DNA from: an uncultured Ruminococcus sp.
GTDB lineage: Bacteria; Bacillota; Clostridia; Oscillospirales; Acutalibacteraceae
Assembly (NCBI GenBank): GCA_902763365.1
Contig: CACWRT010000027.1
Coordinates: forward strand, 1 to 44,961
Direction: 5' to 3'
DNA length: 44,961 nt
The position numbers and the translations under genes are program-made. Each line of letters opens with the position of its first letter. Positions within the stretch are counted from its first letter, which is position 1. Under the pieces are notes generated by a model. It was given only the letters and a program-made list of their open reading frames with translations. It ran no database searches and was not told where the DNA came from. Positions 1-44,961 of this stretch are shown one piece after another.

Positions 1-205
1 AAAAAATAGTATATATTATAGAGAATACAGCACAAAAAACTTTTTTATTTTGAAACTCCCTATTTCCCCTACCCCCCAAGTGAAGCAGCATTTGTGACTC
101 CTAATTCAGACTGTGCCAAAACCTCTTTTTGATACAAAATTAGTGCCGAATAGCCGCATTAATTCACGACTTTGTTTTTTGATTTTTGACTTTTTGCACG
201 GTCTG

Positions 206-240
206 AATTCCTAATTCCTAACTCCTCACTCCTAATTCAT
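206..240. repeat. Heptanucleotide array, family A (AATTCCT), 5 units
   Basis: Five consecutive 7-mers in perfect phase: AATTCCT, AATTCCT, AACTCCT, CACTCCT, AATTCAT. The 1-205 stretch before it is AT-rich, with no convincing gene; it also holds a short TTTTTGA-type run with the same period near 178-195. The same family recurs at 9773-9800 and 20286-20313. Confidence 0.85.
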
Positions 241-242
241 AA

Positions 243-279
243 CAAAAAAATTCCCTCGCAGCATTTCTGCCATGAGGGA
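243..279 (-). terminator. Rho-independent terminator of the XRE regulator gene
   Basis: Read on the minus strand, an interrupted stem (CCCTC...GAGGG with an inner GCAG/CTGC pairing) is followed by a run of Ts. It lies just after the stop codon of the regulator at 282, the expected place for its transcript end. Confidence 0.75.
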
Positions 280-281
280 GA

Positions 282-977
282 TCAGACAAGTTTTTTGATC
301 TTATCTTCAGTTTTTTGAATAAGGTTGTAAAGAGAGGGAGCAAGTTCGGGATATTGTTTAGAAATAATATCGGGAGAAAGAACAGGAGCAGAAAGAACGT
401 CAACGCCCTGAAAACCGTCAGAGCTTTTACCGGAAGCAAGCTGTTTTGCATTAGCTTCTATTATACTTTGGAGAGCGTCAGATAGTCCTGCGTACATCTC
501 GGGTATAACGGAGAACATTGCCTGAGGGTTTTTAATGTTAGCCGCATAAACAGTACGTATCATTTTGTATACAGACACCATCATATATGATGAGATCTCG
601 GTAGTAAGACCTTTGTTGTTGAGCTGAGCAAGTATCTCATACATAATGCTGACAGAATTCTGTATAAGCTTCTTGTTGAGCGTGATAAGAGTATTAGTCT
701 TGTTATCCTCGGCAGGAACTGATTCTCTGCTGTCGGGAAGATCCTCAAGCTTCAGAGTAGCACCCGTCCTGTCGGGTGTTCTGCCTAAGAGATAGTCACA
801 TGAAACATTGTAATAATCGGCGATGTGTATCACGAAATCAAGACCACATTCTCTTATGCCCTTTTCATAGTGTGACAAAAGTGCCTGAGATACACCCAGT
901 TCCATGGCAGCCTGTTTCTGGCTTAGTCCCTTTTCTTTACGCAGAAGGGTTATTATCCTTGGAAAATCGTTATTCAT
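282..977 (-). CDS. XRE-family helix-turn-helix transcriptional regulator
   Basis: 231 residues. An N-terminal HTH_3/XRE DNA-binding domain covers about residues 8-66: the scaffolding helix, then QKQAAMELGVSQALLSHYEK as the helix-turn-helix and recognition helix, then the DYLLGRT motif that closes many Firmicute XRE domains. Residues about 75-231 are a helical region I do not recognise, probably for dimerisation or ligand sensing. The ATG is preceded by AGAGGTG at good spacing, and a terminator follows the stop. The gene diverges from the histidine phosphatase gene at 1341, so it may regulate itself or that neighbour, but this is only inferred from position. Target and ligand are unknown. Confidence 0.85.
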   Translation of the reverse strand: MNNDFPRIITLLRKEKGLSQKQAAMELGVSQALLSHYEKGIRECGLDFVIHIADYYNVSCDYLLGRTPDRTGATLKLEDLPDSRESVPAEDNKTNTLITLNKKLIQNSVSIMYEILAQLNNKGLTTEISSYMMVSVYKMIRTVYAANIKNPQAMFSVIPEMYAGLSDALQSIIEANAKQLASGKSSDGFQGVDVLSAPVLSPDIISKQYPELAPSLYNLIQKTEDKIKKLV

Positions 978-1009
978 GTTTCACCTCTTGACATCAGGAA
1001 GATAAAATA

Positions 1010-1038
1010 TTAATATAGAGTGTGTAGTCTTCTTTCAA
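1010..1038 (-). promoter_or_regulatory. Candidate sigma-A promoter of the XRE regulator
   Basis: On the minus strand: TTGAAA, 17-bp spacer, TATTAA. The start codon lies about 33 bp beyond the -10. The -10 matches only 4 of 6 consensus bases, so this is moderate evidence. Confidence 0.35.
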
Positions 1039-1284
1039 AAAAATTTCTCAGAAACGGATCAGTTCTATAGTCACAGCCCGGAATCACATCTTAGAGTAAG
1101 CATCATAAACAAAGCTCCCCGTTCCGACAACACAACAGCGAAGAATCCTTTTCAAAGATCATTCGCTTACTAACAGGAATAAAAAACAGGGCAGCATCCT
1201 TTGCCGTTTACCATAAACTATAAACCGGACTATACCCCACTCTACATATAAACAGTAAGTAAATTATATAACAATTAAAACATT

Positions 1285-1313
1285 TTGTAAAGTTTTTTGC
1301 GAAAGAAAATAAT
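1285..1313 (+). promoter_or_regulatory. Candidate sigma-A promoter of the histidine phosphatase gene
   Basis: TTGTAA, 17-bp spacer, AATAAT, followed by a short leader and an AAGGAG ribosome-binding site at 1325-1330. The surroundings are very AT-rich, so chance matches are likely. Confidence 0.35.
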
Positions 1314-1340
1314 TACAATTTTTTAAGGAGTTTACAAAAA

Positions 1341-1967
1341 ATGCAATCTTATGTAATAAATCTGATACGTCACGGAGCGGTTGATGAAACACTGAAAGGA
1401 AAGTACATCGGAACTACAGATGTTAGCCTTTCAAAAAAAGGAAGAGAGGATCTTGTACTTATCAAAGAAACTATAGGATATCCGAAACCTCAGAAGCTTT
1501 ATTCAAGTCCGCTGTTAAGATGTACACAAAGCTGTGAGATACTTTTTCCCGAAATGGATATTAATATGATCAGCAATTTCAGCGAATGTGATTTCGGCGA
1601 ATGGGAAGGCAAGTCCGCAGCCGAGCTGGCATCCGACCCTCGGTTCGGTCAGTGGCTGCAAAATTCGGACCAGACTCCTCCGCCCGGCGGAGAAAGCGGA
1701 AAAACCTTTGCATCCCGTATCGGAAGAGGCTTTGAGCACCTTGTGGAAACCATGTCCGCAGAGGGAACTACCCATGCCGCTGTTGTAACTCACGGCGGAG
1801 TTATCATGACGATACTGGCTATGTACGGGCTGCCTCAGGCCCCCAGTTATCAGTGGAGAATGGATAACGGTTACGGCTTCTCTGTTCGTGTGAACCCCTT
1901 TTTATGGATGAGAGAACGTGTTGTCGAAGTTTTCGACACCTGCCCGCCTGCGCCGGTTCATAGCTGA
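1341..1967 (+). CDS. Histidine phosphatase superfamily protein (CobC/GpmB-like)
   Basis: 208 residues. The catalytic LIRHG motif is at residues 8-12, with His11 as the predicted phospho-acceptor. FSECDFGEWEGKSAAEL follows in mid-protein, typical of the cobalamin phosphatase CobC branch, and the second catalytic histidine lies in VVTHGG near residue 150. The family removes phosphate from small metabolites such as alpha-ribazole phosphate or sugar phosphates. No cobalamin genes are nearby, so the substrate is open. AAGGAG precedes the ATG. The last serine codon and the stop overlap the first unit of a heptanucleotide array (1962-2010), so the C-terminus ends in repeat DNA. Confidence 0.85.
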   Translation: MQSYVINLIRHGAVDETLKGKYIGTTDVSLSKKGREDLVLIKETIGYPKPQKLYSSPLLRCTQSCEILFPEMDINMISNFSECDFGEWEGKSAAELASDPRFGQWLQNSDQTPPPGGESGKTFASRIGRGFEHLVETMSAEGTTHAAVVTHGGVIMTILAMYGLPQAPSYQWRMDNGYGFSVRVNPFLWMRERVVEVFDTCPPAPVHS

Positions 1968-2010
1968 AAGCTATAAGCTTAAAGCTTATAGTTCAAAGTT
2001 CAAAGCTGCG
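1962..2010. repeat. Heptanucleotide array, family C, 7 units in phase
   Basis: Units: AGCTGAA, AGCTATA, AGCTTAA, AGCTTAT, AGTTCAA, AGTTCAA, AGCTGCG. The array begins inside the last codons of the phosphatase gene and ends at the cysteine codon that starts the mature part of a lipoprotein remnant. It therefore bridges two coding sequences and takes the place of the expected signal peptide. Confidence 0.85.
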
Positions 2011-2456
2011 GCAGCACAGGTAACCAAAACGGTGAAACTTCACCCGCAGCTTCCGAATCTGTCGAAACTGAAGGTAGTACCGCCACAGCTCCCGAATCTG
2101 TCGAAGCTGAGGATAGTGCCACCACGGCTCCCGAATCTGTCGAAGCTGAGGATAGTGCCACCACGGCTCCCGAATCTGTCAAAAGCGATGATACTGCCGC
2201 AGGTTCCGTTATTGTTGGCACATGGGAAGCTGATAATGGCTCAGGTTCGTCTTTTACGTTCAGGGCTGACGGAAGCGGAAGTAATGATGGTGATACATTT
2301 TCCATGAAATTCACCTATGAAGACAAGGGGACTTCAATAGATATTCACTATGATGGTTCGGAGGCGATCCAGACCTACGATTATACTGTTGAAGGCAATA
2401 AGCTGAGTTTATACGACAAAGCATTTGAATGGAGTCTTACCTATACAAAAAACTAA
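1992..2456 (+). pseudogene. 5'-truncated lipoprotein gene (no start codon, no signal peptide)
   Basis: The open frame begins after a TAG at 1989-1991 and runs to TAA at 2454-2456. It reads S-C-G-S-T-G-N-Q-N-G-E, like the start of a mature lipoprotein after its lipobox cysteine (TGC at 2007-2009). A low-complexity linker with TAPESVEAEDSAT repeats follows, then a compact domain starting VIVGTWEADNGSG with the pattern DYTVEGNKLSLYD. That pattern is common in small beta-barrel lipoproteins of Ruminococcus relatives (DUF5640/lipocalin-like). No in-frame ATG, GTG or TTG exists before the middle of the domain. The signal peptide has apparently been lost at the heptanucleotide array. An intact terminator still follows. 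The frame is the same as that of the phosphatase gene, so read-through of its stop meets further stops before the cysteine. Confidence 0.65.
2049..2186 (+). repeat. 39-bp coding tandem repeat in the lipoprotein remnant
   Basis: About 3.5 copies of a 39-bp unit starting GCTCCCGAATCTGTCGAAG. It encodes the 13-residue linker TAPESVEAEDSAT. Copies at 2088 and 2127 are identical. The copy at 2049 is diverged and the last is partial. Confidence 0.9.
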
Positions 2457-2462
2457 ATTATC

Positions 2463-2497
2463 AAGGGCAGTCCGCAAAACAGCAGACTGCCCTTTTT
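2463..2497 (+). terminator. Rho-independent terminator after the lipoprotein remnant
   Basis: AAGGGCAGTC pairs perfectly with GACTGCCCTT across a 12-nt loop, followed by a short T run. It lies six bases after the TAA of the remnant, which supports a formerly functional gene there. Confidence 0.8.
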
Positions 2498-2574
2498 ACT
2501 TGCAATAATGATGATGTAAAAAATTTGTCAATAAACCGGCATCAACCGAAGAAGGTCTCAACTGCCGCGCTTTG

Positions 2575-2602
2575 AACTGTCAGCTTTAAGCTTTGAGCTG
2601 TC
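2575..2602. repeat. Heptanucleotide array, family C, 4 units
   Basis: AACTGTC, AGCTTTA, AGCTTTG, AGCTGTC in phase. The last unit reaches the stop codon of the carbohydrate-binding lipoprotein gene, which ends at 2601 on the minus strand. Confidence 0.75.
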
Positions 2603-4778
2603 ACCTCATTCCTCTGTATTGGGTAATACCGCTTGAATCCACATAGGTAACTTTGTTTTCAGAAAGCGTGAAGGTAACATACTTTGTTCCTCCCGAAGCA
2701 GAATTGCCGCTGTAATAGCCGTTTACTGCTTCTCCGTCAGCTTTTCCCCCTGTATAGACTGTGTAGCTTTCACCTGCTTTAAGGTCTTTTGAACTGAGGA
2801 TGAAACAGCCATAATTCTTTTTTGGTGACATCGCAGCAATTACTTTTCCACTGCTGTCGGTTACATATACAAAGGTATCGGCTGACACACTCTTATCAAA
2901 CAAAACTGCAACAGTATTCAGGGTCGAAGTATCTCCCGGCATTTCAAGCATATCGGAGGTGCCTGCACCTATAAGAGTACCTCCGCTTACCGTACAGCTT
3001 CCGTCATGGTCAATTATCCCGTTACCTCCGTTTGTAGTTCCGTTTACAACAATTGTGCCGCCTGTTATATTCAATGCGCCGTTGCTGTCAAGCCCGTCAC
3101 CCTGAGCATTTACATATATGGTTCCTCCGCTGATATTCAGCGCGGCATTACTGTCTGCGTTTCCGGGCATCTGGGGCTGATCGTTCTGCTGACCGTTACC
3201 GCTCTGTTCTGTCATCTGCTGTCCGCCGCTGCTCTGTGGCATTTCGGGCGGGGTCATCTGCTGTCCGCCGCTGCCCTGGGGCATTTCGGGAGGAGTCATC
3301 TGCTGTCCGCCGCTGCCCTGTGGCATTTCGGGAGGAGTCATCTGCTGTCCGTCACTGCCCTGTGGCATTTCGGGAGGAGTCATCTGCTGTCCGCCGCTGC
3401 TCTGGGGCATTTCGGGCGGGGTCATCTGCTGTCCGTCACTGCTTTGTGATTGATTCCGATCAAATCTGAAACCGTGAGCAAACTGCATATTACCGTCCAT
3501 ACCGCCGAAACCGCTCTGATCATTGCCGCCTGCGCAGTTGATACCGTCATCATCCGCAGTTATATCTATAGTACCGTCAGTTATATTGATAACCTCCGCT
3601 TCAAGACCTTCATATGATTTTTCCACTTTTACAGTACCATTGGAAATAGTCAGCTCCGAATCAGCGTGAACACCGTCATCTCCTGCCTTGATCGTAAAGC
3701 TGCCGCCATTTATGGAAATATTTGAATTGCTGTGAACAGCATCATCATAAGCATCTATAGTAAAAGTACCGCCGCTTATGCTGATGTCACCGCCTGCCTT
3801 TATACCCTTATAGTTACTGCTTTCTGTGGTATCCGTATCCGTATCAGTATTATTCATATGAAAGCCCATATCATTTTTTACTGTTTTGTTGTTTTCCGAA
3901 CCTCCGCCTGTAACTATGCTTATGGTACCGCTGCCGATCGTTATATTGTGTTCTGCCTGTATACCGTCTTTTGCACAGGTTATATCTATTTTTGCGTTTT
4001 CAATTGTTACACTGCCCTTATCGTCGTCAGTGTTAGTCGATCTCAGACCATCTCCGCCGTCAGTGCTTACTGAAATTTCTCCTCCGCTTACTGCAAGCGC
4101 ATCCTTGCCTGTTATACAGTGATTTACGGCTGTAACGGAGATACTGCCGCTTTCGATGCTGAGAGAATCCTTTGATGTTATACCATTGTGCGCATTTGCT
4201 TTTACAGTAAGACTGCCATTTCCCCGAATAGTAAGATCGTCCTTTACATATACGGCCGCATTAGGACTGTCATCATCGGATTCTTCTTCTGTTTTCACAT
4301 AATCCTTTCCATCAGACAGAACGTTTTCGGTATTATCCGCAAGCATGATAATTGTTTTGCCGCATTTTGAAGCATAAACAGCCGCCGTATCTTCACTGTA
4401 TATTTCCGCTCCGCTAAGAACAAGACAAACCTCATCATCTTTTCCTGCTTCAATAACAATATTTCCCTTGTTCAGCTTTCCGCTGACAGTATATGTACCT
4501 GCCGAGGATATCGTTATGGTTCCCCCTTCAACAGATGCGCCGCTGCCTGTTACTTTTGCGGATTCACCTGTAAGTTCTATCTTGGTATCTGCTGTTTCTG
4601 CCTTTGAAGTATCGTCATCCTTATCTGATGATGTGTCTGATGCTGAATTCTGATGCGAGGACACAGATGCTGCGGAGCTTTCACTTTCCGCATTACCACA
4701 TCCGCTCATTCCTGCCGCAGACAAAATCATAGCGCAAAGTAAAAGCGCTGTTATTTTTCTTCCGAAGGTTTTTTTCAT
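2601..4778 (-). CDS. Carbohydrate-binding lipoprotein (Cthe_2159-like, DUF4353)
   Basis: 725 residues from the ATG at 4778, which has GGGGA upstream and a fitting lipoprotein signal peptide (MKKTFGRK, hydrophobic core, lipobox SGC). An in-frame extension to 4832 lacks both. After a Ser/Asp-rich linker the protein is built of beta-helix-like strands of the form ISGGTFTIDA and NGGSFTIKAGDDGVHAD, as in the Cthe_2159 carbohydrate-binding family (PF14262), which binds acidic plant polysaccharides and calcium. A PPEMPQ-rich repeat at about residues 443-522 separates two beta-helix parts. It is likely a surface lipoprotein for binding plant cell-wall material. It appears to be transcribed alone. Ligand specificity cannot be read from sequence. 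Confidence 0.8.
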   Translation of the reverse strand: MKKTFGRKITALLLCAMILSAAGMSGCGNAESESSAASVSSHQNSASDTSSDKDDDTSKAETADTKIELTGESAKVTGSGASVEGGTITISSAGTYTVSGKLNKGNIVIEAGKDDEVCLVLSGAEIYSEDTAAVYASKCGKTIIMLADNTENVLSDGKDYVKTEEESDDDSPNAAVYVKDDLTIRGNGSLTVKANAHNGITSKDSLSIESGSISVTAVNHCITGKDALAVSGGEISVSTDGGDGLRSTNTDDDKGSVTIENAKIDITCAKDGIQAEHNITIGSGTISIVTGGGSENNKTVKNDMGFHMNNTDTDTDTTESSNYKGIKAGGDISISGGTFTIDAYDDAVHSNSNISINGGSFTIKAGDDGVHADSELTISNGTVKVEKSYEGLEAEVINITDGTIDITADDDGINCAGGNDQSGFGGMDGNMQFAHGFRFDRNQSQSSDGQQMTPPEMPQSSGGQQMTPPEMPQGSDGQQMTPPEMPQGSGGQQMTPPEMPQGSGGQQMTPPEMPQSSGGQQMTEQSGNGQQNDQPQMPGNADSNAALNISGGTIYVNAQGDGLDSNGALNITGGTIVVNGTTNGGNGIIDHDGSCTVSGGTLIGAGTSDMLEMPGDTSTLNTVAVLFDKSVSADTFVYVTDSSGKVIAAMSPKKNYGCFILSSKDLKAGESYTVYTGGKADGEAVNGYYSGNSASGGTKYVTFTLSENKVTYVDSSGITQYRGMR
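3211..3450 (-). repeat. 42-bp coding tandem repeat (QQMTPPEMP), 5 full copies plus one partial
   Basis: Five contiguous 42-bp units from 3211 to 3420 and a partial sixth to 3450, each starting GTCATCTGCTGTCCG on the plus strand. They encode a 14-residue unit (S/G)S(D/G)GQQMTPPEMPQ inside the carbohydrate-binding lipoprotein. Variation is confined to a few codons, suggesting recent expansion or conversion. Copy number probably varies between strains. Confidence 0.95.
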
Positions 4779-5088
4779 ATTTATTCCCCATTTCCCGGTT
4801 AGTATTATCTGATAAACGATTTTCTCATTCAATCACAAAGGCGATATATACTTCCCATTCCGATCAAAGTGACGAATCTTTTTCATAAAACAAATATAAT
4901 AATAAATATCCCTCGCTTTACCCGATATGACAGCAGAAGTAAAATTATTTTGTCGTTTACCATATCTTTTATGTGAACAATTATAGATTATAATATAAAA
5001 AAATAATATTTAATTCCTGTAAAACAATTATTAACATATTCTTAAAAAAATTAAATCCTCTTCGGCGTAATAAGTAAGAAAATAATAA

Positions 5089-5200
5089 CAGCCGATAATA
5101 AAATTATAACCGCGATTAATAAAGGTTGCAGCGACAAGTTCAGAGCTGAGCGACCCCCGCGTTTTAGAGTCCGGCGTCACGCTGGCGGAATCTCGCCGGT
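5089..5200 (+). repeat. Dispersed GC-rich leader element (type I)
   Basis: Contains CAGCCGATAA, TAACCGCGA, GAGCGACCCCCGCGTT and a CCGGCG...CGCCGG end. The same blocks occur in the same order, read on the minus strand, at 9483-9600 and 43389-43530. It lies upstream of the plus-strand acetyltransferase gene in the same orientation relative to that gene as the other copies are to theirs. Confidence 0.7.
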
Positions 5201-5242
5201 TTCGTGGAAAATTATATACGAGATATGGATTTTTTCGTAATA

Positions 5243-5253
5243 TGTGGTATAAT
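5243..5253 (+). promoter_or_regulatory. Candidate extended -10 promoter of the GNAT-Rpn pair
   Basis: TGTGGTATAAT carries a TGn-TATAAT extended -10. No good -35 is seen. A leader of about 130 bp would follow, containing a degenerate 7-bp repeat run. Confidence 0.4.
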
Positions 5254-5254
5254 T

Positions 5255-5282
5255 AGTTTATAGATAATAGCTTATAGTTATA
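5255..5282. repeat. Degenerate heptanucleotide run, family C
   Basis: AGTTTAT, AGATAAT, AGCTTAT, AGTTATA in phase. These match units in the 1962-2010 array. It lies within the presumed leader of the acetyltransferase gene. Confidence 0.5.
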
Positions 5283-5386
5283 GTCAGGGACGACCTGTTT
5301 TCAATTCCGGAGATTTATACTGAATTCTGTGGAGCTGACGAAAGAGTTTTCAGGCGCTGACTATAAACTAAAAAGGGGGTTTAAAA

Positions 5387-5893
5387 ATGGATTTTGTTCT
5401 TGAAAAATGGAAGACAAATTATCTGAATGACTTTATGGAGGCAATGGAAGATCCGCACTTATCCGATAAGATGTGCGAAACTATGCCCTATCCAATGGAT
5501 ACCGCCTTTGCAGTGGAGTATATAAGGGACAGAATGTTCAACAGTGAAGAAAAACAGATGTGCCGTGCTGTGATATGCGAAGGTAAGGTAATAGGCGGAG
5601 TTGATGTTGTATTCGGTGAAGGCGTTTTTGAAAAAAACGGAGAGATCAGCATATGGCTTTCAAAGGAATACAGGGGGCAGGGAATCGGCTCCTCAGTTAT
5701 TGCGGAAGTATGCAGAAGATGCTTTGAGGAATATGATATTCTTCGTATTGAAGCTCATCCCTACTCTGTCCATAAAGAAGCTTCTGCCGCTCTTGTACAC
5801 GCAGGCTTTACACATGAGGGTACTATACATCAGGGTATTTACAAGAACAATACCGCATATGATTACGAAATATTCGCTCTTTTAAAAAAATAA
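5387..5893 (+). CDS. GNAT-family N-acetyltransferase (RimJ/RimL-like)
   Basis: 168 residues. The acetyl-CoA binding loop is clear as EYRGQGIGSSVIAEV (about residues 94-108), in the Q/R-x-x-G-x-G/A form. It is preceded by the beta-strand ISIWLSKEY and followed by RIEAHPYSVHKEASAALVHAGF, typical of the RimJ/RimL branch, where Asn or Ser contacts CoA and AL...GF ends the fold. It transfers acetyl groups to an amine, either a protein N-terminus or a small molecule. The substrate is unknown. The ribosome-binding site GGGGG precedes the ATG. The Rpn nuclease gene follows 33 bp downstream on the same strand, so the two may be co-transcribed. Confidence 0.85.
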   Translation: MDFVLEKWKTNYLNDFMEAMEDPHLSDKMCETMPYPMDTAFAVEYIRDRMFNSEEKQMCRAVICEGKVIGGVDVVFGEGVFEKNGEISIWLSKEYRGQGIGSSVIAEVCRRCFEEYDILRIEAHPYSVHKEASAALVHAGFTHEGTIHQGIYKNNTAYDYEIFALLKK

Positions 5894-5926
5894 CATTATA
5901 TATCAGACAGAAAAGGGGCGAATCAT

Positions 5927-6871
5927 TTGGCTGAAAAGGACAGAACCGCTAAAAATCTTGAAGCTTATAACAACGTATTTGCAGATATAGTTAACGGCTT
6001 TTTATTCGACGGCAGAAAAGTTATCTCCGAGGATGATCTTATACCTGCCGAAAACGAATCCTTCTTCAAGGCTGACGGAAATATACGCAGTCAGGAAAGG
6101 GACATTTCAAAATTCTGGATGAATACGAACATAAAAATAGCCCTGATCGGCTATGAAAATCAATCAGATATAGATAAACTGATGGCAATGAGAGTTATAG
6201 GCTATGACGGGGCAAATTATAAAAAGCAATATATCGAAGCGAAAAACAGTAAGGACAAGGACAGAAAATGCTACCCCGTCGTAACTCTCGTGATATATTT
6301 CGGCAAAAAAGAATGGAAATATGAAAAGAATCTTCATTCCTGCCTTGATATCCCGGATGATCTTCTGCCATTTGTCAATGACTATAAGATGAATTTTTAC
6401 TCTTTCAATGATATGTCTTCGGAGCAAATAGAAAAATTCAGTTCGGATTTCAAGATCATAGCCCAGTTCTTCAATGCACTCAATACAGGCAGTGATTATC
6501 ATCCGACAGACCAGAAAATGGAGCATCCCGAAGAAGTACTTGATATGATAGATGTATTTTCAAAGGATCATCGTTTCAGGGATGAGTACAACACAATAAA
6601 CAATCGGAACAAAGAGGGAGGTATTTCTATGTGCGAAATTTATGACAAGATATTGATGGAGGGTGAAGCTAAAGGCAGAGCTGAGGGCAAAGCTGAAGGC
6701 AGAGCTGAAGGCAAGGCTGAGGGCAAGGCTGAGGGCATGATTGAAGGAATGCTGATAACTCTTGTCGATTTATTCAAAAAAGGTATAATAACATTACAAC
6801 AAGCAGCCGAACAAGCCGGTATGTCTATCCCGGAATTTCAAAAATGTGCCGGTCTTTATGTATCATTCTAG
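5927..6871 (+). CDS. Rpn-family PD-(D/E)XK nuclease / putative transposase
   Basis: 314 residues with a TTG start preceded by AAAAGGGG at good spacing. The N-terminal NNVFADIVNGFLFDG and the central TLVIYFGKKEW strand match the Rpn/YhgA-like proteins common in Ruminococcus and Lachnospiraceae, which carry a PD-(D/E)XK nuclease fold and promote recombination in E. coli. Near residues 245-270 is a 12-bp-unit repeat coding AEGK/AEGR, then a C-terminal helical domain (MLITLVDLFKKGIITLQQAAEQAGMS). This copy keeps its frame through the repeat, unlike the paralogue at 43765-44753. Rpn genes occur in many diverged copies per genome. The cellular role is not settled. Confidence 0.8.
   Translation: MAEKDRTAKNLEAYNNVFADIVNGFLFDGRKVISEDDLIPAENESFFKADGNIRSQERDISKFWMNTNIKIALIGYENQSDIDKLMAMRVIGYDGANYKKQYIEAKNSKDKDRKCYPVVTLVIYFGKKEWKYEKNLHSCLDIPDDLLPFVNDYKMNFYSFNDMSSEQIEKFSSDFKIIAQFFNALNTGSDYHPTDQKMEHPEEVLDMIDVFSKDHRFRDEYNTINNRNKEGGISMCEIYDKILMEGEAKGRAEGKAEGRAEGKAEGKAEGMIEGMLITLVDLFKKGIITLQQAAEQAGMSIPEFQKCAGLYVSF
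6666..6738 (+). repeat. 12-bp coding tandem repeat (AEGK/AEGR), about 6 units
   Basis: Repeats of GCTGAGGGCAAA and close variants inside the Rpn gene. Because 12 is a multiple of 3, whole-unit changes keep the frame. A related tract in the second Rpn gene has lost a non-multiple of 3. Confidence 0.9.
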
Positions 6872-6957
6872 AAACGAAATGACGAAGCTCTCTTGCTCAA
6901 ACTCAGAATAACAGATTAATACTAATAATCTGTATATTTTAAGTGCATCAATGGTAA

Positions 6958-6992
6958 AACAGGACTTACGGCATTATACCGCAAGTCCTGTA
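6958..6992. terminator. Terminator between convergent Rpn and spo0A genes
   Basis: CAGGACTT.CGG pairs with CCG.AAGTCCTG around a 7-nt loop. The T run is good on the minus strand (after spo0A) and poor on the plus strand. It probably ends spo0A transcripts and may stop the Rpn transcript as well. Confidence 0.75.
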
Positions 6993-7063
6993 AATATCTG
7001 TGATTTATCATAATCGCCGGCAGCAAGTAAAGCTTCTGCCCACATTTATGAACCCTGAGCTGT

Positions 7064-7852
7064 TTACGCCGGTACAACAGAAATATGGTTTTCACCAAGA
7101 CGTATGCGGTCAGAAAGCATAGCGACAAATTCGCTGTTTGTAGGCTTACCTCTCCCGTTGTGGATAGTGTAACCGAAATACGAATTCAGAACATCGATGT
7201 CCCCTCTGTCCCACGCTACTTCGATTGCATGACGAATGGCACGTTCTACTCTTGACGGTGTGGTTTCGTATCTTTGCGCAACAGCGGGATATAACTCTTT
7301 CGTAACAGCATTTATCATCTGCGGACGGCGTACACACATTATGATGGAATCTCTGATATAATGGTATCCCTTAATATGTGCCGGCACGCCTATCTGATGC
7401 AGCATCTCCGTTACCATACATTCAAGACGGTTATCACTGCTTAAAACAGTCTGTGTATTATATTGGTTCCCGCCGCAGAATCTTATTATATCCGTTATCC
7501 TGTCAAGAAGATCTTCTATCGAAAAAGGCTTGATAATATAGTATGCAGCTCCCGCCTCTATGGCCTCGCGCTCAACAATCGGACTTGCATAGTTGGATAC
7601 TATTACAAAAACAGTCGTGCTTTCGGGATGTACTGCCTTTAATTTTTTTATCACACCTATACCGTCTATTCCGCTCATAAAAGCATCGATCAGAACTACA
7701 TCAGGCTTAAATCGTTCGATCCTCTCCAAAACTGTACGTCCGTTTTTTTCACAGAACTCGGGTGTAAATCCGTGCTCGTCAAATATGTGACCGTTTTGTG
7801 ACGCATATTCTTTCTCTTCGTCGGCAATAAGTACTCTGAAATTTTTCTTCAT
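7064..7852 (-). CDS. spo0A: Sporulation master response regulator Spo0A
   Basis: 262 residues. The N-terminal receiver domain (about 1-122) has acidic D11, the phospho-acceptor Asp56 in LIDAFMSG, Ser86 in the switch Thr/Ser place and Lys108 in IIKPF. The C-terminal Spo0A DNA-binding domain (about 150-262) has TPSRVERAIRHAIEVAW, the near-invariant recognition region of the family. When phosphorylated, Spo0A binds 0A boxes and starts sporulation. It lies downstream of spoIVB on the same strand, a gene order conserved in endospore formers. A separate promoter candidate lies at 8083-8111. All key residues are present, so the protein should be functional. Confidence 0.98.
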   Translation of the reverse strand: MKKNFRVLIADEEKEYASQNGHIFDEHGFTPEFCEKNGRTVLERIERFKPDVVLIDAFMSGIDGIGVIKKLKAVHPESTTVFVIVSNYASPIVEREAIEAGAAYYIIKPFSIEDLLDRITDIIRFCGGNQYNTQTVLSSDNRLECMVTEMLHQIGVPAHIKGYHYIRDSIIMCVRRPQMINAVTKELYPAVAQRYETTPSRVERAIRHAIEVAWDRGDIDVLNSYFGYTIHNGRGKPTNSEFVAMLSDRIRLGENHISVVPA

Positions 7853-8175
7853 GATCGTTCCCCCGTAAAAATATTAATTGTCGCCTCTTTGCTTAGCCGC
7901 GGCTATTCGTAATTCTTGCCCGAAAGCCAATGGATCTGACCGGGCAGCCGCCCTTGTCAGGGGTTTATTATCCGTTGCTGACAGATAGAACCTTTCGGCG
8001 CAGCAAAGAGGGATCTCAGCTAAGTCTTAAACTGTACAGTGAAATATCCATCATTTCCTGTGCGGTTTGTTTTGATGTTATAATATTACCATATTTTACC
8101 ATATTTGGCAATACCTAAAATAAATTTTTTTATTTTTACGAAGGAAATTTACTTATTTAAAATAAATGAAAGAAG
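7853..8175. other. spoIVB-spo0A intergenic region
   Basis: No gene is seen. It holds a sigma-A-like promoter candidate at 8083-8111 for spo0A. An imperfect match to part of a 0A box (TTGTCG near 7879) was considered too weak to call. Confidence 0.5.
8083..8111 (-). promoter_or_regulatory. Candidate promoter of spo0A
   Basis: On the minus strand: TTGCCA, 17-bp spacer, TAATAT. It would give a leader of about 220 nt. In B. subtilis spo0A has both sigma-A and sigma-H promoters. No clear sigma-H site was found here. Confidence 0.45.
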
Positions 8176-9438
8176 TTATCCTGCCATTTTTTGTACAATA
8201 TCGCTGTTATGCTCTGCCATAGTTTCAGCGAAGACCGCATAACCCTTGGAAGGATCGTTAACAAAAACGTGAGTAACAGCACCCACAAGTCGTCCGTTCT
8301 GAATCACGGGACTGCCGCTCATACCCCTGACAATACCTCCTGTTTTTTCGAGCAGAGTTTTGTCTGTAACTCTTATTACCATATTTTTTGAGGGATCACT
8401 GCTGTTGTAGCTGATCTCTTCTATTTCGATATCATAGTACCGAGGAGTACAGCCTTCTATTGTAGAAAGAATACGTGCCTTACCCTTTGTAACTTCCTGA
8501 CGAAAAGCAATTTCTGCCTTATCGCCTTCGGAAACGTCATTATATATACCATAGATACCGCATTCGCTGTTTGAGGTAATAGAACCGATAGCGTCACTGC
8601 CCGTAAAAACTCCGCAAAGGCTGCCCGGGCTGCCTCCTGCGCTTTTATCAGCGGACAATATATCAGCCGCCACTATATCTCCCTTGTAAAGCGGCATAAG
8701 AGAACCGCTTTGACTGTCATAAAGACCGTGTCCGAGTCCTGCGAAGGTTTTCGTTGCATCATGAGTGAAGGTAACCGTACCTATTCCGGCGCAGCTGTCC
8801 CTGACCCACATACCGAGTCTGTACTGACCGAGTTCACTGTCAAGTACGGGAGTAACCGATGCGGTGTAGGGTGTTCCGTCATGGATACACCGCAAAAGAA
8901 CGGGATTTCCGCCGCTCTGATCGCAGATATCTATAAGCTGTTCATTTGTTTTAAGCTGAACATTACCTGCATGAGTGATAGTATCACCGCATACGATACC
9001 TGCCGCTGCGGCAGGTTTTTTTATTCCCTGCGCAGTAGGCACGCCTGATATTTTTGAAACAACCAGACCTCCCGTGTACAATCTTATACCGAAGGGCTGA
9101 CCGCCGAGAGTAACGATTGGTCTGTCGGTATATCTCACATTTACATCCTTAATCGGAAGAACGCCGAATAGTTTAAGAGAGCCCTTTGTATAAAGCTGAT
9201 CTGAATTATCTTCAGAAGCCGTCACTTCCGAGCAAACTACAGTATATGAGGAAAAGCTGATAATGCTGTTTTCATCCGTCATGGAAGTGTCAGTCATATA
9301 TGACACTGTCCCTTTGTTTTCGCCTGTACTGACAGTTATCTCGTCGGGTGTATCATAAGCCAAAGCTGTGCATAAACTAAGAGTGATCATACTGAGGGCA
9401 GTAAGAAAAGACGTTAATATTTTAATAAAATTTTTCAT
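8176..9438 (-). CDS. spoIVB: SpoIVB serine peptidase (forespore-to-mother-cell signal)
   Basis: 420 residues from the ATG at 9438. That start has GGGTGAG upstream and begins a signal or anchor sequence (MKNFIKILTSFLTALSMITLSLCTALA). A longer frame to 9537 runs into a dispersed repeat and is not used. A PDZ domain lies around residues 130-200. The S55 peptidase domain follows, with LGHG supplying the catalytic histidine and GMSGSPVIQNGRLVGAVTHV the catalytic serine near residue 376. In Bacillus, SpoIVB is secreted by the forespore and cleaves SpoIVFA, which releases pro-sigma-K processing. In many Clostridia it is kept although that pathway differs. It stands directly upstream of spo0A, as in most spore formers. 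Confidence 0.95.
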   Translation of the reverse strand: MKNFIKILTSFLTALSMITLSLCTALAYDTPDEITVSTGENKGTVSYMTDTSMTDENSIISFSSYTVVCSEVTASEDNSDQLYTKGSLKLFGVLPIKDVNVRYTDRPIVTLGGQPFGIRLYTGGLVVSKISGVPTAQGIKKPAAAAGIVCGDTITHAGNVQLKTNEQLIDICDQSGGNPVLLRCIHDGTPYTASVTPVLDSELGQYRLGMWVRDSCAGIGTVTFTHDATKTFAGLGHGLYDSQSGSLMPLYKGDIVAADILSADKSAGGSPGSLCGVFTGSDAIGSITSNSECGIYGIYNDVSEGDKAEIAFRQEVTKGKARILSTIEGCTPRYYDIEIEEISYNSSDPSKNMVIRVTDKTLLEKTGGIVRGMSGSPVIQNGRLVGAVTHVFVNDPSKGYAVFAETMAEHNSDIVQKMAG

Positions 9439-9636
9439 ATTCAACTCACCCATATTATTATTAACCATTCCCTCTTCATTATTCCGGCGAGCCACCGGAG
9501 CCATAACGCGGGGTTCGCTGCGCTCCGAGCACGTCACTTCGACTTTTATGAGTCGCGGTTATTACTATTTTATCGGCTGATACTTTTATCATCCTCACCC
9601 TTACTTTTAATTGATTTAGTAATAATCGGTCAATTT

Positions 9637-9645
9637 ATTATAGCA
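9637..9645 (-). promoter_or_regulatory. Candidate extended -10 upstream of spoIVB
   Basis: TGCTATAAT on the minus strand, directly beside the family B array. No good -35 is seen, because the -35 position falls inside the array. The GC-rich element would then be in the leader. Confidence 0.3.
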
Positions 9646-9646
9646 T

Positions 9647-9688
9647 TATTCACTATTCATTATTCACTATTCATTATTCATTTATTCC
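9647..9688. repeat. Heptanucleotide array, family B, 6 units
   Basis: TATTCAC, TATTCAT, TATTCAC, TATTCAT, TATTCAT, TTATTCC in perfect phase. Confidence 0.9.
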
Positions 9689-9772
9689 GGGTACGCTTCA
9701 ACATAACTGCGAACAAAAAGCAGAAACGGCGAAAGAAGCGGAATACAGCGGAAGAAATGGTCAGCCGATAAT

Positions 9773-9800
9773 AATTCCTAATTCCTGATTCCTAATTAAA
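9773..9800. repeat. Heptanucleotide array, family A, 4 units
   Basis: AATTCCT, AATTCCT, GATTCCT, AATTAAA in phase. The last unit merges with the A-run of the neighbouring terminator. Confidence 0.8.
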
Positions 9801-9838
9801 AAACAGGTACTGCGGGATAAGCAATACCTGTTTTAAAA
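9797..9838 (-). terminator. Terminator of the PASTA pseudokinase gene
   Basis: AAAACAGGTA.TGC pairs with GCA.TACCTGTTTT. Flanking A and T runs make it usable on both strands. It lies 12 bp after the stop codon of the minus-strand gene. Confidence 0.85.
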
Positions 9839-9850
9839 AAGAATTAAATT

Positions 9851-11488
9851 TTATCTTTCAGGGCCTGTAGAAATCTTAATGCTGATCTTTGAGCCATATG
9901 GCGCAAGATCGCCTGCATTGTAGTTTTCATAACCTATTACCTTACCTGCTTCTACAGTATCACTCGGACTGTAGCTGCCGGGAGAAGCAATGAAGCCATT
10001 CTCATTGAGAGTACCAACAGCTGCATCAACAGTCTGACCCGCAATAGCAGGAAGCTCTCTGTTTGCATAGCCCTTGCTGACTGTTACAACGATAACGCAG
10101 CCTCTCTCAGCCTTGTTACCTGCCTCAGGGCTTTGAGTAACGATCTGACCTTCTGCATATTTATCGCTGAATATTTCCTCATTAGCTTTAATGATAGTGT
10201 ATTCGGAATCAGCAGACTGCTTTGCAATTATATCGGTATAGTTCTTTCCCACAAGGTTCGGAACCGAGATAGCGTTGGGGTCAATGCTTTCCTCCGTGGA
10301 AGACTCTGCCGACTGCTCTTCCTCCGTAGTCTGTGTTGCAAACATACCGAGATCAAGCGGATGTTCTCTTATCCAGAAAATACCTGCTACAAGCAGTATA
10401 AGCATACAGCTGAGTATTGACAGAACAGCCCACGCGTAACCCGGTACGCCGCCCTTCTTAGGTGCGTATCCGTCAGCTGCTTCGCTCTGACGCTCATTTC
10501 TGCTTGCCTCTGTCTGGATAGCCTTTACGGTAGGCGCAGCAGTAAGCTGAGCTCTCATATCCTCGAATGTAGCAATACGCTTCTTTGCAGGAACCTGAAG
10601 ACCGCCTGCAAGAGCTGTCACTACATGAGAGGGAAGCTTCTTGAATACTGCTGTGGGGATCGGGAGTCTGCCGTCAGACTTTCTGTCACAGCTGTTTTCG
10701 GGAAGCCTGCCTGTCAGGGCATAGAAAAGTGTTGCGGTAAAGCCGTACACATCCGTTGCCTCATCAAGATCCTCATCCTCTGTATACTGCTCGATAGCAG
10801 CACAGCCGTCCATAAGTTCAGGCTCAAATTCGGAATCCGATACAGTCTTTCTGATATCTTCAATAGCAAATCCGCCAAGTCTGAGCTTGCCCGAAGGAAG
10901 AACATATATGTTTTCGGGAGATACTGCATAATGACCAATAGCAGCTTCATGAAGTGAAGAAAGAGCCGTTATGATCGGCATGAAAAGCTGACGAGCCGTA
11001 TTCCAGTCGATATTTCCGCCTCTTCTGTCGATATATTCCGTAAAAGGAATGGAATCAAAGTATTCCTCAACGGTGTAGGAAACGCCGTTTTCTGTAAAAA
11101 TATCAAAGATAGGCGCTATAGCGCTGAGTTCCTTCATTCTCGCAATATTGCGGTAATAACCGAGGAATCTATCGTTCAGCTTTTTGTACTCTTCCTCATA
11201 GCCGCTGCGGACAACGACATTAGTCTTACCCTTAGCACGACCGCATATACCCGCAGGCATAAATTCGTGTATAATTACAGGAGAATCCATTTTCTCGCTG
11301 AAACCTATATATCTTGCACCCTCTGCGTTATTGTCGATCTTTCTTCCTACAAGATAGTTACCCTCCTGCAGCTTGACTCCCAAAGGCAAAAACGGTGCGG
11401 GCTGCTCGGTCGCACTGTCAAAACCGCATAAAGGACATATTTTTTCTCCGTTATTCTCTTTCATACAGCCTAAGCATAGCTGTCCCAT
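9851..11488 (-). CDS. Zinc-ribbon, kinase-like (probable pseudokinase) PASTA membrane protein
   Basis: 545 residues. An N-terminal zinc ribbon has C5, C8, C18 and C21. A kinase-like domain spans about 40-320, but the VAIK lysine is His74 (VIIHEFMP, where the family has IKEYFP), HRD is H185-Y-A and the DFG Asp aligns with Gly205. PENI is retained. One membrane helix lies near 350-375. Two extracellular PASTA domains follow (about 405-475, starting ISVPNLVG, and 476-545). PASTA kinases sense peptidoglycan and control growth or spore germination. With three catalytic positions lost, this one probably acts as a sensor or scaffold. It differs from PrkC by its zinc ribbon and has only two PASTA units. 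It seems transcribed alone, with its own terminator. Confidence 0.85.
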   Translation of the reverse strand: MGQLCLGCMKENNGEKICPLCGFDSATEQPAPFLPLGVKLQEGNYLVGRKIDNNAEGARYIGFSEKMDSPVIIHEFMPAGICGRAKGKTNVVVRSGYEEEYKKLNDRFLGYYRNIARMKELSAIAPIFDIFTENGVSYTVEEYFDSIPFTEYIDRRGGNIDWNTARQLFMPIITALSSLHEAAIGHYAVSPENIYVLPSGKLRLGGFAIEDIRKTVSDSEFEPELMDGCAAIEQYTEDEDLDEATDVYGFTATLFYALTGRLPENSCDRKSDGRLPIPTAVFKKLPSHVVTALAGGLQVPAKKRIATFEDMRAQLTAAPTVKAIQTEASRNERQSEAADGYAPKKGGVPGYAWAVLSILSCMLILLVAGIFWIREHPLDLGMFATQTTEEEQSAESSTEESIDPNAISVPNLVGKNYTDIIAKQSADSEYTIIKANEEIFSDKYAEGQIVTQSPEAGNKAERGCVIVVTVSKGYANRELPAIAGQTVDAAVGTLNENGFIASPGSYSPSDTVEAGKVIGYENYNAGDLAPYGSKISIKISTGPER

Positions 11489-11693
11489 ATTTATACCGCC
11501 ATTCTCCGTACAATATTGTAATTCTTAAACAGAGCCGTACGGCAGCTTCTGTCGGAAATATTACCCGCCATGTCTGCGGCAGGCAGCAGATACCCTTTGA
11601 ATTCACCGATCCCGAATGATGAAAATTATCATAAAATATAACTCAACACCATATAATTCAGCAAAATCGGACAATTTTTACATTACTCAAATG

Positions 11694-11723
11694 ATTATAC
11701 CACACAATACCCTCAAATTGCAA
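11694..11723 (-). promoter_or_regulatory. Candidate sigma-A promoter of the PASTA pseudokinase gene
   Basis: Minus strand: TTGCAA, 18-bp spacer ending TGG, TATAAT (an extended -10). It implies a leader of about 200 nt. Confidence 0.5.
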
Positions 11724-11854
11724 GTTTTTAAGTATGATTGTTTCGATGAATTACAAAATTGTAAATTTACATAGTTATTTCTACCTAATTTTTACATTTT
11801 TGCTACTACATATATTATCATCTGTACAAAATACATAAAATATACGATTAATAT

Positions 11855-11883
11855 TTGACATAATTATTTCAGGCTGATAAAAT
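11855..11883 (+). promoter_or_regulatory. Sigma-A promoter of the phosphopantetheinyl transferase gene
   Basis: TTGACA, 17-bp spacer, TAAAAT: a consensus -35 at ideal spacing, with a leader of about 60 nt before AAAGGAG and the ATG. Confidence 0.7.
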
Positions 11884-11950
11884 ATTAAATACACAATTAG
11901 TTAAAATCACAAAACGCACGTTAATCTGCCTTTAAAGGAGTTCTGACAAA

Positions 11951-12568
11951 ATGTTATATATAATGAATGATACCGATAAGATCGGAACAGAATTTTTAGA
12001 AAAAGCCCTGCCCCAACTAAGCCTTCAGAGAACGAAGCGCATGGACGAGCTTAAAAACAAGAGGGACAAGATCAACTGTGCTGCCTGTTATCTTTTGCTG
12101 AGAAAAGCGCTTCATGAAGAATACGGTATAAAAGACAAACCCGAATTCTTATATTTCGAGCATGGAAAGCCCTATATCAAGGGGCATGAAAACATACACT
12201 TCAATTTCAGTCACTGCCGCAATGCCTGTGCCTGTATCGTATCGGACAAGCCCACTGCTGTTGACATAGCGGATAAACGACACATTTCCCTTCGCACCGC
12301 GCAATATTTCTGCAGCGATGAAGAATTCGGAAAAATATCAGCTCTCCCCTCTCCCTCGGACGAGCTTGTACGGTTATGGTCAATCAAGGAATGTTATTCA
12401 AAGCTTGACGGCAGCGGGCTTTTTAAAAACTTCAAGGAGATCACAAAGGAATGTACTGCCGACATTCACACCTTCGGCAGCGATATGTACTATTGTTCCT
12501 ACTATTCTCCCGATCCCCTTTCTCCCATCTTTGTAATAAACAGCTCAAAGATTGAAGCTCAGAGCTAA
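11951..12568 (+). CDS. 4'-phosphopantetheinyl transferase (Sfp-type)
   Basis: 205 residues. The Sfp-type signature is split as AVDIADKR (about residue 98) and LWSIKECYSKLDGSGL (about 139-154), with HFNFSHCRNACACIV before it as the usual NxSH strand. It moves 4'-phosphopantetheine from CoA onto a carrier-protein serine. The first motif has DIA where DIE is common, so one metal ligand may be replaced by the following Asp. No polyketide or peptide synthetase is in the window, so the target may be acyl carrier protein. The last codons (SSKIEAQS) lie inside a family C heptamer array, so the C-terminal tail is repeat-derived. AAAGGAG precedes the ATG. Confidence 0.85.
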   Translation: MLYIMNDTDKIGTEFLEKALPQLSLQRTKRMDELKNKRDKINCAACYLLLRKALHEEYGIKDKPEFLYFEHGKPYIKGHENIHFNFSHCRNACACIVSDKPTAVDIADKRHISLRTAQYFCSDEEFGKISALPSPSDELVRLWSIKECYSKLDGSGLFKNFKEITKECTADIHTFGSDMYYCSYYSPDPLSPIFVINSSKIEAQS

Positions 12569-12583
12569 GGGCTGATAGCTTTG
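12542..12583. repeat. Heptanucleotide array, family C, overlapping the PPTase stop
   Basis: AGCTCAA, AGATTGA, AGCTCAG, AGCTAAG, GGCTGAT, AGCTTTG in phase. The first four units encode the last residues and the stop codon (within AGCTAAG) of the phosphopantetheinyl transferase. Confidence 0.8.
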
Positions 12584-12723
12584 GCAATTCAGGCTTTTTT
12601 TAGTTCTACAGCAATTTTTTAAGCAGATCATAGTTCTGCTAAAAGATCCTTTCTTTGCTCAGGATAACAAACACATCACCGCTCTCCATCTGACAGCCCT
12701 AACCCTCAAGAAAAAATACTATA

Positions 12724-13551
12724 TTACTCATTATTCATTAAGTAAAGCGCTACTGCGTCTTCAAAGCTGTTGCCGATAACGAGGTCGGCGATTTCTCTGA
12801 CCTGAGGGGCGGCGTCTGCGACGGCGATTCCCACATCGGCCGATTTCAGCATTTCGATATCATTCAGGTTGTCGCCGAAAGCGACAACCTTTTTTGCGCC
12901 TGTGAGCCTTTTGATCTTTTCCATACCGCGAGCCTTTGTTGCATTGCTGCTGAACACCTCAAGAAAATAAAGATCGGAGTAATTATCACTGTAAAGCGTA
13001 GGACTTGCGCCATGAATATGGCTTATTTCCTCGCAAATTTTCGACAATTTATGATACTCGTCAACCATTGTAAAGTAGATGACCTTGTCATCATCAGATA
13101 CAGTTATTTCATTTACTTTACTGAAGCTTTTATAATCATTGTCCTTTCTTACCTCAAAGAAATTACGTTCAACATTATTTGTCAGCTTTTCAAATTCAAC
13201 ATGGATACCGTAAGTTTCATCTGCCTTGTAGACGAATGACATACGGTCATACTTTCTGAGCACATCAATAACCTTCCTTGCAGACTCTGTGTCGATGGGA
13301 GTACAGTCTGTATACTGTCTTTTCGGAAAATCATACATCAGCACACCGTTGAGCTGAACACATGGTATACGCAGCCGAAGCTTTTCAAGTATACCGACAC
13401 TGCTGAGACTTCTTGCAGTAGCAGCAGTAAAAAGCATACCCTCATCAATAAGTCCGCTTATGATATCAGCAGTTCTTTTGCTGAGCTTAGCGTCTTTTCC
13501 AAGCAGAGTACCGTCAAGATCAGATATGTATAATGTATCCTTTTCAAACAT
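12724..13551 (-). CDS. Cof-type HAD-IIB family phosphatase
   Basis: 275 residues. HAD motif I is ISDLDGTLL (nucleophile Asp11), motif II TAATARS, motif III the lysine in TKARGMEKI, and motif IV FGDNLNDIEMLKSADVGIAV. An IIB cap lies between motifs II and III. Enzymes of this group dephosphorylate small metabolites such as sugar phosphates, FMN or pyridoxal phosphate. Specificity cannot be told from sequence. GGTGA or AAGGAT lies upstream of the ATG. The last codons (MNNE) fall in a short ATTCATT-like stretch similar to the family B repeats. It lies between the PPTase and coaX genes with no overlap. Confidence 0.9.
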   Translation of the reverse strand: MFEKDTLYISDLDGTLLGKDAKLSKRTADIISGLIDEGMLFTAATARSLSSVGILEKLRLRIPCVQLNGVLMYDFPKRQYTDCTPIDTESARKVIDVLRKYDRMSFVYKADETYGIHVEFEKLTNNVERNFFEVRKDNDYKSFSKVNEITVSDDDKVIYFTMVDEYHKLSKICEEISHIHGASPTLYSDNYSDLYFLEVFSSNATKARGMEKIKRLTGAKKVVAFGDNLNDIEMLKSADVGIAVADAAPQVREIADLVIGNSFEDAVALYLMNNE

Positions 13552-13646
13552 CTTTTCACCATCCTTGTATACGCATTTTATTGAGATATACGCTATAGTA
13601 AATGTCAGTTATTTCAAAAACCGCCGTCATGAGCCGCGCGCGCTCT

Positions 13647-13688
13647 GTCATCCCGAGCGTAAGCGAAGGCTCTTTTCAAAGAACAACT
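13647..13688. repeat. Dispersed GTCATCCCGAGCG element
   Basis: GTCATCCCGAGCG, then a GCGAAGG-like block, then CTTTTCAAAGAAC. A second copy is at 27009-27046 and degenerate relatives are near 1138-1165 and 20250-20262 (reverse). Similar sequences are scattered between genes in many bacterial genomes. Confidence 0.6.
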
Positions 13689-13734
13689 GACGCTCACTAA
13701 ACCACAAAAGCGTTAAATATCCGAATATACAGCC

Positions 13735-14499
13735 CTAAGTATTTTTTCTGTAGATTATCTCAAGACCCTTAATAAGCAGGTCATCGTCTAATTTTATTTT
13801 ATGCCGGCAGTTCGGAATAATTTTTCTTGAAAGACCGCCTGTTGCGATAAGCGAAGGCTCTCCTTCAATTTCTTCTTTAATCCTGTCGATCATACCGTCG
13901 ATCATAGCGGCATTTCCAAGAACCACACCGGAGCGAATACAGTCGGCTGTATTCGTGCCAATAGCCTTTTTAGGCGTATCAAGACTAATTCCCTGCAGCT
14001 GAGCAGCGCTTACTGTCAGGGAATCCATAGCGACCCCGACGCCGGGGGCAATAATTCCGCCTCTGTAGACCCCGTCCTTGTCGATAGCGACAATAGTTGT
14101 AGCAGTTCCCATATCAATTATTATCATAGGCTTTTTGTAGTTTGCAAGCGCAGCAACAGCGCCTACAACAAGGTCGGAACCGAGAGTAGCAGGATTGTCT
14201 ATCCTGATATTGAGTCCTGTCTTTATGCCGGGTCCCACAACAAGCGGCGAATGACCGCAGACCATAGCTGCCGCCCTTTTCAGGACTTCATTAAGCTGGG
14301 GAACAACACTGGAGATAATTGCCCCCTCAAATTCACAGTCAGAAAGGCCGTTTATTTCAATAAGCGTTTTCATTATCACCGCATATTCATCCTCGGTTTT
14401 ATTTCTGTCAGTATGTACACGGGACAGGAACTCTGTTTTCCCGTGTTCTACTGCTCCCAAAACAATATTGGTATTTCCTACATCAAGTGCAAGTATCAT
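13735..14499 (-). CDS. coaX: Type III pantothenate kinase
   Basis: 254 residues. The N-terminal MILALDVGNTNIVLG carries the ASKHA phosphate loop with catalytic Asp6. IIDMGTATTIVAID and GGIIAPGVGVAMDSL are the other type III signatures. It phosphorylates pantothenate, the first step of coenzyme A synthesis, does not need the CoaA fold and is not feedback-inhibited by CoA. The CoA made here is the donor for the phosphopantetheinyl transferase encoded nearby. GGAGGG lies upstream of the ATG. It is read as a single gene with family C arrays in its upstream region. Confidence 0.95.
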   Translation of the reverse strand: MILALDVGNTNIVLGAVEHGKTEFLSRVHTDRNKTEDEYAVIMKTLIEINGLSDCEFEGAIISSVVPQLNEVLKRAAAMVCGHSPLVVGPGIKTGLNIRIDNPATLGSDLVVGAVAALANYKKPMIIIDMGTATTIVAIDKDGVYRGGIIAPGVGVAMDSLTVSAAQLQGISLDTPKKAIGTNTADCIRSGVVLGNAAMIDGMIDRIKEEIEGEPSLIATGGLSRKIIPNCRHKIKLDDDLLIKGLEIIYRKNT

Positions 14500-14526
14500 T
14501 CTACATATCCCTCCATTTTGCTTTGC

Positions 14527-14561
14527 AAGCTTCGCAGCTCAAAGCATAACATCTCAAGCTT
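14527..14561. repeat. Heptanucleotide array, family C, 5 degenerate units
   Basis: AAGCTTC, GCAGCTC, AAAGCAT, AACATCT, CAAGCTT: a 7-bp period with the AGCTTCGCAGCT variant also seen at 28686 and 35361. Confidence 0.65.
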
Positions 14562-14631
14562 TCTTCACATTCCATAAGTTTCAAAGCGGCATATACTTTT
14601 TCAAAAAGCTTTCCTGATTTCTTATCACCGT

Positions 14632-14684
14632 CAAGCTTAAATCTCATGCTTTGAGCTTTTAGCTGCGAAGCTGCTCTGAGCTAA
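14632..14684. repeat. Heptanucleotide array, family C, 7 units
   Basis: Units around GCTTTGA, GCTTTTA, GCTGCGA, AGCTGCT, CTGAGCT. The tail TAGCTGCGAAGC.GCTCTGAGCTA is nearly repeated at the spoIVA stop (27125-27146). Confidence 0.75.
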
Positions 14685-14854
14685 ATAAAATTATACAACA
14701 TAATCGGGAAAAATGAAATACCTGCAAAATCTTTTTTATGTAAATGTTTATATGTCAGGCTTTGATATGTAATGAAAATGTTTTGATAAAAGAAAAATGA
14801 AAGCAGAAAAATGAGTTTATAAGAGTTTACTTTTGCGAAAAGTATATAAAAGGA

Positions 14855-14883
14855 TTGACTTTTTATGGCAAAAATAATATAAT
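14855..14883 (+). promoter_or_regulatory. Sigma-A promoter of secDF
   Basis: TTGACT, 17-bp spacer, TATAAT: near-consensus. The leader of about 85 nt ends in GGAGG before the secD ATG. Confidence 0.75.
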
Positions 14884-14974
14884 ATTGTTTGATATGTTTT
14901 GTCGGAGAGAATACTCCTTGAAGGGATAAAATGAGTCCGGCGAACAAAAAATTTAATTATTTGGAGGATACCGT

Positions 14975-16336
14975 ATGAAACGTGTAGGCAAACCGGTGTT
15001 CTTCATCGTATTCGCAGTCATACTGCTTTTGACATATACATCAGTGTTCGGTGTATACAGTGAAAACGGAGATCTGACTATCACCCATATCAAGGGAATT
15101 AACGATATACGATGGGGCATCGACATCAAAGGCGGCGTAGAAGCAGTGTTTGCACCCGCAGACGGCGTTGACGCTACCGAAGAACAAATGCAGTCGGTCA
15201 AATCCATAATCGACCTGCGTCTTGTGAATCAGAACGTAACTGACTATGAACTCTATCCCGATTACACCAACGACAGGATCACTGTCCGTTTCCCCTGGAA
15301 ATCGGACGAAGAAAACTATGATCCCGGTGAGGCAATCAAGGAACTGGCCTCTACTGCTCAGCTGGTATTCAGAGGCGGTACTTCAGCTGACGGAGAAGAG
15401 CTTCTCACAGGTAAGGATGTCAAAAGCGCATCCGCAAGATATATGCAGGCTAACGGCAGTTCGCCCGCTCAGTATATCATAAACCTTGAGTTCAACGATG
15501 AGGGCAAACAGAAATTTGCTGAAGCTACAACAAAGTATCTTAAACAGCAAATCTCCATATGGATGGATGAAACAATGATATCTGCTCCTACAGTAAATGA
15601 AGCAATTACAGGCGGCAGCGCTGTCATTTCATCTGATTCAAACCCATTTACAGCTGAAAGTGCAACTGAGCTTGCAAATAAAATCAATGCAGGCGCTCTC
15701 CCCTTCAGCCTGAAAATAGAAAGCTACGGTACGATCAGCCCGTCACTGGGAACATACGCTCTTGAGGCTATGGGTTATGCTGCAATAGCTGCTCTGTGCT
15801 TTATCTTCCTGTTCATGTGTATTATGTACAGACTCCCCGGCTTTGTTGCGTTTATTGCGCTGATGGGTCAGCTGTCACTGTCTATCATGGCAGTTTCGGG
15901 CTACTTCACAGTATTCCCCAGCTTTACAATGACTATCCCCGGTATCGCAGGTATGATACTCTCCATCGGTATGGGTGTTGACGCAAATATCATCACTGCC
16001 GAAAGAATAAAGGATGAACTGTGGACAGGCAAGACGCTTGACGGCTGTATCAATAACGGTACAAAAGGCTCGCTGTCTGCAATCATCGACGGTAATATCA
16101 CTATCATAATCGTTGCGGTAATACTTATACTTGTATTCGGTCCCGCAAATATCTTCTCAGCTCTGTTCGGAGTTTCAACAACAGGTCTTATCTATGCCTT
16201 CGGCTATACTCTCCTTGTTGGTGTTATTTCCAACTTTATCATGGGTGTATGGGCATCAAGAACTATGCTCCGCTCTGTTTCGGGACTTAAATTCCTGAGA
16301 AATAAAAGATTGTACGGAGGTAAGAAGAAATCATGA
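14975..16336 (+). CDS. secD: Protein translocase subunit SecD
   Basis: 453 residues. An N-terminal membrane helix (about 5-25) is followed by RWGIDIKGGVEAVF (the SecD GxDxxGG motif), a large extracellular P1 region (about 50-250), and five more helices carrying GIAGMILSIGMGVDANIITAERIKDEL, the most conserved SecD/SecF core. With SecF it uses the proton or sodium gradient to help proteins leave the SecYEG channel. SecF overlaps it by four bases, so the two are translationally coupled. GGAGG precedes the ATG. SecD and SecF are separate here, unlike the fused Bacillus SecDF. Confidence 0.97.
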   Translation: MKRVGKPVFFIVFAVILLLTYTSVFGVYSENGDLTITHIKGINDIRWGIDIKGGVEAVFAPADGVDATEEQMQSVKSIIDLRLVNQNVTDYELYPDYTNDRITVRFPWKSDEENYDPGEAIKELASTAQLVFRGGTSADGEELLTGKDVKSASARYMQANGSSPAQYIINLEFNDEGKQKFAEATTKYLKQQISIWMDETMISAPTVNEAITGGSAVISSDSNPFTAESATELANKINAGALPFSLKIESYGTISPSLGTYALEAMGYAAIAALCFIFLFMCIMYRLPGFVAFIALMGQLSLSIMAVSGYFTVFPSFTMTIPGIAGMILSIGMGVDANIITAERIKDELWTGKTLDGCINNGTKGSLSAIIDGNITIIIVAVILILVFGPANIFSALFGVSTTGLIYAFGYTLLVGVISNFIMGVWASRTMLRSVSGLKFLRNKRLYGGKKKS

Positions 16337-17517
16337 GACAAAAATTCCATATTAATTTCGTGAAGAACTCCAAGATTTATTTCTGTATCTCCATTGTTCT
16401 TATGCTGGCTGCGCTTGTAGTGAACATATTCTTTATTCCCACAAGAGTTGATATCCAGTTTACGGGCGGTACTATTATAAAGTACAGCTACAGCGGTAAT
16501 CTGAAAGAAAAACAGATATCTGACGTTGCCCAGAAAGCAACAAAGGATACTATAACCTTTACATTCGCGGAAAACCTTGCTTCAAGCGACAGCAACAGTC
16601 ACCTTGTATCTCTCCAGTTCATGGGCAACAAAGCTATAAGCGTAGATGAGCAGGATACCGTTACCGATGCGCTTACAAAAGCTTTCCCGAAGAATACATT
16701 TAAAGTAGAACAGTCAACCGTAGTTGACGCATCAAAGGGCGCAAACTTCTTCTTCAAGTGCCTTGCGGCAGTAATTCTTGCGGCAGTACTTATAATCGCG
16801 TATATCGGTATCCGATTCAAGAAGATAGGCGGTATATCCGCAGGTGTAATGGCTATCGTTGCGCTTGTACATGACCTGATAATAGTATACTTCACCTTTG
16901 CGGTATTCAATATGTCACTTAACGATAACTTCATTGCAGTTGTACTCATGGTTCTGGGTTACTCGGTAAATGATACCATAGTTATCTACGACCGAATCAG
17001 AGAAAACCGCAGAAAGATGGGTCCCAAGGCTTCTACAGCTGACGTGACCAATGCAAGTATAAACCAGTGCTTCCCGAGAACCATATGCACAAGTATCACA
17101 ACACTTGCGGCTATCGGCTCAGTACTTGTAGTATCGCTTATCTATAACATTGATTCAATTATCAGCTTCGCACTTCCGATGATGATCGGTCTTGTATCGG
17201 GTTGTTACTCATCCATCTGTATAGCAGCTCCCCTGTGGGTAATGTGGAAGAACCATTCCGACAAGAAAAAAGCAGAAAAAAATAAGAAGGAAAAAGAAGC
17301 TAAAGACGAAAAGAAATCCAATAAAAAGAAAGCTAAAAAAGCCGAAGCAAAGGCTTCAAAAAAGTCTGCTGATAAAGCTAAGGAAACAGCTGAAACTGAG
17401 GTTGAGGTTGAAGCTGAAACAGAGGTTGATGCTGAACCGGAAACAGATGAATCAGAGGAAACCTCAGCTGCTCAGGGCGATGACGAGACTGAAACAGACG
17501 AGACTGACGCAGACTGA
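16333..17517 (+). CDS. secF: Protein translocase subunit SecF with charged C-terminal tail
   Basis: 394 residues. QFTGGTIIKYSYSG near residue 36 is the SecF P-domain signature. LGYSVNDTIVIYDRIRENRRKM is the conserved cytoplasmic loop, followed by the last helices ending near residue 310. About 80 extra residues follow: a Lys/Ala/Glu-rich stretch (KKKAEKNKKEKEAKDEKKSN), then a Glu/Thr/Asp-rich end. This tail is cytoplasmic and probably a coiled or disordered segment that could contact ribosomes or membrane. It is not part of the core family. The start overlaps the secD stop (ATGA). Confidence 0.96.
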   Translation: MRQKFHINFVKNSKIYFCISIVLMLAALVVNIFFIPTRVDIQFTGGTIIKYSYSGNLKEKQISDVAQKATKDTITFTFAENLASSDSNSHLVSLQFMGNKAISVDEQDTVTDALTKAFPKNTFKVEQSTVVDASKGANFFFKCLAAVILAAVLIIAYIGIRFKKIGGISAGVMAIVALVHDLIIVYFTFAVFNMSLNDNFIAVVLMVLGYSVNDTIVIYDRIRENRRKMGPKASTADVTNASINQCFPRTICTSITTLAAIGSVLVVSLIYNIDSIISFALPMMIGLVSGCYSSICIAAPLWVMWKNHSDKKKAEKNKKEKEAKDEKKSNKKKAKKAEAKASKKSADKAKETAETEVEVEAETEVDAEPETDESEETSAAQGDDETETDETDAD

Positions 17518-17540
17518 AAAACATAAAATTCATTGCTGAC

Positions 17541-17577
17541 GAGAGCAGGACTTCAAAGCGAGGTCCTGCTCTTTTTT
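17541..17577 (+). terminator. Terminator of the secDF operon
   Basis: GAGCAGGAC pairs with GTCCTGCTC around a short loop, followed by six Ts. It reaches the stop codon of the convergent lipoprotein gene. Confidence 0.9.
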
Positions 17578-17915
17578 CATGCCTTTTTAAGCTCCATAGT
17601 TTTTCCGCCGTAGGTCAGATAAAGCGTATCCCCTTTCAGCGCATACCTGAATACTATGGTATTACAGTCATTTGTTACTAAAGTCAGCTTTTCATCATCT
17701 GCATAATATTCACCGTCAAGAGTTATTTTCCTTTCTCCGTCAGAGGCTCTGAACACCATTCTTGCATCATCAAAGCTTAACGTACCGCTTATTTTTACAG
17801 CTTCCCAGCGGTGTGCAGAAAGCTCCTGTGACGGTGTATCGGGAGATACCGCCCTGCACGACGACAGCATTACAACAGTCATAATACTCAGTATAAAAGC
17901 AATTTTCCTGTTCAT
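17577..17915 (-). CDS. Small lipoprotein, beta-barrel-like
   Basis: 112 residues from the ATG at 17915, chosen because AGGAGAG stands upstream and the protein then begins with a lipoprotein signal (MNRKIAFILSIMTVVMLSSC, lipobox LSSC at residues 17-20). The mature part starts RAVSPDTPSQEL and ends RYALKGDTLYLTYGGKTMELKKA, a pattern of short beta-strands seen in DUF5640/META-like small lipoproteins. Function is unknown. It ends against the secDF terminator, facing secF. The longer frame to 17951 lacks a signal sequence at its own start. Confidence 0.8.
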   Translation of the reverse strand: MNRKIAFILSIMTVVMLSSCRAVSPDTPSQELSAHRWEAVKISGTLSFDDARMVFRASDGERKITLDGEYYADDEKLTLVTNDCNTIVFRYALKGDTLYLTYGGKTMELKKA

Positions 17916-18495
17916 ATTAACTCTCCTTTCCATCCTGCCCCTGTTATACATTTGCCCGACTGCCCTGACTCTTCCCCTACACGTTCCCCCCTTCTCTACT
18001 TGTACACCAAAATTCCATTTTTTGAACTCGAAAAGTTGAAGTGTACCCTATATTTTGGACAACTTTGAAAAATAGAGTATGCTAACATTGGCTTCCCTTT
18101 GTTGGCAGTACTGTCAATCTAAGAATTTGTGGAGGCTTGTTTCGCTGCTAACGCAGCGACCAAAGGCTCAGCTTCGTTTCACTACGCATAACTTCCGCCA
18201 GCCAATCGCCCTACGGGCTCTTGGGGCGTCACTTCTTTGAAAAGGCCCCTGCGAAACTTTATCAATTATGTAATATCCTTAAATTGACCTTATTACCCTT
18301 GAAGGGAAGCTGATGATGATTTGCATATTCGTCAAAGTCATCCTTAAACATGAAGTAAAGGAACATTTCATAAAAATATATGTTCAATAAATTAACGGTA
18401 GAACAAGATAGTATGATAGTTAGCTGCTCTGAGCCCACTAAACCGGCATAGTATACAAAATATAATACCGTCAATAGATATTTTTTGATAGTTCC

Positions 18496-18523
18496 ATGAA
18501 TTTTGCAAGAAAGCAAAATTCAT
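18496..18523. promoter_or_regulatory. Perfect 11-bp inverted repeat next to a promoter
   Basis: ATGAATTTTGC and GCAAAATTCAT are exact complements around the 6-nt loop AAGAAA. It ends two bases before the -35 of the aminotransferase promoter. With no T run it does not look like a terminator. It may be a protein-binding site. Confidence 0.45.
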
Positions 18524-18524
18524 C

Positions 18525-18553
18525 TTGCATTTTTAGTGTCGATATATTAAAAT
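18525..18553 (+). promoter_or_regulatory. Sigma-A promoter of the aminotransferase gene
   Basis: TTGCAT, 17-bp spacer, TAAAAT, about 50 bp upstream of the chosen ATG. Confidence 0.6.
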
Positions 18554-18602
18554 TATATAGGTATTTCAAAGAATATTGACATTTTTTACAGGGGGAATTT
18601 TC

Positions 18603-19877
18603 ATGTCAACTTATGCTACTATGGAAAAAGCACAGCTTTCCGAAGAGTATAAAAAGCTCAGCGAGGCATATGCTGCGTATAAAGCAAGGGGTCTGTCGCT
18701 TAATATGGCGAGAGGAAAGCCCGGTTCGGAGCAGATATCACTGTCAAACGGTATGTTCGGAGTGGTGACACCCGAAACAAATTTTACAACCGAAGATTGC
18801 CCGGATATCAGAAACTACGGCAACCTTTACGGAATAATAGAAGCAAGAAGACTTTTTGCGTCAATACTTGACGTTGACCCCGAAAACGTGTTTGTAGGCG
18901 GCAACTCAAGCCTGAATCTTATGTTTGATACAATGGCTTGTCTTATGCGTCAGGGTGCAGGCGGAAAGCCCTGGAATAAGCAGGGCAAGCTCAAATTCCT
19001 CTGTCCCTCCCCCGGATACGACAGACATTTCGGCATAACAGAATATTTCGGAATCGAAATGATACCCGTTCCCATGACTCCCACAGGTCCCGATATGGAT
19101 GTTGTAGAAAAGCTTGTTAAAGAGGATTCTGCGATCAAGGGTATCTGGTGTGTTCCTAAGTATTCAAATCCTCAGGGAATAACATATTCCGACGAAACAG
19201 TAAGACGTTTTGCAAATCTTGAGCCTGCTGCAAACGATTTCAGAATAATGTGGGACAATGCTTATATCATTCATGATATAACAGATACTCCCGATAAGCT
19301 TCTCAATATCTTTGACGAGCTCAAAAAGACCGGCAAGGAAGATATGGTATTCGAGTTCTGCTCTACCTCTAAGATCACCTTCCCGGGTTCCGGTGTTGCT
19401 GCTGTGGCTGCAAGCAAAAGCAATCTTAAACTCATCAACGACCGTTATACTTACACTACTATCGGCTTTGATAAGATAAATATGCTTCGTCATGTTCTTT
19501 TCTTCAAGGACCTTGACGGCGTTATGGCTCACATGAAAAAACACAGAGCCGTTCTTGAGCCTCGTTTTAAGATCGTTACTGAAATGCTCGACAAGGAGCT
19601 TTCAGGTCTTGATGTTGCATCCTGGTGTAAACCCAACGGCGGCTATTTTGTAAGCGTAGACGTTGAAGAAGGCTGCGCAAAGAAGGTTGTTGCTCTCTGC
19701 AAGGAAGCAGGTGTTGTTCTTACCAATGCAGGCGCTACCTTCCCCTATGGCAACGATCCCAAGGACAGTAATATCCGTATTGCTCCTTCCTATCCTCCTG
19801 TTGAGGAATTACAGATCGCTATGGAAATATTCTGCATCAGCGTCAAACTTGCTTCCATCGAAAAGCAGATGGGTTGA
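18603..19877 (+). CDS. PLP-dependent aminotransferase (aspartate aminotransferase, MocR-like class)
   Basis: 424 residues from the ATG at 18603, chosen over an upstream TTG because GGGGG stands before it. The N-terminal GLSLNMARGKPGSEQISLS, then RNYGNLYGIIEARRLFA and KYSNPQGITYSDETVRR, match the PF12897 group of fold-type I aminotransferases. The PLP-binding lysine lies in FCSTSKITFPGSG, with the substrate-carboxylate Arg in SNIRIAPSYPP. The likely reaction is aspartate/2-oxoglutarate transamination, but the amino donor is inferred. The gene is monocistronic, with an upstream inverted repeat that may be an operator, and is followed by a family C array and a terminator. Confidence 0.9.
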   Translation: MSTYATMEKAQLSEEYKKLSEAYAAYKARGLSLNMARGKPGSEQISLSNGMFGVVTPETNFTTEDCPDIRNYGNLYGIIEARRLFASILDVDPENVFVGGNSSLNLMFDTMACLMRQGAGGKPWNKQGKLKFLCPSPGYDRHFGITEYFGIEMIPVPMTPTGPDMDVVEKLVKEDSAIKGIWCVPKYSNPQGITYSDETVRRFANLEPAANDFRIMWDNAYIIHDITDTPDKLLNIFDELKKTGKEDMVFEFCSTSKITFPGSGVAAVAASKSNLKLINDRYTYTTIGFDKINMLRHVLFFKDLDGVMAHMKKHRAVLEPRFKIVTEMLDKELSGLDVASWCKPNGGYFVSVDVEEGCAKKVVALCKEAGVVLTNAGATFPYGNDPKDSNIRIAPSYPPVEELQIAMEIFCISVKLASIEKQMG

Positions 19878-19879
19878 AT

Positions 19880-19914
19880 AGCTTTAAGCATTTAGCTCAA
19901 AGTTCAAAGCTTTC
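19880..19914. repeat. Heptanucleotide array, family C, 5 units
   Basis: AGCTTTA, AGCATTT, AGCTCAA, AGTTCAA, AGCTTTC in phase, starting two bases after the aminotransferase stop codon. Confidence 0.85.
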
Positions 19915-20016
19915 ACGGTCAGAGGTTTATTTCGCTATTGCTGATCTTATCCGACAGCTGTTGTTCTGCGAATAATCCCGCTTTCTAAATCACGCAGAAT
20001 TTTATTAAATATATTT

Positions 20017-20058
20017 TACCCCCACCGATGTCATTTCAGACACAGTGGGGGTATTTAT
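20017..20058 (+). terminator. Terminator of the aminotransferase gene
   Basis: ACCCCCAC pairs with GTGGGGGT across a 19-nt loop, followed by ATTTATTATT. The T run is interrupted but the stem is strong. Confidence 0.7.
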
Positions 20059-20285
20059 TATTGCTGCATTTTCTCATGATGTCAGGCTATTCAAATCACG
20101 TTAACGAATAATATCTTTGCTCACCTCGTCAAAACACTACACATTTTTCATTACAGGCAAGACGGCGCCTCTTTCAACGGCATCCGGCGAAGCCGCTTAT
20201 TTTGTGGTAAAGATCCCCGCTTACTCTTGGAATGACACGAGAGATACTCGGGATGACACCCCCAACCCCAAATTCCAAAATTCCC

Positions 20286-20313
20286 AACTCCTACCTCCTA
20301 ATTCCTAATTCAA
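20286..20313. repeat. Heptanucleotide array, family A, 4 units
   Basis: AACTCCT, ACCTCCT, AATTCCT, AATTCAA in phase, with further imperfect AATTCC units just before it. Confidence 0.8.
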
Positions 20314-20320
20314 GTCATAA

Positions 20321-20362
20321 AAACTGCCGATACCGCAAGTTAAAGCGCGGTATCGGCAGAAA
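20321..20362 (-). terminator. Terminator of the pullulanase gene
   Basis: CTGCCGATACCGC pairs with GCGGTATCGGCAG, a perfect 13-bp stem. On the minus strand it is followed by TTTTT. Confidence 0.95.
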
Positions 20363-20384
20363 AGCTATATCAGAAAATCATTAA

Positions 20385-23300
20385 TCAGATCTCTGTTTCC
20401 TTTTTTCTTTTGTAAGTAACAAATGCAAACATAGCTGCAACTGAAAGAACACCAATAAGAATAACTGCAAGTATAGATGTGCTGTCGCCTGTCTGTACTG
20501 TATCTGTTACAGTTGTTGTTGTAGGGCCTGTTGTAGTTGTTGTGCTTGTCTGACTTGTCTGTGTAACAGTCTTAGCCTTAACAAGCGCATAGTCAGCGTC
20601 AAATGTTTTAACATCGAACTTATAAGCGCCGTCTGCATAGGTGAAGCCAAGCTCTGTTACCTTGCCGTCCTTGCCAACAGAAACAACCTTGAGGTCCTTG
20701 TCTGTATTTGCAATGGACATATGGAGAGGCTTGTCTGTAAGATTGAAGGTCTCGCCGCCTACAGTCATGCTGAAGTGGTAAGCCTTAGCTACTTCCTTAT
20801 CATCGGAAACCTTTACTGTCTTAGGATCAACTTCCTGTACTGTGAGATAAGAATTCTCAAGCCATTCGTCATAAACAGCATTTACTCCGGGAAGAACATT
20901 GTTGAAATATGTCTTGTCGTTCTCAGGATCGCCGGGCTGAGGATCTACAGGTGTAGGATCTACAGGCTCTACATAACCCTTAACGAGAACCATTGCAGAA
21001 ATAGCAGGAACTGTAATTGTGCCTTCTACTGTGTCAAGAACCTTTGTGCCTGCCTTGTCAGCATTAGCAAGAACTGCCCACTGTCCTTCGGGAAGCTCTA
21101 CATCCCAGTCGCCGTTGGGGTTGTAGAGAACGATTGTATCGTCACCGAGGAAATAGCCCAGTGAACCCTTGCTTGCATAGGCCCATGTAAGTTTCTCGTT
21201 TACAGAATCGGGAGTAGCAAGTCTGAACTGCGGAAGTGCCTTTCTCATAGCGATAAGACCCTTGTAGTATTCATAAACATTGCTGTACTCAACTGCTCTG
21301 TCGTAATAGAGAGAGTTAACGCTGTCGGGAGAAGCATAGGAGTTATGATCCAGTGTGCCGTCAGCCTTTACCTTTGTTCTGAGGAATTCCTCACCGCTCA
21401 TCATGAACGGAACACCCTGTGATGTGAAGATGATAGCAGCAGAAAGCTTGTTCATGCTGATTCTTTCTTCTTCTGTATTCTCGGGGTTAGTGTTCTGGAG
21501 TCTGTCCCAGATAGTGTGATTATCATGGCAGGAGTCATAGTTGATAACTTCAACAGGTGACTGTGCCCAGCTTGATGTATATGCTACACCGTCTCTGATC
21601 TTAGGAGCTGTCTCGCCGCCGCCTACATAACCCTTTTCTGTATCCTCGAATACGTTACCTCTGATACCGTCACGGATTGTGTCGGAGAAGTATGCTATTC
21701 TGGGAGTAAGAGCTGAATTTGTGTAGTTAGCCATCTTGACATCCTTTGTGGGCTTGCTGCCCATGTTCCAGCCTTCGCCGTAGATGAAGATATTCTTGTC
21801 AAGCTCATCACAAGCTGCGCGAACATTGTTCATTGTGTTGACATCAAGAATACCCATAAGGTCAAAGCGGAAACCGTCCAGGTGATACTCGTCAGCCCAG
21901 TATTTAACTGAATCAACGATGAATTTGCTTACCATTGAACGCTCGGAAGCTACATCATTGCCGCAGCCTGATGTATTCTGACCGGGTCTGTAGAAGTAGC
22001 CGGGAACCAACTGGTTGAAGCAGTAGTTTGTGTTATAGGTGTGGTTGTAAACAACGTCCATGATAACGCCGATACCTGCGTCATGAAGTGCCTTTACCAT
22101 CTGCTTGTACTCAAGTACTCTTATTTCGCCCTGATAGGGGTCTGTTGAGTAAGAGCCTTCGGGTGAGTTGTAGTTTACGGGATCATAACCCCAGTTGTAC
22201 TGAGCCTTATCAAGCTTAGTTTCATCAACTGAGCCGTAATCGTAGGAAGGAAGGATATGAACTGATGTTATGCCGAGATCCTTGAGGTAATCTATACCTG
22301 CCTTTGCGCCATTGAGGGTTGTAACACCTGTCTCGGTGAAAGCAGCATATTTGCCGGGATTCACGAACTGAGCATCAGGATCAGATGAGAAGTCACGGAT
22401 GTGAAGCTCATAGATAGACATATCTGCCGGGTTCTCATAAGTATGTCTTGCATCGCTGTCCCAGCCTTCGGGATCAGTTACATCAAGATTGAGGATCATA
22501 CCTCTTTTACCGTTTACACCTACTGTTCTTGCATAGGGGTCAACGATATCGGCATTTACTTTACCGTCAAAGTAAGCTGTGTAGGTGTAGTACTTGCCTT
22601 CAAGACCTGTACCGCCTACAGCTACCCATGTTCCTTTTACATCAGGTGACATTTCTATGACCTGCTCTGCCGAACCGCCGTCGCCTTTTGCATAGATGTT
22701 AAGCTCTACCTTTTCAGCAGTAGGAGCCCATACACGGAAATTAGTCTTGCCGACTGTTGTGAAGGTAACGCCGAGATCGTCGCCGTCATAGGTGTACTGT
22801 GACTCGAATTCCTCTGATGAGAAATAATCGGGAAGTGTTATCTTCATGGAAGCATCGCCGAAAGTAATTGTGTAATCCTTGAGGTAGTCAAGATATTCAC
22901 CGTCAGCGAGTCTGATAACACCCTCTGCGCCGTTAACCAGTACAGCAGAAATTACAATTTCCTGTCCGCCTGCGGATACGATTGTGAAATCCTCGTTGGT
23001 GATAGTTCTGTCACCGGGATCCATTGTGAAGGTGAAAGCTATCTCTGTATGAGAAGTAGCTTCTGCAGTCTTGAGTTTAAGACCCTGTACAGCGTTTGAA
23101 TAATCAACTGTGAAATCATCAAGTCCTGAGCCTGATACACAGTAAACATCAACTGTACCGCTTATTACGGATGAAAGATCTACATAACGGTCGCCGTCAG
23201 GATCTTTCGCACTCCAGTCGGGTTTTCTTACGATAAAGCCCATTCTGGGAGTTGATTCGGTGAGAGTGACTGTAGCCACCGCACCGTTTGCATCACCGCC

Positions 23301-23513
23301 GTCTGTGAAGCTGTAGCCTGCGCCGTCAAGACCGTCTGCCCATGCCCAGACATCCCAGTCATCGTAAGCGCCGTCATCTCTGAGGTAATGGATATTGACG
23401 ATTGTTTCGCCGGCTGCGCCTACAAAAGCTGTGGGTACAACGAAACATCCAACAACCAACATCATTGTCAGCACAACAGCTATGATGCGTTTTGAAAGTT
23501 TTTTTGCTTTCAT
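20385..23513 (-). CDS. Secreted, surface-anchored type I pullulanase (GH13)
   Basis: 1042 residues. After a signal peptide come a CBM41-like starch-binding region (about 35-130, with WDVWAW), an Ig-like part, a CBM48 N-terminal domain (TNFRVWAPTAEKVELNIY, about 255-340) and the GH13 catalytic domain. The pullulanase YNWGYDPVNYNSPEGSY motif is present, with DVVYNHT near 488, GFRFDLMG (nucleophile Asp) near 549, GEGWN (acid Glu) near 581 and CHDNHT near 663. A C-terminal domain, a Thr-rich linker, QTGD, a membrane helix and KRKKETEI follow. It cleaves alpha-1,6 branches of pullulan, starch and glycogen outside the cell. The tail lacks a clear LPxTG, so sorting may use a variant signal. AGGAG precedes the ATG. 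Confidence 0.95.
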   Translation of the reverse strand: MKAKKLSKRIIAVVLTMMLVVGCFVVPTAFVGAAGETIVNIHYLRDDGAYDDWDVWAWADGLDGAGYSFTDGGDANGAVATVTLTESTPRMGFIVRKPDWSAKDPDGDRYVDLSSVISGTVDVYCVSGSGLDDFTVDYSNAVQGLKLKTAEATSHTEIAFTFTMDPGDRTITNEDFTIVSAGGQEIVISAVLVNGAEGVIRLADGEYLDYLKDYTITFGDASMKITLPDYFSSEEFESQYTYDGDDLGVTFTTVGKTNFRVWAPTAEKVELNIYAKGDGGSAEQVIEMSPDVKGTWVAVGGTGLEGKYYTYTAYFDGKVNADIVDPYARTVGVNGKRGMILNLDVTDPEGWDSDARHTYENPADMSIYELHIRDFSSDPDAQFVNPGKYAAFTETGVTTLNGAKAGIDYLKDLGITSVHILPSYDYGSVDETKLDKAQYNWGYDPVNYNSPEGSYSTDPYQGEIRVLEYKQMVKALHDAGIGVIMDVVYNHTYNTNYCFNQLVPGYFYRPGQNTSGCGNDVASERSMVSKFIVDSVKYWADEYHLDGFRFDLMGILDVNTMNNVRAACDELDKNIFIYGEGWNMGSKPTKDVKMANYTNSALTPRIAYFSDTIRDGIRGNVFEDTEKGYVGGGETAPKIRDGVAYTSSWAQSPVEVINYDSCHDNHTIWDRLQNTNPENTEEERISMNKLSAAIIFTSQGVPFMMSGEEFLRTKVKADGTLDHNSYASPDSVNSLYYDRAVEYSNVYEYYKGLIAMRKALPQFRLATPDSVNEKLTWAYASKGSLGYFLGDDTIVLYNPNGDWDVELPEGQWAVLANADKAGTKVLDTVEGTITVPAISAMVLVKGYVEPVDPTPVDPQPGDPENDKTYFNNVLPGVNAVYDEWLENSYLTVQEVDPKTVKVSDDKEVAKAYHFSMTVGGETFNLTDKPLHMSIANTDKDLKVVSVGKDGKVTELGFTYADGAYKFDVKTFDADYALVKAKTVTQTSQTSTTTTTGPTTTTVTDTVQTGDSTSILAVILIGVLSVAAMFAFVTYKRKKETEI

Positions 23514-23639
23514 AACAATTCTCCTTTGCTATATTTTCAGCCTTGAATTTTGTCTGCCCCACAAAACACAAACGCAGGGACCTACACAGTTCCGTGCTTT
23601 CATCCTTCTTGTCGCAGACATAGCTGAATTTACCCTAAT

Positions 23640-23648
23640 ATTATAGCA
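23640..23648 (-). promoter_or_regulatory. Extended -10 promoter of the pullulanase gene
   Basis: TGCTATAAT on the minus strand, an extended -10 with a weak TTTATT at -35 spacing. It gives a leader of about 120 nt. Confidence 0.5.
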
Positions 23649-23756
23649 TTTTTATGATTTAAAATAAACAAATTTTGCTCATTTTTGTAACCAAACTATA
23701 CACAAAAATATTCAGACTTTTTAGTGCATTTCGCCGTTATTTTCCGCCTTTACAGC

Positions 23757-23797
23757 AAAAATCGCCTATAAAGCACAATTACCTTACAGGCGATTTT
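23757..23797 (-). terminator. Terminator downstream of the bipA-exonuclease genes
   Basis: AAAATCGCCT pairs with AGGCGATTTT, with additional pairing inside the loop. It can act on both strands. It lies about 190 bp after the exonuclease stop, beyond two repeat arrays. Confidence 0.7.
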
Positions 23798-23832
23798 CTC
23801 AGAACTCTGTTTTATCTCGGCACTTTACTTAA

Positions 23833-23867
23833 AGCAATAAGCTCAAAGCAATAAGCTCAGAGCATGA
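23833..23867. repeat. Heptanucleotide array, family C, 5 units
   Basis: AGCAATA, AGCTCAA, AGCAATA, AGCTCAG, AGCATGA in phase. Confidence 0.8.
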
Positions 23868-23944
23868 CGACTCAAACTTCCTTTTTCTATTTCCCATTTA
23901 CTGAAGAAATTTAGTTGGTTTAAAAGAACCTTTGCTCAAGATGA

Positions 23945-23979
23945 TATTCATTATTCATTATTCACTATTCATTATCTGT
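23945..23979. repeat. Heptanucleotide array, family B, 5 units
   Basis: TATTCAT, TATTCAT, TATTCAC, TATTCAT, TATCTGT, ending seven bases before the exonuclease stop codon. Confidence 0.85.
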
Positions 23980-23986
23980 GAAGCAG

Positions 23987-24826
23987 CTAAACCATATGTC
24001 TGATAACTTTTTTTGACAAAACGGTGCTGTCATATTTTCGTTTGAAGGAAAGACGGCCGGTAAACTTATAACCGCATTCGGTGCAGACAAATTCTGAAGC
24101 GAAGCCCTTGAGTTTGGCAATAAAGGGACGGCTGTTTGAGCATCTTGCACCACATTCGGGACAGTTGAAAAATACGCCGGCGAAATCAAGGCTGCCGTCA
24201 TCTTCTTCAATTGTATAGCTGTGGAAGAAAATACGGTCATAAAAATCTATATGGAGAGCATCCTGAATATAGCTGCGCAGCGCAGCGCAGTGATAAAGCT
24301 TTTTCAGACAAAGAGCTGTTATCATACTGTCCCCCAGCGCGCGGTGATGAGGTATTTCTTCTGTATCAATGGAAAGCATATCTGCCGCAGCCTGAAGACC
24401 AAGGGCATTGCTGCCGCTGAGTCCCAGCATATCATGACAATACTGCTGCAGATCGGCATATTTTTTCATAAAGGGTATTACTTCAAGTTTTTTGTAGATT
24501 TTCAGGTTTGACACCAGTACTTCTATATCAGAGGTACTCCATGACATCAGAACACATCCGTCGGCAAATTTCCTGAACTTGCTGTATCCGTAGTCAAACG
24601 GCACTCCCTTTTTTATTTCTTCAAAGGTCAGCATAGTAAGCTCCTTTACGGAATTGCTGAGCCGTGTTGAAAAGAAGGGGCGTACAAGACAATTGAATTT
24701 GCCTATGATCTCAAGCTTTTCATTAAGCTTGACAGCACCGAATTCAATTATCTCGTTTATGTGGGTGTTAAGCTTTTTTGAAAAGCATCCGTTCCATTCC
24801 AGGTCAAAAATCACGAAGTTCATCAT
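23987..24826 (-). CDS. DEDDh 3'-5' exonuclease with C-terminal zinc ribbon
   Basis: 279 residues. The exonuclease fold has FVIFDLEWNG near the start (D and E metal ligands), MSWSTSDIEVL in the middle and PHHRALGDSMITALCL as Exo III with the DEDDh histidine and Asp. This resembles the epsilon/KapD-like group. After residue about 210 come CPECGARC and CTECGYKF, a four-cysteine zinc ribbon not usual in simple DEDDh exonucleases. It may act on RNA or DNA ends. The substrate is not known. Its ATG touches the bipA stop codon (TGATG), so translation is probably coupled to bipA. Two adjacent ATGs are possible starts; I chose the first. Confidence 0.85.
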   Translation of the reverse strand: MMNFVIFDLEWNGCFSKKLNTHINEIIEFGAVKLNEKLEIIGKFNCLVRPFFSTRLSNSVKELTMLTFEEIKKGVPFDYGYSKFRKFADGCVLMSWSTSDIEVLVSNLKIYKKLEVIPFMKKYADLQQYCHDMLGLSGSNALGLQAAADMLSIDTEEIPHHRALGDSMITALCLKKLYHCAALRSYIQDALHIDFYDRIFFHSYTIEEDDGSLDFAGVFFNCPECGARCSNSRPFIAKLKGFASEFVCTECGYKFTGRLSFKRKYDSTVLSKKVIRHMV

Positions 24827-26646
24827 CAACCGCCTTTGCTCTGCGCCTTCATTCTCTGTTCCTTGTTAAGTATAGTTTTTCTCATGCGTACCGACTTTGG
24901 AGTTACCTCCACAAGCTCATCGTCAGCTATGAATTCAAGTGACTGCTCAAGACTGAGAACGGTAGGCGGTGTAAGCTTCAGGGCTTCATCAGAGCCTGAT
25001 GCACGGGTATTGGTGATATGCTTCTTCTTACATACATTGACAGTCATATCCTCATTCTTGGGGTTTGAACCGACTATCATGCCTTCATATACTTCAACAC
25101 CGGGGCCGATGAAAAGCCTTCCCCTGTCCTGTGCGGCAAACAGACCGTATCCTGTAGCTGTACCTGTTTCATGAGCAATAAGACTTCCCTGTGAACGTGT
25201 CTCAATATCGCCCTTATACGGTTCATAGCCGTCAAAGATACTGTTCATGATACCGTTGCCGTTTGTATCGGTAAGAAACTCGGGACGGTAGCCCATAAGA
25301 CCTCTTGCAGGTATGCGGAATTCGATCTGTGTAGTACCCGAATCCTTGGGTATCATATTTACAAGCTCAGCCTTACGTGAACCTAATTTTTCCATTACTG
25401 CGCCAACATAATTTTCGGGAACTTCAACTATAAGCATTTCCATCGGTTCCATCTGAACGCCGTCAATTTCCTTGAGAATGACCTTAGGACGGGATACTTG
25501 GAATTCATAGTTCTGGCGGCGCATTGTTTCGATGAGAATAGAAAGGTGAAGCTCGCCTCGTCCCGATACCTTGAAGGTATCTGCCGAATCAGTTTCCTCA
25601 ACTCTCATGGCAACGTTTGTTTCCACTTCTTTGAAAAGTCTGTCACGGATATTGCGCGAAGTAACATACTTGCCTTCCTTGCCTGCGAAGGGGCTGTTAT
25701 TGACCATAAATAGCATTGACACTGTAGGTTCGTCAATCTTGACGAAGGGCAGCGGCTCGGGGTGTTCGACATCACAGGCAGTTTCACCGATATTGAGGTC
25801 GGTTATACCCGATACTGCTACGATATCGCCGAGTTCGGCACTCTGGGCGTCTACTCTTTTAAGACCCTCGAATTGATAAAGCTTTGTTATTTTTGCATTC
25901 TTGCAGGTACCGTCATTATGGCAGAGGATAACATTCTGACCTGCTTTGCAGCTGCCTCTTTCAACACGTCCTATGCCTATACGTCCTACATAATCGTCAT
26001 AATCTATATTGGAGAAAAGAAGCTGAAGCGGTCCTTCCGTATCACCCTCGGGTGCAGGGATCTCTTCAAGTATTTTTTCAAAAAGAGGTTTCATATCTGT
26101 ACCCGGCTCATGGGGATCAAGTGTAGCATAGCCGTCACGTCCCGAAGCATATACAACGGGAAATTCAAGCTGATCGTCATCTGCGCCAAGCTCTATGAAA
26201 AGATCCAGTACTTCATCGACAACTTCCTCAGGTCTTGCGCCGGGACGGTCGATCTTATTGACAACAACAAGCGGTTTCTTTCCGAGCCCCAGCGCTTTTT
26301 TGAGTACGAATCTTGTCTGAGGCATACAGCCTTCAAATGCATCAACGAGCAGCAGAACTCCGTCTACCATCATAAGGATACGTTCAACCTCTCCGCCGAA
26401 ATCCGCATGACCGGGAGTGTCTACTATATTGATCTTTGTATCGTTGTACATTACCGCCGTGTTCTTGGAAAGGATAGTTATTCCCCTTTCCCTTTCGAGA
26501 TCGTTAGAGTCCATGACTCTCTCTGCAACCGCTTCATTCTGACGGAAAATACCGCTCTGAAGCAGCAGCTGATCTACAAGCGTTGTCTTTCCATGGTCAA
26601 CGTGCGCTATTATTGCAACATTTCTCAAATTCTCTCTTTTTCCCAT
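24826..26646 (-). CDS. typA: Ribosome-associated GTPase TypA/BipA
   Basis: 606 residues. Translation-factor GTPase motifs are complete: HVDHGKTTL (G1), RERGITI (G2), DTPGHADFGGEVERIL (G3) and NKID (G4). EF-G-like domains II, III and V follow, and then the BipA-specific C-terminal part (RIPARGLMGYRPEFLTDTNGNG). The protein acts on the 50S subunit in assembly and stress adaptation. The exonuclease gene follows in a 1-bp stop/start overlap. The promoter candidate at 26875-26903 implies a leader of about 220 nt containing a family C array and a GC-rich dispersed element, so its leader could be strongly folded. Confidence 0.97.
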   Translation of the reverse strand: MGKRENLRNVAIIAHVDHGKTTLVDQLLLQSGIFRQNEAVAERVMDSNDLERERGITILSKNTAVMYNDTKINIVDTPGHADFGGEVERILMMVDGVLLLVDAFEGCMPQTRFVLKKALGLGKKPLVVVNKIDRPGARPEEVVDEVLDLFIELGADDDQLEFPVVYASGRDGYATLDPHEPGTDMKPLFEKILEEIPAPEGDTEGPLQLLFSNIDYDDYVGRIGIGRVERGSCKAGQNVILCHNDGTCKNAKITKLYQFEGLKRVDAQSAELGDIVAVSGITDLNIGETACDVEHPEPLPFVKIDEPTVSMLFMVNNSPFAGKEGKYVTSRNIRDRLFKEVETNVAMRVEETDSADTFKVSGRGELHLSILIETMRRQNYEFQVSRPKVILKEIDGVQMEPMEMLIVEVPENYVGAVMEKLGSRKAELVNMIPKDSGTTQIEFRIPARGLMGYRPEFLTDTNGNGIMNSIFDGYEPYKGDIETRSQGSLIAHETGTATGYGLFAAQDRGRLFIGPGVEVYEGMIVGSNPKNEDMTVNVCKKKHITNTRASGSDEALKLTPPTVLSLEQSLEFIADDELVEVTPKSVRMRKTILNKEQRMKAQSKGG

Positions 26647-26681
26647 ACAACAAACCTCTTATCTCTTATAACTTCTTTTCT

Positions 26682-26779
26682 CCGGCGTGACGCCGAACCA
26701 TAAACGCGGAGTTTGCTTCACTACGTTCCGATCTGAACTCGCCACTCATGTTTCACTGACTGCGTATCAGGCATTATCA
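26682..26779 (-). repeat. Dispersed GC-rich leader element (type II)
   Basis: On the minus strand: GCCTGATACGC, GTCAGT, GAGTTCAGA, CCGCGTTTA, GGTTCGGCGTCACGCCGG. The element at 44822-44921 has the same order of blocks. It sits in the presumed bipA leader in the same sense as that gene. Confidence 0.7.
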
Positions 26780-26857
26780 TCGGCGAGTAAAGTATCTTTA
26801 AGCGAAAAAAGCATGATCTGCCACAGCTCTGAGCTCTGAGCCCTTAGCTCTGAGCTT
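26780..26857. repeat. Conserved flank plus heptanucleotide array, family C
   Basis: A roughly 45-bp flank (AGTAAAGTATCTTTAAGCGA, then AAAAAGCATGATCTGCCAC) leads into AGCTCTG, AGCTCTG, AGCCCTT, AGCTCTG. The same flank precedes the array at 30878-30898, with only scattered differences. Confidence 0.8.
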
Positions 26858-26874
26858 TTTTTCTTTACAAAAGT

Positions 26875-26903
26875 ATTATAACATACTTCAAAAAACGTTA
26901 CAA
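26875..26903 (-). promoter_or_regulatory. Sigma-A promoter of bipA
   Basis: Minus strand: TTGTAA, 17-bp spacer, TATAAT. Confidence 0.6.
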
Positions 26904-27008
26904 TCAGCTTTCAAAATTTCCCTTATATGCTCTAAATTGACAAAATCAGGCAATAATTTTTGGTGAAAAATCCCCCGTCGTTATGCTCCACGAAATGACA
27001 AAGTGTTT

Positions 27009-27046
27009 GTCATCCCGAGCGGGCCGAGGGATTTTTTCAAAGAACT
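27009..27046. repeat. Dispersed GTCATCCCGAGCG element, second copy
   Basis: GTCATCCCGAGCG, CGAGGGA, TTTTTTCAAAGAAC: the same order of blocks as at 13647-13688. Confidence 0.65.
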
Positions 27047-27096
27047 ATAGTTAGTAAATAAAACAACGACAGAATATTAAAGTATGATCCGCCACA

Positions 27097-27146
27097 GCTT
27101 TGAACTTTGAGCTATAAGCTAATTGCTGCGAAGCCGCTCTGAGCTA
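27097..27146. repeat. Heptanucleotide array, family C, 7 units, reaching the spoIVA stop
   Basis: AGCTTTG, AACTTTG, AGCTATA, AGCTAAT, TGCTGCG, AAGCCGC, TCTGAGC. The spoIVA stop codon (27144-27146) lies in the final AGCTA. Confidence 0.8.
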
Positions 27147-28622
27147 TAAAATAATACAAATGAGACCGTTGCAGCCGTCGTTGATAATTCTTTCAACGGT
27201 TTCCCTGACTTTGCTGCGAGCGTCGGAGGGCATTCTGTACAGTTTATTGTGAAGACCCTCATTTACAAGCTCATGGAGAGATTTGCCGAAAATATTTGAC
27301 TCCCAGATTTTTGCAGGGTCTTCCTCAAATTCTTTCATCAGATATGCTATAAGCTCCTCAGACTGCTGTTCCGAGCCGACTATAGGTGTTATCTCTGTCT
27401 GTATGGTAGTTTTCATCATGTGAACAGACGGCGCTTTTGCTCTCAGGCGTATACCGTATCTTCCGCTTTGCTTAATGATCTCGGGCTCTTCAAGCATAAG
27501 CTCATCTATATCCGGCATTACTATGCCATAGCCTGTTTCGTCCACATCGCTGTAGGCTTCTATGACACGCTGATAATCCTTTTTCATTTCTGAAAGCTCT
27601 GTCAGTATCTCAAGCAATCCGACTTCATCCGCTATATCCATGCCTGTCTTTTCGCTGAGAACATTATAGAATAGTGACGGATCAATCTCTATCTTCATTC
27701 TTGCCCTGCCCCCGCCAAGATCAACCCCTGTCGTTTCGGCATCCAGAACAAATTCACATTCCTTTACTCTGTCGGCAATATCGGCAACCTCTTTTATTTT
27801 TTTTGCATCTTTGGCAGCTTCTTTTATACTGCCGAATACAGTACTTCTTATTCGGTGATCCCTTTCAAGAGACGATACCCACTTTGGCATATCTATACGT
27901 ATCTCTCTGACGGGAAACTCAAAAAGTATCCTTGCAAGTATTTTCTTTATCTGGGCTTCATCTATATCCATACAGCTGACGGACATTACGGGAACACCGT
28001 ATTTTTCCGACATCTGCTTTGCTGTATTCTGAGCAGATTCCGACTGTGGTTCTGCGGAATTCATAAGAACAACAAAGGGCTTGTCTATTTCTTTCAGTTC
28101 TCTTATAACACGTTCTTCCGCTTCTTCGTATTCCTCTCTCGGTATATCGCTTATTGTACCGTCTGTTGTTATTACAAGCCCTATAGTTGAATGTTCCGTT
28201 ATTACCTTCTGCGTCCCCAGTTCGGCAGCCATGTTGAATGGTATAGCTTCATCAAACCAAGGCGTTTTTACCATTCTCGGGGATTCGTCTTCTATATATC
28301 CTATAGCGCTGGGCACAATATACCCTACACAGTCTATCATCCTTACACGAAATCCCGATACACCGTCAAGGCTGACTTCTACCGCATCTTCGGGAATAAA
28401 TTTTGGTTCTGTCGTCATTATAGTCCTGCCTGCGGCTGACTGGGGAAGTTCATCTGTTGCACGGTCACGTCTTGCTTTATCCTCAATATTCGGGATAACA
28501 AGCGTATCCATGAATTTCTTTATAAATGTAGACTTTCCAGTTCTTACCGGTCCTACTATTCCAAGGTATATATCACCTCCCGTCCGTCTTGCTATATCAC
28601 TGTAAATATTCATTTTTTCCAT
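27144..28622 (-). CDS. spoIVA: Stage IV sporulation protein A (coat morphogenetic ATPase)
   Basis: 492 residues, the usual SpoIVA length. The N-terminal NIYSDIARRTGGDIYLGIVGPVRTGKST holds the Walker A motif (GPVRTGKST). MIDCVGYIVP contains the Walker B-like strand, and a TKxD-like position is replaced by VVLMNS. The C-terminus ends GLICIIL; this region binds the coat partner and the forespore membrane. SpoIVA polymerises with ATP hydrolysis on the mother-cell side of the forespore and is the base layer of the spore coat. Its partner SipL is encoded immediately upstream. GGAGAG precedes the ATG. A family C array begins at its stop codon. Confidence 0.97.
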   Translation of the reverse strand: MEKMNIYSDIARRTGGDIYLGIVGPVRTGKSTFIKKFMDTLVIPNIEDKARRDRATDELPQSAAGRTIMTTEPKFIPEDAVEVSLDGVSGFRVRMIDCVGYIVPSAIGYIEDESPRMVKTPWFDEAIPFNMAAELGTQKVITEHSTIGLVITTDGTISDIPREEYEEAEERVIRELKEIDKPFVVLMNSAEPQSESAQNTAKQMSEKYGVPVMSVSCMDIDEAQIKKILARILFEFPVREIRIDMPKWVSSLERDHRIRSTVFGSIKEAAKDAKKIKEVADIADRVKECEFVLDAETTGVDLGGGRARMKIEIDPSLFYNVLSEKTGMDIADEVGLLEILTELSEMKKDYQRVIEAYSDVDETGYGIVMPDIDELMLEEPEIIKQSGRYGIRLRAKAPSVHMMKTTIQTEITPIVGSEQQSEELIAYLMKEFEEDPAKIWESNIFGKSLHELVNEGLHNKLYRMPSDARSKVRETVERIINDGCNGLICIIL

Positions 28623-28685
28623 ATATCCACTCTCCGCGTAATTTAATTAATAATTATTGATCGTAAATGAACCTGATAATTTCAA

Positions 28686-28734
28686 AAGCTTCGCAGCTGA
28701 AGGCTGTTAGCTCAAAGCATGACTGCTCAAGTTT
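28686..28734. repeat. Heptanucleotide array, family C, 7 units
   Basis: AAGCTTC, GCAGCTG, AAGGCTG, TTAGCTC, AAAGCAT, GACTGCT, CAAGTTT: a degenerate array with period 7 in the sipL-spoIVA gap. Confidence 0.7.
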
Positions 28735-28852
28735 TCTCCACGTTTTCATGGTTTAGGAGCAGCATATGCTTTTTTCAATATGCTCACTTACTCTCTCATA
28801 GTGTCAGCGCCGTTAAAAACATCCCTTTAACGAAAGAAACCATGAGCCGCCA

Positions 28853-28887
28853 AGCTTTGAGCTTTGAGCTAACTGCTTACTGCCAAT
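28853..28887. repeat. Heptanucleotide array, family C, 5 units, touching the sipL stop
   Basis: AGCTTTG, AGCTTTG, AGCTAAC, TGCTTAC, TGCCAAT, preceded by CCATGAGCCGCCA like the other family C flanks. The last base is the end of the sipL coding region. Confidence 0.8.
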
Positions 28888-30527
28888 CACCCTATCATGA
28901 TCATTGTGCCGTATTCGAGGGTGTCGTCGGGGAGATCGTTTTCTTCCCGGAGACATTCAACCGATGTGCAGTATTTTCTCGCGATATCCCAAAGCTGCTC
29001 TCCGCTGTCGGCATAGTAAATAGTCATAGCCGCTGTTGTATCTCTTTCTCTGGGCTTATTTTCGTCAGCGGTTATATCGATGATACATTTGCATGAGGAT
29101 GAGGAATACACACAGGCATATAGTCTTACTTCTGCTTTTATTTCTACACTCGTATCATCGGTTATTCTGAAACTGATATTCGGTACGGTTATACTATGGT
29201 CAACATTGAACCTTTTCCGTGAAGCTCTGTCGGCAGATACTGTATCCCCGGATTCGGGAGAAAAGGTGATATCAACAGATTTTTCAGCGCAGAAGGGCTG
29301 ACCGTCCCTGTCCAGGGCAAGCATACAGCAGTTCATCTTTCCTTTGACATTCAGTCCGTCAGAAATTGAACTGAGGGAATCGCACCATATATCTATTACT
29401 TTTGATATGCCGTTATCCTGTGCGCTGATGGTACTGACAACACTGTTTGTCATGCGGAAAACATCGGAAAGATCGTAAAAGCTTTCTGCTTTGCAGACAG
29501 GCTCGATATCATAGAGAGTGGAGTAGGCGTCATCTATTACGGTAAGCTCTTTCTGTTCATATGCAAACACAGAGGCCGAAAGCCTTGCGTCAAGAGTAAC
29601 AAGCGTACTGCCCTCGTCAAATTCAGAGCGCAGAGATACTTCATAGCTCATCACATCTACCCGAACATCATTTACGGTATTTTCGTTTATTCCCTGAACA
29701 TCTATTATCTGGCTGAGGGGAACGCTGAATGTCATTGTGTCCTGACTTCCGCTTTCAATATCAGTGATATAAAGTATCTTCAGTATGACCTCGCCTTTAA
29801 GCATAAGCTTATCTTCTATCGCCCTGCAATCATCAGTCAGAACATGAAGCTCACTTCTGAGTATAGTTTCGGGAGTCCCCTTTCCGCTGCCGATATCAAG
29901 AACCTCACTAACGGAAAACTGCTGTCCTGCACAGCCTTTAAGATCACTGACCTTCTCGGTATGGAGTCTTTGCTGTATACATTCGGCTTTGCTGTTTCTC
30001 TGTGGCGATGTATTTTCGCCGCCCGAAAAAGGATCCGATCTGCTGCCCTGCCACTGATGTCTGCTGTCCGGACTGTCACCGCTTCCGATGGATGTAACAT
30101 ATGATGTGGGCGAGCTTTTGTAAACTGCCGCTATGACCGAAAATGCTCCGTGTATATCAAGCTTTCTCGGACTTACAGCGCGGCATTTCAGGTACTCGCT
30201 TCTGAGCTTTATACTGCAGACACAATCATCATCTGCGTTTTTGACATTGAATGTACAAGAAAACGGAACTCCGTGTTCACAATACCGCACTGCCTTCTTT
30301 TTACTGTCAAGGTAATATAAATGAACAGTTACCGTTCCTTCGACATCAAGACTGCCCCCTGTCAGGCTTTTTGATGTAACCGAAGGACAAATACGGCATT
30401 TCAGTATCCGCTCAACATCAGGACAGTAATCCGGCAGACACATTTCAAGGTCTACAGGCTGTTCACTTGCGCCCTCAAAGATCTTTTCACGGATATTCAC
30501 GTTTGTTTTTTCAGGTATATATTCCAT
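28887..30527 (-). CDS. sipL: SipL-like spore coat protein (SPOCS domains plus LysM)
   Basis: 546 residues from the ATG at 30527, chosen because GGGGGA precedes it and MEYIPEKTNVNIREKIFEGAS is the normal start of the family. At least two DUF3794/SPOCS domains are visible (about 1-150, with LPDYCPDVERILKCR, and about 195-420). The C-terminus (about 500-546, IYYADSGEQLWDIARKY to TMIMIG) is a LysM domain. In Clostridioides difficile, SipL binds SpoIVA through this LysM domain and is needed for coat attachment. Here the genes are neighbours, sipL first. A sigma-E-like promoter candidate lies upstream. The stretch at about 155-195 is low in conservation and rich in Ser and Gly. Confidence 0.9.
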   Translation of the reverse strand: MEYIPEKTNVNIREKIFEGASEQPVDLEMCLPDYCPDVERILKCRICPSVTSKSLTGGSLDVEGTVTVHLYYLDSKKKAVRYCEHGVPFSCTFNVKNADDDCVCSIKLRSEYLKCRAVSPRKLDIHGAFSVIAAVYKSSPTSYVTSIGSGDSPDSRHQWQGSRSDPFSGGENTSPQRNSKAECIQQRLHTEKVSDLKGCAGQQFSVSEVLDIGSGKGTPETILRSELHVLTDDCRAIEDKLMLKGEVILKILYITDIESGSQDTMTFSVPLSQIIDVQGINENTVNDVRVDVMSYEVSLRSEFDEGSTLVTLDARLSASVFAYEQKELTVIDDAYSTLYDIEPVCKAESFYDLSDVFRMTNSVVSTISAQDNGISKVIDIWCDSLSSISDGLNVKGKMNCCMLALDRDGQPFCAEKSVDITFSPESGDTVSADRASRKRFNVDHSITVPNISFRITDDTSVEIKAEVRLYACVYSSSSCKCIIDITADENKPRERDTTAAMTIYYADSGEQLWDIARKYCTSVECLREENDLPDDTLEYGTMIMIG

Positions 30528-30626
30528 TCTCTTTCCCCCGCTCCGGACAAACATCAGACTTTGTCAATGCGTAATTATTACTGAACATAATGACATAATC
30601 ATGCCGTCTTACGATATATCAGCCTG

Positions 30627-30654
30627 ATGTATATGCCTTTCAAAATTATAATAT
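30627..30654 (-). promoter_or_regulatory. Candidate sigma-E promoter of sipL(-spoIVA)
   Basis: Minus strand: ATATT, 14-bp spacer, CATATACAT, resembling the mother-cell sigma-E consensus (-35 ATATT, -10 CATA.A.T). About 100 bp separate it from the start codon. sipL and spoIVA are sigma-E genes in other spore formers. Confidence 0.45.
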
Positions 30655-30707
30655 CTGTTTTCGGTCTATCAATCTATATGTTGCTTTTAATTTTTTTATT
30701 ACTCATA

Positions 30708-30750
30708 TAAAAAAAGATGACTCTGCCTTTTACAGCAAGTCATCTTTTTA
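30708..30750 (-). terminator. Terminator of the YhgE operon
   Basis: AAAAAGATGACT.CTG pairs with CAG.AGTCATCTTTTT, giving long T runs on both strands. It lies about 145 bp beyond the YhgE stop, with repeat DNA between. Confidence 0.85.
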
Positions 30751-30782
30751 ATTTAACCTATAATCTAAAAACTATCCCCATT

Positions 30783-30898
30783 GCTTCGAGCTTTTAGCTG
30801 CAAAGCCGATGGATAACTTTGACGAAACTTGCAGCGGCAAGTAAAATATCTTCAGCCGAAAAAAACTGAGCCGCCACAGCTCTGAGCTCTTAGCTCAG
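30783..30898. repeat. Family C arrays with conserved flank, ending in the YhgE stop codon
   Basis: A short degenerate array near 30785-30810 (GAGCTTTTAGCTGCAAAGCC) is followed by the flank AGTAAAATATCTTCAGCCGA, then CTGAGCCGCCAC. AGCTCTG, AGCTCTT and AGCTCAG follow at 30878-30898. The TGA of the YhgE gene lies in the last unit. Confidence 0.75.
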
Positions 30899-33060
30899 AC
30901 TATTATGTCACTTTGTTCAACTCTGTTGTTGAAGAAGGAAATGACTTTGATACAGGGCTTTCTCAGGATAATGCCGAGAACAAGCGCGAAGGGCACAAAC
31001 GCAAGCAGCATAAGCAGATTATAGCGGTAAGCAGCTGCATTTACTCCTGCCACAGCTTCACGGAGAAGATTTACACTGTACTTGAAGGGCAGATACGGAG
31101 CTACAGACTGGAATGGAGCGGGAAGCACTTCTATCGGGAAAGTACCGCCGGCGCCTGCTATCTGGATAACGAGAATAATAACCGCAAGAGCCTTTCCGAT
31201 AACGCTGAATGTGATAGTCAGCGAATAGATTATCAGAGTATAAACAAAGCTTGAAACCAGTGCGCCGAGTATAAACAAACCGGGGTCGTCACATTGTACC
31301 TTGAGGAAGAAGAGATCCCCCAGGGCAATTATCCATGCCTGTATCTGACCGATAAGTAAGTATATAAAATATCTTCCGAAATACTGCTGGGTATTGTTGG
31401 GATTATCAAGCTTTCTCAGCTCATGCTTGGTCATATCGGTCTTCATAACAGCTACAAGTACGATACCTCCTACCCAGAGAGCAAGAGTGGAATAGAACGG
31501 AGTCATACCCGAACCATAGTTGTCAAGCGGATATTCGTGGTGCTCCTTTATTGTAACAGGGCTTGCCACAAATTCACCGAGAGCTTCGGGGTTTTTGGTA
31601 ACAGGTTCTATTAGACTCTCAATAGAGGTGTTGTTCATGGCAAGATCAATAAGCGTTGAATAGCGTTCAAGCTTTTTCTCTGCGTTGGATATGGATTTTT
31701 TCAGAGTTTTTATCTTATCCTTTACTTTGTCAACAGATTCGTTTGCTTTATCGAAGGAGTCGTTCAGTTCGGGAACCTTTTCATTAAGATTCGTAAGCAT
31801 AACCGTAACCTTGTCAAGAGACTGATAGGAACGTGCCACAGCCTGATTTATCCTGCCCTTGATATTGGCAAAGGCTGTGCTTACAGAGGATGAATCGCCT
31901 GAAGAATTTTGTACAAGCTCGTCAAGCTTGCTTTTTACATCTTCCGAGACTTTTTCGCCCTTCTCAAGAGTATCAGCGATCCTGTTTACGTATTCTTTAA
32001 TACTGTTCTGACGTTCAACAGCCGAATTCAGCCTTCCGATAACATCCGAGCAATCTATATCAAGCGTATCCTGTATTGTGGTAAACACACTTATAATACG
32101 GTTATATACTGTTATAACCCTGTCGTTGACATTTGTAATATCTCTGAATTTAGCCGCTGCTGCCTTGCTGTCGGAACCTGCTTTATCAAAAGCCGAGTCA
32201 ACACGGGAAACTATATCGTTAGAAATGTTCTGTGCGGAAATAATTGATGTTTCTATAGAATCCGTTACCTGAAGCGCAGCACTCTGACCTGCGGCAATGG
32301 AATTTTTTGCGTTTGCTACAGAATTCTGAGTATCGGTTATTCTTTTCTGAATATCAGGGACTACCTGCTCTTTTTTCTCGTCTATGTTTTCTCCGAGAGT
32401 ATCCAGGGTCGTAACATAGGTATCAAGCCTTTTTTTAACATTTCCGAGTTCTTCTTTTGCTTTGTCAAGGCTTCCGATAAGTGTATCGGTAGCTTTATCC
32501 TTTGTCTTGTCAAGGGATTCGGTAGAAAGATTAAGTGTTGTGGCGATCATCTTTGTTATAGTGCTGACATAGGTGGAGTTGACTGTTTCTTCAATAGTCT
32601 GTATTCCCTTGTCCGTTATTTTCGGAGCAATTGCGTTTTTCTTTTCGTTTACATAGTATTGCAGCTTGGCCTGTTCAAATTTTCCTGTGGTAAGGGACAG
32701 CAGACATTCGCTGAAATCCTTTGGCACAATAACTGCTGCATAGTATGTACCGTCTTTTACGCCGTTTATTGCTTCCTTCTCGGTAACAAAGGTCCAGCCC
32801 ATTTTATCATTCTTTTTCAGATTATCAACAATCTGATCTCCTGCATTGATAGAAATGGATTTGAACTTGTAGCCTTTGTCCATAGAGCATACTGCAAAGC
32901 TCAGACCGTCCGTACTTGAATAGGGATCCCAGTTAGCCGCTATATTGAACCAGGCATAAAGCGCAGGCAATATACATATTCCTATGATCACGATAAATAC
33001 TATGAGATTCTTTGCGACGCTGCGCAGATCATTCAGAAATATTCTGAATATTTTTTTCAT
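30895..33060 (-). CDS. YhgE/Pip family membrane protein
   Basis: 721 residues. An N-terminal helix (IVFIVIIGICILPALYAWFNIAANWDPYSST) is followed by the YhgE/Pip extracytoplasmic start (LSFAVCSMDKGYKF) and a long helical, coiled-coil stalk (about 190-480). Five or so membrane helices form a C-terminal ABC-2-type bundle (about 510-700, including PFYSTLALWVGGIVLV and PIEVLPAPFQSVAPYLPFKYSVNLLREA). The family includes the phage infection protein Pip and parts of type VII-like exporters. No partner of that kind is nearby. The upstream membrane protein gene ends three bases before its ATG, so the two form an operon. Its stop codon lies in a heptamer array. Confidence 0.9.
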   Translation of the reverse strand: MKKIFRIFLNDLRSVAKNLIVFIVIIGICILPALYAWFNIAANWDPYSSTDGLSFAVCSMDKGYKFKSISINAGDQIVDNLKKNDKMGWTFVTEKEAINGVKDGTYYAAVIVPKDFSECLLSLTTGKFEQAKLQYYVNEKKNAIAPKITDKGIQTIEETVNSTYVSTITKMIATTLNLSTESLDKTKDKATDTLIGSLDKAKEELGNVKKRLDTYVTTLDTLGENIDEKKEQVVPDIQKRITDTQNSVANAKNSIAAGQSAALQVTDSIETSIISAQNISNDIVSRVDSAFDKAGSDSKAAAAKFRDITNVNDRVITVYNRIISVFTTIQDTLDIDCSDVIGRLNSAVERQNSIKEYVNRIADTLEKGEKVSEDVKSKLDELVQNSSGDSSSVSTAFANIKGRINQAVARSYQSLDKVTVMLTNLNEKVPELNDSFDKANESVDKVKDKIKTLKKSISNAEKKLERYSTLIDLAMNNTSIESLIEPVTKNPEALGEFVASPVTIKEHHEYPLDNYGSGMTPFYSTLALWVGGIVLVAVMKTDMTKHELRKLDNPNNTQQYFGRYFIYLLIGQIQAWIIALGDLFFLKVQCDDPGLFILGALVSSFVYTLIIYSLTITFSVIGKALAVIILVIQIAGAGGTFPIEVLPAPFQSVAPYLPFKYSVNLLREAVAGVNAAAYRYNLLMLLAFVPFALVLGIILRKPCIKVISFFNNRVEQSDIIV

Positions 33061-33063
33061 TAT

Positions 33064-33828
33064 TTATTTTCCCCCTTTTCTGTAATGCTTTGGCTTGTAT
33101 CCGGAGCCTGTGCCCGGCTGTATCTTTTCGGGTGTTTTTTGTTCCGTTGTTATGCTGACATCTGTTTTTTGTACAGATGCTTTCCCCTCGGAAGAAGCCC
33201 CGGCAGTATCCTGCTGTTTCCGGGCGGGAGAAGCTTCTGCGGCAGTATCCTGCTGTTTCCGGGCGGGAGAAGCTTCTGCGGCAGCGTCCTGCTGTTTCCG
33301 GGCGGGAGAAGCTTCTGCGGCGTTCTTATTATTATCAACCGGAAGAACGACCATGACAACATCTTCCTCATTCTCATTTTCATCATCGTCTTCCTGAATT
33401 TCATAGTAATCGAATTCATCTGCTATACCGAGAAATTCCTTGAACATATGATATCTGTATTCTGCACGTATCATTACAGCTACACAGTAGAAGATAGAGG
33501 CTACCCACAATACAAGAAATTCGATCTTAGCTTCCAGACTGAAAATGAGGGTAAGAAACAGGATACCGAGTATGATAATGGTCCATGCACCGTATTTTCT
33601 GTAGCTTGTACGTTTTTGTTTGGCAGTATTATACTCATCAAGTACCCTAAGATATGTCAGATGTTCTATTTCTGATTGTGAAAGCGGAGGGATAGAAGGA
33701 TCTTTTGAGTCATATTTTTCATGAAGCTCATCCATTATCGCTTTTTCGTTTTTGGTTGAATTATCCCTGTATTTAGATATCTTATCCAGAATATAGGAAC
33801 GGTCGGAAAAATTCTTTTTACGCGGCAT
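33064..33828 (-). CDS. Membrane protein with Asp/Glu stretch and 13-residue tandem repeats
   Basis: 254 residues, not recognised as a known family. Residues 1-75 are hydrophilic and helical. Two membrane helices follow (about 77-118: AWTIIILGILFLTLIFSL and FLVLWVASIFYCVAVMI). Then comes an acidic segment (DDDENENEED) and three copies of EASPARKQQD(T/A)AA, with a basic end (KPKHYRKGGK). AAAGGAGG precedes the ATG, and a consensus promoter with a family B array in the leader lies upstream. The YhgE gene follows three bases after its stop, so the two proteins probably work together at the membrane. Confidence 0.8.
   Translation of the reverse strand: MPRKKNFSDRSYILDKISKYRDNSTKNEKAIMDELHEKYDSKDPSIPPLSQSEIEHLTYLRVLDEYNTAKQKRTSYRKYGAWTIIILGILFLTLIFSLEAKIEFLVLWVASIFYCVAVMIRAEYRYHMFKEFLGIADEFDYYEIQEDDDENENEEDVVMVVLPVDNNKNAAEASPARKQQDAAAEASPARKQQDTAAEASPARKQQDTAGASSEGKASVQKTDVSITTEQKTPEKIQPGTGSGYKPKHYRKGGK
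33201..33317 (-). repeat. 39-bp coding tandem repeat, 3 copies
   Basis: Three nearly identical 39-bp units starting CGGCAGTATCCTGCTG on the plus strand. They encode 13-residue units around EASPARKQQDTAA in the C-terminal tail of the membrane protein. The only clear difference is one base in the third copy. Confidence 0.95.
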
Positions 33829-33845
33829 ATAGACCTCCTTTATTA

Positions 33846-33880
33846 GTGAATAATGAATAGTGAATAATGAATAATAAATA
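33846..33880. repeat. Heptanucleotide array, family B (complement), 5 units
   Basis: GTGAATA, ATGAATA, GTGAATA, ATGAATA, ATAAATA in phase. It begins right after the predicted transcription start of the membrane-protein operon and so forms most of its leader. Confidence 0.9.
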
Positions 33881-33889
33881 ATATATTAT

Positions 33890-33918
33890 ATTATAAAATT
33901 ATTTGTAACAAGTGTCAA
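33890..33918 (-). promoter_or_regulatory. Consensus sigma-A promoter of the membrane protein-YhgE operon
   Basis: Minus strand: TTGACA, 17-bp spacer, TATAAT. Both hexamers are perfect and the spacing is ideal. Confidence 0.85.
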
Positions 33919-34042
33919 ATCAATAAAAGGGTAATTATGACAAAATGATATGATTGATAATCGGATTTGGCAATTAGTACAAATTTAACAATAGAAATTT
34001 TACATATATTGGTGTATTATTATTTGAAACATAATCAGCAAA

Positions 34043-34071
34043 ATAAAAACAGCTGCACAAAGGCAGCTGTA
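34043..34071 (-). terminator. Terminator of the small acidic ORF
   Basis: ACAGCTGC pairs with GCAGCTGT around a 6-nt loop and is followed on the minus strand by TTTTT. It starts six bases after the small ORF. Confidence 0.85.
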
Positions 34072-34076
34072 GTGTT

Positions 34077-34262
34077 TTATTGATCTGCGCTCTCATCGAG
34101 GTAATTATCGAAGTAATTGAACTCATCTATTTTTTCATTGTTAGTCATGCCGTTGGAAGCAAATCCAAGATACTCTTCCGACGTTTCAAAATTATCCTCT
34201 GCGACGGCAAAGTCTATATTGTTCGGGTGGAGCAATTCGCCCGATGTTTTTTTATTATCCAT
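34077..34262 (-). CDS. Small acidic protein of unknown function, 61 residues
   Basis: Starts at the ATG at 34262 with AGGTG five bases upstream. A GTG three codons earlier overlaps that site and is less likely. The protein is short and very acidic (NNEKIDEFNYFDNYLDESADQ-like end, rich in Asp, Glu and Asn), with no membrane segment or cysteine. I recognise no family. It lies 48 bp downstream of metA on the same strand and has its own strong terminator, which argues for a real expressed gene, probably at the end of the metA transcript. It could be a regulator, a peptide precursor or an acid-rich adaptor. Confidence 0.55.
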   Translation of the reverse strand: MDNKKTSGELLHPNNIDFAVAEDNFETSEEYLGFASNGMTNNEKIDEFNYFDNYLDESADQ

Positions 34263-34310
34263 TTTAATCACCTGATAATATTATGTCAGTTCAGGGATAA
34301 TATATACATT

Positions 34311-35255
34311 TTATTTTTTTGTTTCTTCAAACCCTTTTATATCGGAGAGATCGTAAGGGGTCTGCTGATATACATAATAATTGAGCCAGTTGGAATAAAG
34401 AATAGTAGCATAGCTTCTCCATGTCAGATTCGGCAGCGCTCTGGGGTCGTTGCCCGGGAAATAGTTGTATGGAAGCGGCGGTTCAATACCTTTGTTTCTG
34501 TCACGGAAATATTCATTTGCTAAAGTATTTCGGTCATATTCGGCGTGACCTGTTATAAAGAACTGTCTGCCGTTTTTATTTGCGACAACAGCGACTCCCG
34601 CAATATTTGACGAAGCGAGTATTTCAAGCTCTTCATGTTCACGGATATCGGAACGGTGATTTCCGGTATAACGTGAATGAGGAAGCAGAATCTTGTCATC
34701 GAAACCTCTCATAAGCGGGTGAAATGTATTCATTACTCTGTGGACATAAACACCCGAAAGCTTTTCGTCAAGATCGTACTTTGGCACACCGTAATGATAG
34801 TAAAGTCCTGCCTGTGCGCCCCAGCAAATATGGAAGGTACTGTACACATTACTTTTTGACCATTCCATTATCTCACAAAGCTCGTTCCAGTAATCCACCT
34901 TTTCAAAATCCAGCTGTTCCACAGGAGCGCCTGTGATTATCATACCGTCGTAATGATTATTTTTTACATCATTAAAAGTCTGGTAAAAATTAGTAAGGTG
35001 ATCGGCGGGAGTATTTTTATTTTTAGATACATGAGTTGCCATCTGAAGCAGTTCAATATCAACCTGAAGCGGGCTGTTGCCGAGCAGTCTGAGAAGCTGA
35101 GTCTCGGTTTCGATTTTATTGGGCATAAGATTGAGTATAAGTATTTTCAGCGGTCTTATATCCTGAGACATAGCTCGTTCATCTGTCATTACGAAAATAT
35201 TCTCTGCTTCAAGCGTTTTAAATGCAGGCAGATCACTTCTGATTTTAATAGGCAT
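34311..35255 (-). CDS. metA: Homoserine O-acyltransferase MetA (predicted acetyl-CoA type)
   Basis: 314 residues from the ATG at 35255, placed eight bases after [18 protein letters not shown] is the normal family start. The catalytic Cys144 lies in [10 protein letters not shown] (E. coli Cys142), and the His and Glu of the triad are in [11 protein letters not shown]. It acylates homoserine, the first committed step of methionine synthesis. Glu113 in ITGAPVEQ aligns with position 111 of E. coli MetA. E. coli has Gly there and uses succinyl-CoA; Glu there is reported to favour acetyl-CoA, as in Bacillus cereus. So this is likely a homoserine O-acetyltransferase despite the MetA name. No S-box riboswitch is seen in its short leader. 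Confidence 0.93.
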
Positions 35256-35290
35256 TATCATTACTTCCTTTTTGATTTTTATGCTATTAC

Positions 35291-35319
35291 ATTATACCAC
35301 TATATTTACATTCAAACAA
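35291..35319 (-). promoter_or_regulatory. Sigma-A promoter of metA
   Basis: Minus strand: TTGTTT, 17-bp spacer ending TGG, TATAAT (extended -10). It implies a leader of only about 30 nt, too short for a SAM riboswitch. Confidence 0.7.
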
Positions 35320-35360
35320 GACAAAAATTACAGCTTTTCATACATTTTCTTCCACCAAAG

Positions 35361-35423
35361 CGGCTTCGCAGCTAAAAGCTCAAAGCACTTAGTTCAAAGC
35401 TTTTCAGCTGCTGCAAAGCTTTC
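35361..35423. repeat. Heptanucleotide array, family C, 8-9 units
   Basis: CGGCTTC, GCAGCTA, AAAGCTC, AAAGCAC, TTAGTTC, AAAGCTT, TTCAGCT, GCTGCAA, AGCTTTC: the longest run of this period in the window. Confidence 0.8.
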
Positions 35424-35450
35424 GTAATATGAAGAAAGCCGGAGCCGTCA

Positions 35451-35485
35451 TGCTCTGAGCTCTGAGCTCTGAGCCCTGAGCTAAT
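35451..35485. repeat. Heptanucleotide array, family C, 5 units
   Basis: TGCTCTG, AGCTCTG, AGCTCTG, AGCCCTG, AGCTAAT, preceded by GGAGCCGTCA as in other copies. Confidence 0.9.
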
Positions 35486-35579
35486 AAATCCAAATTTCGG
35501 CATGATTTTTACGATTGGAGTGGTACAATGACTATGGCGGTGTAAGAAAGCTTTGATTTGGAGACGGGAGGAATGATGT

Positions 35580-35909
35580 ATGAAGAGCAAGATGAACGGC
35601 AATGAGCTTACATTGTTTGTCACAGGGGAGATAGATCACCACAATGCCCGAAAGATACGAGAAACTGCCGACGGTCTTATACAGCAGAAACATCCGGCAA
35701 TGCTCAAAATGGATTTTTCGGGAGTAAATTTTATGGACAGTTCAGGTATCGGACTGATAATGGGGCGGTACAGGACAATGCAGCTTTACGGCGGGAAACT
35801 CAAGGTAACGGAGATACCTCCCGCACTGAGAAGAATGATGGAATTATCGGGACTATCGGGACTTGACGTGCTGGAGAGGAGCGGAAGAGATAATGAATGT
35901 GACCAATGA
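35580..35909 (+). CDS. spoIIAA: Anti-sigma-F factor antagonist SpoIIAA
   Basis: 109 residues, the usual STAS-domain length. FSGVNFMDSSGIGLIMGRYR (about 46-65) carries the phosphorylated serine; the second Ser of DSSG (Ser55) aligns with Ser58 of B. subtilis. When unphosphorylated it binds SpoIIAB and frees sigma-F. It is the first gene of the operon and overlaps spoIIAB by 17 bases, suggesting coupled translation and fixed stoichiometry. GGGAGG precedes the ATG. Confidence 0.96.
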   Translation: MKSKMNGNELTLFVTGEIDHHNARKIRETADGLIQQKHPAMLKMDFSGVNFMDSSGIGLIMGRYRTMQLYGGKLKVTEIPPALRRMMELSGLSGLDVLERSGRDNECDQ

Positions 35910-36333
35910 GATGACTATGGAATTTGACAGCAGGTCTGAAAACGAATCATTTGCCAGATCGGCGGCGGCAGCTTTTGTAATGCAGCTTGATCCGACCGTA
36001 AGCGAAATAGGAGATATCAAAACAGCTGTTTCGGAAGCCGTTACAAATTGTGTCGTGCACGCCTACAGGGGACGCAAAGGGAAAATAAGATTAAGTGTAA
36101 GGTTTACCGGAGATAATACTGTGGTAATAAAAATAACTGACAGAGGCTGCGGCATAGAGGATGTACATAAGGCAATGGAGCCGCTGTATACAACTTCCGC
36201 AGATGAAGAACGCGCCGGACTCGGATTTGCAGTAATGCAAAGCTTTTGCGATGATGTTTCCGTGCGTTCCTCCGCAGGCAAGGGCACTACCGTGACTCTT
36301 AAAAAGAAGCTCAGCCCGAGGTACGCCAGATGA
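35893..36333 (+). CDS. spoIIAB: Anti-sigma-F factor and serine kinase SpoIIAB
   Basis: 146 residues from the ATG at 35893, inside the end of spoIIAA. A longer frame from 35863 overlaps more and starts MTCWRGAEE, unlike the family. The GHKL ATPase motifs are present: N box AVSEAVTNCVVHAY, G1 DRGCGI, G2 AGLGFAVM. It binds sigma-F in the predivisional cell and phosphorylates SpoIIAA. sigF overlaps it by four bases (ATGA). Confidence 0.95.
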   Translation: MNVTNEMTMEFDSRSENESFARSAAAAFVMQLDPTVSEIGDIKTAVSEAVTNCVVHAYRGRKGKIRLSVRFTGDNTVVIKITDRGCGIEDVHKAMEPLYTTSADEERAGLGFAVMQSFCDDVSVRSSAGKGTTVTLKKKLSPRYAR

Positions 36334-36983
36334 ACGGACGGGACAAGGCAGTAAACGAAAACCTGGGACTTGTCCATGCCTGCGCAGTACGTTTCAGAGG
36401 CAAGGGCATTGAATATGACGATCTGTATCAGGCAGGATGTGTTGGGCTGATAAAAGCTGTTGACAAGTTCGATCCTGCTCTTGGATACCGTTTTTCTACT
36501 TATGCTGTTCCTGTGATAATGGGCGAAATAAAACGTATGTTCCGTGACGGCGGAAGCGTCAAGGTGTCAAGAAGCCTGAAGGAATTGTCCCTGAAAATCA
36601 ATAAAGCAGGAGATGATTTTGTCAGAGAACACGGAAGAGAACCTACAGTTTCCGAACTTGCGAAGTGTCTTGACAGCTCCGAAGAAGCTGTCACAGAAGC
36701 AATAGGCGCAGCTGCGCCGCCTCTTTCCCTTACTCTGTCGGATGATGACGGCGAGGTGCAGAGTGATATCCCGGTTCCGTCTCATGACGGTAAAATTATC
36801 GAGATAATGTCACTTCACACTGAGCTTAAAAAGCTTTCCCCGGAGGATCGCAGGCTTATTGAGCTTCGCTTTTTCAAACGTGTGACTCAGACCGCTGCCG
36901 CAAAAAAGCTGGGCATGAGCCAGGTTCAGGTATCAAGACGTGAAAAGAAAATACTCAAAAAACTGAGAGAAAAGCTTTTTTAG
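36330..36983 (+). CDS. sigF: Sporulation sigma factor sigma-F (SpoIIAC)
   Basis: 217 residues. Region 2 (about 8-78) has DDLYQAGCVGLIKAVDKFDPALGYRFSTYAVPVIMGEIKR. Region 3 follows (about 90-135), and region 4 ends with TQTAAAKKLGMSQVQVSRREKKILKKLR. It directs the first forespore-specific transcription after asymmetric division. It is the third gene of the spoIIA operon. A family B heptamer array starts at the last base of its stop codon. The gene converges on rpoD at a shared terminator. Confidence 0.96.
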   Translation: MNGRDKAVNENLGLVHACAVRFRGKGIEYDDLYQAGCVGLIKAVDKFDPALGYRFSTYAVPVIMGEIKRMFRDGGSVKVSRSLKELSLKINKAGDDFVREHGREPTVSELAKCLDSSEEAVTEAIGAAAPPLSLTLSDDDGEVQSDIPVPSHDGKIIEIMSLHTELKKLSPEDRRLIELRFFKRVTQTAAAKKLGMSQVQVSRREKKILKKLREKLF

Positions 36984-37003
36984 CGAATAATGAATAATGA
37001 ATC
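36983..37003. repeat. Heptanucleotide array, family B (complement), 3 units
   Basis: GCGAATA, ATGAATA, ATGAATC, starting on the G of the sigF TAG stop codon. Confidence 0.75.
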
Positions 37004-37006
37004 GTA

Positions 37007-37043
37007 AAAAAGTTCCGCAGAGATAAGTCTTTGCGGAACTTTT
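37007..37043. terminator. Shared terminator of the convergent sigF and rpoD transcripts
   Basis: AAAAGTTCCGCA pairs with TGCGGAACTTTT around a loop of about 12 nt, giving A/T runs on both sides. It is bidirectional. Confidence 0.9.
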
Positions 37044-37054
37044 CATATGTTCTA

Positions 37055-38161
37055 TCAGTCAAGGAAATCCTTGAGCTTCTTACTTCTGCTGGGATGTCTC
37101 AGCTTTCGCAGCGCTTTTGCTTCTATCTGGCGTATTCTTTCTCTTGTAACATTGAATTCCTCGCCCACTTCTTCAAGAGTTCTTGCGCGGCCGTCGTCAA
37201 GTCCGAACCTGAGCCTGAGAACCTTTGCCTCTCTCGGAGTAAGTGTGTTCAGAACATCGGAAAGCTGTTCCTTGAGCAATGTATTTGAAGCTGCGTCCTG
37301 CGGAGCAGGCGCGTCATCATCGGGAATAAAATCTCCCAAGTGGCTGTCCTCCTCTTCACCGATAGGTGTTTCAAGGGACACTGGCTCCTGAGATACCCTC
37401 ATTATCTCCCTGACCTTATCGGCAGGCATTTTCAGAAGTTCCGCTATTTCCTCGGCAGAGGGTTCGTGTCCCGTTACATGAAGCAGCTGACTTGAAGCCT
37501 TTTTTACCTTATTGATAGTTTCAACCATATGAACAGGTATACGTATGGTTCTTGCCTGGTCTGCAATTGCTCTTGTAATAGCCTGACGTATCCACCATGT
37601 GGCATAGGTCGAAAATTTGAAGCCCTTTGTATGGTCAAACTTTTCTACTGCTTTTATAAGACCTAAATTGCCTTCCTGTATCAGATCGAGAAACTGCATT
37701 CCACGACCAAGATACCGTTTTGCAATACTTACCACAAGCCTCAGGTTTGCTTCGGAAAGACGCTGCTTTGCTGCTACCTCTCCGTTTGAAATACGTATAG
37801 CAAGATCTGTTTCCTCCTCCGATGTAAGCAGCGGTACGCGTCCTATCTCTTTAAGATATATCTTCACCGGATCATCTATAGATACGCTGTCGGAAATATC
37901 GGAGTTATCATCCATCATTCCTTCTTCTTCCGAAATCGCAGTAAGCTCGCTGTCATCAAGTATTATATCGTCAAGAGTTTCAACGATCTCTATACCATTT
38001 GTTTCAAGAGAGTCATAGAAACGTTCCATGGCTTCTGCGTCAATATCCATTTCTCCTATAGCATCCAGTATTTCCTTATTACTGAGCTGACCTTTTGATT
38101 TTCCAAGCTCTGTCAGTTCCTTCAATACCGATTTTTTCTCCGGCTGTACCCCGTTTGCCAT
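37055..38161 (-). CDS. rpoD: Primary sigma factor RpoD/SigA, first paralogue
   Basis: 368 residues. Region 1.1 is at 1-75, region 1.2 at [16 protein letters not shown] (about 97-112), region 2 includes [20 protein letters not shown] and [15 protein letters not shown] with both -10-melting tryptophans, and region 3.0 is [10 protein letters not shown]. Region 4 contains [21 protein letters not shown] and [20 protein letters not shown]. All core and promoter contacts are intact. It ends KKLKDFLD, like SigA elsewhere. AGGAGG precedes the ATG. It is the last gene of the run dgt-dnaG-rpoD-degenerate sigma-rpoD, separated from the degenerate sigma gene by about 180 bp with a palindromic element. Confidence 0.95.
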
Positions 38162-38203
38162 AATTTATTCCTCCTGAATATTCATATAACTCTGAAAAAA
38201 CAA

Positions 38204-38312
38204 GGAAACACTGAATAAAACGTTTCTCAACTTTGAAATAAACCGGCGGGCGATCCTGCGCGAAGCTTTGCGCTGCGCCACGCCGCCGATTTATGACTAA
38301 ACAGCGTTTCCC
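38204..38312. repeat. 109-bp imperfect palindrome between two sigma genes
   Basis: Outer arms GGAAACACTG and CAGCGTTTCC are near complements. Nested inside are CCGGCGGGCG with CGCCGCCG, and at the centre GCGCGAAGCTTTGCGC. The whole could fold as one long hairpin in the operon transcript. It may be a miniature mobile repeat or an RNA-processing or attenuation structure between the sigma genes. Confidence 0.7.
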
Positions 38313-38341
38313 GATCTTCAGATCATTTTATACTGCTGCGG

Positions 38342-39355
38342 TCATCTTCCAAGACGCTTCATTGCATCCTGTTCCAGCTTTGCCGCTTCTTCTTCACTTA
38401 CAGAAAGCTTTTCAGCTATTTCCGGAAGCTCCATCGGTTTATTTCCCGAAAGTCCGAATTTCAGCCCGATAACCTCTGCTTCAAGCGGCGAAAGGGATTC
38501 AAGCATTTCCCTGACCTGCTGTGAAAGAGCTTCTTCCGTTTCGTCCTTTTCCTTTGGCTTATCATCATCAGCTTTTTCTTCGGGCATATTCTCCCTGACA
38601 AAGCTCAGAAGCTCATTCACTCTTTCCTCGCTGAGTCCTGTTTCCTTTGCCACATCTGATACCGTCGGCTTTTCTCCTTTTGCAGAAAGCTTTTTATACA
38701 CTCCCGCAGCTTTTGCAAGGTCTTCCGCCGCCGTAAACGGTATTTTAACATCAGGCTCACTATCTTCCGTGATTTTCTCCATCATACTGCATATTTTCCA
38801 GGCGCAGTACGCAGAAAAGCTCATTTCTGTATCATTTTCATTCAGACCTTCCGTGACTGTCATAATAACAAGATTGCCTTCCTGAACAAGATCAAGAAAC
38901 AGAACTCCGCGGCCTGTATATTTTTCGGCTGCCCATATCGGAATATAAAGGCTGCCCTCTATCAGTTCACCGGCAGCATCCTCATTTCCCAGGCATATCT
39001 CATACAGAAGCTCCTGCTCCCTTGCGCTGTCGTTTCTTTCAAGCTGAGCAGTTTCTTTCAGGTACAGCGCAGCGGGATCCTCTCTGCCGCTCAGAGCATT
39101 TCTCTCATCCTCAGAAGACGCCCTTACCTTTTTCAAAAGCTCTTTTATGCTGTCCCTGTTCAGTTCTAAATTACAATAAAAGTCTATACGTTCTTCCCTC
39201 AGCAGATGAAGAAGCTCCTTTATTATCTCATCATCTGCTTCATATTTCCGCGCAAGCAGAGCTACTTCTTCAAGATCAAGCATATCTCCGTTTGACAATG
39301 CTTTTGCGCTCAGCGATGCCGCTGTTTGTTCAATATCTAATCTTTCCTTTTTCAT
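38342..39355 (-). CDS. Degenerate sigma-70-like protein
   Basis: 337 residues. The sigma-70 layout is recognisable: a region 1.2-like DPAALYLKETAQLE (about 93-106), region 2.1-2.2 GRGVLFLDLVQEGNL (about 147-161), region 3 with TVSDVAKETGLSEERVNELL, and region 4 LSPLEAEVIGLKFGLSGNKP. But [13 protein letters not shown] is replaced by FSAYCAWKICSMM, losing DNA-melting residues, and the recognition helix [12 protein letters not shown] is replaced by EEEAAKLEQDAM, with no arginines for -35 DNA. It keeps the core-polymerase-binding region best. It starts 11 bp after the upstream rpoD with AGGAG, so it is co-expressed. It may compete with or modulate the sigma factors rather than recognise promoters. 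Confidence 0.85.
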   Translation of the reverse strand: MKKERLDIEQTAASLSAKALSNGDMLDLEEVALLARKYEADDEIIKELLHLLREERIDFYCNLELNRDSIKELLKKVRASSEDERNALSGREDPAALYLKETAQLERNDSAREQELLYEICLGNEDAAGELIEGSLYIPIWAAEKYTGRGVLFLDLVQEGNLVIMTVTEGLNENDTEMSFSAYCAWKICSMMEKITEDSEPDVKIPFTAAEDLAKAAGVYKKLSAKGEKPTVSDVAKETGLSEERVNELLSFVRENMPEEKADDDKPKEKDETEEALSQQVREMLESLSPLEAEVIGLKFGLSGNKPMELPEIAEKLSVSEEEAAKLEQDAMKRLGR

Positions 39356-39366
39356 TCATCATGCTC

Positions 39367-40452
39367 CTATTTAAGCTTTTTGCTCCTGCTGGGATGGCGA
39401 AGCTTGCGAAGGGCCTTGGCTTCTATCTGACGTATACGTTCTCTTGTAACATCAAATTCCTCACCGACCTCTTCAAGCGTTCTCGGACGCCCGTCGTCAA
39501 GTCCGAAACGCAGTCGTATGACCTTTTCCTCTCTCGGAGTAAGTGTTGACAAAACAGAGTCAAGCTGTTCCTTCAGCATTGTCTGAAGCGCCGCCTCCTG
39601 AGGAGTAAGTGTACTGTCATCAGGGATAAAATCACCGAGATGGCTGTCCTCTTCTTCACCTATAGGTGTTTCAAGGGACACAGGCTCCTGAGCTGCCCTC
39701 ATAGCCTCTTTTATTTTATCGGGAGACGAGCCTAAATATTCGGCGATCTCCTCTATACTGGGTTCATGACCGTACTCATGAAGCAGCTGTATTGACGCTT
39801 TTTTTATCTTGCTTATGGTTTCGCCCATGTGTACCGGTATACGTATTGTCCTTGACTGGTCTGCAATTGCTCTTGTGATAGCCTGGCGTATCCACCATGT
39901 TGCATAGGTCGAAAACTTGAAGCCCTTTGTATGGTCGAACTTTTCCACAGCCTTCATAAGACCTAAATTGCCTTCCTGTATAAGGTCAAGCAGCTGCATA
40001 CCTCTGCCAAGATAGCGTTTTGCAATACTTACCACAAGTCTCAGGTTAGCTTCAACAAGACGCTTGCTTGCCTGCTCATCGCCCTCAAGTATTTTTTCGG
40101 CTACCTCTGCTTCCTCCTCCGGTGTCAGAAGGGGCACACGTCCTATCTCTTTCAGATATATCCTTACGGGATCATCCGTACTCACCACAGTATCGGAGAT
40201 AGCTGCGCCTTCCTCATCATCGTCAGAAAGCGTATCAAGATCAGGGTCTTCAAGAATAATATCATCAAGAGTTTCCACTATTTCCACGCCGCTGGACTCA
40301 AGCATATTATAGAATGATTCCATCTGATCAGGTTCAATATCCATTTCCCCTGTTGCGTCAAAAATTTCTTTGCTGGTGATTTGTCCCTTGTTTTTACCAA
40401 GCTCTAAAAGATCACCGAGAACACTTTTCTTTTCCGTTTGTTGATTACTCAT
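39367..40452 (-). CDS. rpoD: Primary sigma factor RpoD/SigA, second paralogue
   Basis: 361 residues and intact, with the same order of regions as the paralogue at 37055. Region 2 ([36 protein letters not shown] in parts) and region 4.2 ([20 protein letters not shown]) are almost identical to that copy, so promoter specificity should be shared. Region 1.1 and the acidic stretch before region 1.2 ([14 protein letters not shown]) differ more. The protein stops at SRSKKLK, lacking the DFLD end. It follows dnaG by 33 bp, the classical dnaG-rpoD order, so this may be the ancestral copy. AGGAGG precedes the ATG. Confidence 0.95.
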
Positions 40453-40485
40453 AATGCTCCTCCTGTTTATTTACAGATCGTCATG

Positions 40486-42255
40486 CTATTTCTTTTTTTC
40501 CCTCATTTTACGGAGCTGTTCCATAATTGTATCATTGTCCGCTTCTGCTGCCTGAGCCGGAGTCAGTTTACTGCTTTGCTCTTTAAGTATCTCTATGTAC
40601 TCACGGGCAGCGGAATCGGGAGATTTTTCTCTCGGGTGGGACATCATCATTCCTGATATACGCCCCATCTCGTCATCGCTGAAATCTCCGGAAATATCCT
40701 CAGCGCTGATCTCCCTGCCCTGTTCTATCCTTCTTTTAAGGATCTCATATATATGTTTATTGAAGCCTGTTACAAAAGTATCCGCATTAAGCTCTCTTGC
40801 AATTTTTATGGCAGTATCGGGATCATAGATCATAATAGAAATAATAGCCTCTTCTGCATTTGCCGCGCGAAGATTGAAATGCTTTTCCTTATTGAGTCTG
40901 TCCTTTACCCCATTCATATTTTCCTGAGCCTGACGCTGTTCGGTCTTCTGATGCTCCCTGTAAGTCCGGCGGTTATTTTTCTCCACAAGTCTTTTCAGAG
41001 CTGTTTTTTCTATTGCCAGCTCCTGCGACAATCGTCCTATGTATACATCCTGTTCAACAGGATTATCAAGTGTTGCAATAAGTTCTGCGGCTTTTGTGGC
41101 AAATTCCACCTTTTGCTCGGGTACATCGGTATTATATCCCGACCTCAGCTTCATTATCCTGTATTCTGTATCATTTCCCGATTTCTCAAGAAGCATACGG
41201 AATCTTGCGCTTCCCTGCTGACCGTGGGATTTGATAAACTCATCCGGGTCTTTCCCGTTTGGTACAGTCAGTATTTTTATTTTTATTCCTGTCGGACGAA
41301 GTATGCCTATTGCTCTCTGGGTAGCCTTCTGCCCTGCTTCATCCGCATCATAGCATATCACTACTTCATCGCAGTAACGCTTTATCATCATAGCCTGTTC
41401 TTCTGTCAGCGACGTTCCGAGAGTCGCAACGGCATTTTCAAAGCCTGCCTGATGCAGTGCTATAACATCCATATAGCCTTCCACAAGTATAAGCTGTCCC
41501 CCGGCCTTATTCTTTGCAAAATTAAGAGCAAATAAATTGCGGCTTTTATTGAACACAGGGGTATCGGATGTATTCAGATATTTTGGTTTTATATCCGACA
41601 TTATTCGTCCGCCGAAGCCTATAACATTTCCCCTGAGATCAATTATCGGGAACATGACCCTGTCCGAGAACCTGTCGAAAGGATTATTTTTTTTTGATTG
41701 ATTTGCAAGATTTGCCTGTATCATCTCATTGTTTGAAAAGCCCTTTGCACTCAGGTGATTAACAAGCTCAAATCGGTCCGAAGGCGAATATCCCAGCCCG
41801 AAATGTATAATAGTTTTCTCTGTCAGTCCTCGGTCCCTGAGGTACCGGAGAGCCTGTCTTCCCTGAGGAGCATACAGATTACGGTGATAAAATCTTGCGG
41901 CTTCACGGTTTGCCTCATATATTCTTGTTTTAAGATGCCCCATACCGTCAGAAGCGGCATCCTCGGGAACAGTAAGCCCTGCCCTGTCGGCTAAAAGCTT
42001 TACTGCGTCAACATAATCCAGATTTTCTATCTTTTTAATAAAGGTTATAACATCTCCGCCTGCGCCGCAGCCGAAGCAGTAGAAAAAGCCGTTTTCTCTT
42101 GATACGCTGAAAGACGGGGATCGTTCATTATGAAAAGGGCAAAGCCCCACAAGGTTTCTTCCTGATTTTTTCAGCTGTACATAAGAGGATATGACATCGG
42201 CTATATCAGTCCTTGCTTTAAGTTCCTGCTTGAATTCTTCGGTTATAGCCAACAC
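40486..42255 (-). CDS. dnaG: DNA primase
   Basis: 589 residues with a GTG start (VLAITEEFKQEL) and GGGGG upstream. The N-terminal CHC2 zinc-binding domain has CPFHNERSPSF and FYCFGCGAGGD (about 40-65). A DnaG catalytic core and TOPRIM domain follow (LILVEGYMDVIALHQAGF, then VVICYDADEAGQKA, about 255-320). The C-terminal helicase-binding part is from about 450. It makes RNA primers for replication. It lies between dgt and the rpoD genes, as in the macromolecular-synthesis operon. The gap to dgt is 15 bp. Confidence 0.97.
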   Translation of the reverse strand: MLAITEEFKQELKARTDIADVISSYVQLKKSGRNLVGLCPFHNERSPSFSVSRENGFFYCFGCGAGGDVITFIKKIENLDYVDAVKLLADRAGLTVPEDAASDGMGHLKTRIYEANREAARFYHRNLYAPQGRQALRYLRDRGLTEKTIIHFGLGYSPSDRFELVNHLSAKGFSNNEMIQANLANQSKKNNPFDRFSDRVMFPIIDLRGNVIGFGGRIMSDIKPKYLNTSDTPVFNKSRNLFALNFAKNKAGGQLILVEGYMDVIALHQAGFENAVATLGTSLTEEQAMMIKRYCDEVVICYDADEAGQKATQRAIGILRPTGIKIKILTVPNGKDPDEFIKSHGQQGSARFRMLLEKSGNDTEYRIMKLRSGYNTDVPEQKVEFATKAAELIATLDNPVEQDVYIGRLSQELAIEKTALKRLVEKNNRRTYREHQKTEQRQAQENMNGVKDRLNKEKHFNLRAANAEEAIISIMIYDPDTAIKIARELNADTFVTGFNKHIYEILKRRIEQGREISAEDISGDFSDDEMGRISGMMMSHPREKSPDSAAREYIEILKEQSSKLTPAQAAEADNDTIMEQLRKMREKKK

Positions 42256-42270
42256 ATTACCCCCTTATTA

Positions 42271-43278
42271 TTATATATTCCGCATGATAAACGATTTCGG
42301 TATAAACAGTTCCTTGAATTTGTCTGTCGCATACCTGTCGGTCATACCCGCAAGGTAGTCGCATACGGCGATCTCCACACCTTCCGCCTGAACCGTATGT
42401 CTGTTTTCCACAGGCATTTCTTCGGGATGCTTTATAAAATGGCCGTACAGAAATTCCATAAACATAGGTATTTTTCTTTCCTCATGCTTTGCATATTCAT
42501 TTGAATACACAACGGCAAACATATATTTATGCAGTCTGTCAAATACGCCCTGTACATCTTCATCCATGCTGAGCTCTCCGCATTGAGAATTTTCCACCAG
42601 AGAAAGCACAAGAGTATTTATCCTCTCGGAAGTACTTCTTCCCAGCACTTCTCCCACTTCTTTCGGTAGTTCATCCTGTGACAGGACGCCTGCCCTCACG
42701 GCGTCATCTATATCATGATTGATATATGCTATTCTGTCGGCGATCCTGACTATTCTGCCTTCAATGGTATCCGCCTGTTTTCCTTTGGTATGACACACTA
42801 TACCATTCCTTGTTTCATATGTAAGATTAAGACCTCTGCCGTCCTTTTCAAGCTTATCAACGACTCTCAGACTTTGTTCATAATGTCTGAATCCTCCCGG
42901 CACAAGACAGTTCAGCGCTCTCTCTCCTGCATGACCGAAGGGTGTATGCCCCAGATCATGTCCGAGGGCTATAGCTTCGGTAAGATCTTCATTAAGTCTC
43001 AGGGCTTTTGATATAGTCCTTGCTATCTGTGATACCTCAAGCGTATGTGTAAGTCTTGTACGGTAGTGATCTCCTTCAGGTGACAAAAAGACCTGTGTCT
43101 TATGCTTTAATCTGCGGAATGATTTACAGTGTATTATCCTGTCACGGTCACGCTGGAATTCTGTCCTCACGGTACATTTTTCTTCCGGTATTCCCCTGCC
43201 CTTTGCTTCGGCAGAAAAACAGGCATATTCTGATAAAACAAGTTTTTCCAGTTTTTCGGTTTGTTCTCTGATATTCAC
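42271..43278 (-). CDS. dgt: Deoxyguanosinetriphosphate triphosphohydrolase-like HD protein
   Basis: 335 residues with a GTG start and a weak AGAGTGA site. The HD-domain ligands are in RLTHTLEVSQIARTI (His), ALGHDLGHTPFGHAGE (His-Asp) and YINHDIDDAVRAG (Asp), the arrangement of dNTP triphosphohydrolases. FRRLKHKTQVF near residue 55 is typical of the Dgt family. It removes the triphosphate from dNTPs and so can control nucleotide pools. It is the first gene of the run that continues into dnaG, a common arrangement in Clostridia. Confidence 0.93.
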   Translation of the reverse strand: MNIREQTEKLEKLVLSEYACFSAEAKGRGIPEEKCTVRTEFQRDRDRIIHCKSFRRLKHKTQVFLSPEGDHYRTRLTHTLEVSQIARTISKALRLNEDLTEAIALGHDLGHTPFGHAGERALNCLVPGGFRHYEQSLRVVDKLEKDGRGLNLTYETRNGIVCHTKGKQADTIEGRIVRIADRIAYINHDIDDAVRAGVLSQDELPKEVGEVLGRSTSERINTLVLSLVENSQCGELSMDEDVQGVFDRLHKYMFAVVYSNEYAKHEERKIPMFMEFLYGHFIKHPEEMPVENRHTVQAEGVEIAVCDYLAGMTDRYATDKFKELFIPKSFIMRNI

Positions 43279-43332
43279 TGAGCATCACTCTTTTTCTCAT
43301 ACAAGCTTTTACAGGGCGTTCACACTCTGTGT

Positions 43333-43361
43333 ATTTTACCCTTATATAATGTTATACGCAA
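43333..43361 (-). promoter_or_regulatory. Candidate promoter of the dgt-dnaG-rpoD operon
   Basis: Minus strand: TTGCGT, 17-bp spacer, TAAAAT, about 50 bp upstream of the dgt start. Confidence 0.5.
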
Positions 43362-43388
43362 AAAAATGTATAATACCTTTATTTTTTC

Positions 43389-43610
43389 CTCCGGCTCGCC
43401 GCCGGTTCCATAACGCGCCTGCTTGCCGCCGGTCCCGTAACGCGGGGATCGCTTCACTACGTTCCGCTCCGGGCACGCCACTGCTGCCTTTATTAGTCGC
43501 GGTTACTGCTATTTTCTCGGCTTATACCTTGTGATCCTCACCTATGCTTTTAAGTGATCCGGTAATAATCGGTAGATTATTCACTATTCATTATTCACTA
43601 TTCATTTATT
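43389..43610 (-). repeat. Composite dispersed element with nested duplication and family B array
   Basis: It shares its blocks with 9483-9690 (array, ACCGATTATTAC, GGTGAGGAT, GCCGAGAAAATAGC, TAACCGCGAC, GGAGCG, CCCCGCGTTA). The GC-rich end is duplicated: GCCGCCGGTTCCATAACGCG and GCCGCCGGTCCCGTAACGCG follow each other. The array at 43578-43605 is TATTCAC, TATTCAT, TATTCAC, TATTCAT. A further partial start (CAGCCGATAA, complement) lies at 43613-43645. Confidence 0.75.
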
Positions 43611-43764
43611 ATCCGCGGTCGTTACTTTTTTATCGGCTGATATTTTATGTTACTCGATCAAAGTTATTGAAAAACTTAATTTTTCACCAACTGCGGTAAT
43701 GACAAAGAACTTCCCCAAAGCTTCCGGAGAAGTTCTCACAATATTTTTACCGTTCACTGCCCGT

Positions 43765-44753
43765 TCAGCTGCTCAGACCTGCCCTCATTTCAAATTCATT
43801 CTCTGACATACCTGCTCTTTTGGCGGCTTCTGCAAGTGACAATATGCCATCCTTCACAAGTCCTATCAATGTCAGAAGTATGCCTTCTGCTTTGCCTTCT
43901 GCTTTGCCTTCTGCCCTGCCTTCTGCCCTGCCTTCTGCCCTGCCTTCTGCTCTGCCTTCTGCCCTTCTGCTCTGCCTTCTGCTCTGCCTTCAGCTTTGCC
44001 CCTTAACAAGCCTTTTGAATAGTTTTCTTCACTTGTTTCTCTGACAAGGTATTCTTTTGCTTTTTCTTCGTTATACTCAATCGTCATCATATTTATTACC
44101 TCACTTCCATAGTACTCAAGATATTCTTTCAGAACATTTTCATTTACACACTCTGTTACTGCTCTTTTGATATCTCCGTCATATTCTCTGACCTTTGCTA
44201 TCAGATAAGAATAACCATAAAGCGGCTCGCATGAAAGCAGTTCGGGCTTTTTTTGCAAAGAATCAAGGTTTATATTGATAACATTGACGATAAGCTCCAT
44301 AGGAACCGGCTCGGTTTCAAACATAAATGAATCACTTAATTTCAGAACCGTATCTTCCTGTTCTGCCGTTCCGTTGTACAGCACATAAAACTCGGGGACA
44401 GGTATCTTAACCTGTCTTGTGGAATAGACTATCTTATCTCCGGTCAGTCTGTTCCTCTCATAAGTTCTTGCCGCATATATCAGATACCGCAGAGGCATAT
44501 TGGGATTGACTGTTGACTGGTGCTCAACAAAAAACACTATCTTATCGTCCATAATATATGAAAAATCATTTTTTCTTTCACGGAATACAGCATCCTCAAG
44601 TCTGCACTTTTCTATCCTGCTGACAGATGCTCCGCAGATTGCTTTATATAGCTTTTTTGCGTTTTCTTCTGCGCCTTCCCACTCATAGAAAAGGCTCGAA
44701 AACAATGTATCTTTTATTTTTTTATTCTTACTCACTATACTCTCTTCGTCCAT
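43765..44753 (-). pseudogene. Rpn-family nuclease gene with a frameshift in its 12-bp tandem repeat
   Basis: Starts at the ATG at 44753 (GAAGGGG upstream; the longer frame to 44924 runs into a dispersed repeat). The N-terminal part is intact: DFSYIMDDKIVFFVEHQSTVNPNMPLRYLIY carries the Rpn/PD-(D/E)XK Asp and E-x-Q positions. After RGKAEGRAEGRAEG the frame slips and the protein ends in a run of QKAGQKAG, stopping at 43872 (293 residues). In the original frame the repeat continues and is followed by ILLTLIGLVKDGILSLAEAA and KRAGMSENEFEMRAGLSS, stopping at 43765. This matches the C-terminal domain of the Rpn gene at 5927. One unit is four bases short (break near 43964), so the change could revert or vary. 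Confidence 0.85.
43881..43997 (-). repeat. 12-bp coding tandem repeat, about 9 units with one short unit
   Basis: Units of TGCCTTCTGCCC and TGCCTTCTGCTC on the plus strand. One unit near 43961-43970 lacks four bases (TGCC), which shifts the reading frame. Confidence 0.9.
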
Positions 44754-44821
44754 TTCATTCCCCTTCAAGAAAATTATAATATTTTTTGCCGTATTTTTCA
44801 ACCCGTATACTATATTTTTCC

Positions 44822-44921
44822 CCGGCGCCGGCGAGCCGCCGGACCCTAAACGCGGGTATCGCTCCGCTCTGAACTTGCGGTTCATGCTGTACTGACCGCG
44901 TATCAGGCTTCTTGAGCATCT
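44822..44921 (-). repeat. Dispersed GC-rich leader element (type II), second copy
   Basis: Minus strand: GCCTGATACGC, GTCAGTAC, CAAGTTCAGAGC, GGAGCGATACCCGCGTTTA, GGGTCCGGCGGCTCGCCGG. It lies upstream of the Rpn gene in its sense and pairs with the copy at 26682-26779. The last 40 bases of the window hold nothing I can name. Confidence 0.7.
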
Positions 44922-44961
44922 CATTTTTTACCATTGATAATATTTTGCCAACTATAATTTT

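Follow-up and report, generated by a model that had tools for sequence, protein, structure and literature searches.

Heptanucleotide arrays of an uncultured Ruminococcus sp. lie at the ends of small inserts and are probably arms of non-coding insertion elements

Intergenic arrays with a 7-bp period were confirmed in the genome of an uncultured Ruminococcus sp. and, where neighbouring genes could be compared with those of relatives, these arrays lie at the ends of small non-coding inserts. The arrays are probably the arms of insertion elements of roughly 75 to 290 bp that resemble MITEs or REPINs.

The window, which is the whole stretch of DNA analysed (44,961 nucleotides), is contig 27 (CACWRT010000027.1) of a 3.31-Mb, 211-contig genome (GCA_902763365.1, here G000). 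The closest relative of its SpoIVA, among the matches listed, is from a rumen MAG labelled Ruminococcus (83%). The three families that the initial annotation had placed in the window, A (AATTCCT), B (TATTCAT/TATTCAC) and C (AGCTCTG/AGCTTTG), are all present at their positions. At a score of at least 9.5, the window contains 15 arrays of period 7, as against 0, 2, 3 and 0 of periods 4, 5, 6 and 8 and 1, 1, 0, 5 and 0 of periods 9 to 13. The proposed number of at least 20 arrays is not reached at this score or at a score of 8 (18 arrays) and is exceeded at a score of 7 (27 arrays, weak ones included), where period 9 also gives 21 and period 12 gives 17. Across 427 kb of G000, comprising the window and 20 further stretches, 98 arrays of period 7 compare with 2-16 for periods 5, 6 and 8-11. 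The 382 kb outside the window (the 20 stretches) contain 58 period-7 arrays at a score of at least 12, at most one for each of periods 4-6 and 8-11 and two of period 12, while first-order Markov copies of six of the 20 stretches yielded no period-7 array at that score. At a score of 10.5, 79 of 87 period-7 arrays are intergenic and 8 coding, as opposed to 0 and 8 for period 6, 0 and 6 for period 9 and 1 and 13 for period 12, with coding sequence, by our own ORF rule, occupying 86% of the bases. Three consecutive B words match G000 126 times, overlaps within one array being counted, and the reversed control does not match at all. These period and intergenic counts thus speak against both outcomes named beforehand as fatal to the idea, namely a period 7 no commoner than periods 6 or 8 and a scarcity of arrays outside the window, and they bear out the view that the arrays are mostly intergenic. 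Phase is kept inside the arrays, as had been described, but the sequence of the units varies, and the types are not restricted to three, since AAGTGTG, CTATAAA, TTTTTGA and TGGAAAG were also found. The arrays and associated features of the window are as follows.

206..242, minus strand: family A array (AATTCCT/AACTCCT); its core side has TTTTTGA heptads at 171-194
1962..2005, plus strand: degenerate C-like array overlapping ORF ends
9644..9687, minus strand: family B array (TATTCAC/TATTCAT) in the spacer that separates a PASTA kinase gene from a spoIVB-like peptidase gene
9772..9797, minus strand: family A array; the kinase gene is 53 bp away
20258..20311, minus strand: family A array, degenerate
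23945..23975, minus strand: family B array; ORF 23987-24829 ends 11 bp away
26825..26856, minus strand: family C array, inner end GTGGCAGATCATG
27098..27121, minus strand: family C-like array, inner end GTGGCGGATCATA
27144-28622, minus strand: spoIVA
28623..28886, minus strand: insert-bearing sipL-spoIVA spacer, 264 bp, with strong heptads at the sipL end and weak ones at the spoIVA end
28641..28660, plus strand: outer heptads TTAATTAATAATTATTGATC near the spoIVA start (far-edge period-7 score 6.0, weak alone)
28695..28718, plus strand: inverted partner AGCTGAAGGCTGTTAGCTCAAAGC followed by inner end ATGACTGCTCAAG, identified by eye (10/17 positions match at period 7; missed by the array scan)
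28853..28870, minus strand: family C array (AGCTTTG/CAAAGCT); 16 bp separate it from the sipL stop, and its inner end is TTGGCGGCTCATGG from 28852 downward
28887-30554, minus strand: sipL
30878..30896, minus strand: family C array with inner end GTGGCGGCTCAG; it shares bases with the 3' end of ORF 30895-33060
33844..33891, plus strand: family B array upstream of ORF 33064-33828 (minus strand), 15 bp away from its start
35370..35386, plus strand: C-like heptads AGCTAAAAGCTCAAAGC facing the array at 35452 (weak, score 7.5)
35452..35481, minus strand: family C array, inner end ATGACGGCTCCGG
36985..37002, plus strand: family B array beginning 1 bp past the stop of ORF 36330-36983
43578..43604, minus strand: family B array embedded in dispersed repeats; at least 41 other places in G000 match portions of its flanks (a lower bound, 40 of 230 candidates scored)

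Sites without the insert were seen in relatives at only four loci of G000. The hisH-hisF spacer measures 287 bp in G000 and no more than 7 bp in all 29 relatives fetched (the best 30 loci, that of G000 among them, of 63 genomes with a match). Each end of the insert bears heptads, and the insert lies within the final codons of hisH, for which it provides a new stop: the closest relative reads ..ACAAAGAGGTGA, while G000 reads ..ACGAAA followed by TAG and heptads, with AAGAGGTGACGTGTAatg beyond the insert. HisH consequently terminates in TK before the insert-given TAG in G000 and in TKR before TGA in the relative, and the old Shine-Dalgarno and stop sequence is retained beyond the insert. No clear target duplication was found; judged by eye, it would be 0-2 nt at hisH, where the edge lies within an A run. 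Similarly, the hprK-murB spacer is 245 bp long in G000, with heptads at both ends, and at most 107 bp in 26 of 28 relatives (one further locus without hprK was left out); no heptads were recognised by eye in the two longer relatives (193 and 199 bp). Both hisH and hprK end in TAG in G000, which is the case in none of 29 and none of 28 relatives, respectively. The sipL-spoIVA spacer of the window (264 bp) corresponds to 35 bp or less in 53 of 63 relatives, 52-87 bp in six and more than 100 bp in four. Two of these four carry other inserts with other heptads at both ends (L041, 246 bp; L028, 132 bp), one has a degenerate array at one end (L033, 157 bp) and one has no heptads (L067, 127 bp). At the fourth locus, the L015 spacer (366 versus 19 bp), an array occurs at one end only. 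Not every long spacer has arrays, as that at 38162-38341 of the window is without heptads. The inner ends and heptads on the two sides of several inserts are inverted with respect to each other, and the two ends of an insert often carry unlike outer heptads.

Spacer length and period 7 were also compared across sets of genes, which yielded few cases. Six spacers of at least 110 bp were found in otherwise compact ortholog groups, four with period 7 (three being the same sipL-spoIVA spacer) and none with periods 5, 6 or 8-11. Among 17 syntenic gaps shared by G000 and the genome G004, period 7 is present in G000 in five of the nine where G000 is longer and in none of the other eight, and over 20 syntenic gene pairs arrays occur in three of the four that are longer in G000, in none of 15 of similar length and in none of one longer in G004. 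G004 itself also carries such elements (L233, L239).

The proposition that the families share only their period does not hold, as A, B and C have one anatomy, with the same polarity towards the gene edge and a common core end. Arrays were oriented by their purine-rich words (GAATA, GGAATTA, AGCTCAG and the like), and 57 of the 98 were scored, after removal of 17 that belong to other families, 13 located mostly in ORFs and 11 that lie at the end of a stretch. The 5' side of the purine-rich strand lies closer to a gene edge than the 3' side in 50 of 56 (median distance 15 bp, as against 238 bp, with one tie; p = 1e-9, although copies in one genome are kin and such counts are not independent events), comprising 9/9 A, 29/35 B and 12/13 C arrays. 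A gene lies within 25 bp on the 5' side of 38 of the 57 arrays and on the 3' side of three; those 38 are distributed between gene 3' ends (24) and 5' ends (14). The 3' side faces the core, where the sequence TGGCGGCTCA was identified, at 8 or more matches out of 10, in 19 of 98 arrays and never on the outer side. By reading of the list, the 19 comprise 13 C or C-like, four B and two A arrays, so that the three families adjoin one core end. At 7 or more matches of 10 it occurs inside 30 of 98 arrays, outside one of 98 and at 7% of random places. The far gene edge also displays period 7 (score of at least 8) in six of 26 distinct regions (8/28 rows), compared with 2% of 188 control edges; no other period was detected at far edges, and clear heptads are absent from 20 of the 28. 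Neighbouring arrays of G000 within 250 bp converge in six cases, diverge in one and are in tandem in five. A common skeleton over 12 heptad families (a purine in positions 2 and 7 and T in position 4), derived from hand-made input and equalled in 3 of 200 null runs, is a hint of a shared heptad plan. The shared polarity and core end support the earlier proposal that one mechanism lies behind the families.

Comparison of copies indicates that the array travels with the element. A 120-base core query gave at least 43 matches, many partial, in the genome of the L041 locus (a lower bound, as 40 of 114 candidates were scored), and a short core-start pattern retrieved 27 distinct copies in 31 loci, namely 21 of type I, five of type II and one misfit. 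Type I copies comprise an outer tip GAAAWAG, TGAATAG units and an inner TTGTGGT; the tip is exact in 15 of 21 and is AAATTAG, AAAATAG, GTAAAAG or GGAATAG in the other six. The units, 3 to 9 with the tip by our own count of rows, are all in register. The variant TGAATGG occupies the third place from the tip in nine of the ten type I copies that have it near the tip, which argues that the array is copied with the element and that units are apparently gained or lost on the inner side. The ends of type II copies read AATTAAT GAATACT GAAAACT TAAGACT TAAGAAT GAATAAT, with words that differ but remain in phase, and are alike across the five copies. Three similar cores of G000 carry about 2, 3 and 5 heptads, and one end type matches G000 37 times versus once for its reversed control. 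Overall, conserved sequence flanks the arrays on both sides, unit number shifts between copies in 7-bp steps, and the copies are dispersed with differing flanks.

The same heptad words flank such pieces in other genera too. Exact matches to the B words were found in 27 of the 300 genomes surveyed from the bacterial family, G000 among them, and in 19 of 135 genera, the reversed control giving one match in each of four genomes. Forty places were fetched from six genomes, picked for many matches, that represent five other genera (two genomes share one). B arrays point in the same direction in 29 of 40 (p = 0.006), a weaker polarity than in G000, after exclusion of 10 in ORFs, three at edges and 34 of other families; one genome (G067) gave none that could be scored. 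A junction consisting of T, 1-3 bases and GG lies right inside the last heptad at 25 of 47 inner and none of 47 outer sides, all six genomes contributing one or more cases. When the sequences are inspected by eye, the junction is often succeeded by a palindrome such as GGAAGGGCTTCGCCCTTACC, but a stem count does not separate the sides (inner 11, outer 14 of 47). In the genome of L041 the junction was observed at 20 of 26 inner and one of 26 outer sides, and stems at 23 and 8 of 26, respectively. Only 2 of 42 cases in G000 have the GG junction, as its cores differ. Neighbouring arrays within 250 bp in the six genomes converge in 19 cases, diverge in two and are in tandem in 11. Twenty-two compact pieces of 61 to 151 bp comprise two arms and a short core, a number that is no test of direction since the search took converging pairs only.

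Replication slippage alone, with a polymerase favouring 7-bp steps and arrays arising anywhere in unconstrained DNA (the proposal of Mrazek 2007, as cited in PMC4679880 and PMC4692102), is an unlikely source of these arrays. It accords with the over-use of heptanucleotide repeats that the same work described in many bacteria, and it accounts well for unit number, which varies between copies in whole heptads. However, it explains neither the polarity, the common core end of three families and the conservation on both sides of the arrays nor inserts that are absent in relatives and have heptads at both ends, and it does not predict the same words in 19 of 135 genera or a junction of a single kind in the five further genera examined. 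Slippage, suggested at the outset as a cause, is thus better retained for the number of units than for the origin of the arrays.

The arrangement that probably underlies the arrays, arms of small insertion elements, would run from an outer tip through heptads to a core with at least one palindrome and then to inverted heptads, often of another family. Such elements would insert into short spacers or into the final codons of genes, which would leave the outer side of the array close to a gene and allow the array to supply a stop codon. They may be moved by a protein acting in trans, and each heptad may serve as a single binding site for a protein that coats the element end in 7-bp steps, three units being 21 bp, or two helical turns. 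No DNA-binding protein with such a step was identified. One putative site per heptad would hold the spacing while the bases drift, and slippage or unequal exchange would alter the number of units. We infer, in this sense, that the heptads are binding sites of the mobilising protein. That they are instead sites of a regulator or partition protein, like the omega/ParB heptads of pSM19035 or the TAACTGA repeats with a proposed translational role, is improbable. Omega heptads are contiguous 7-bp repeats that bind one dimer each (PMC9499535, in the part available), and type II ends do keep their spacing while the bases drift, but the arrays arrive with inserts and are found beside both ends of genes (of the 38 within 25 bp, 24 at the 3' end and 14 at the 5' end). 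Omega_Repress (PF07764) was found in none of 64 genomes of the genus, although the control genomes gave no match either.

It is likewise improbable that the arrays are RNA structures at gene ends, such as terminator or stability hairpins, that evolve in place and whose long stems grow by heptads. The arrays are close to gene ends and the 22 compact elements have predicted folding energies of -6.5 to -53 kcal/mol (raw values without a shuffle control), yet the hisH codons are interrupted where relatives have a spacer of at most 7 bp, and copies are dispersed with different flanks. Heptad arrays as preferred targets of small elements, as in the cyanobacterial small dispersed repeats that Elhai reportedly described in 2008 within heptameric arrays, would suit cores that adjoin arrays and regions with several repeats, but this is highly improbable because an array split by an insertion would show one family, in one direction, on either side of the core, whereas the two sides of the inserts examined are inverted and often belong to different families, and because in most relatives compared the site is too short to hold an array.

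As for the enzyme that would move these elements, no autonomous partner was found, Y1_Tnp being the only family searched as a transposase. It is present in 17 of 64 genomes, with two matches in G000 and two in G055; it is absent from the array-bearing genomes G023 (90% complete), G036 (93%), G030 and G051, while G061 has seven matches and no B match. Six Y1 loci, one from G000, have no core end, and one A-rich period-7 stretch was seen (L227). A RAYT (Y1) protein was therefore rejected as the mover, the presence of the family not following that of the arrays.

Heptanucleotide arrays have long been noted in bacteria and their cause left open (PMC4679880; PMC4692102, as far as these sources were available). 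The link to insert ends provides a physical setting for the period, explains its place beside gene edges and can be tested through what binds or moves the ends; it also reveals inserts as editors of genes, one having replaced the last codon of hisH and its stop. Among the matches listed in the open-licence PMC literature, none describes such elements or arrays in Firmicutes. The arrays resemble heptanucleotide SSRs, cyanobacterial STRRs and the TAACTGA repeats of Beggiatoaceae in their 7-bp unit, mostly intergenic location, several heptamers per genome and patchy distribution across species (excerpts of PMC4679880 and PMC4692102). In two Cyanothece strains, indels in repeats are mostly 7-nt steps, and mobility of the arrays is raised merely as a possibility (same excerpts of PMC4679880), while Xanthomonas and Nostoc repeats are generally not found with mobile elements (excerpts of PMC4692102). 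Those repeats, in the excerpts, are described as arrays without element anatomy; the present arrays share the tandem 7-bp excess and the mostly intergenic location and differ in being placed at the ends of inserts with empty sites, rather than being free-standing, to use our own wording. It is conceivable, if doubtful, that heptad arrays represent a distinct type of transposable-element end, in which a single mobilising protein family with a tolerance for many heptad words would read tandem 7-bp sites, and that the heptanucleotide arrays known from cyanobacteria, Beggiatoaceae and others likewise form the arms of this element class.

The omega/ParB sites of pSM19035 are likewise contiguous 7-bp units, several per site and direct or inverted, but they are plasmid partition and promoter sites with one consensus (WATCACW) that the available part of PMC9499535 does not describe as element ends. 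REP sequences (PMC3733652, in part) and REPINs are short intergenic palindromes, often in inverted pairs, and palindromic cores were recognised by eye in the present elements; unlike REP/REPIN with RAYT, the elements described here have heptad arms outside the palindromes and Y1 presence does not track the arrays. Like bacterial MITEs, they are small, non-coding, dispersed and intergenic, with ends that are inverted in several inserts, and an insertion with an empty site in relatives was observed at hisH-hisF, hprK-murB, sipL-spoIVA and the L015 spacer. BrickBuilt of Porphyromonas gingivalis, a MITE that holds a 23-nt minisatellite (PMC4596501, in the part available), also has a tandem repeat inside the element. 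In contrast with MITEs and BrickBuilt as described there, the tandem repeat is here located at the ends, its unit is 7 bp and its families are exchangeable.

At the hisH-hisF insert of the genome that holds the window (L001, 13882-14184), the hisH stop codon is replaced by the insert, which also makes HisH one residue shorter than in the closest relative. The hisF Shine-Dalgarno sequence, formerly located within the end of hisH, is retained on the far side of the insert.

Heptad arms are not present on every long spacer, since the period-7 signal is absent from the 180-bp spacer at window 38162-38341, the position at which the related genome G004 displays overlapping ORFs (-11). Repeats of the window include:

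43377-43484, GC-rich dispersed repeat, containing CCGGCGGCTCGCCGG and CGTTACGGGACC
33201-33321 and 2047-2198, tandem repeats with a 39-bp unit, located within predicted ORFs

The GC-rich repeat matches the genome at 47 or more places, with 40 of 170 candidates scored, and a stretch resembling it is contained in the hisH-hisF insert. Another intergenic dispersed repeat, at window 18130-18306, displays at most 7 hits per base in the genome sample, and array calling identified no period-7 array within it.

Several core ends, the junction sequences on the inner side of the arrays, lie approximately 150 bp or less from contig ends in the genome that holds the window:

C3:52
C57:48
C122:19
C178:61
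C70:59
C93:68

Given this proximity, the repeats may be a cause of breaks in the assembly.
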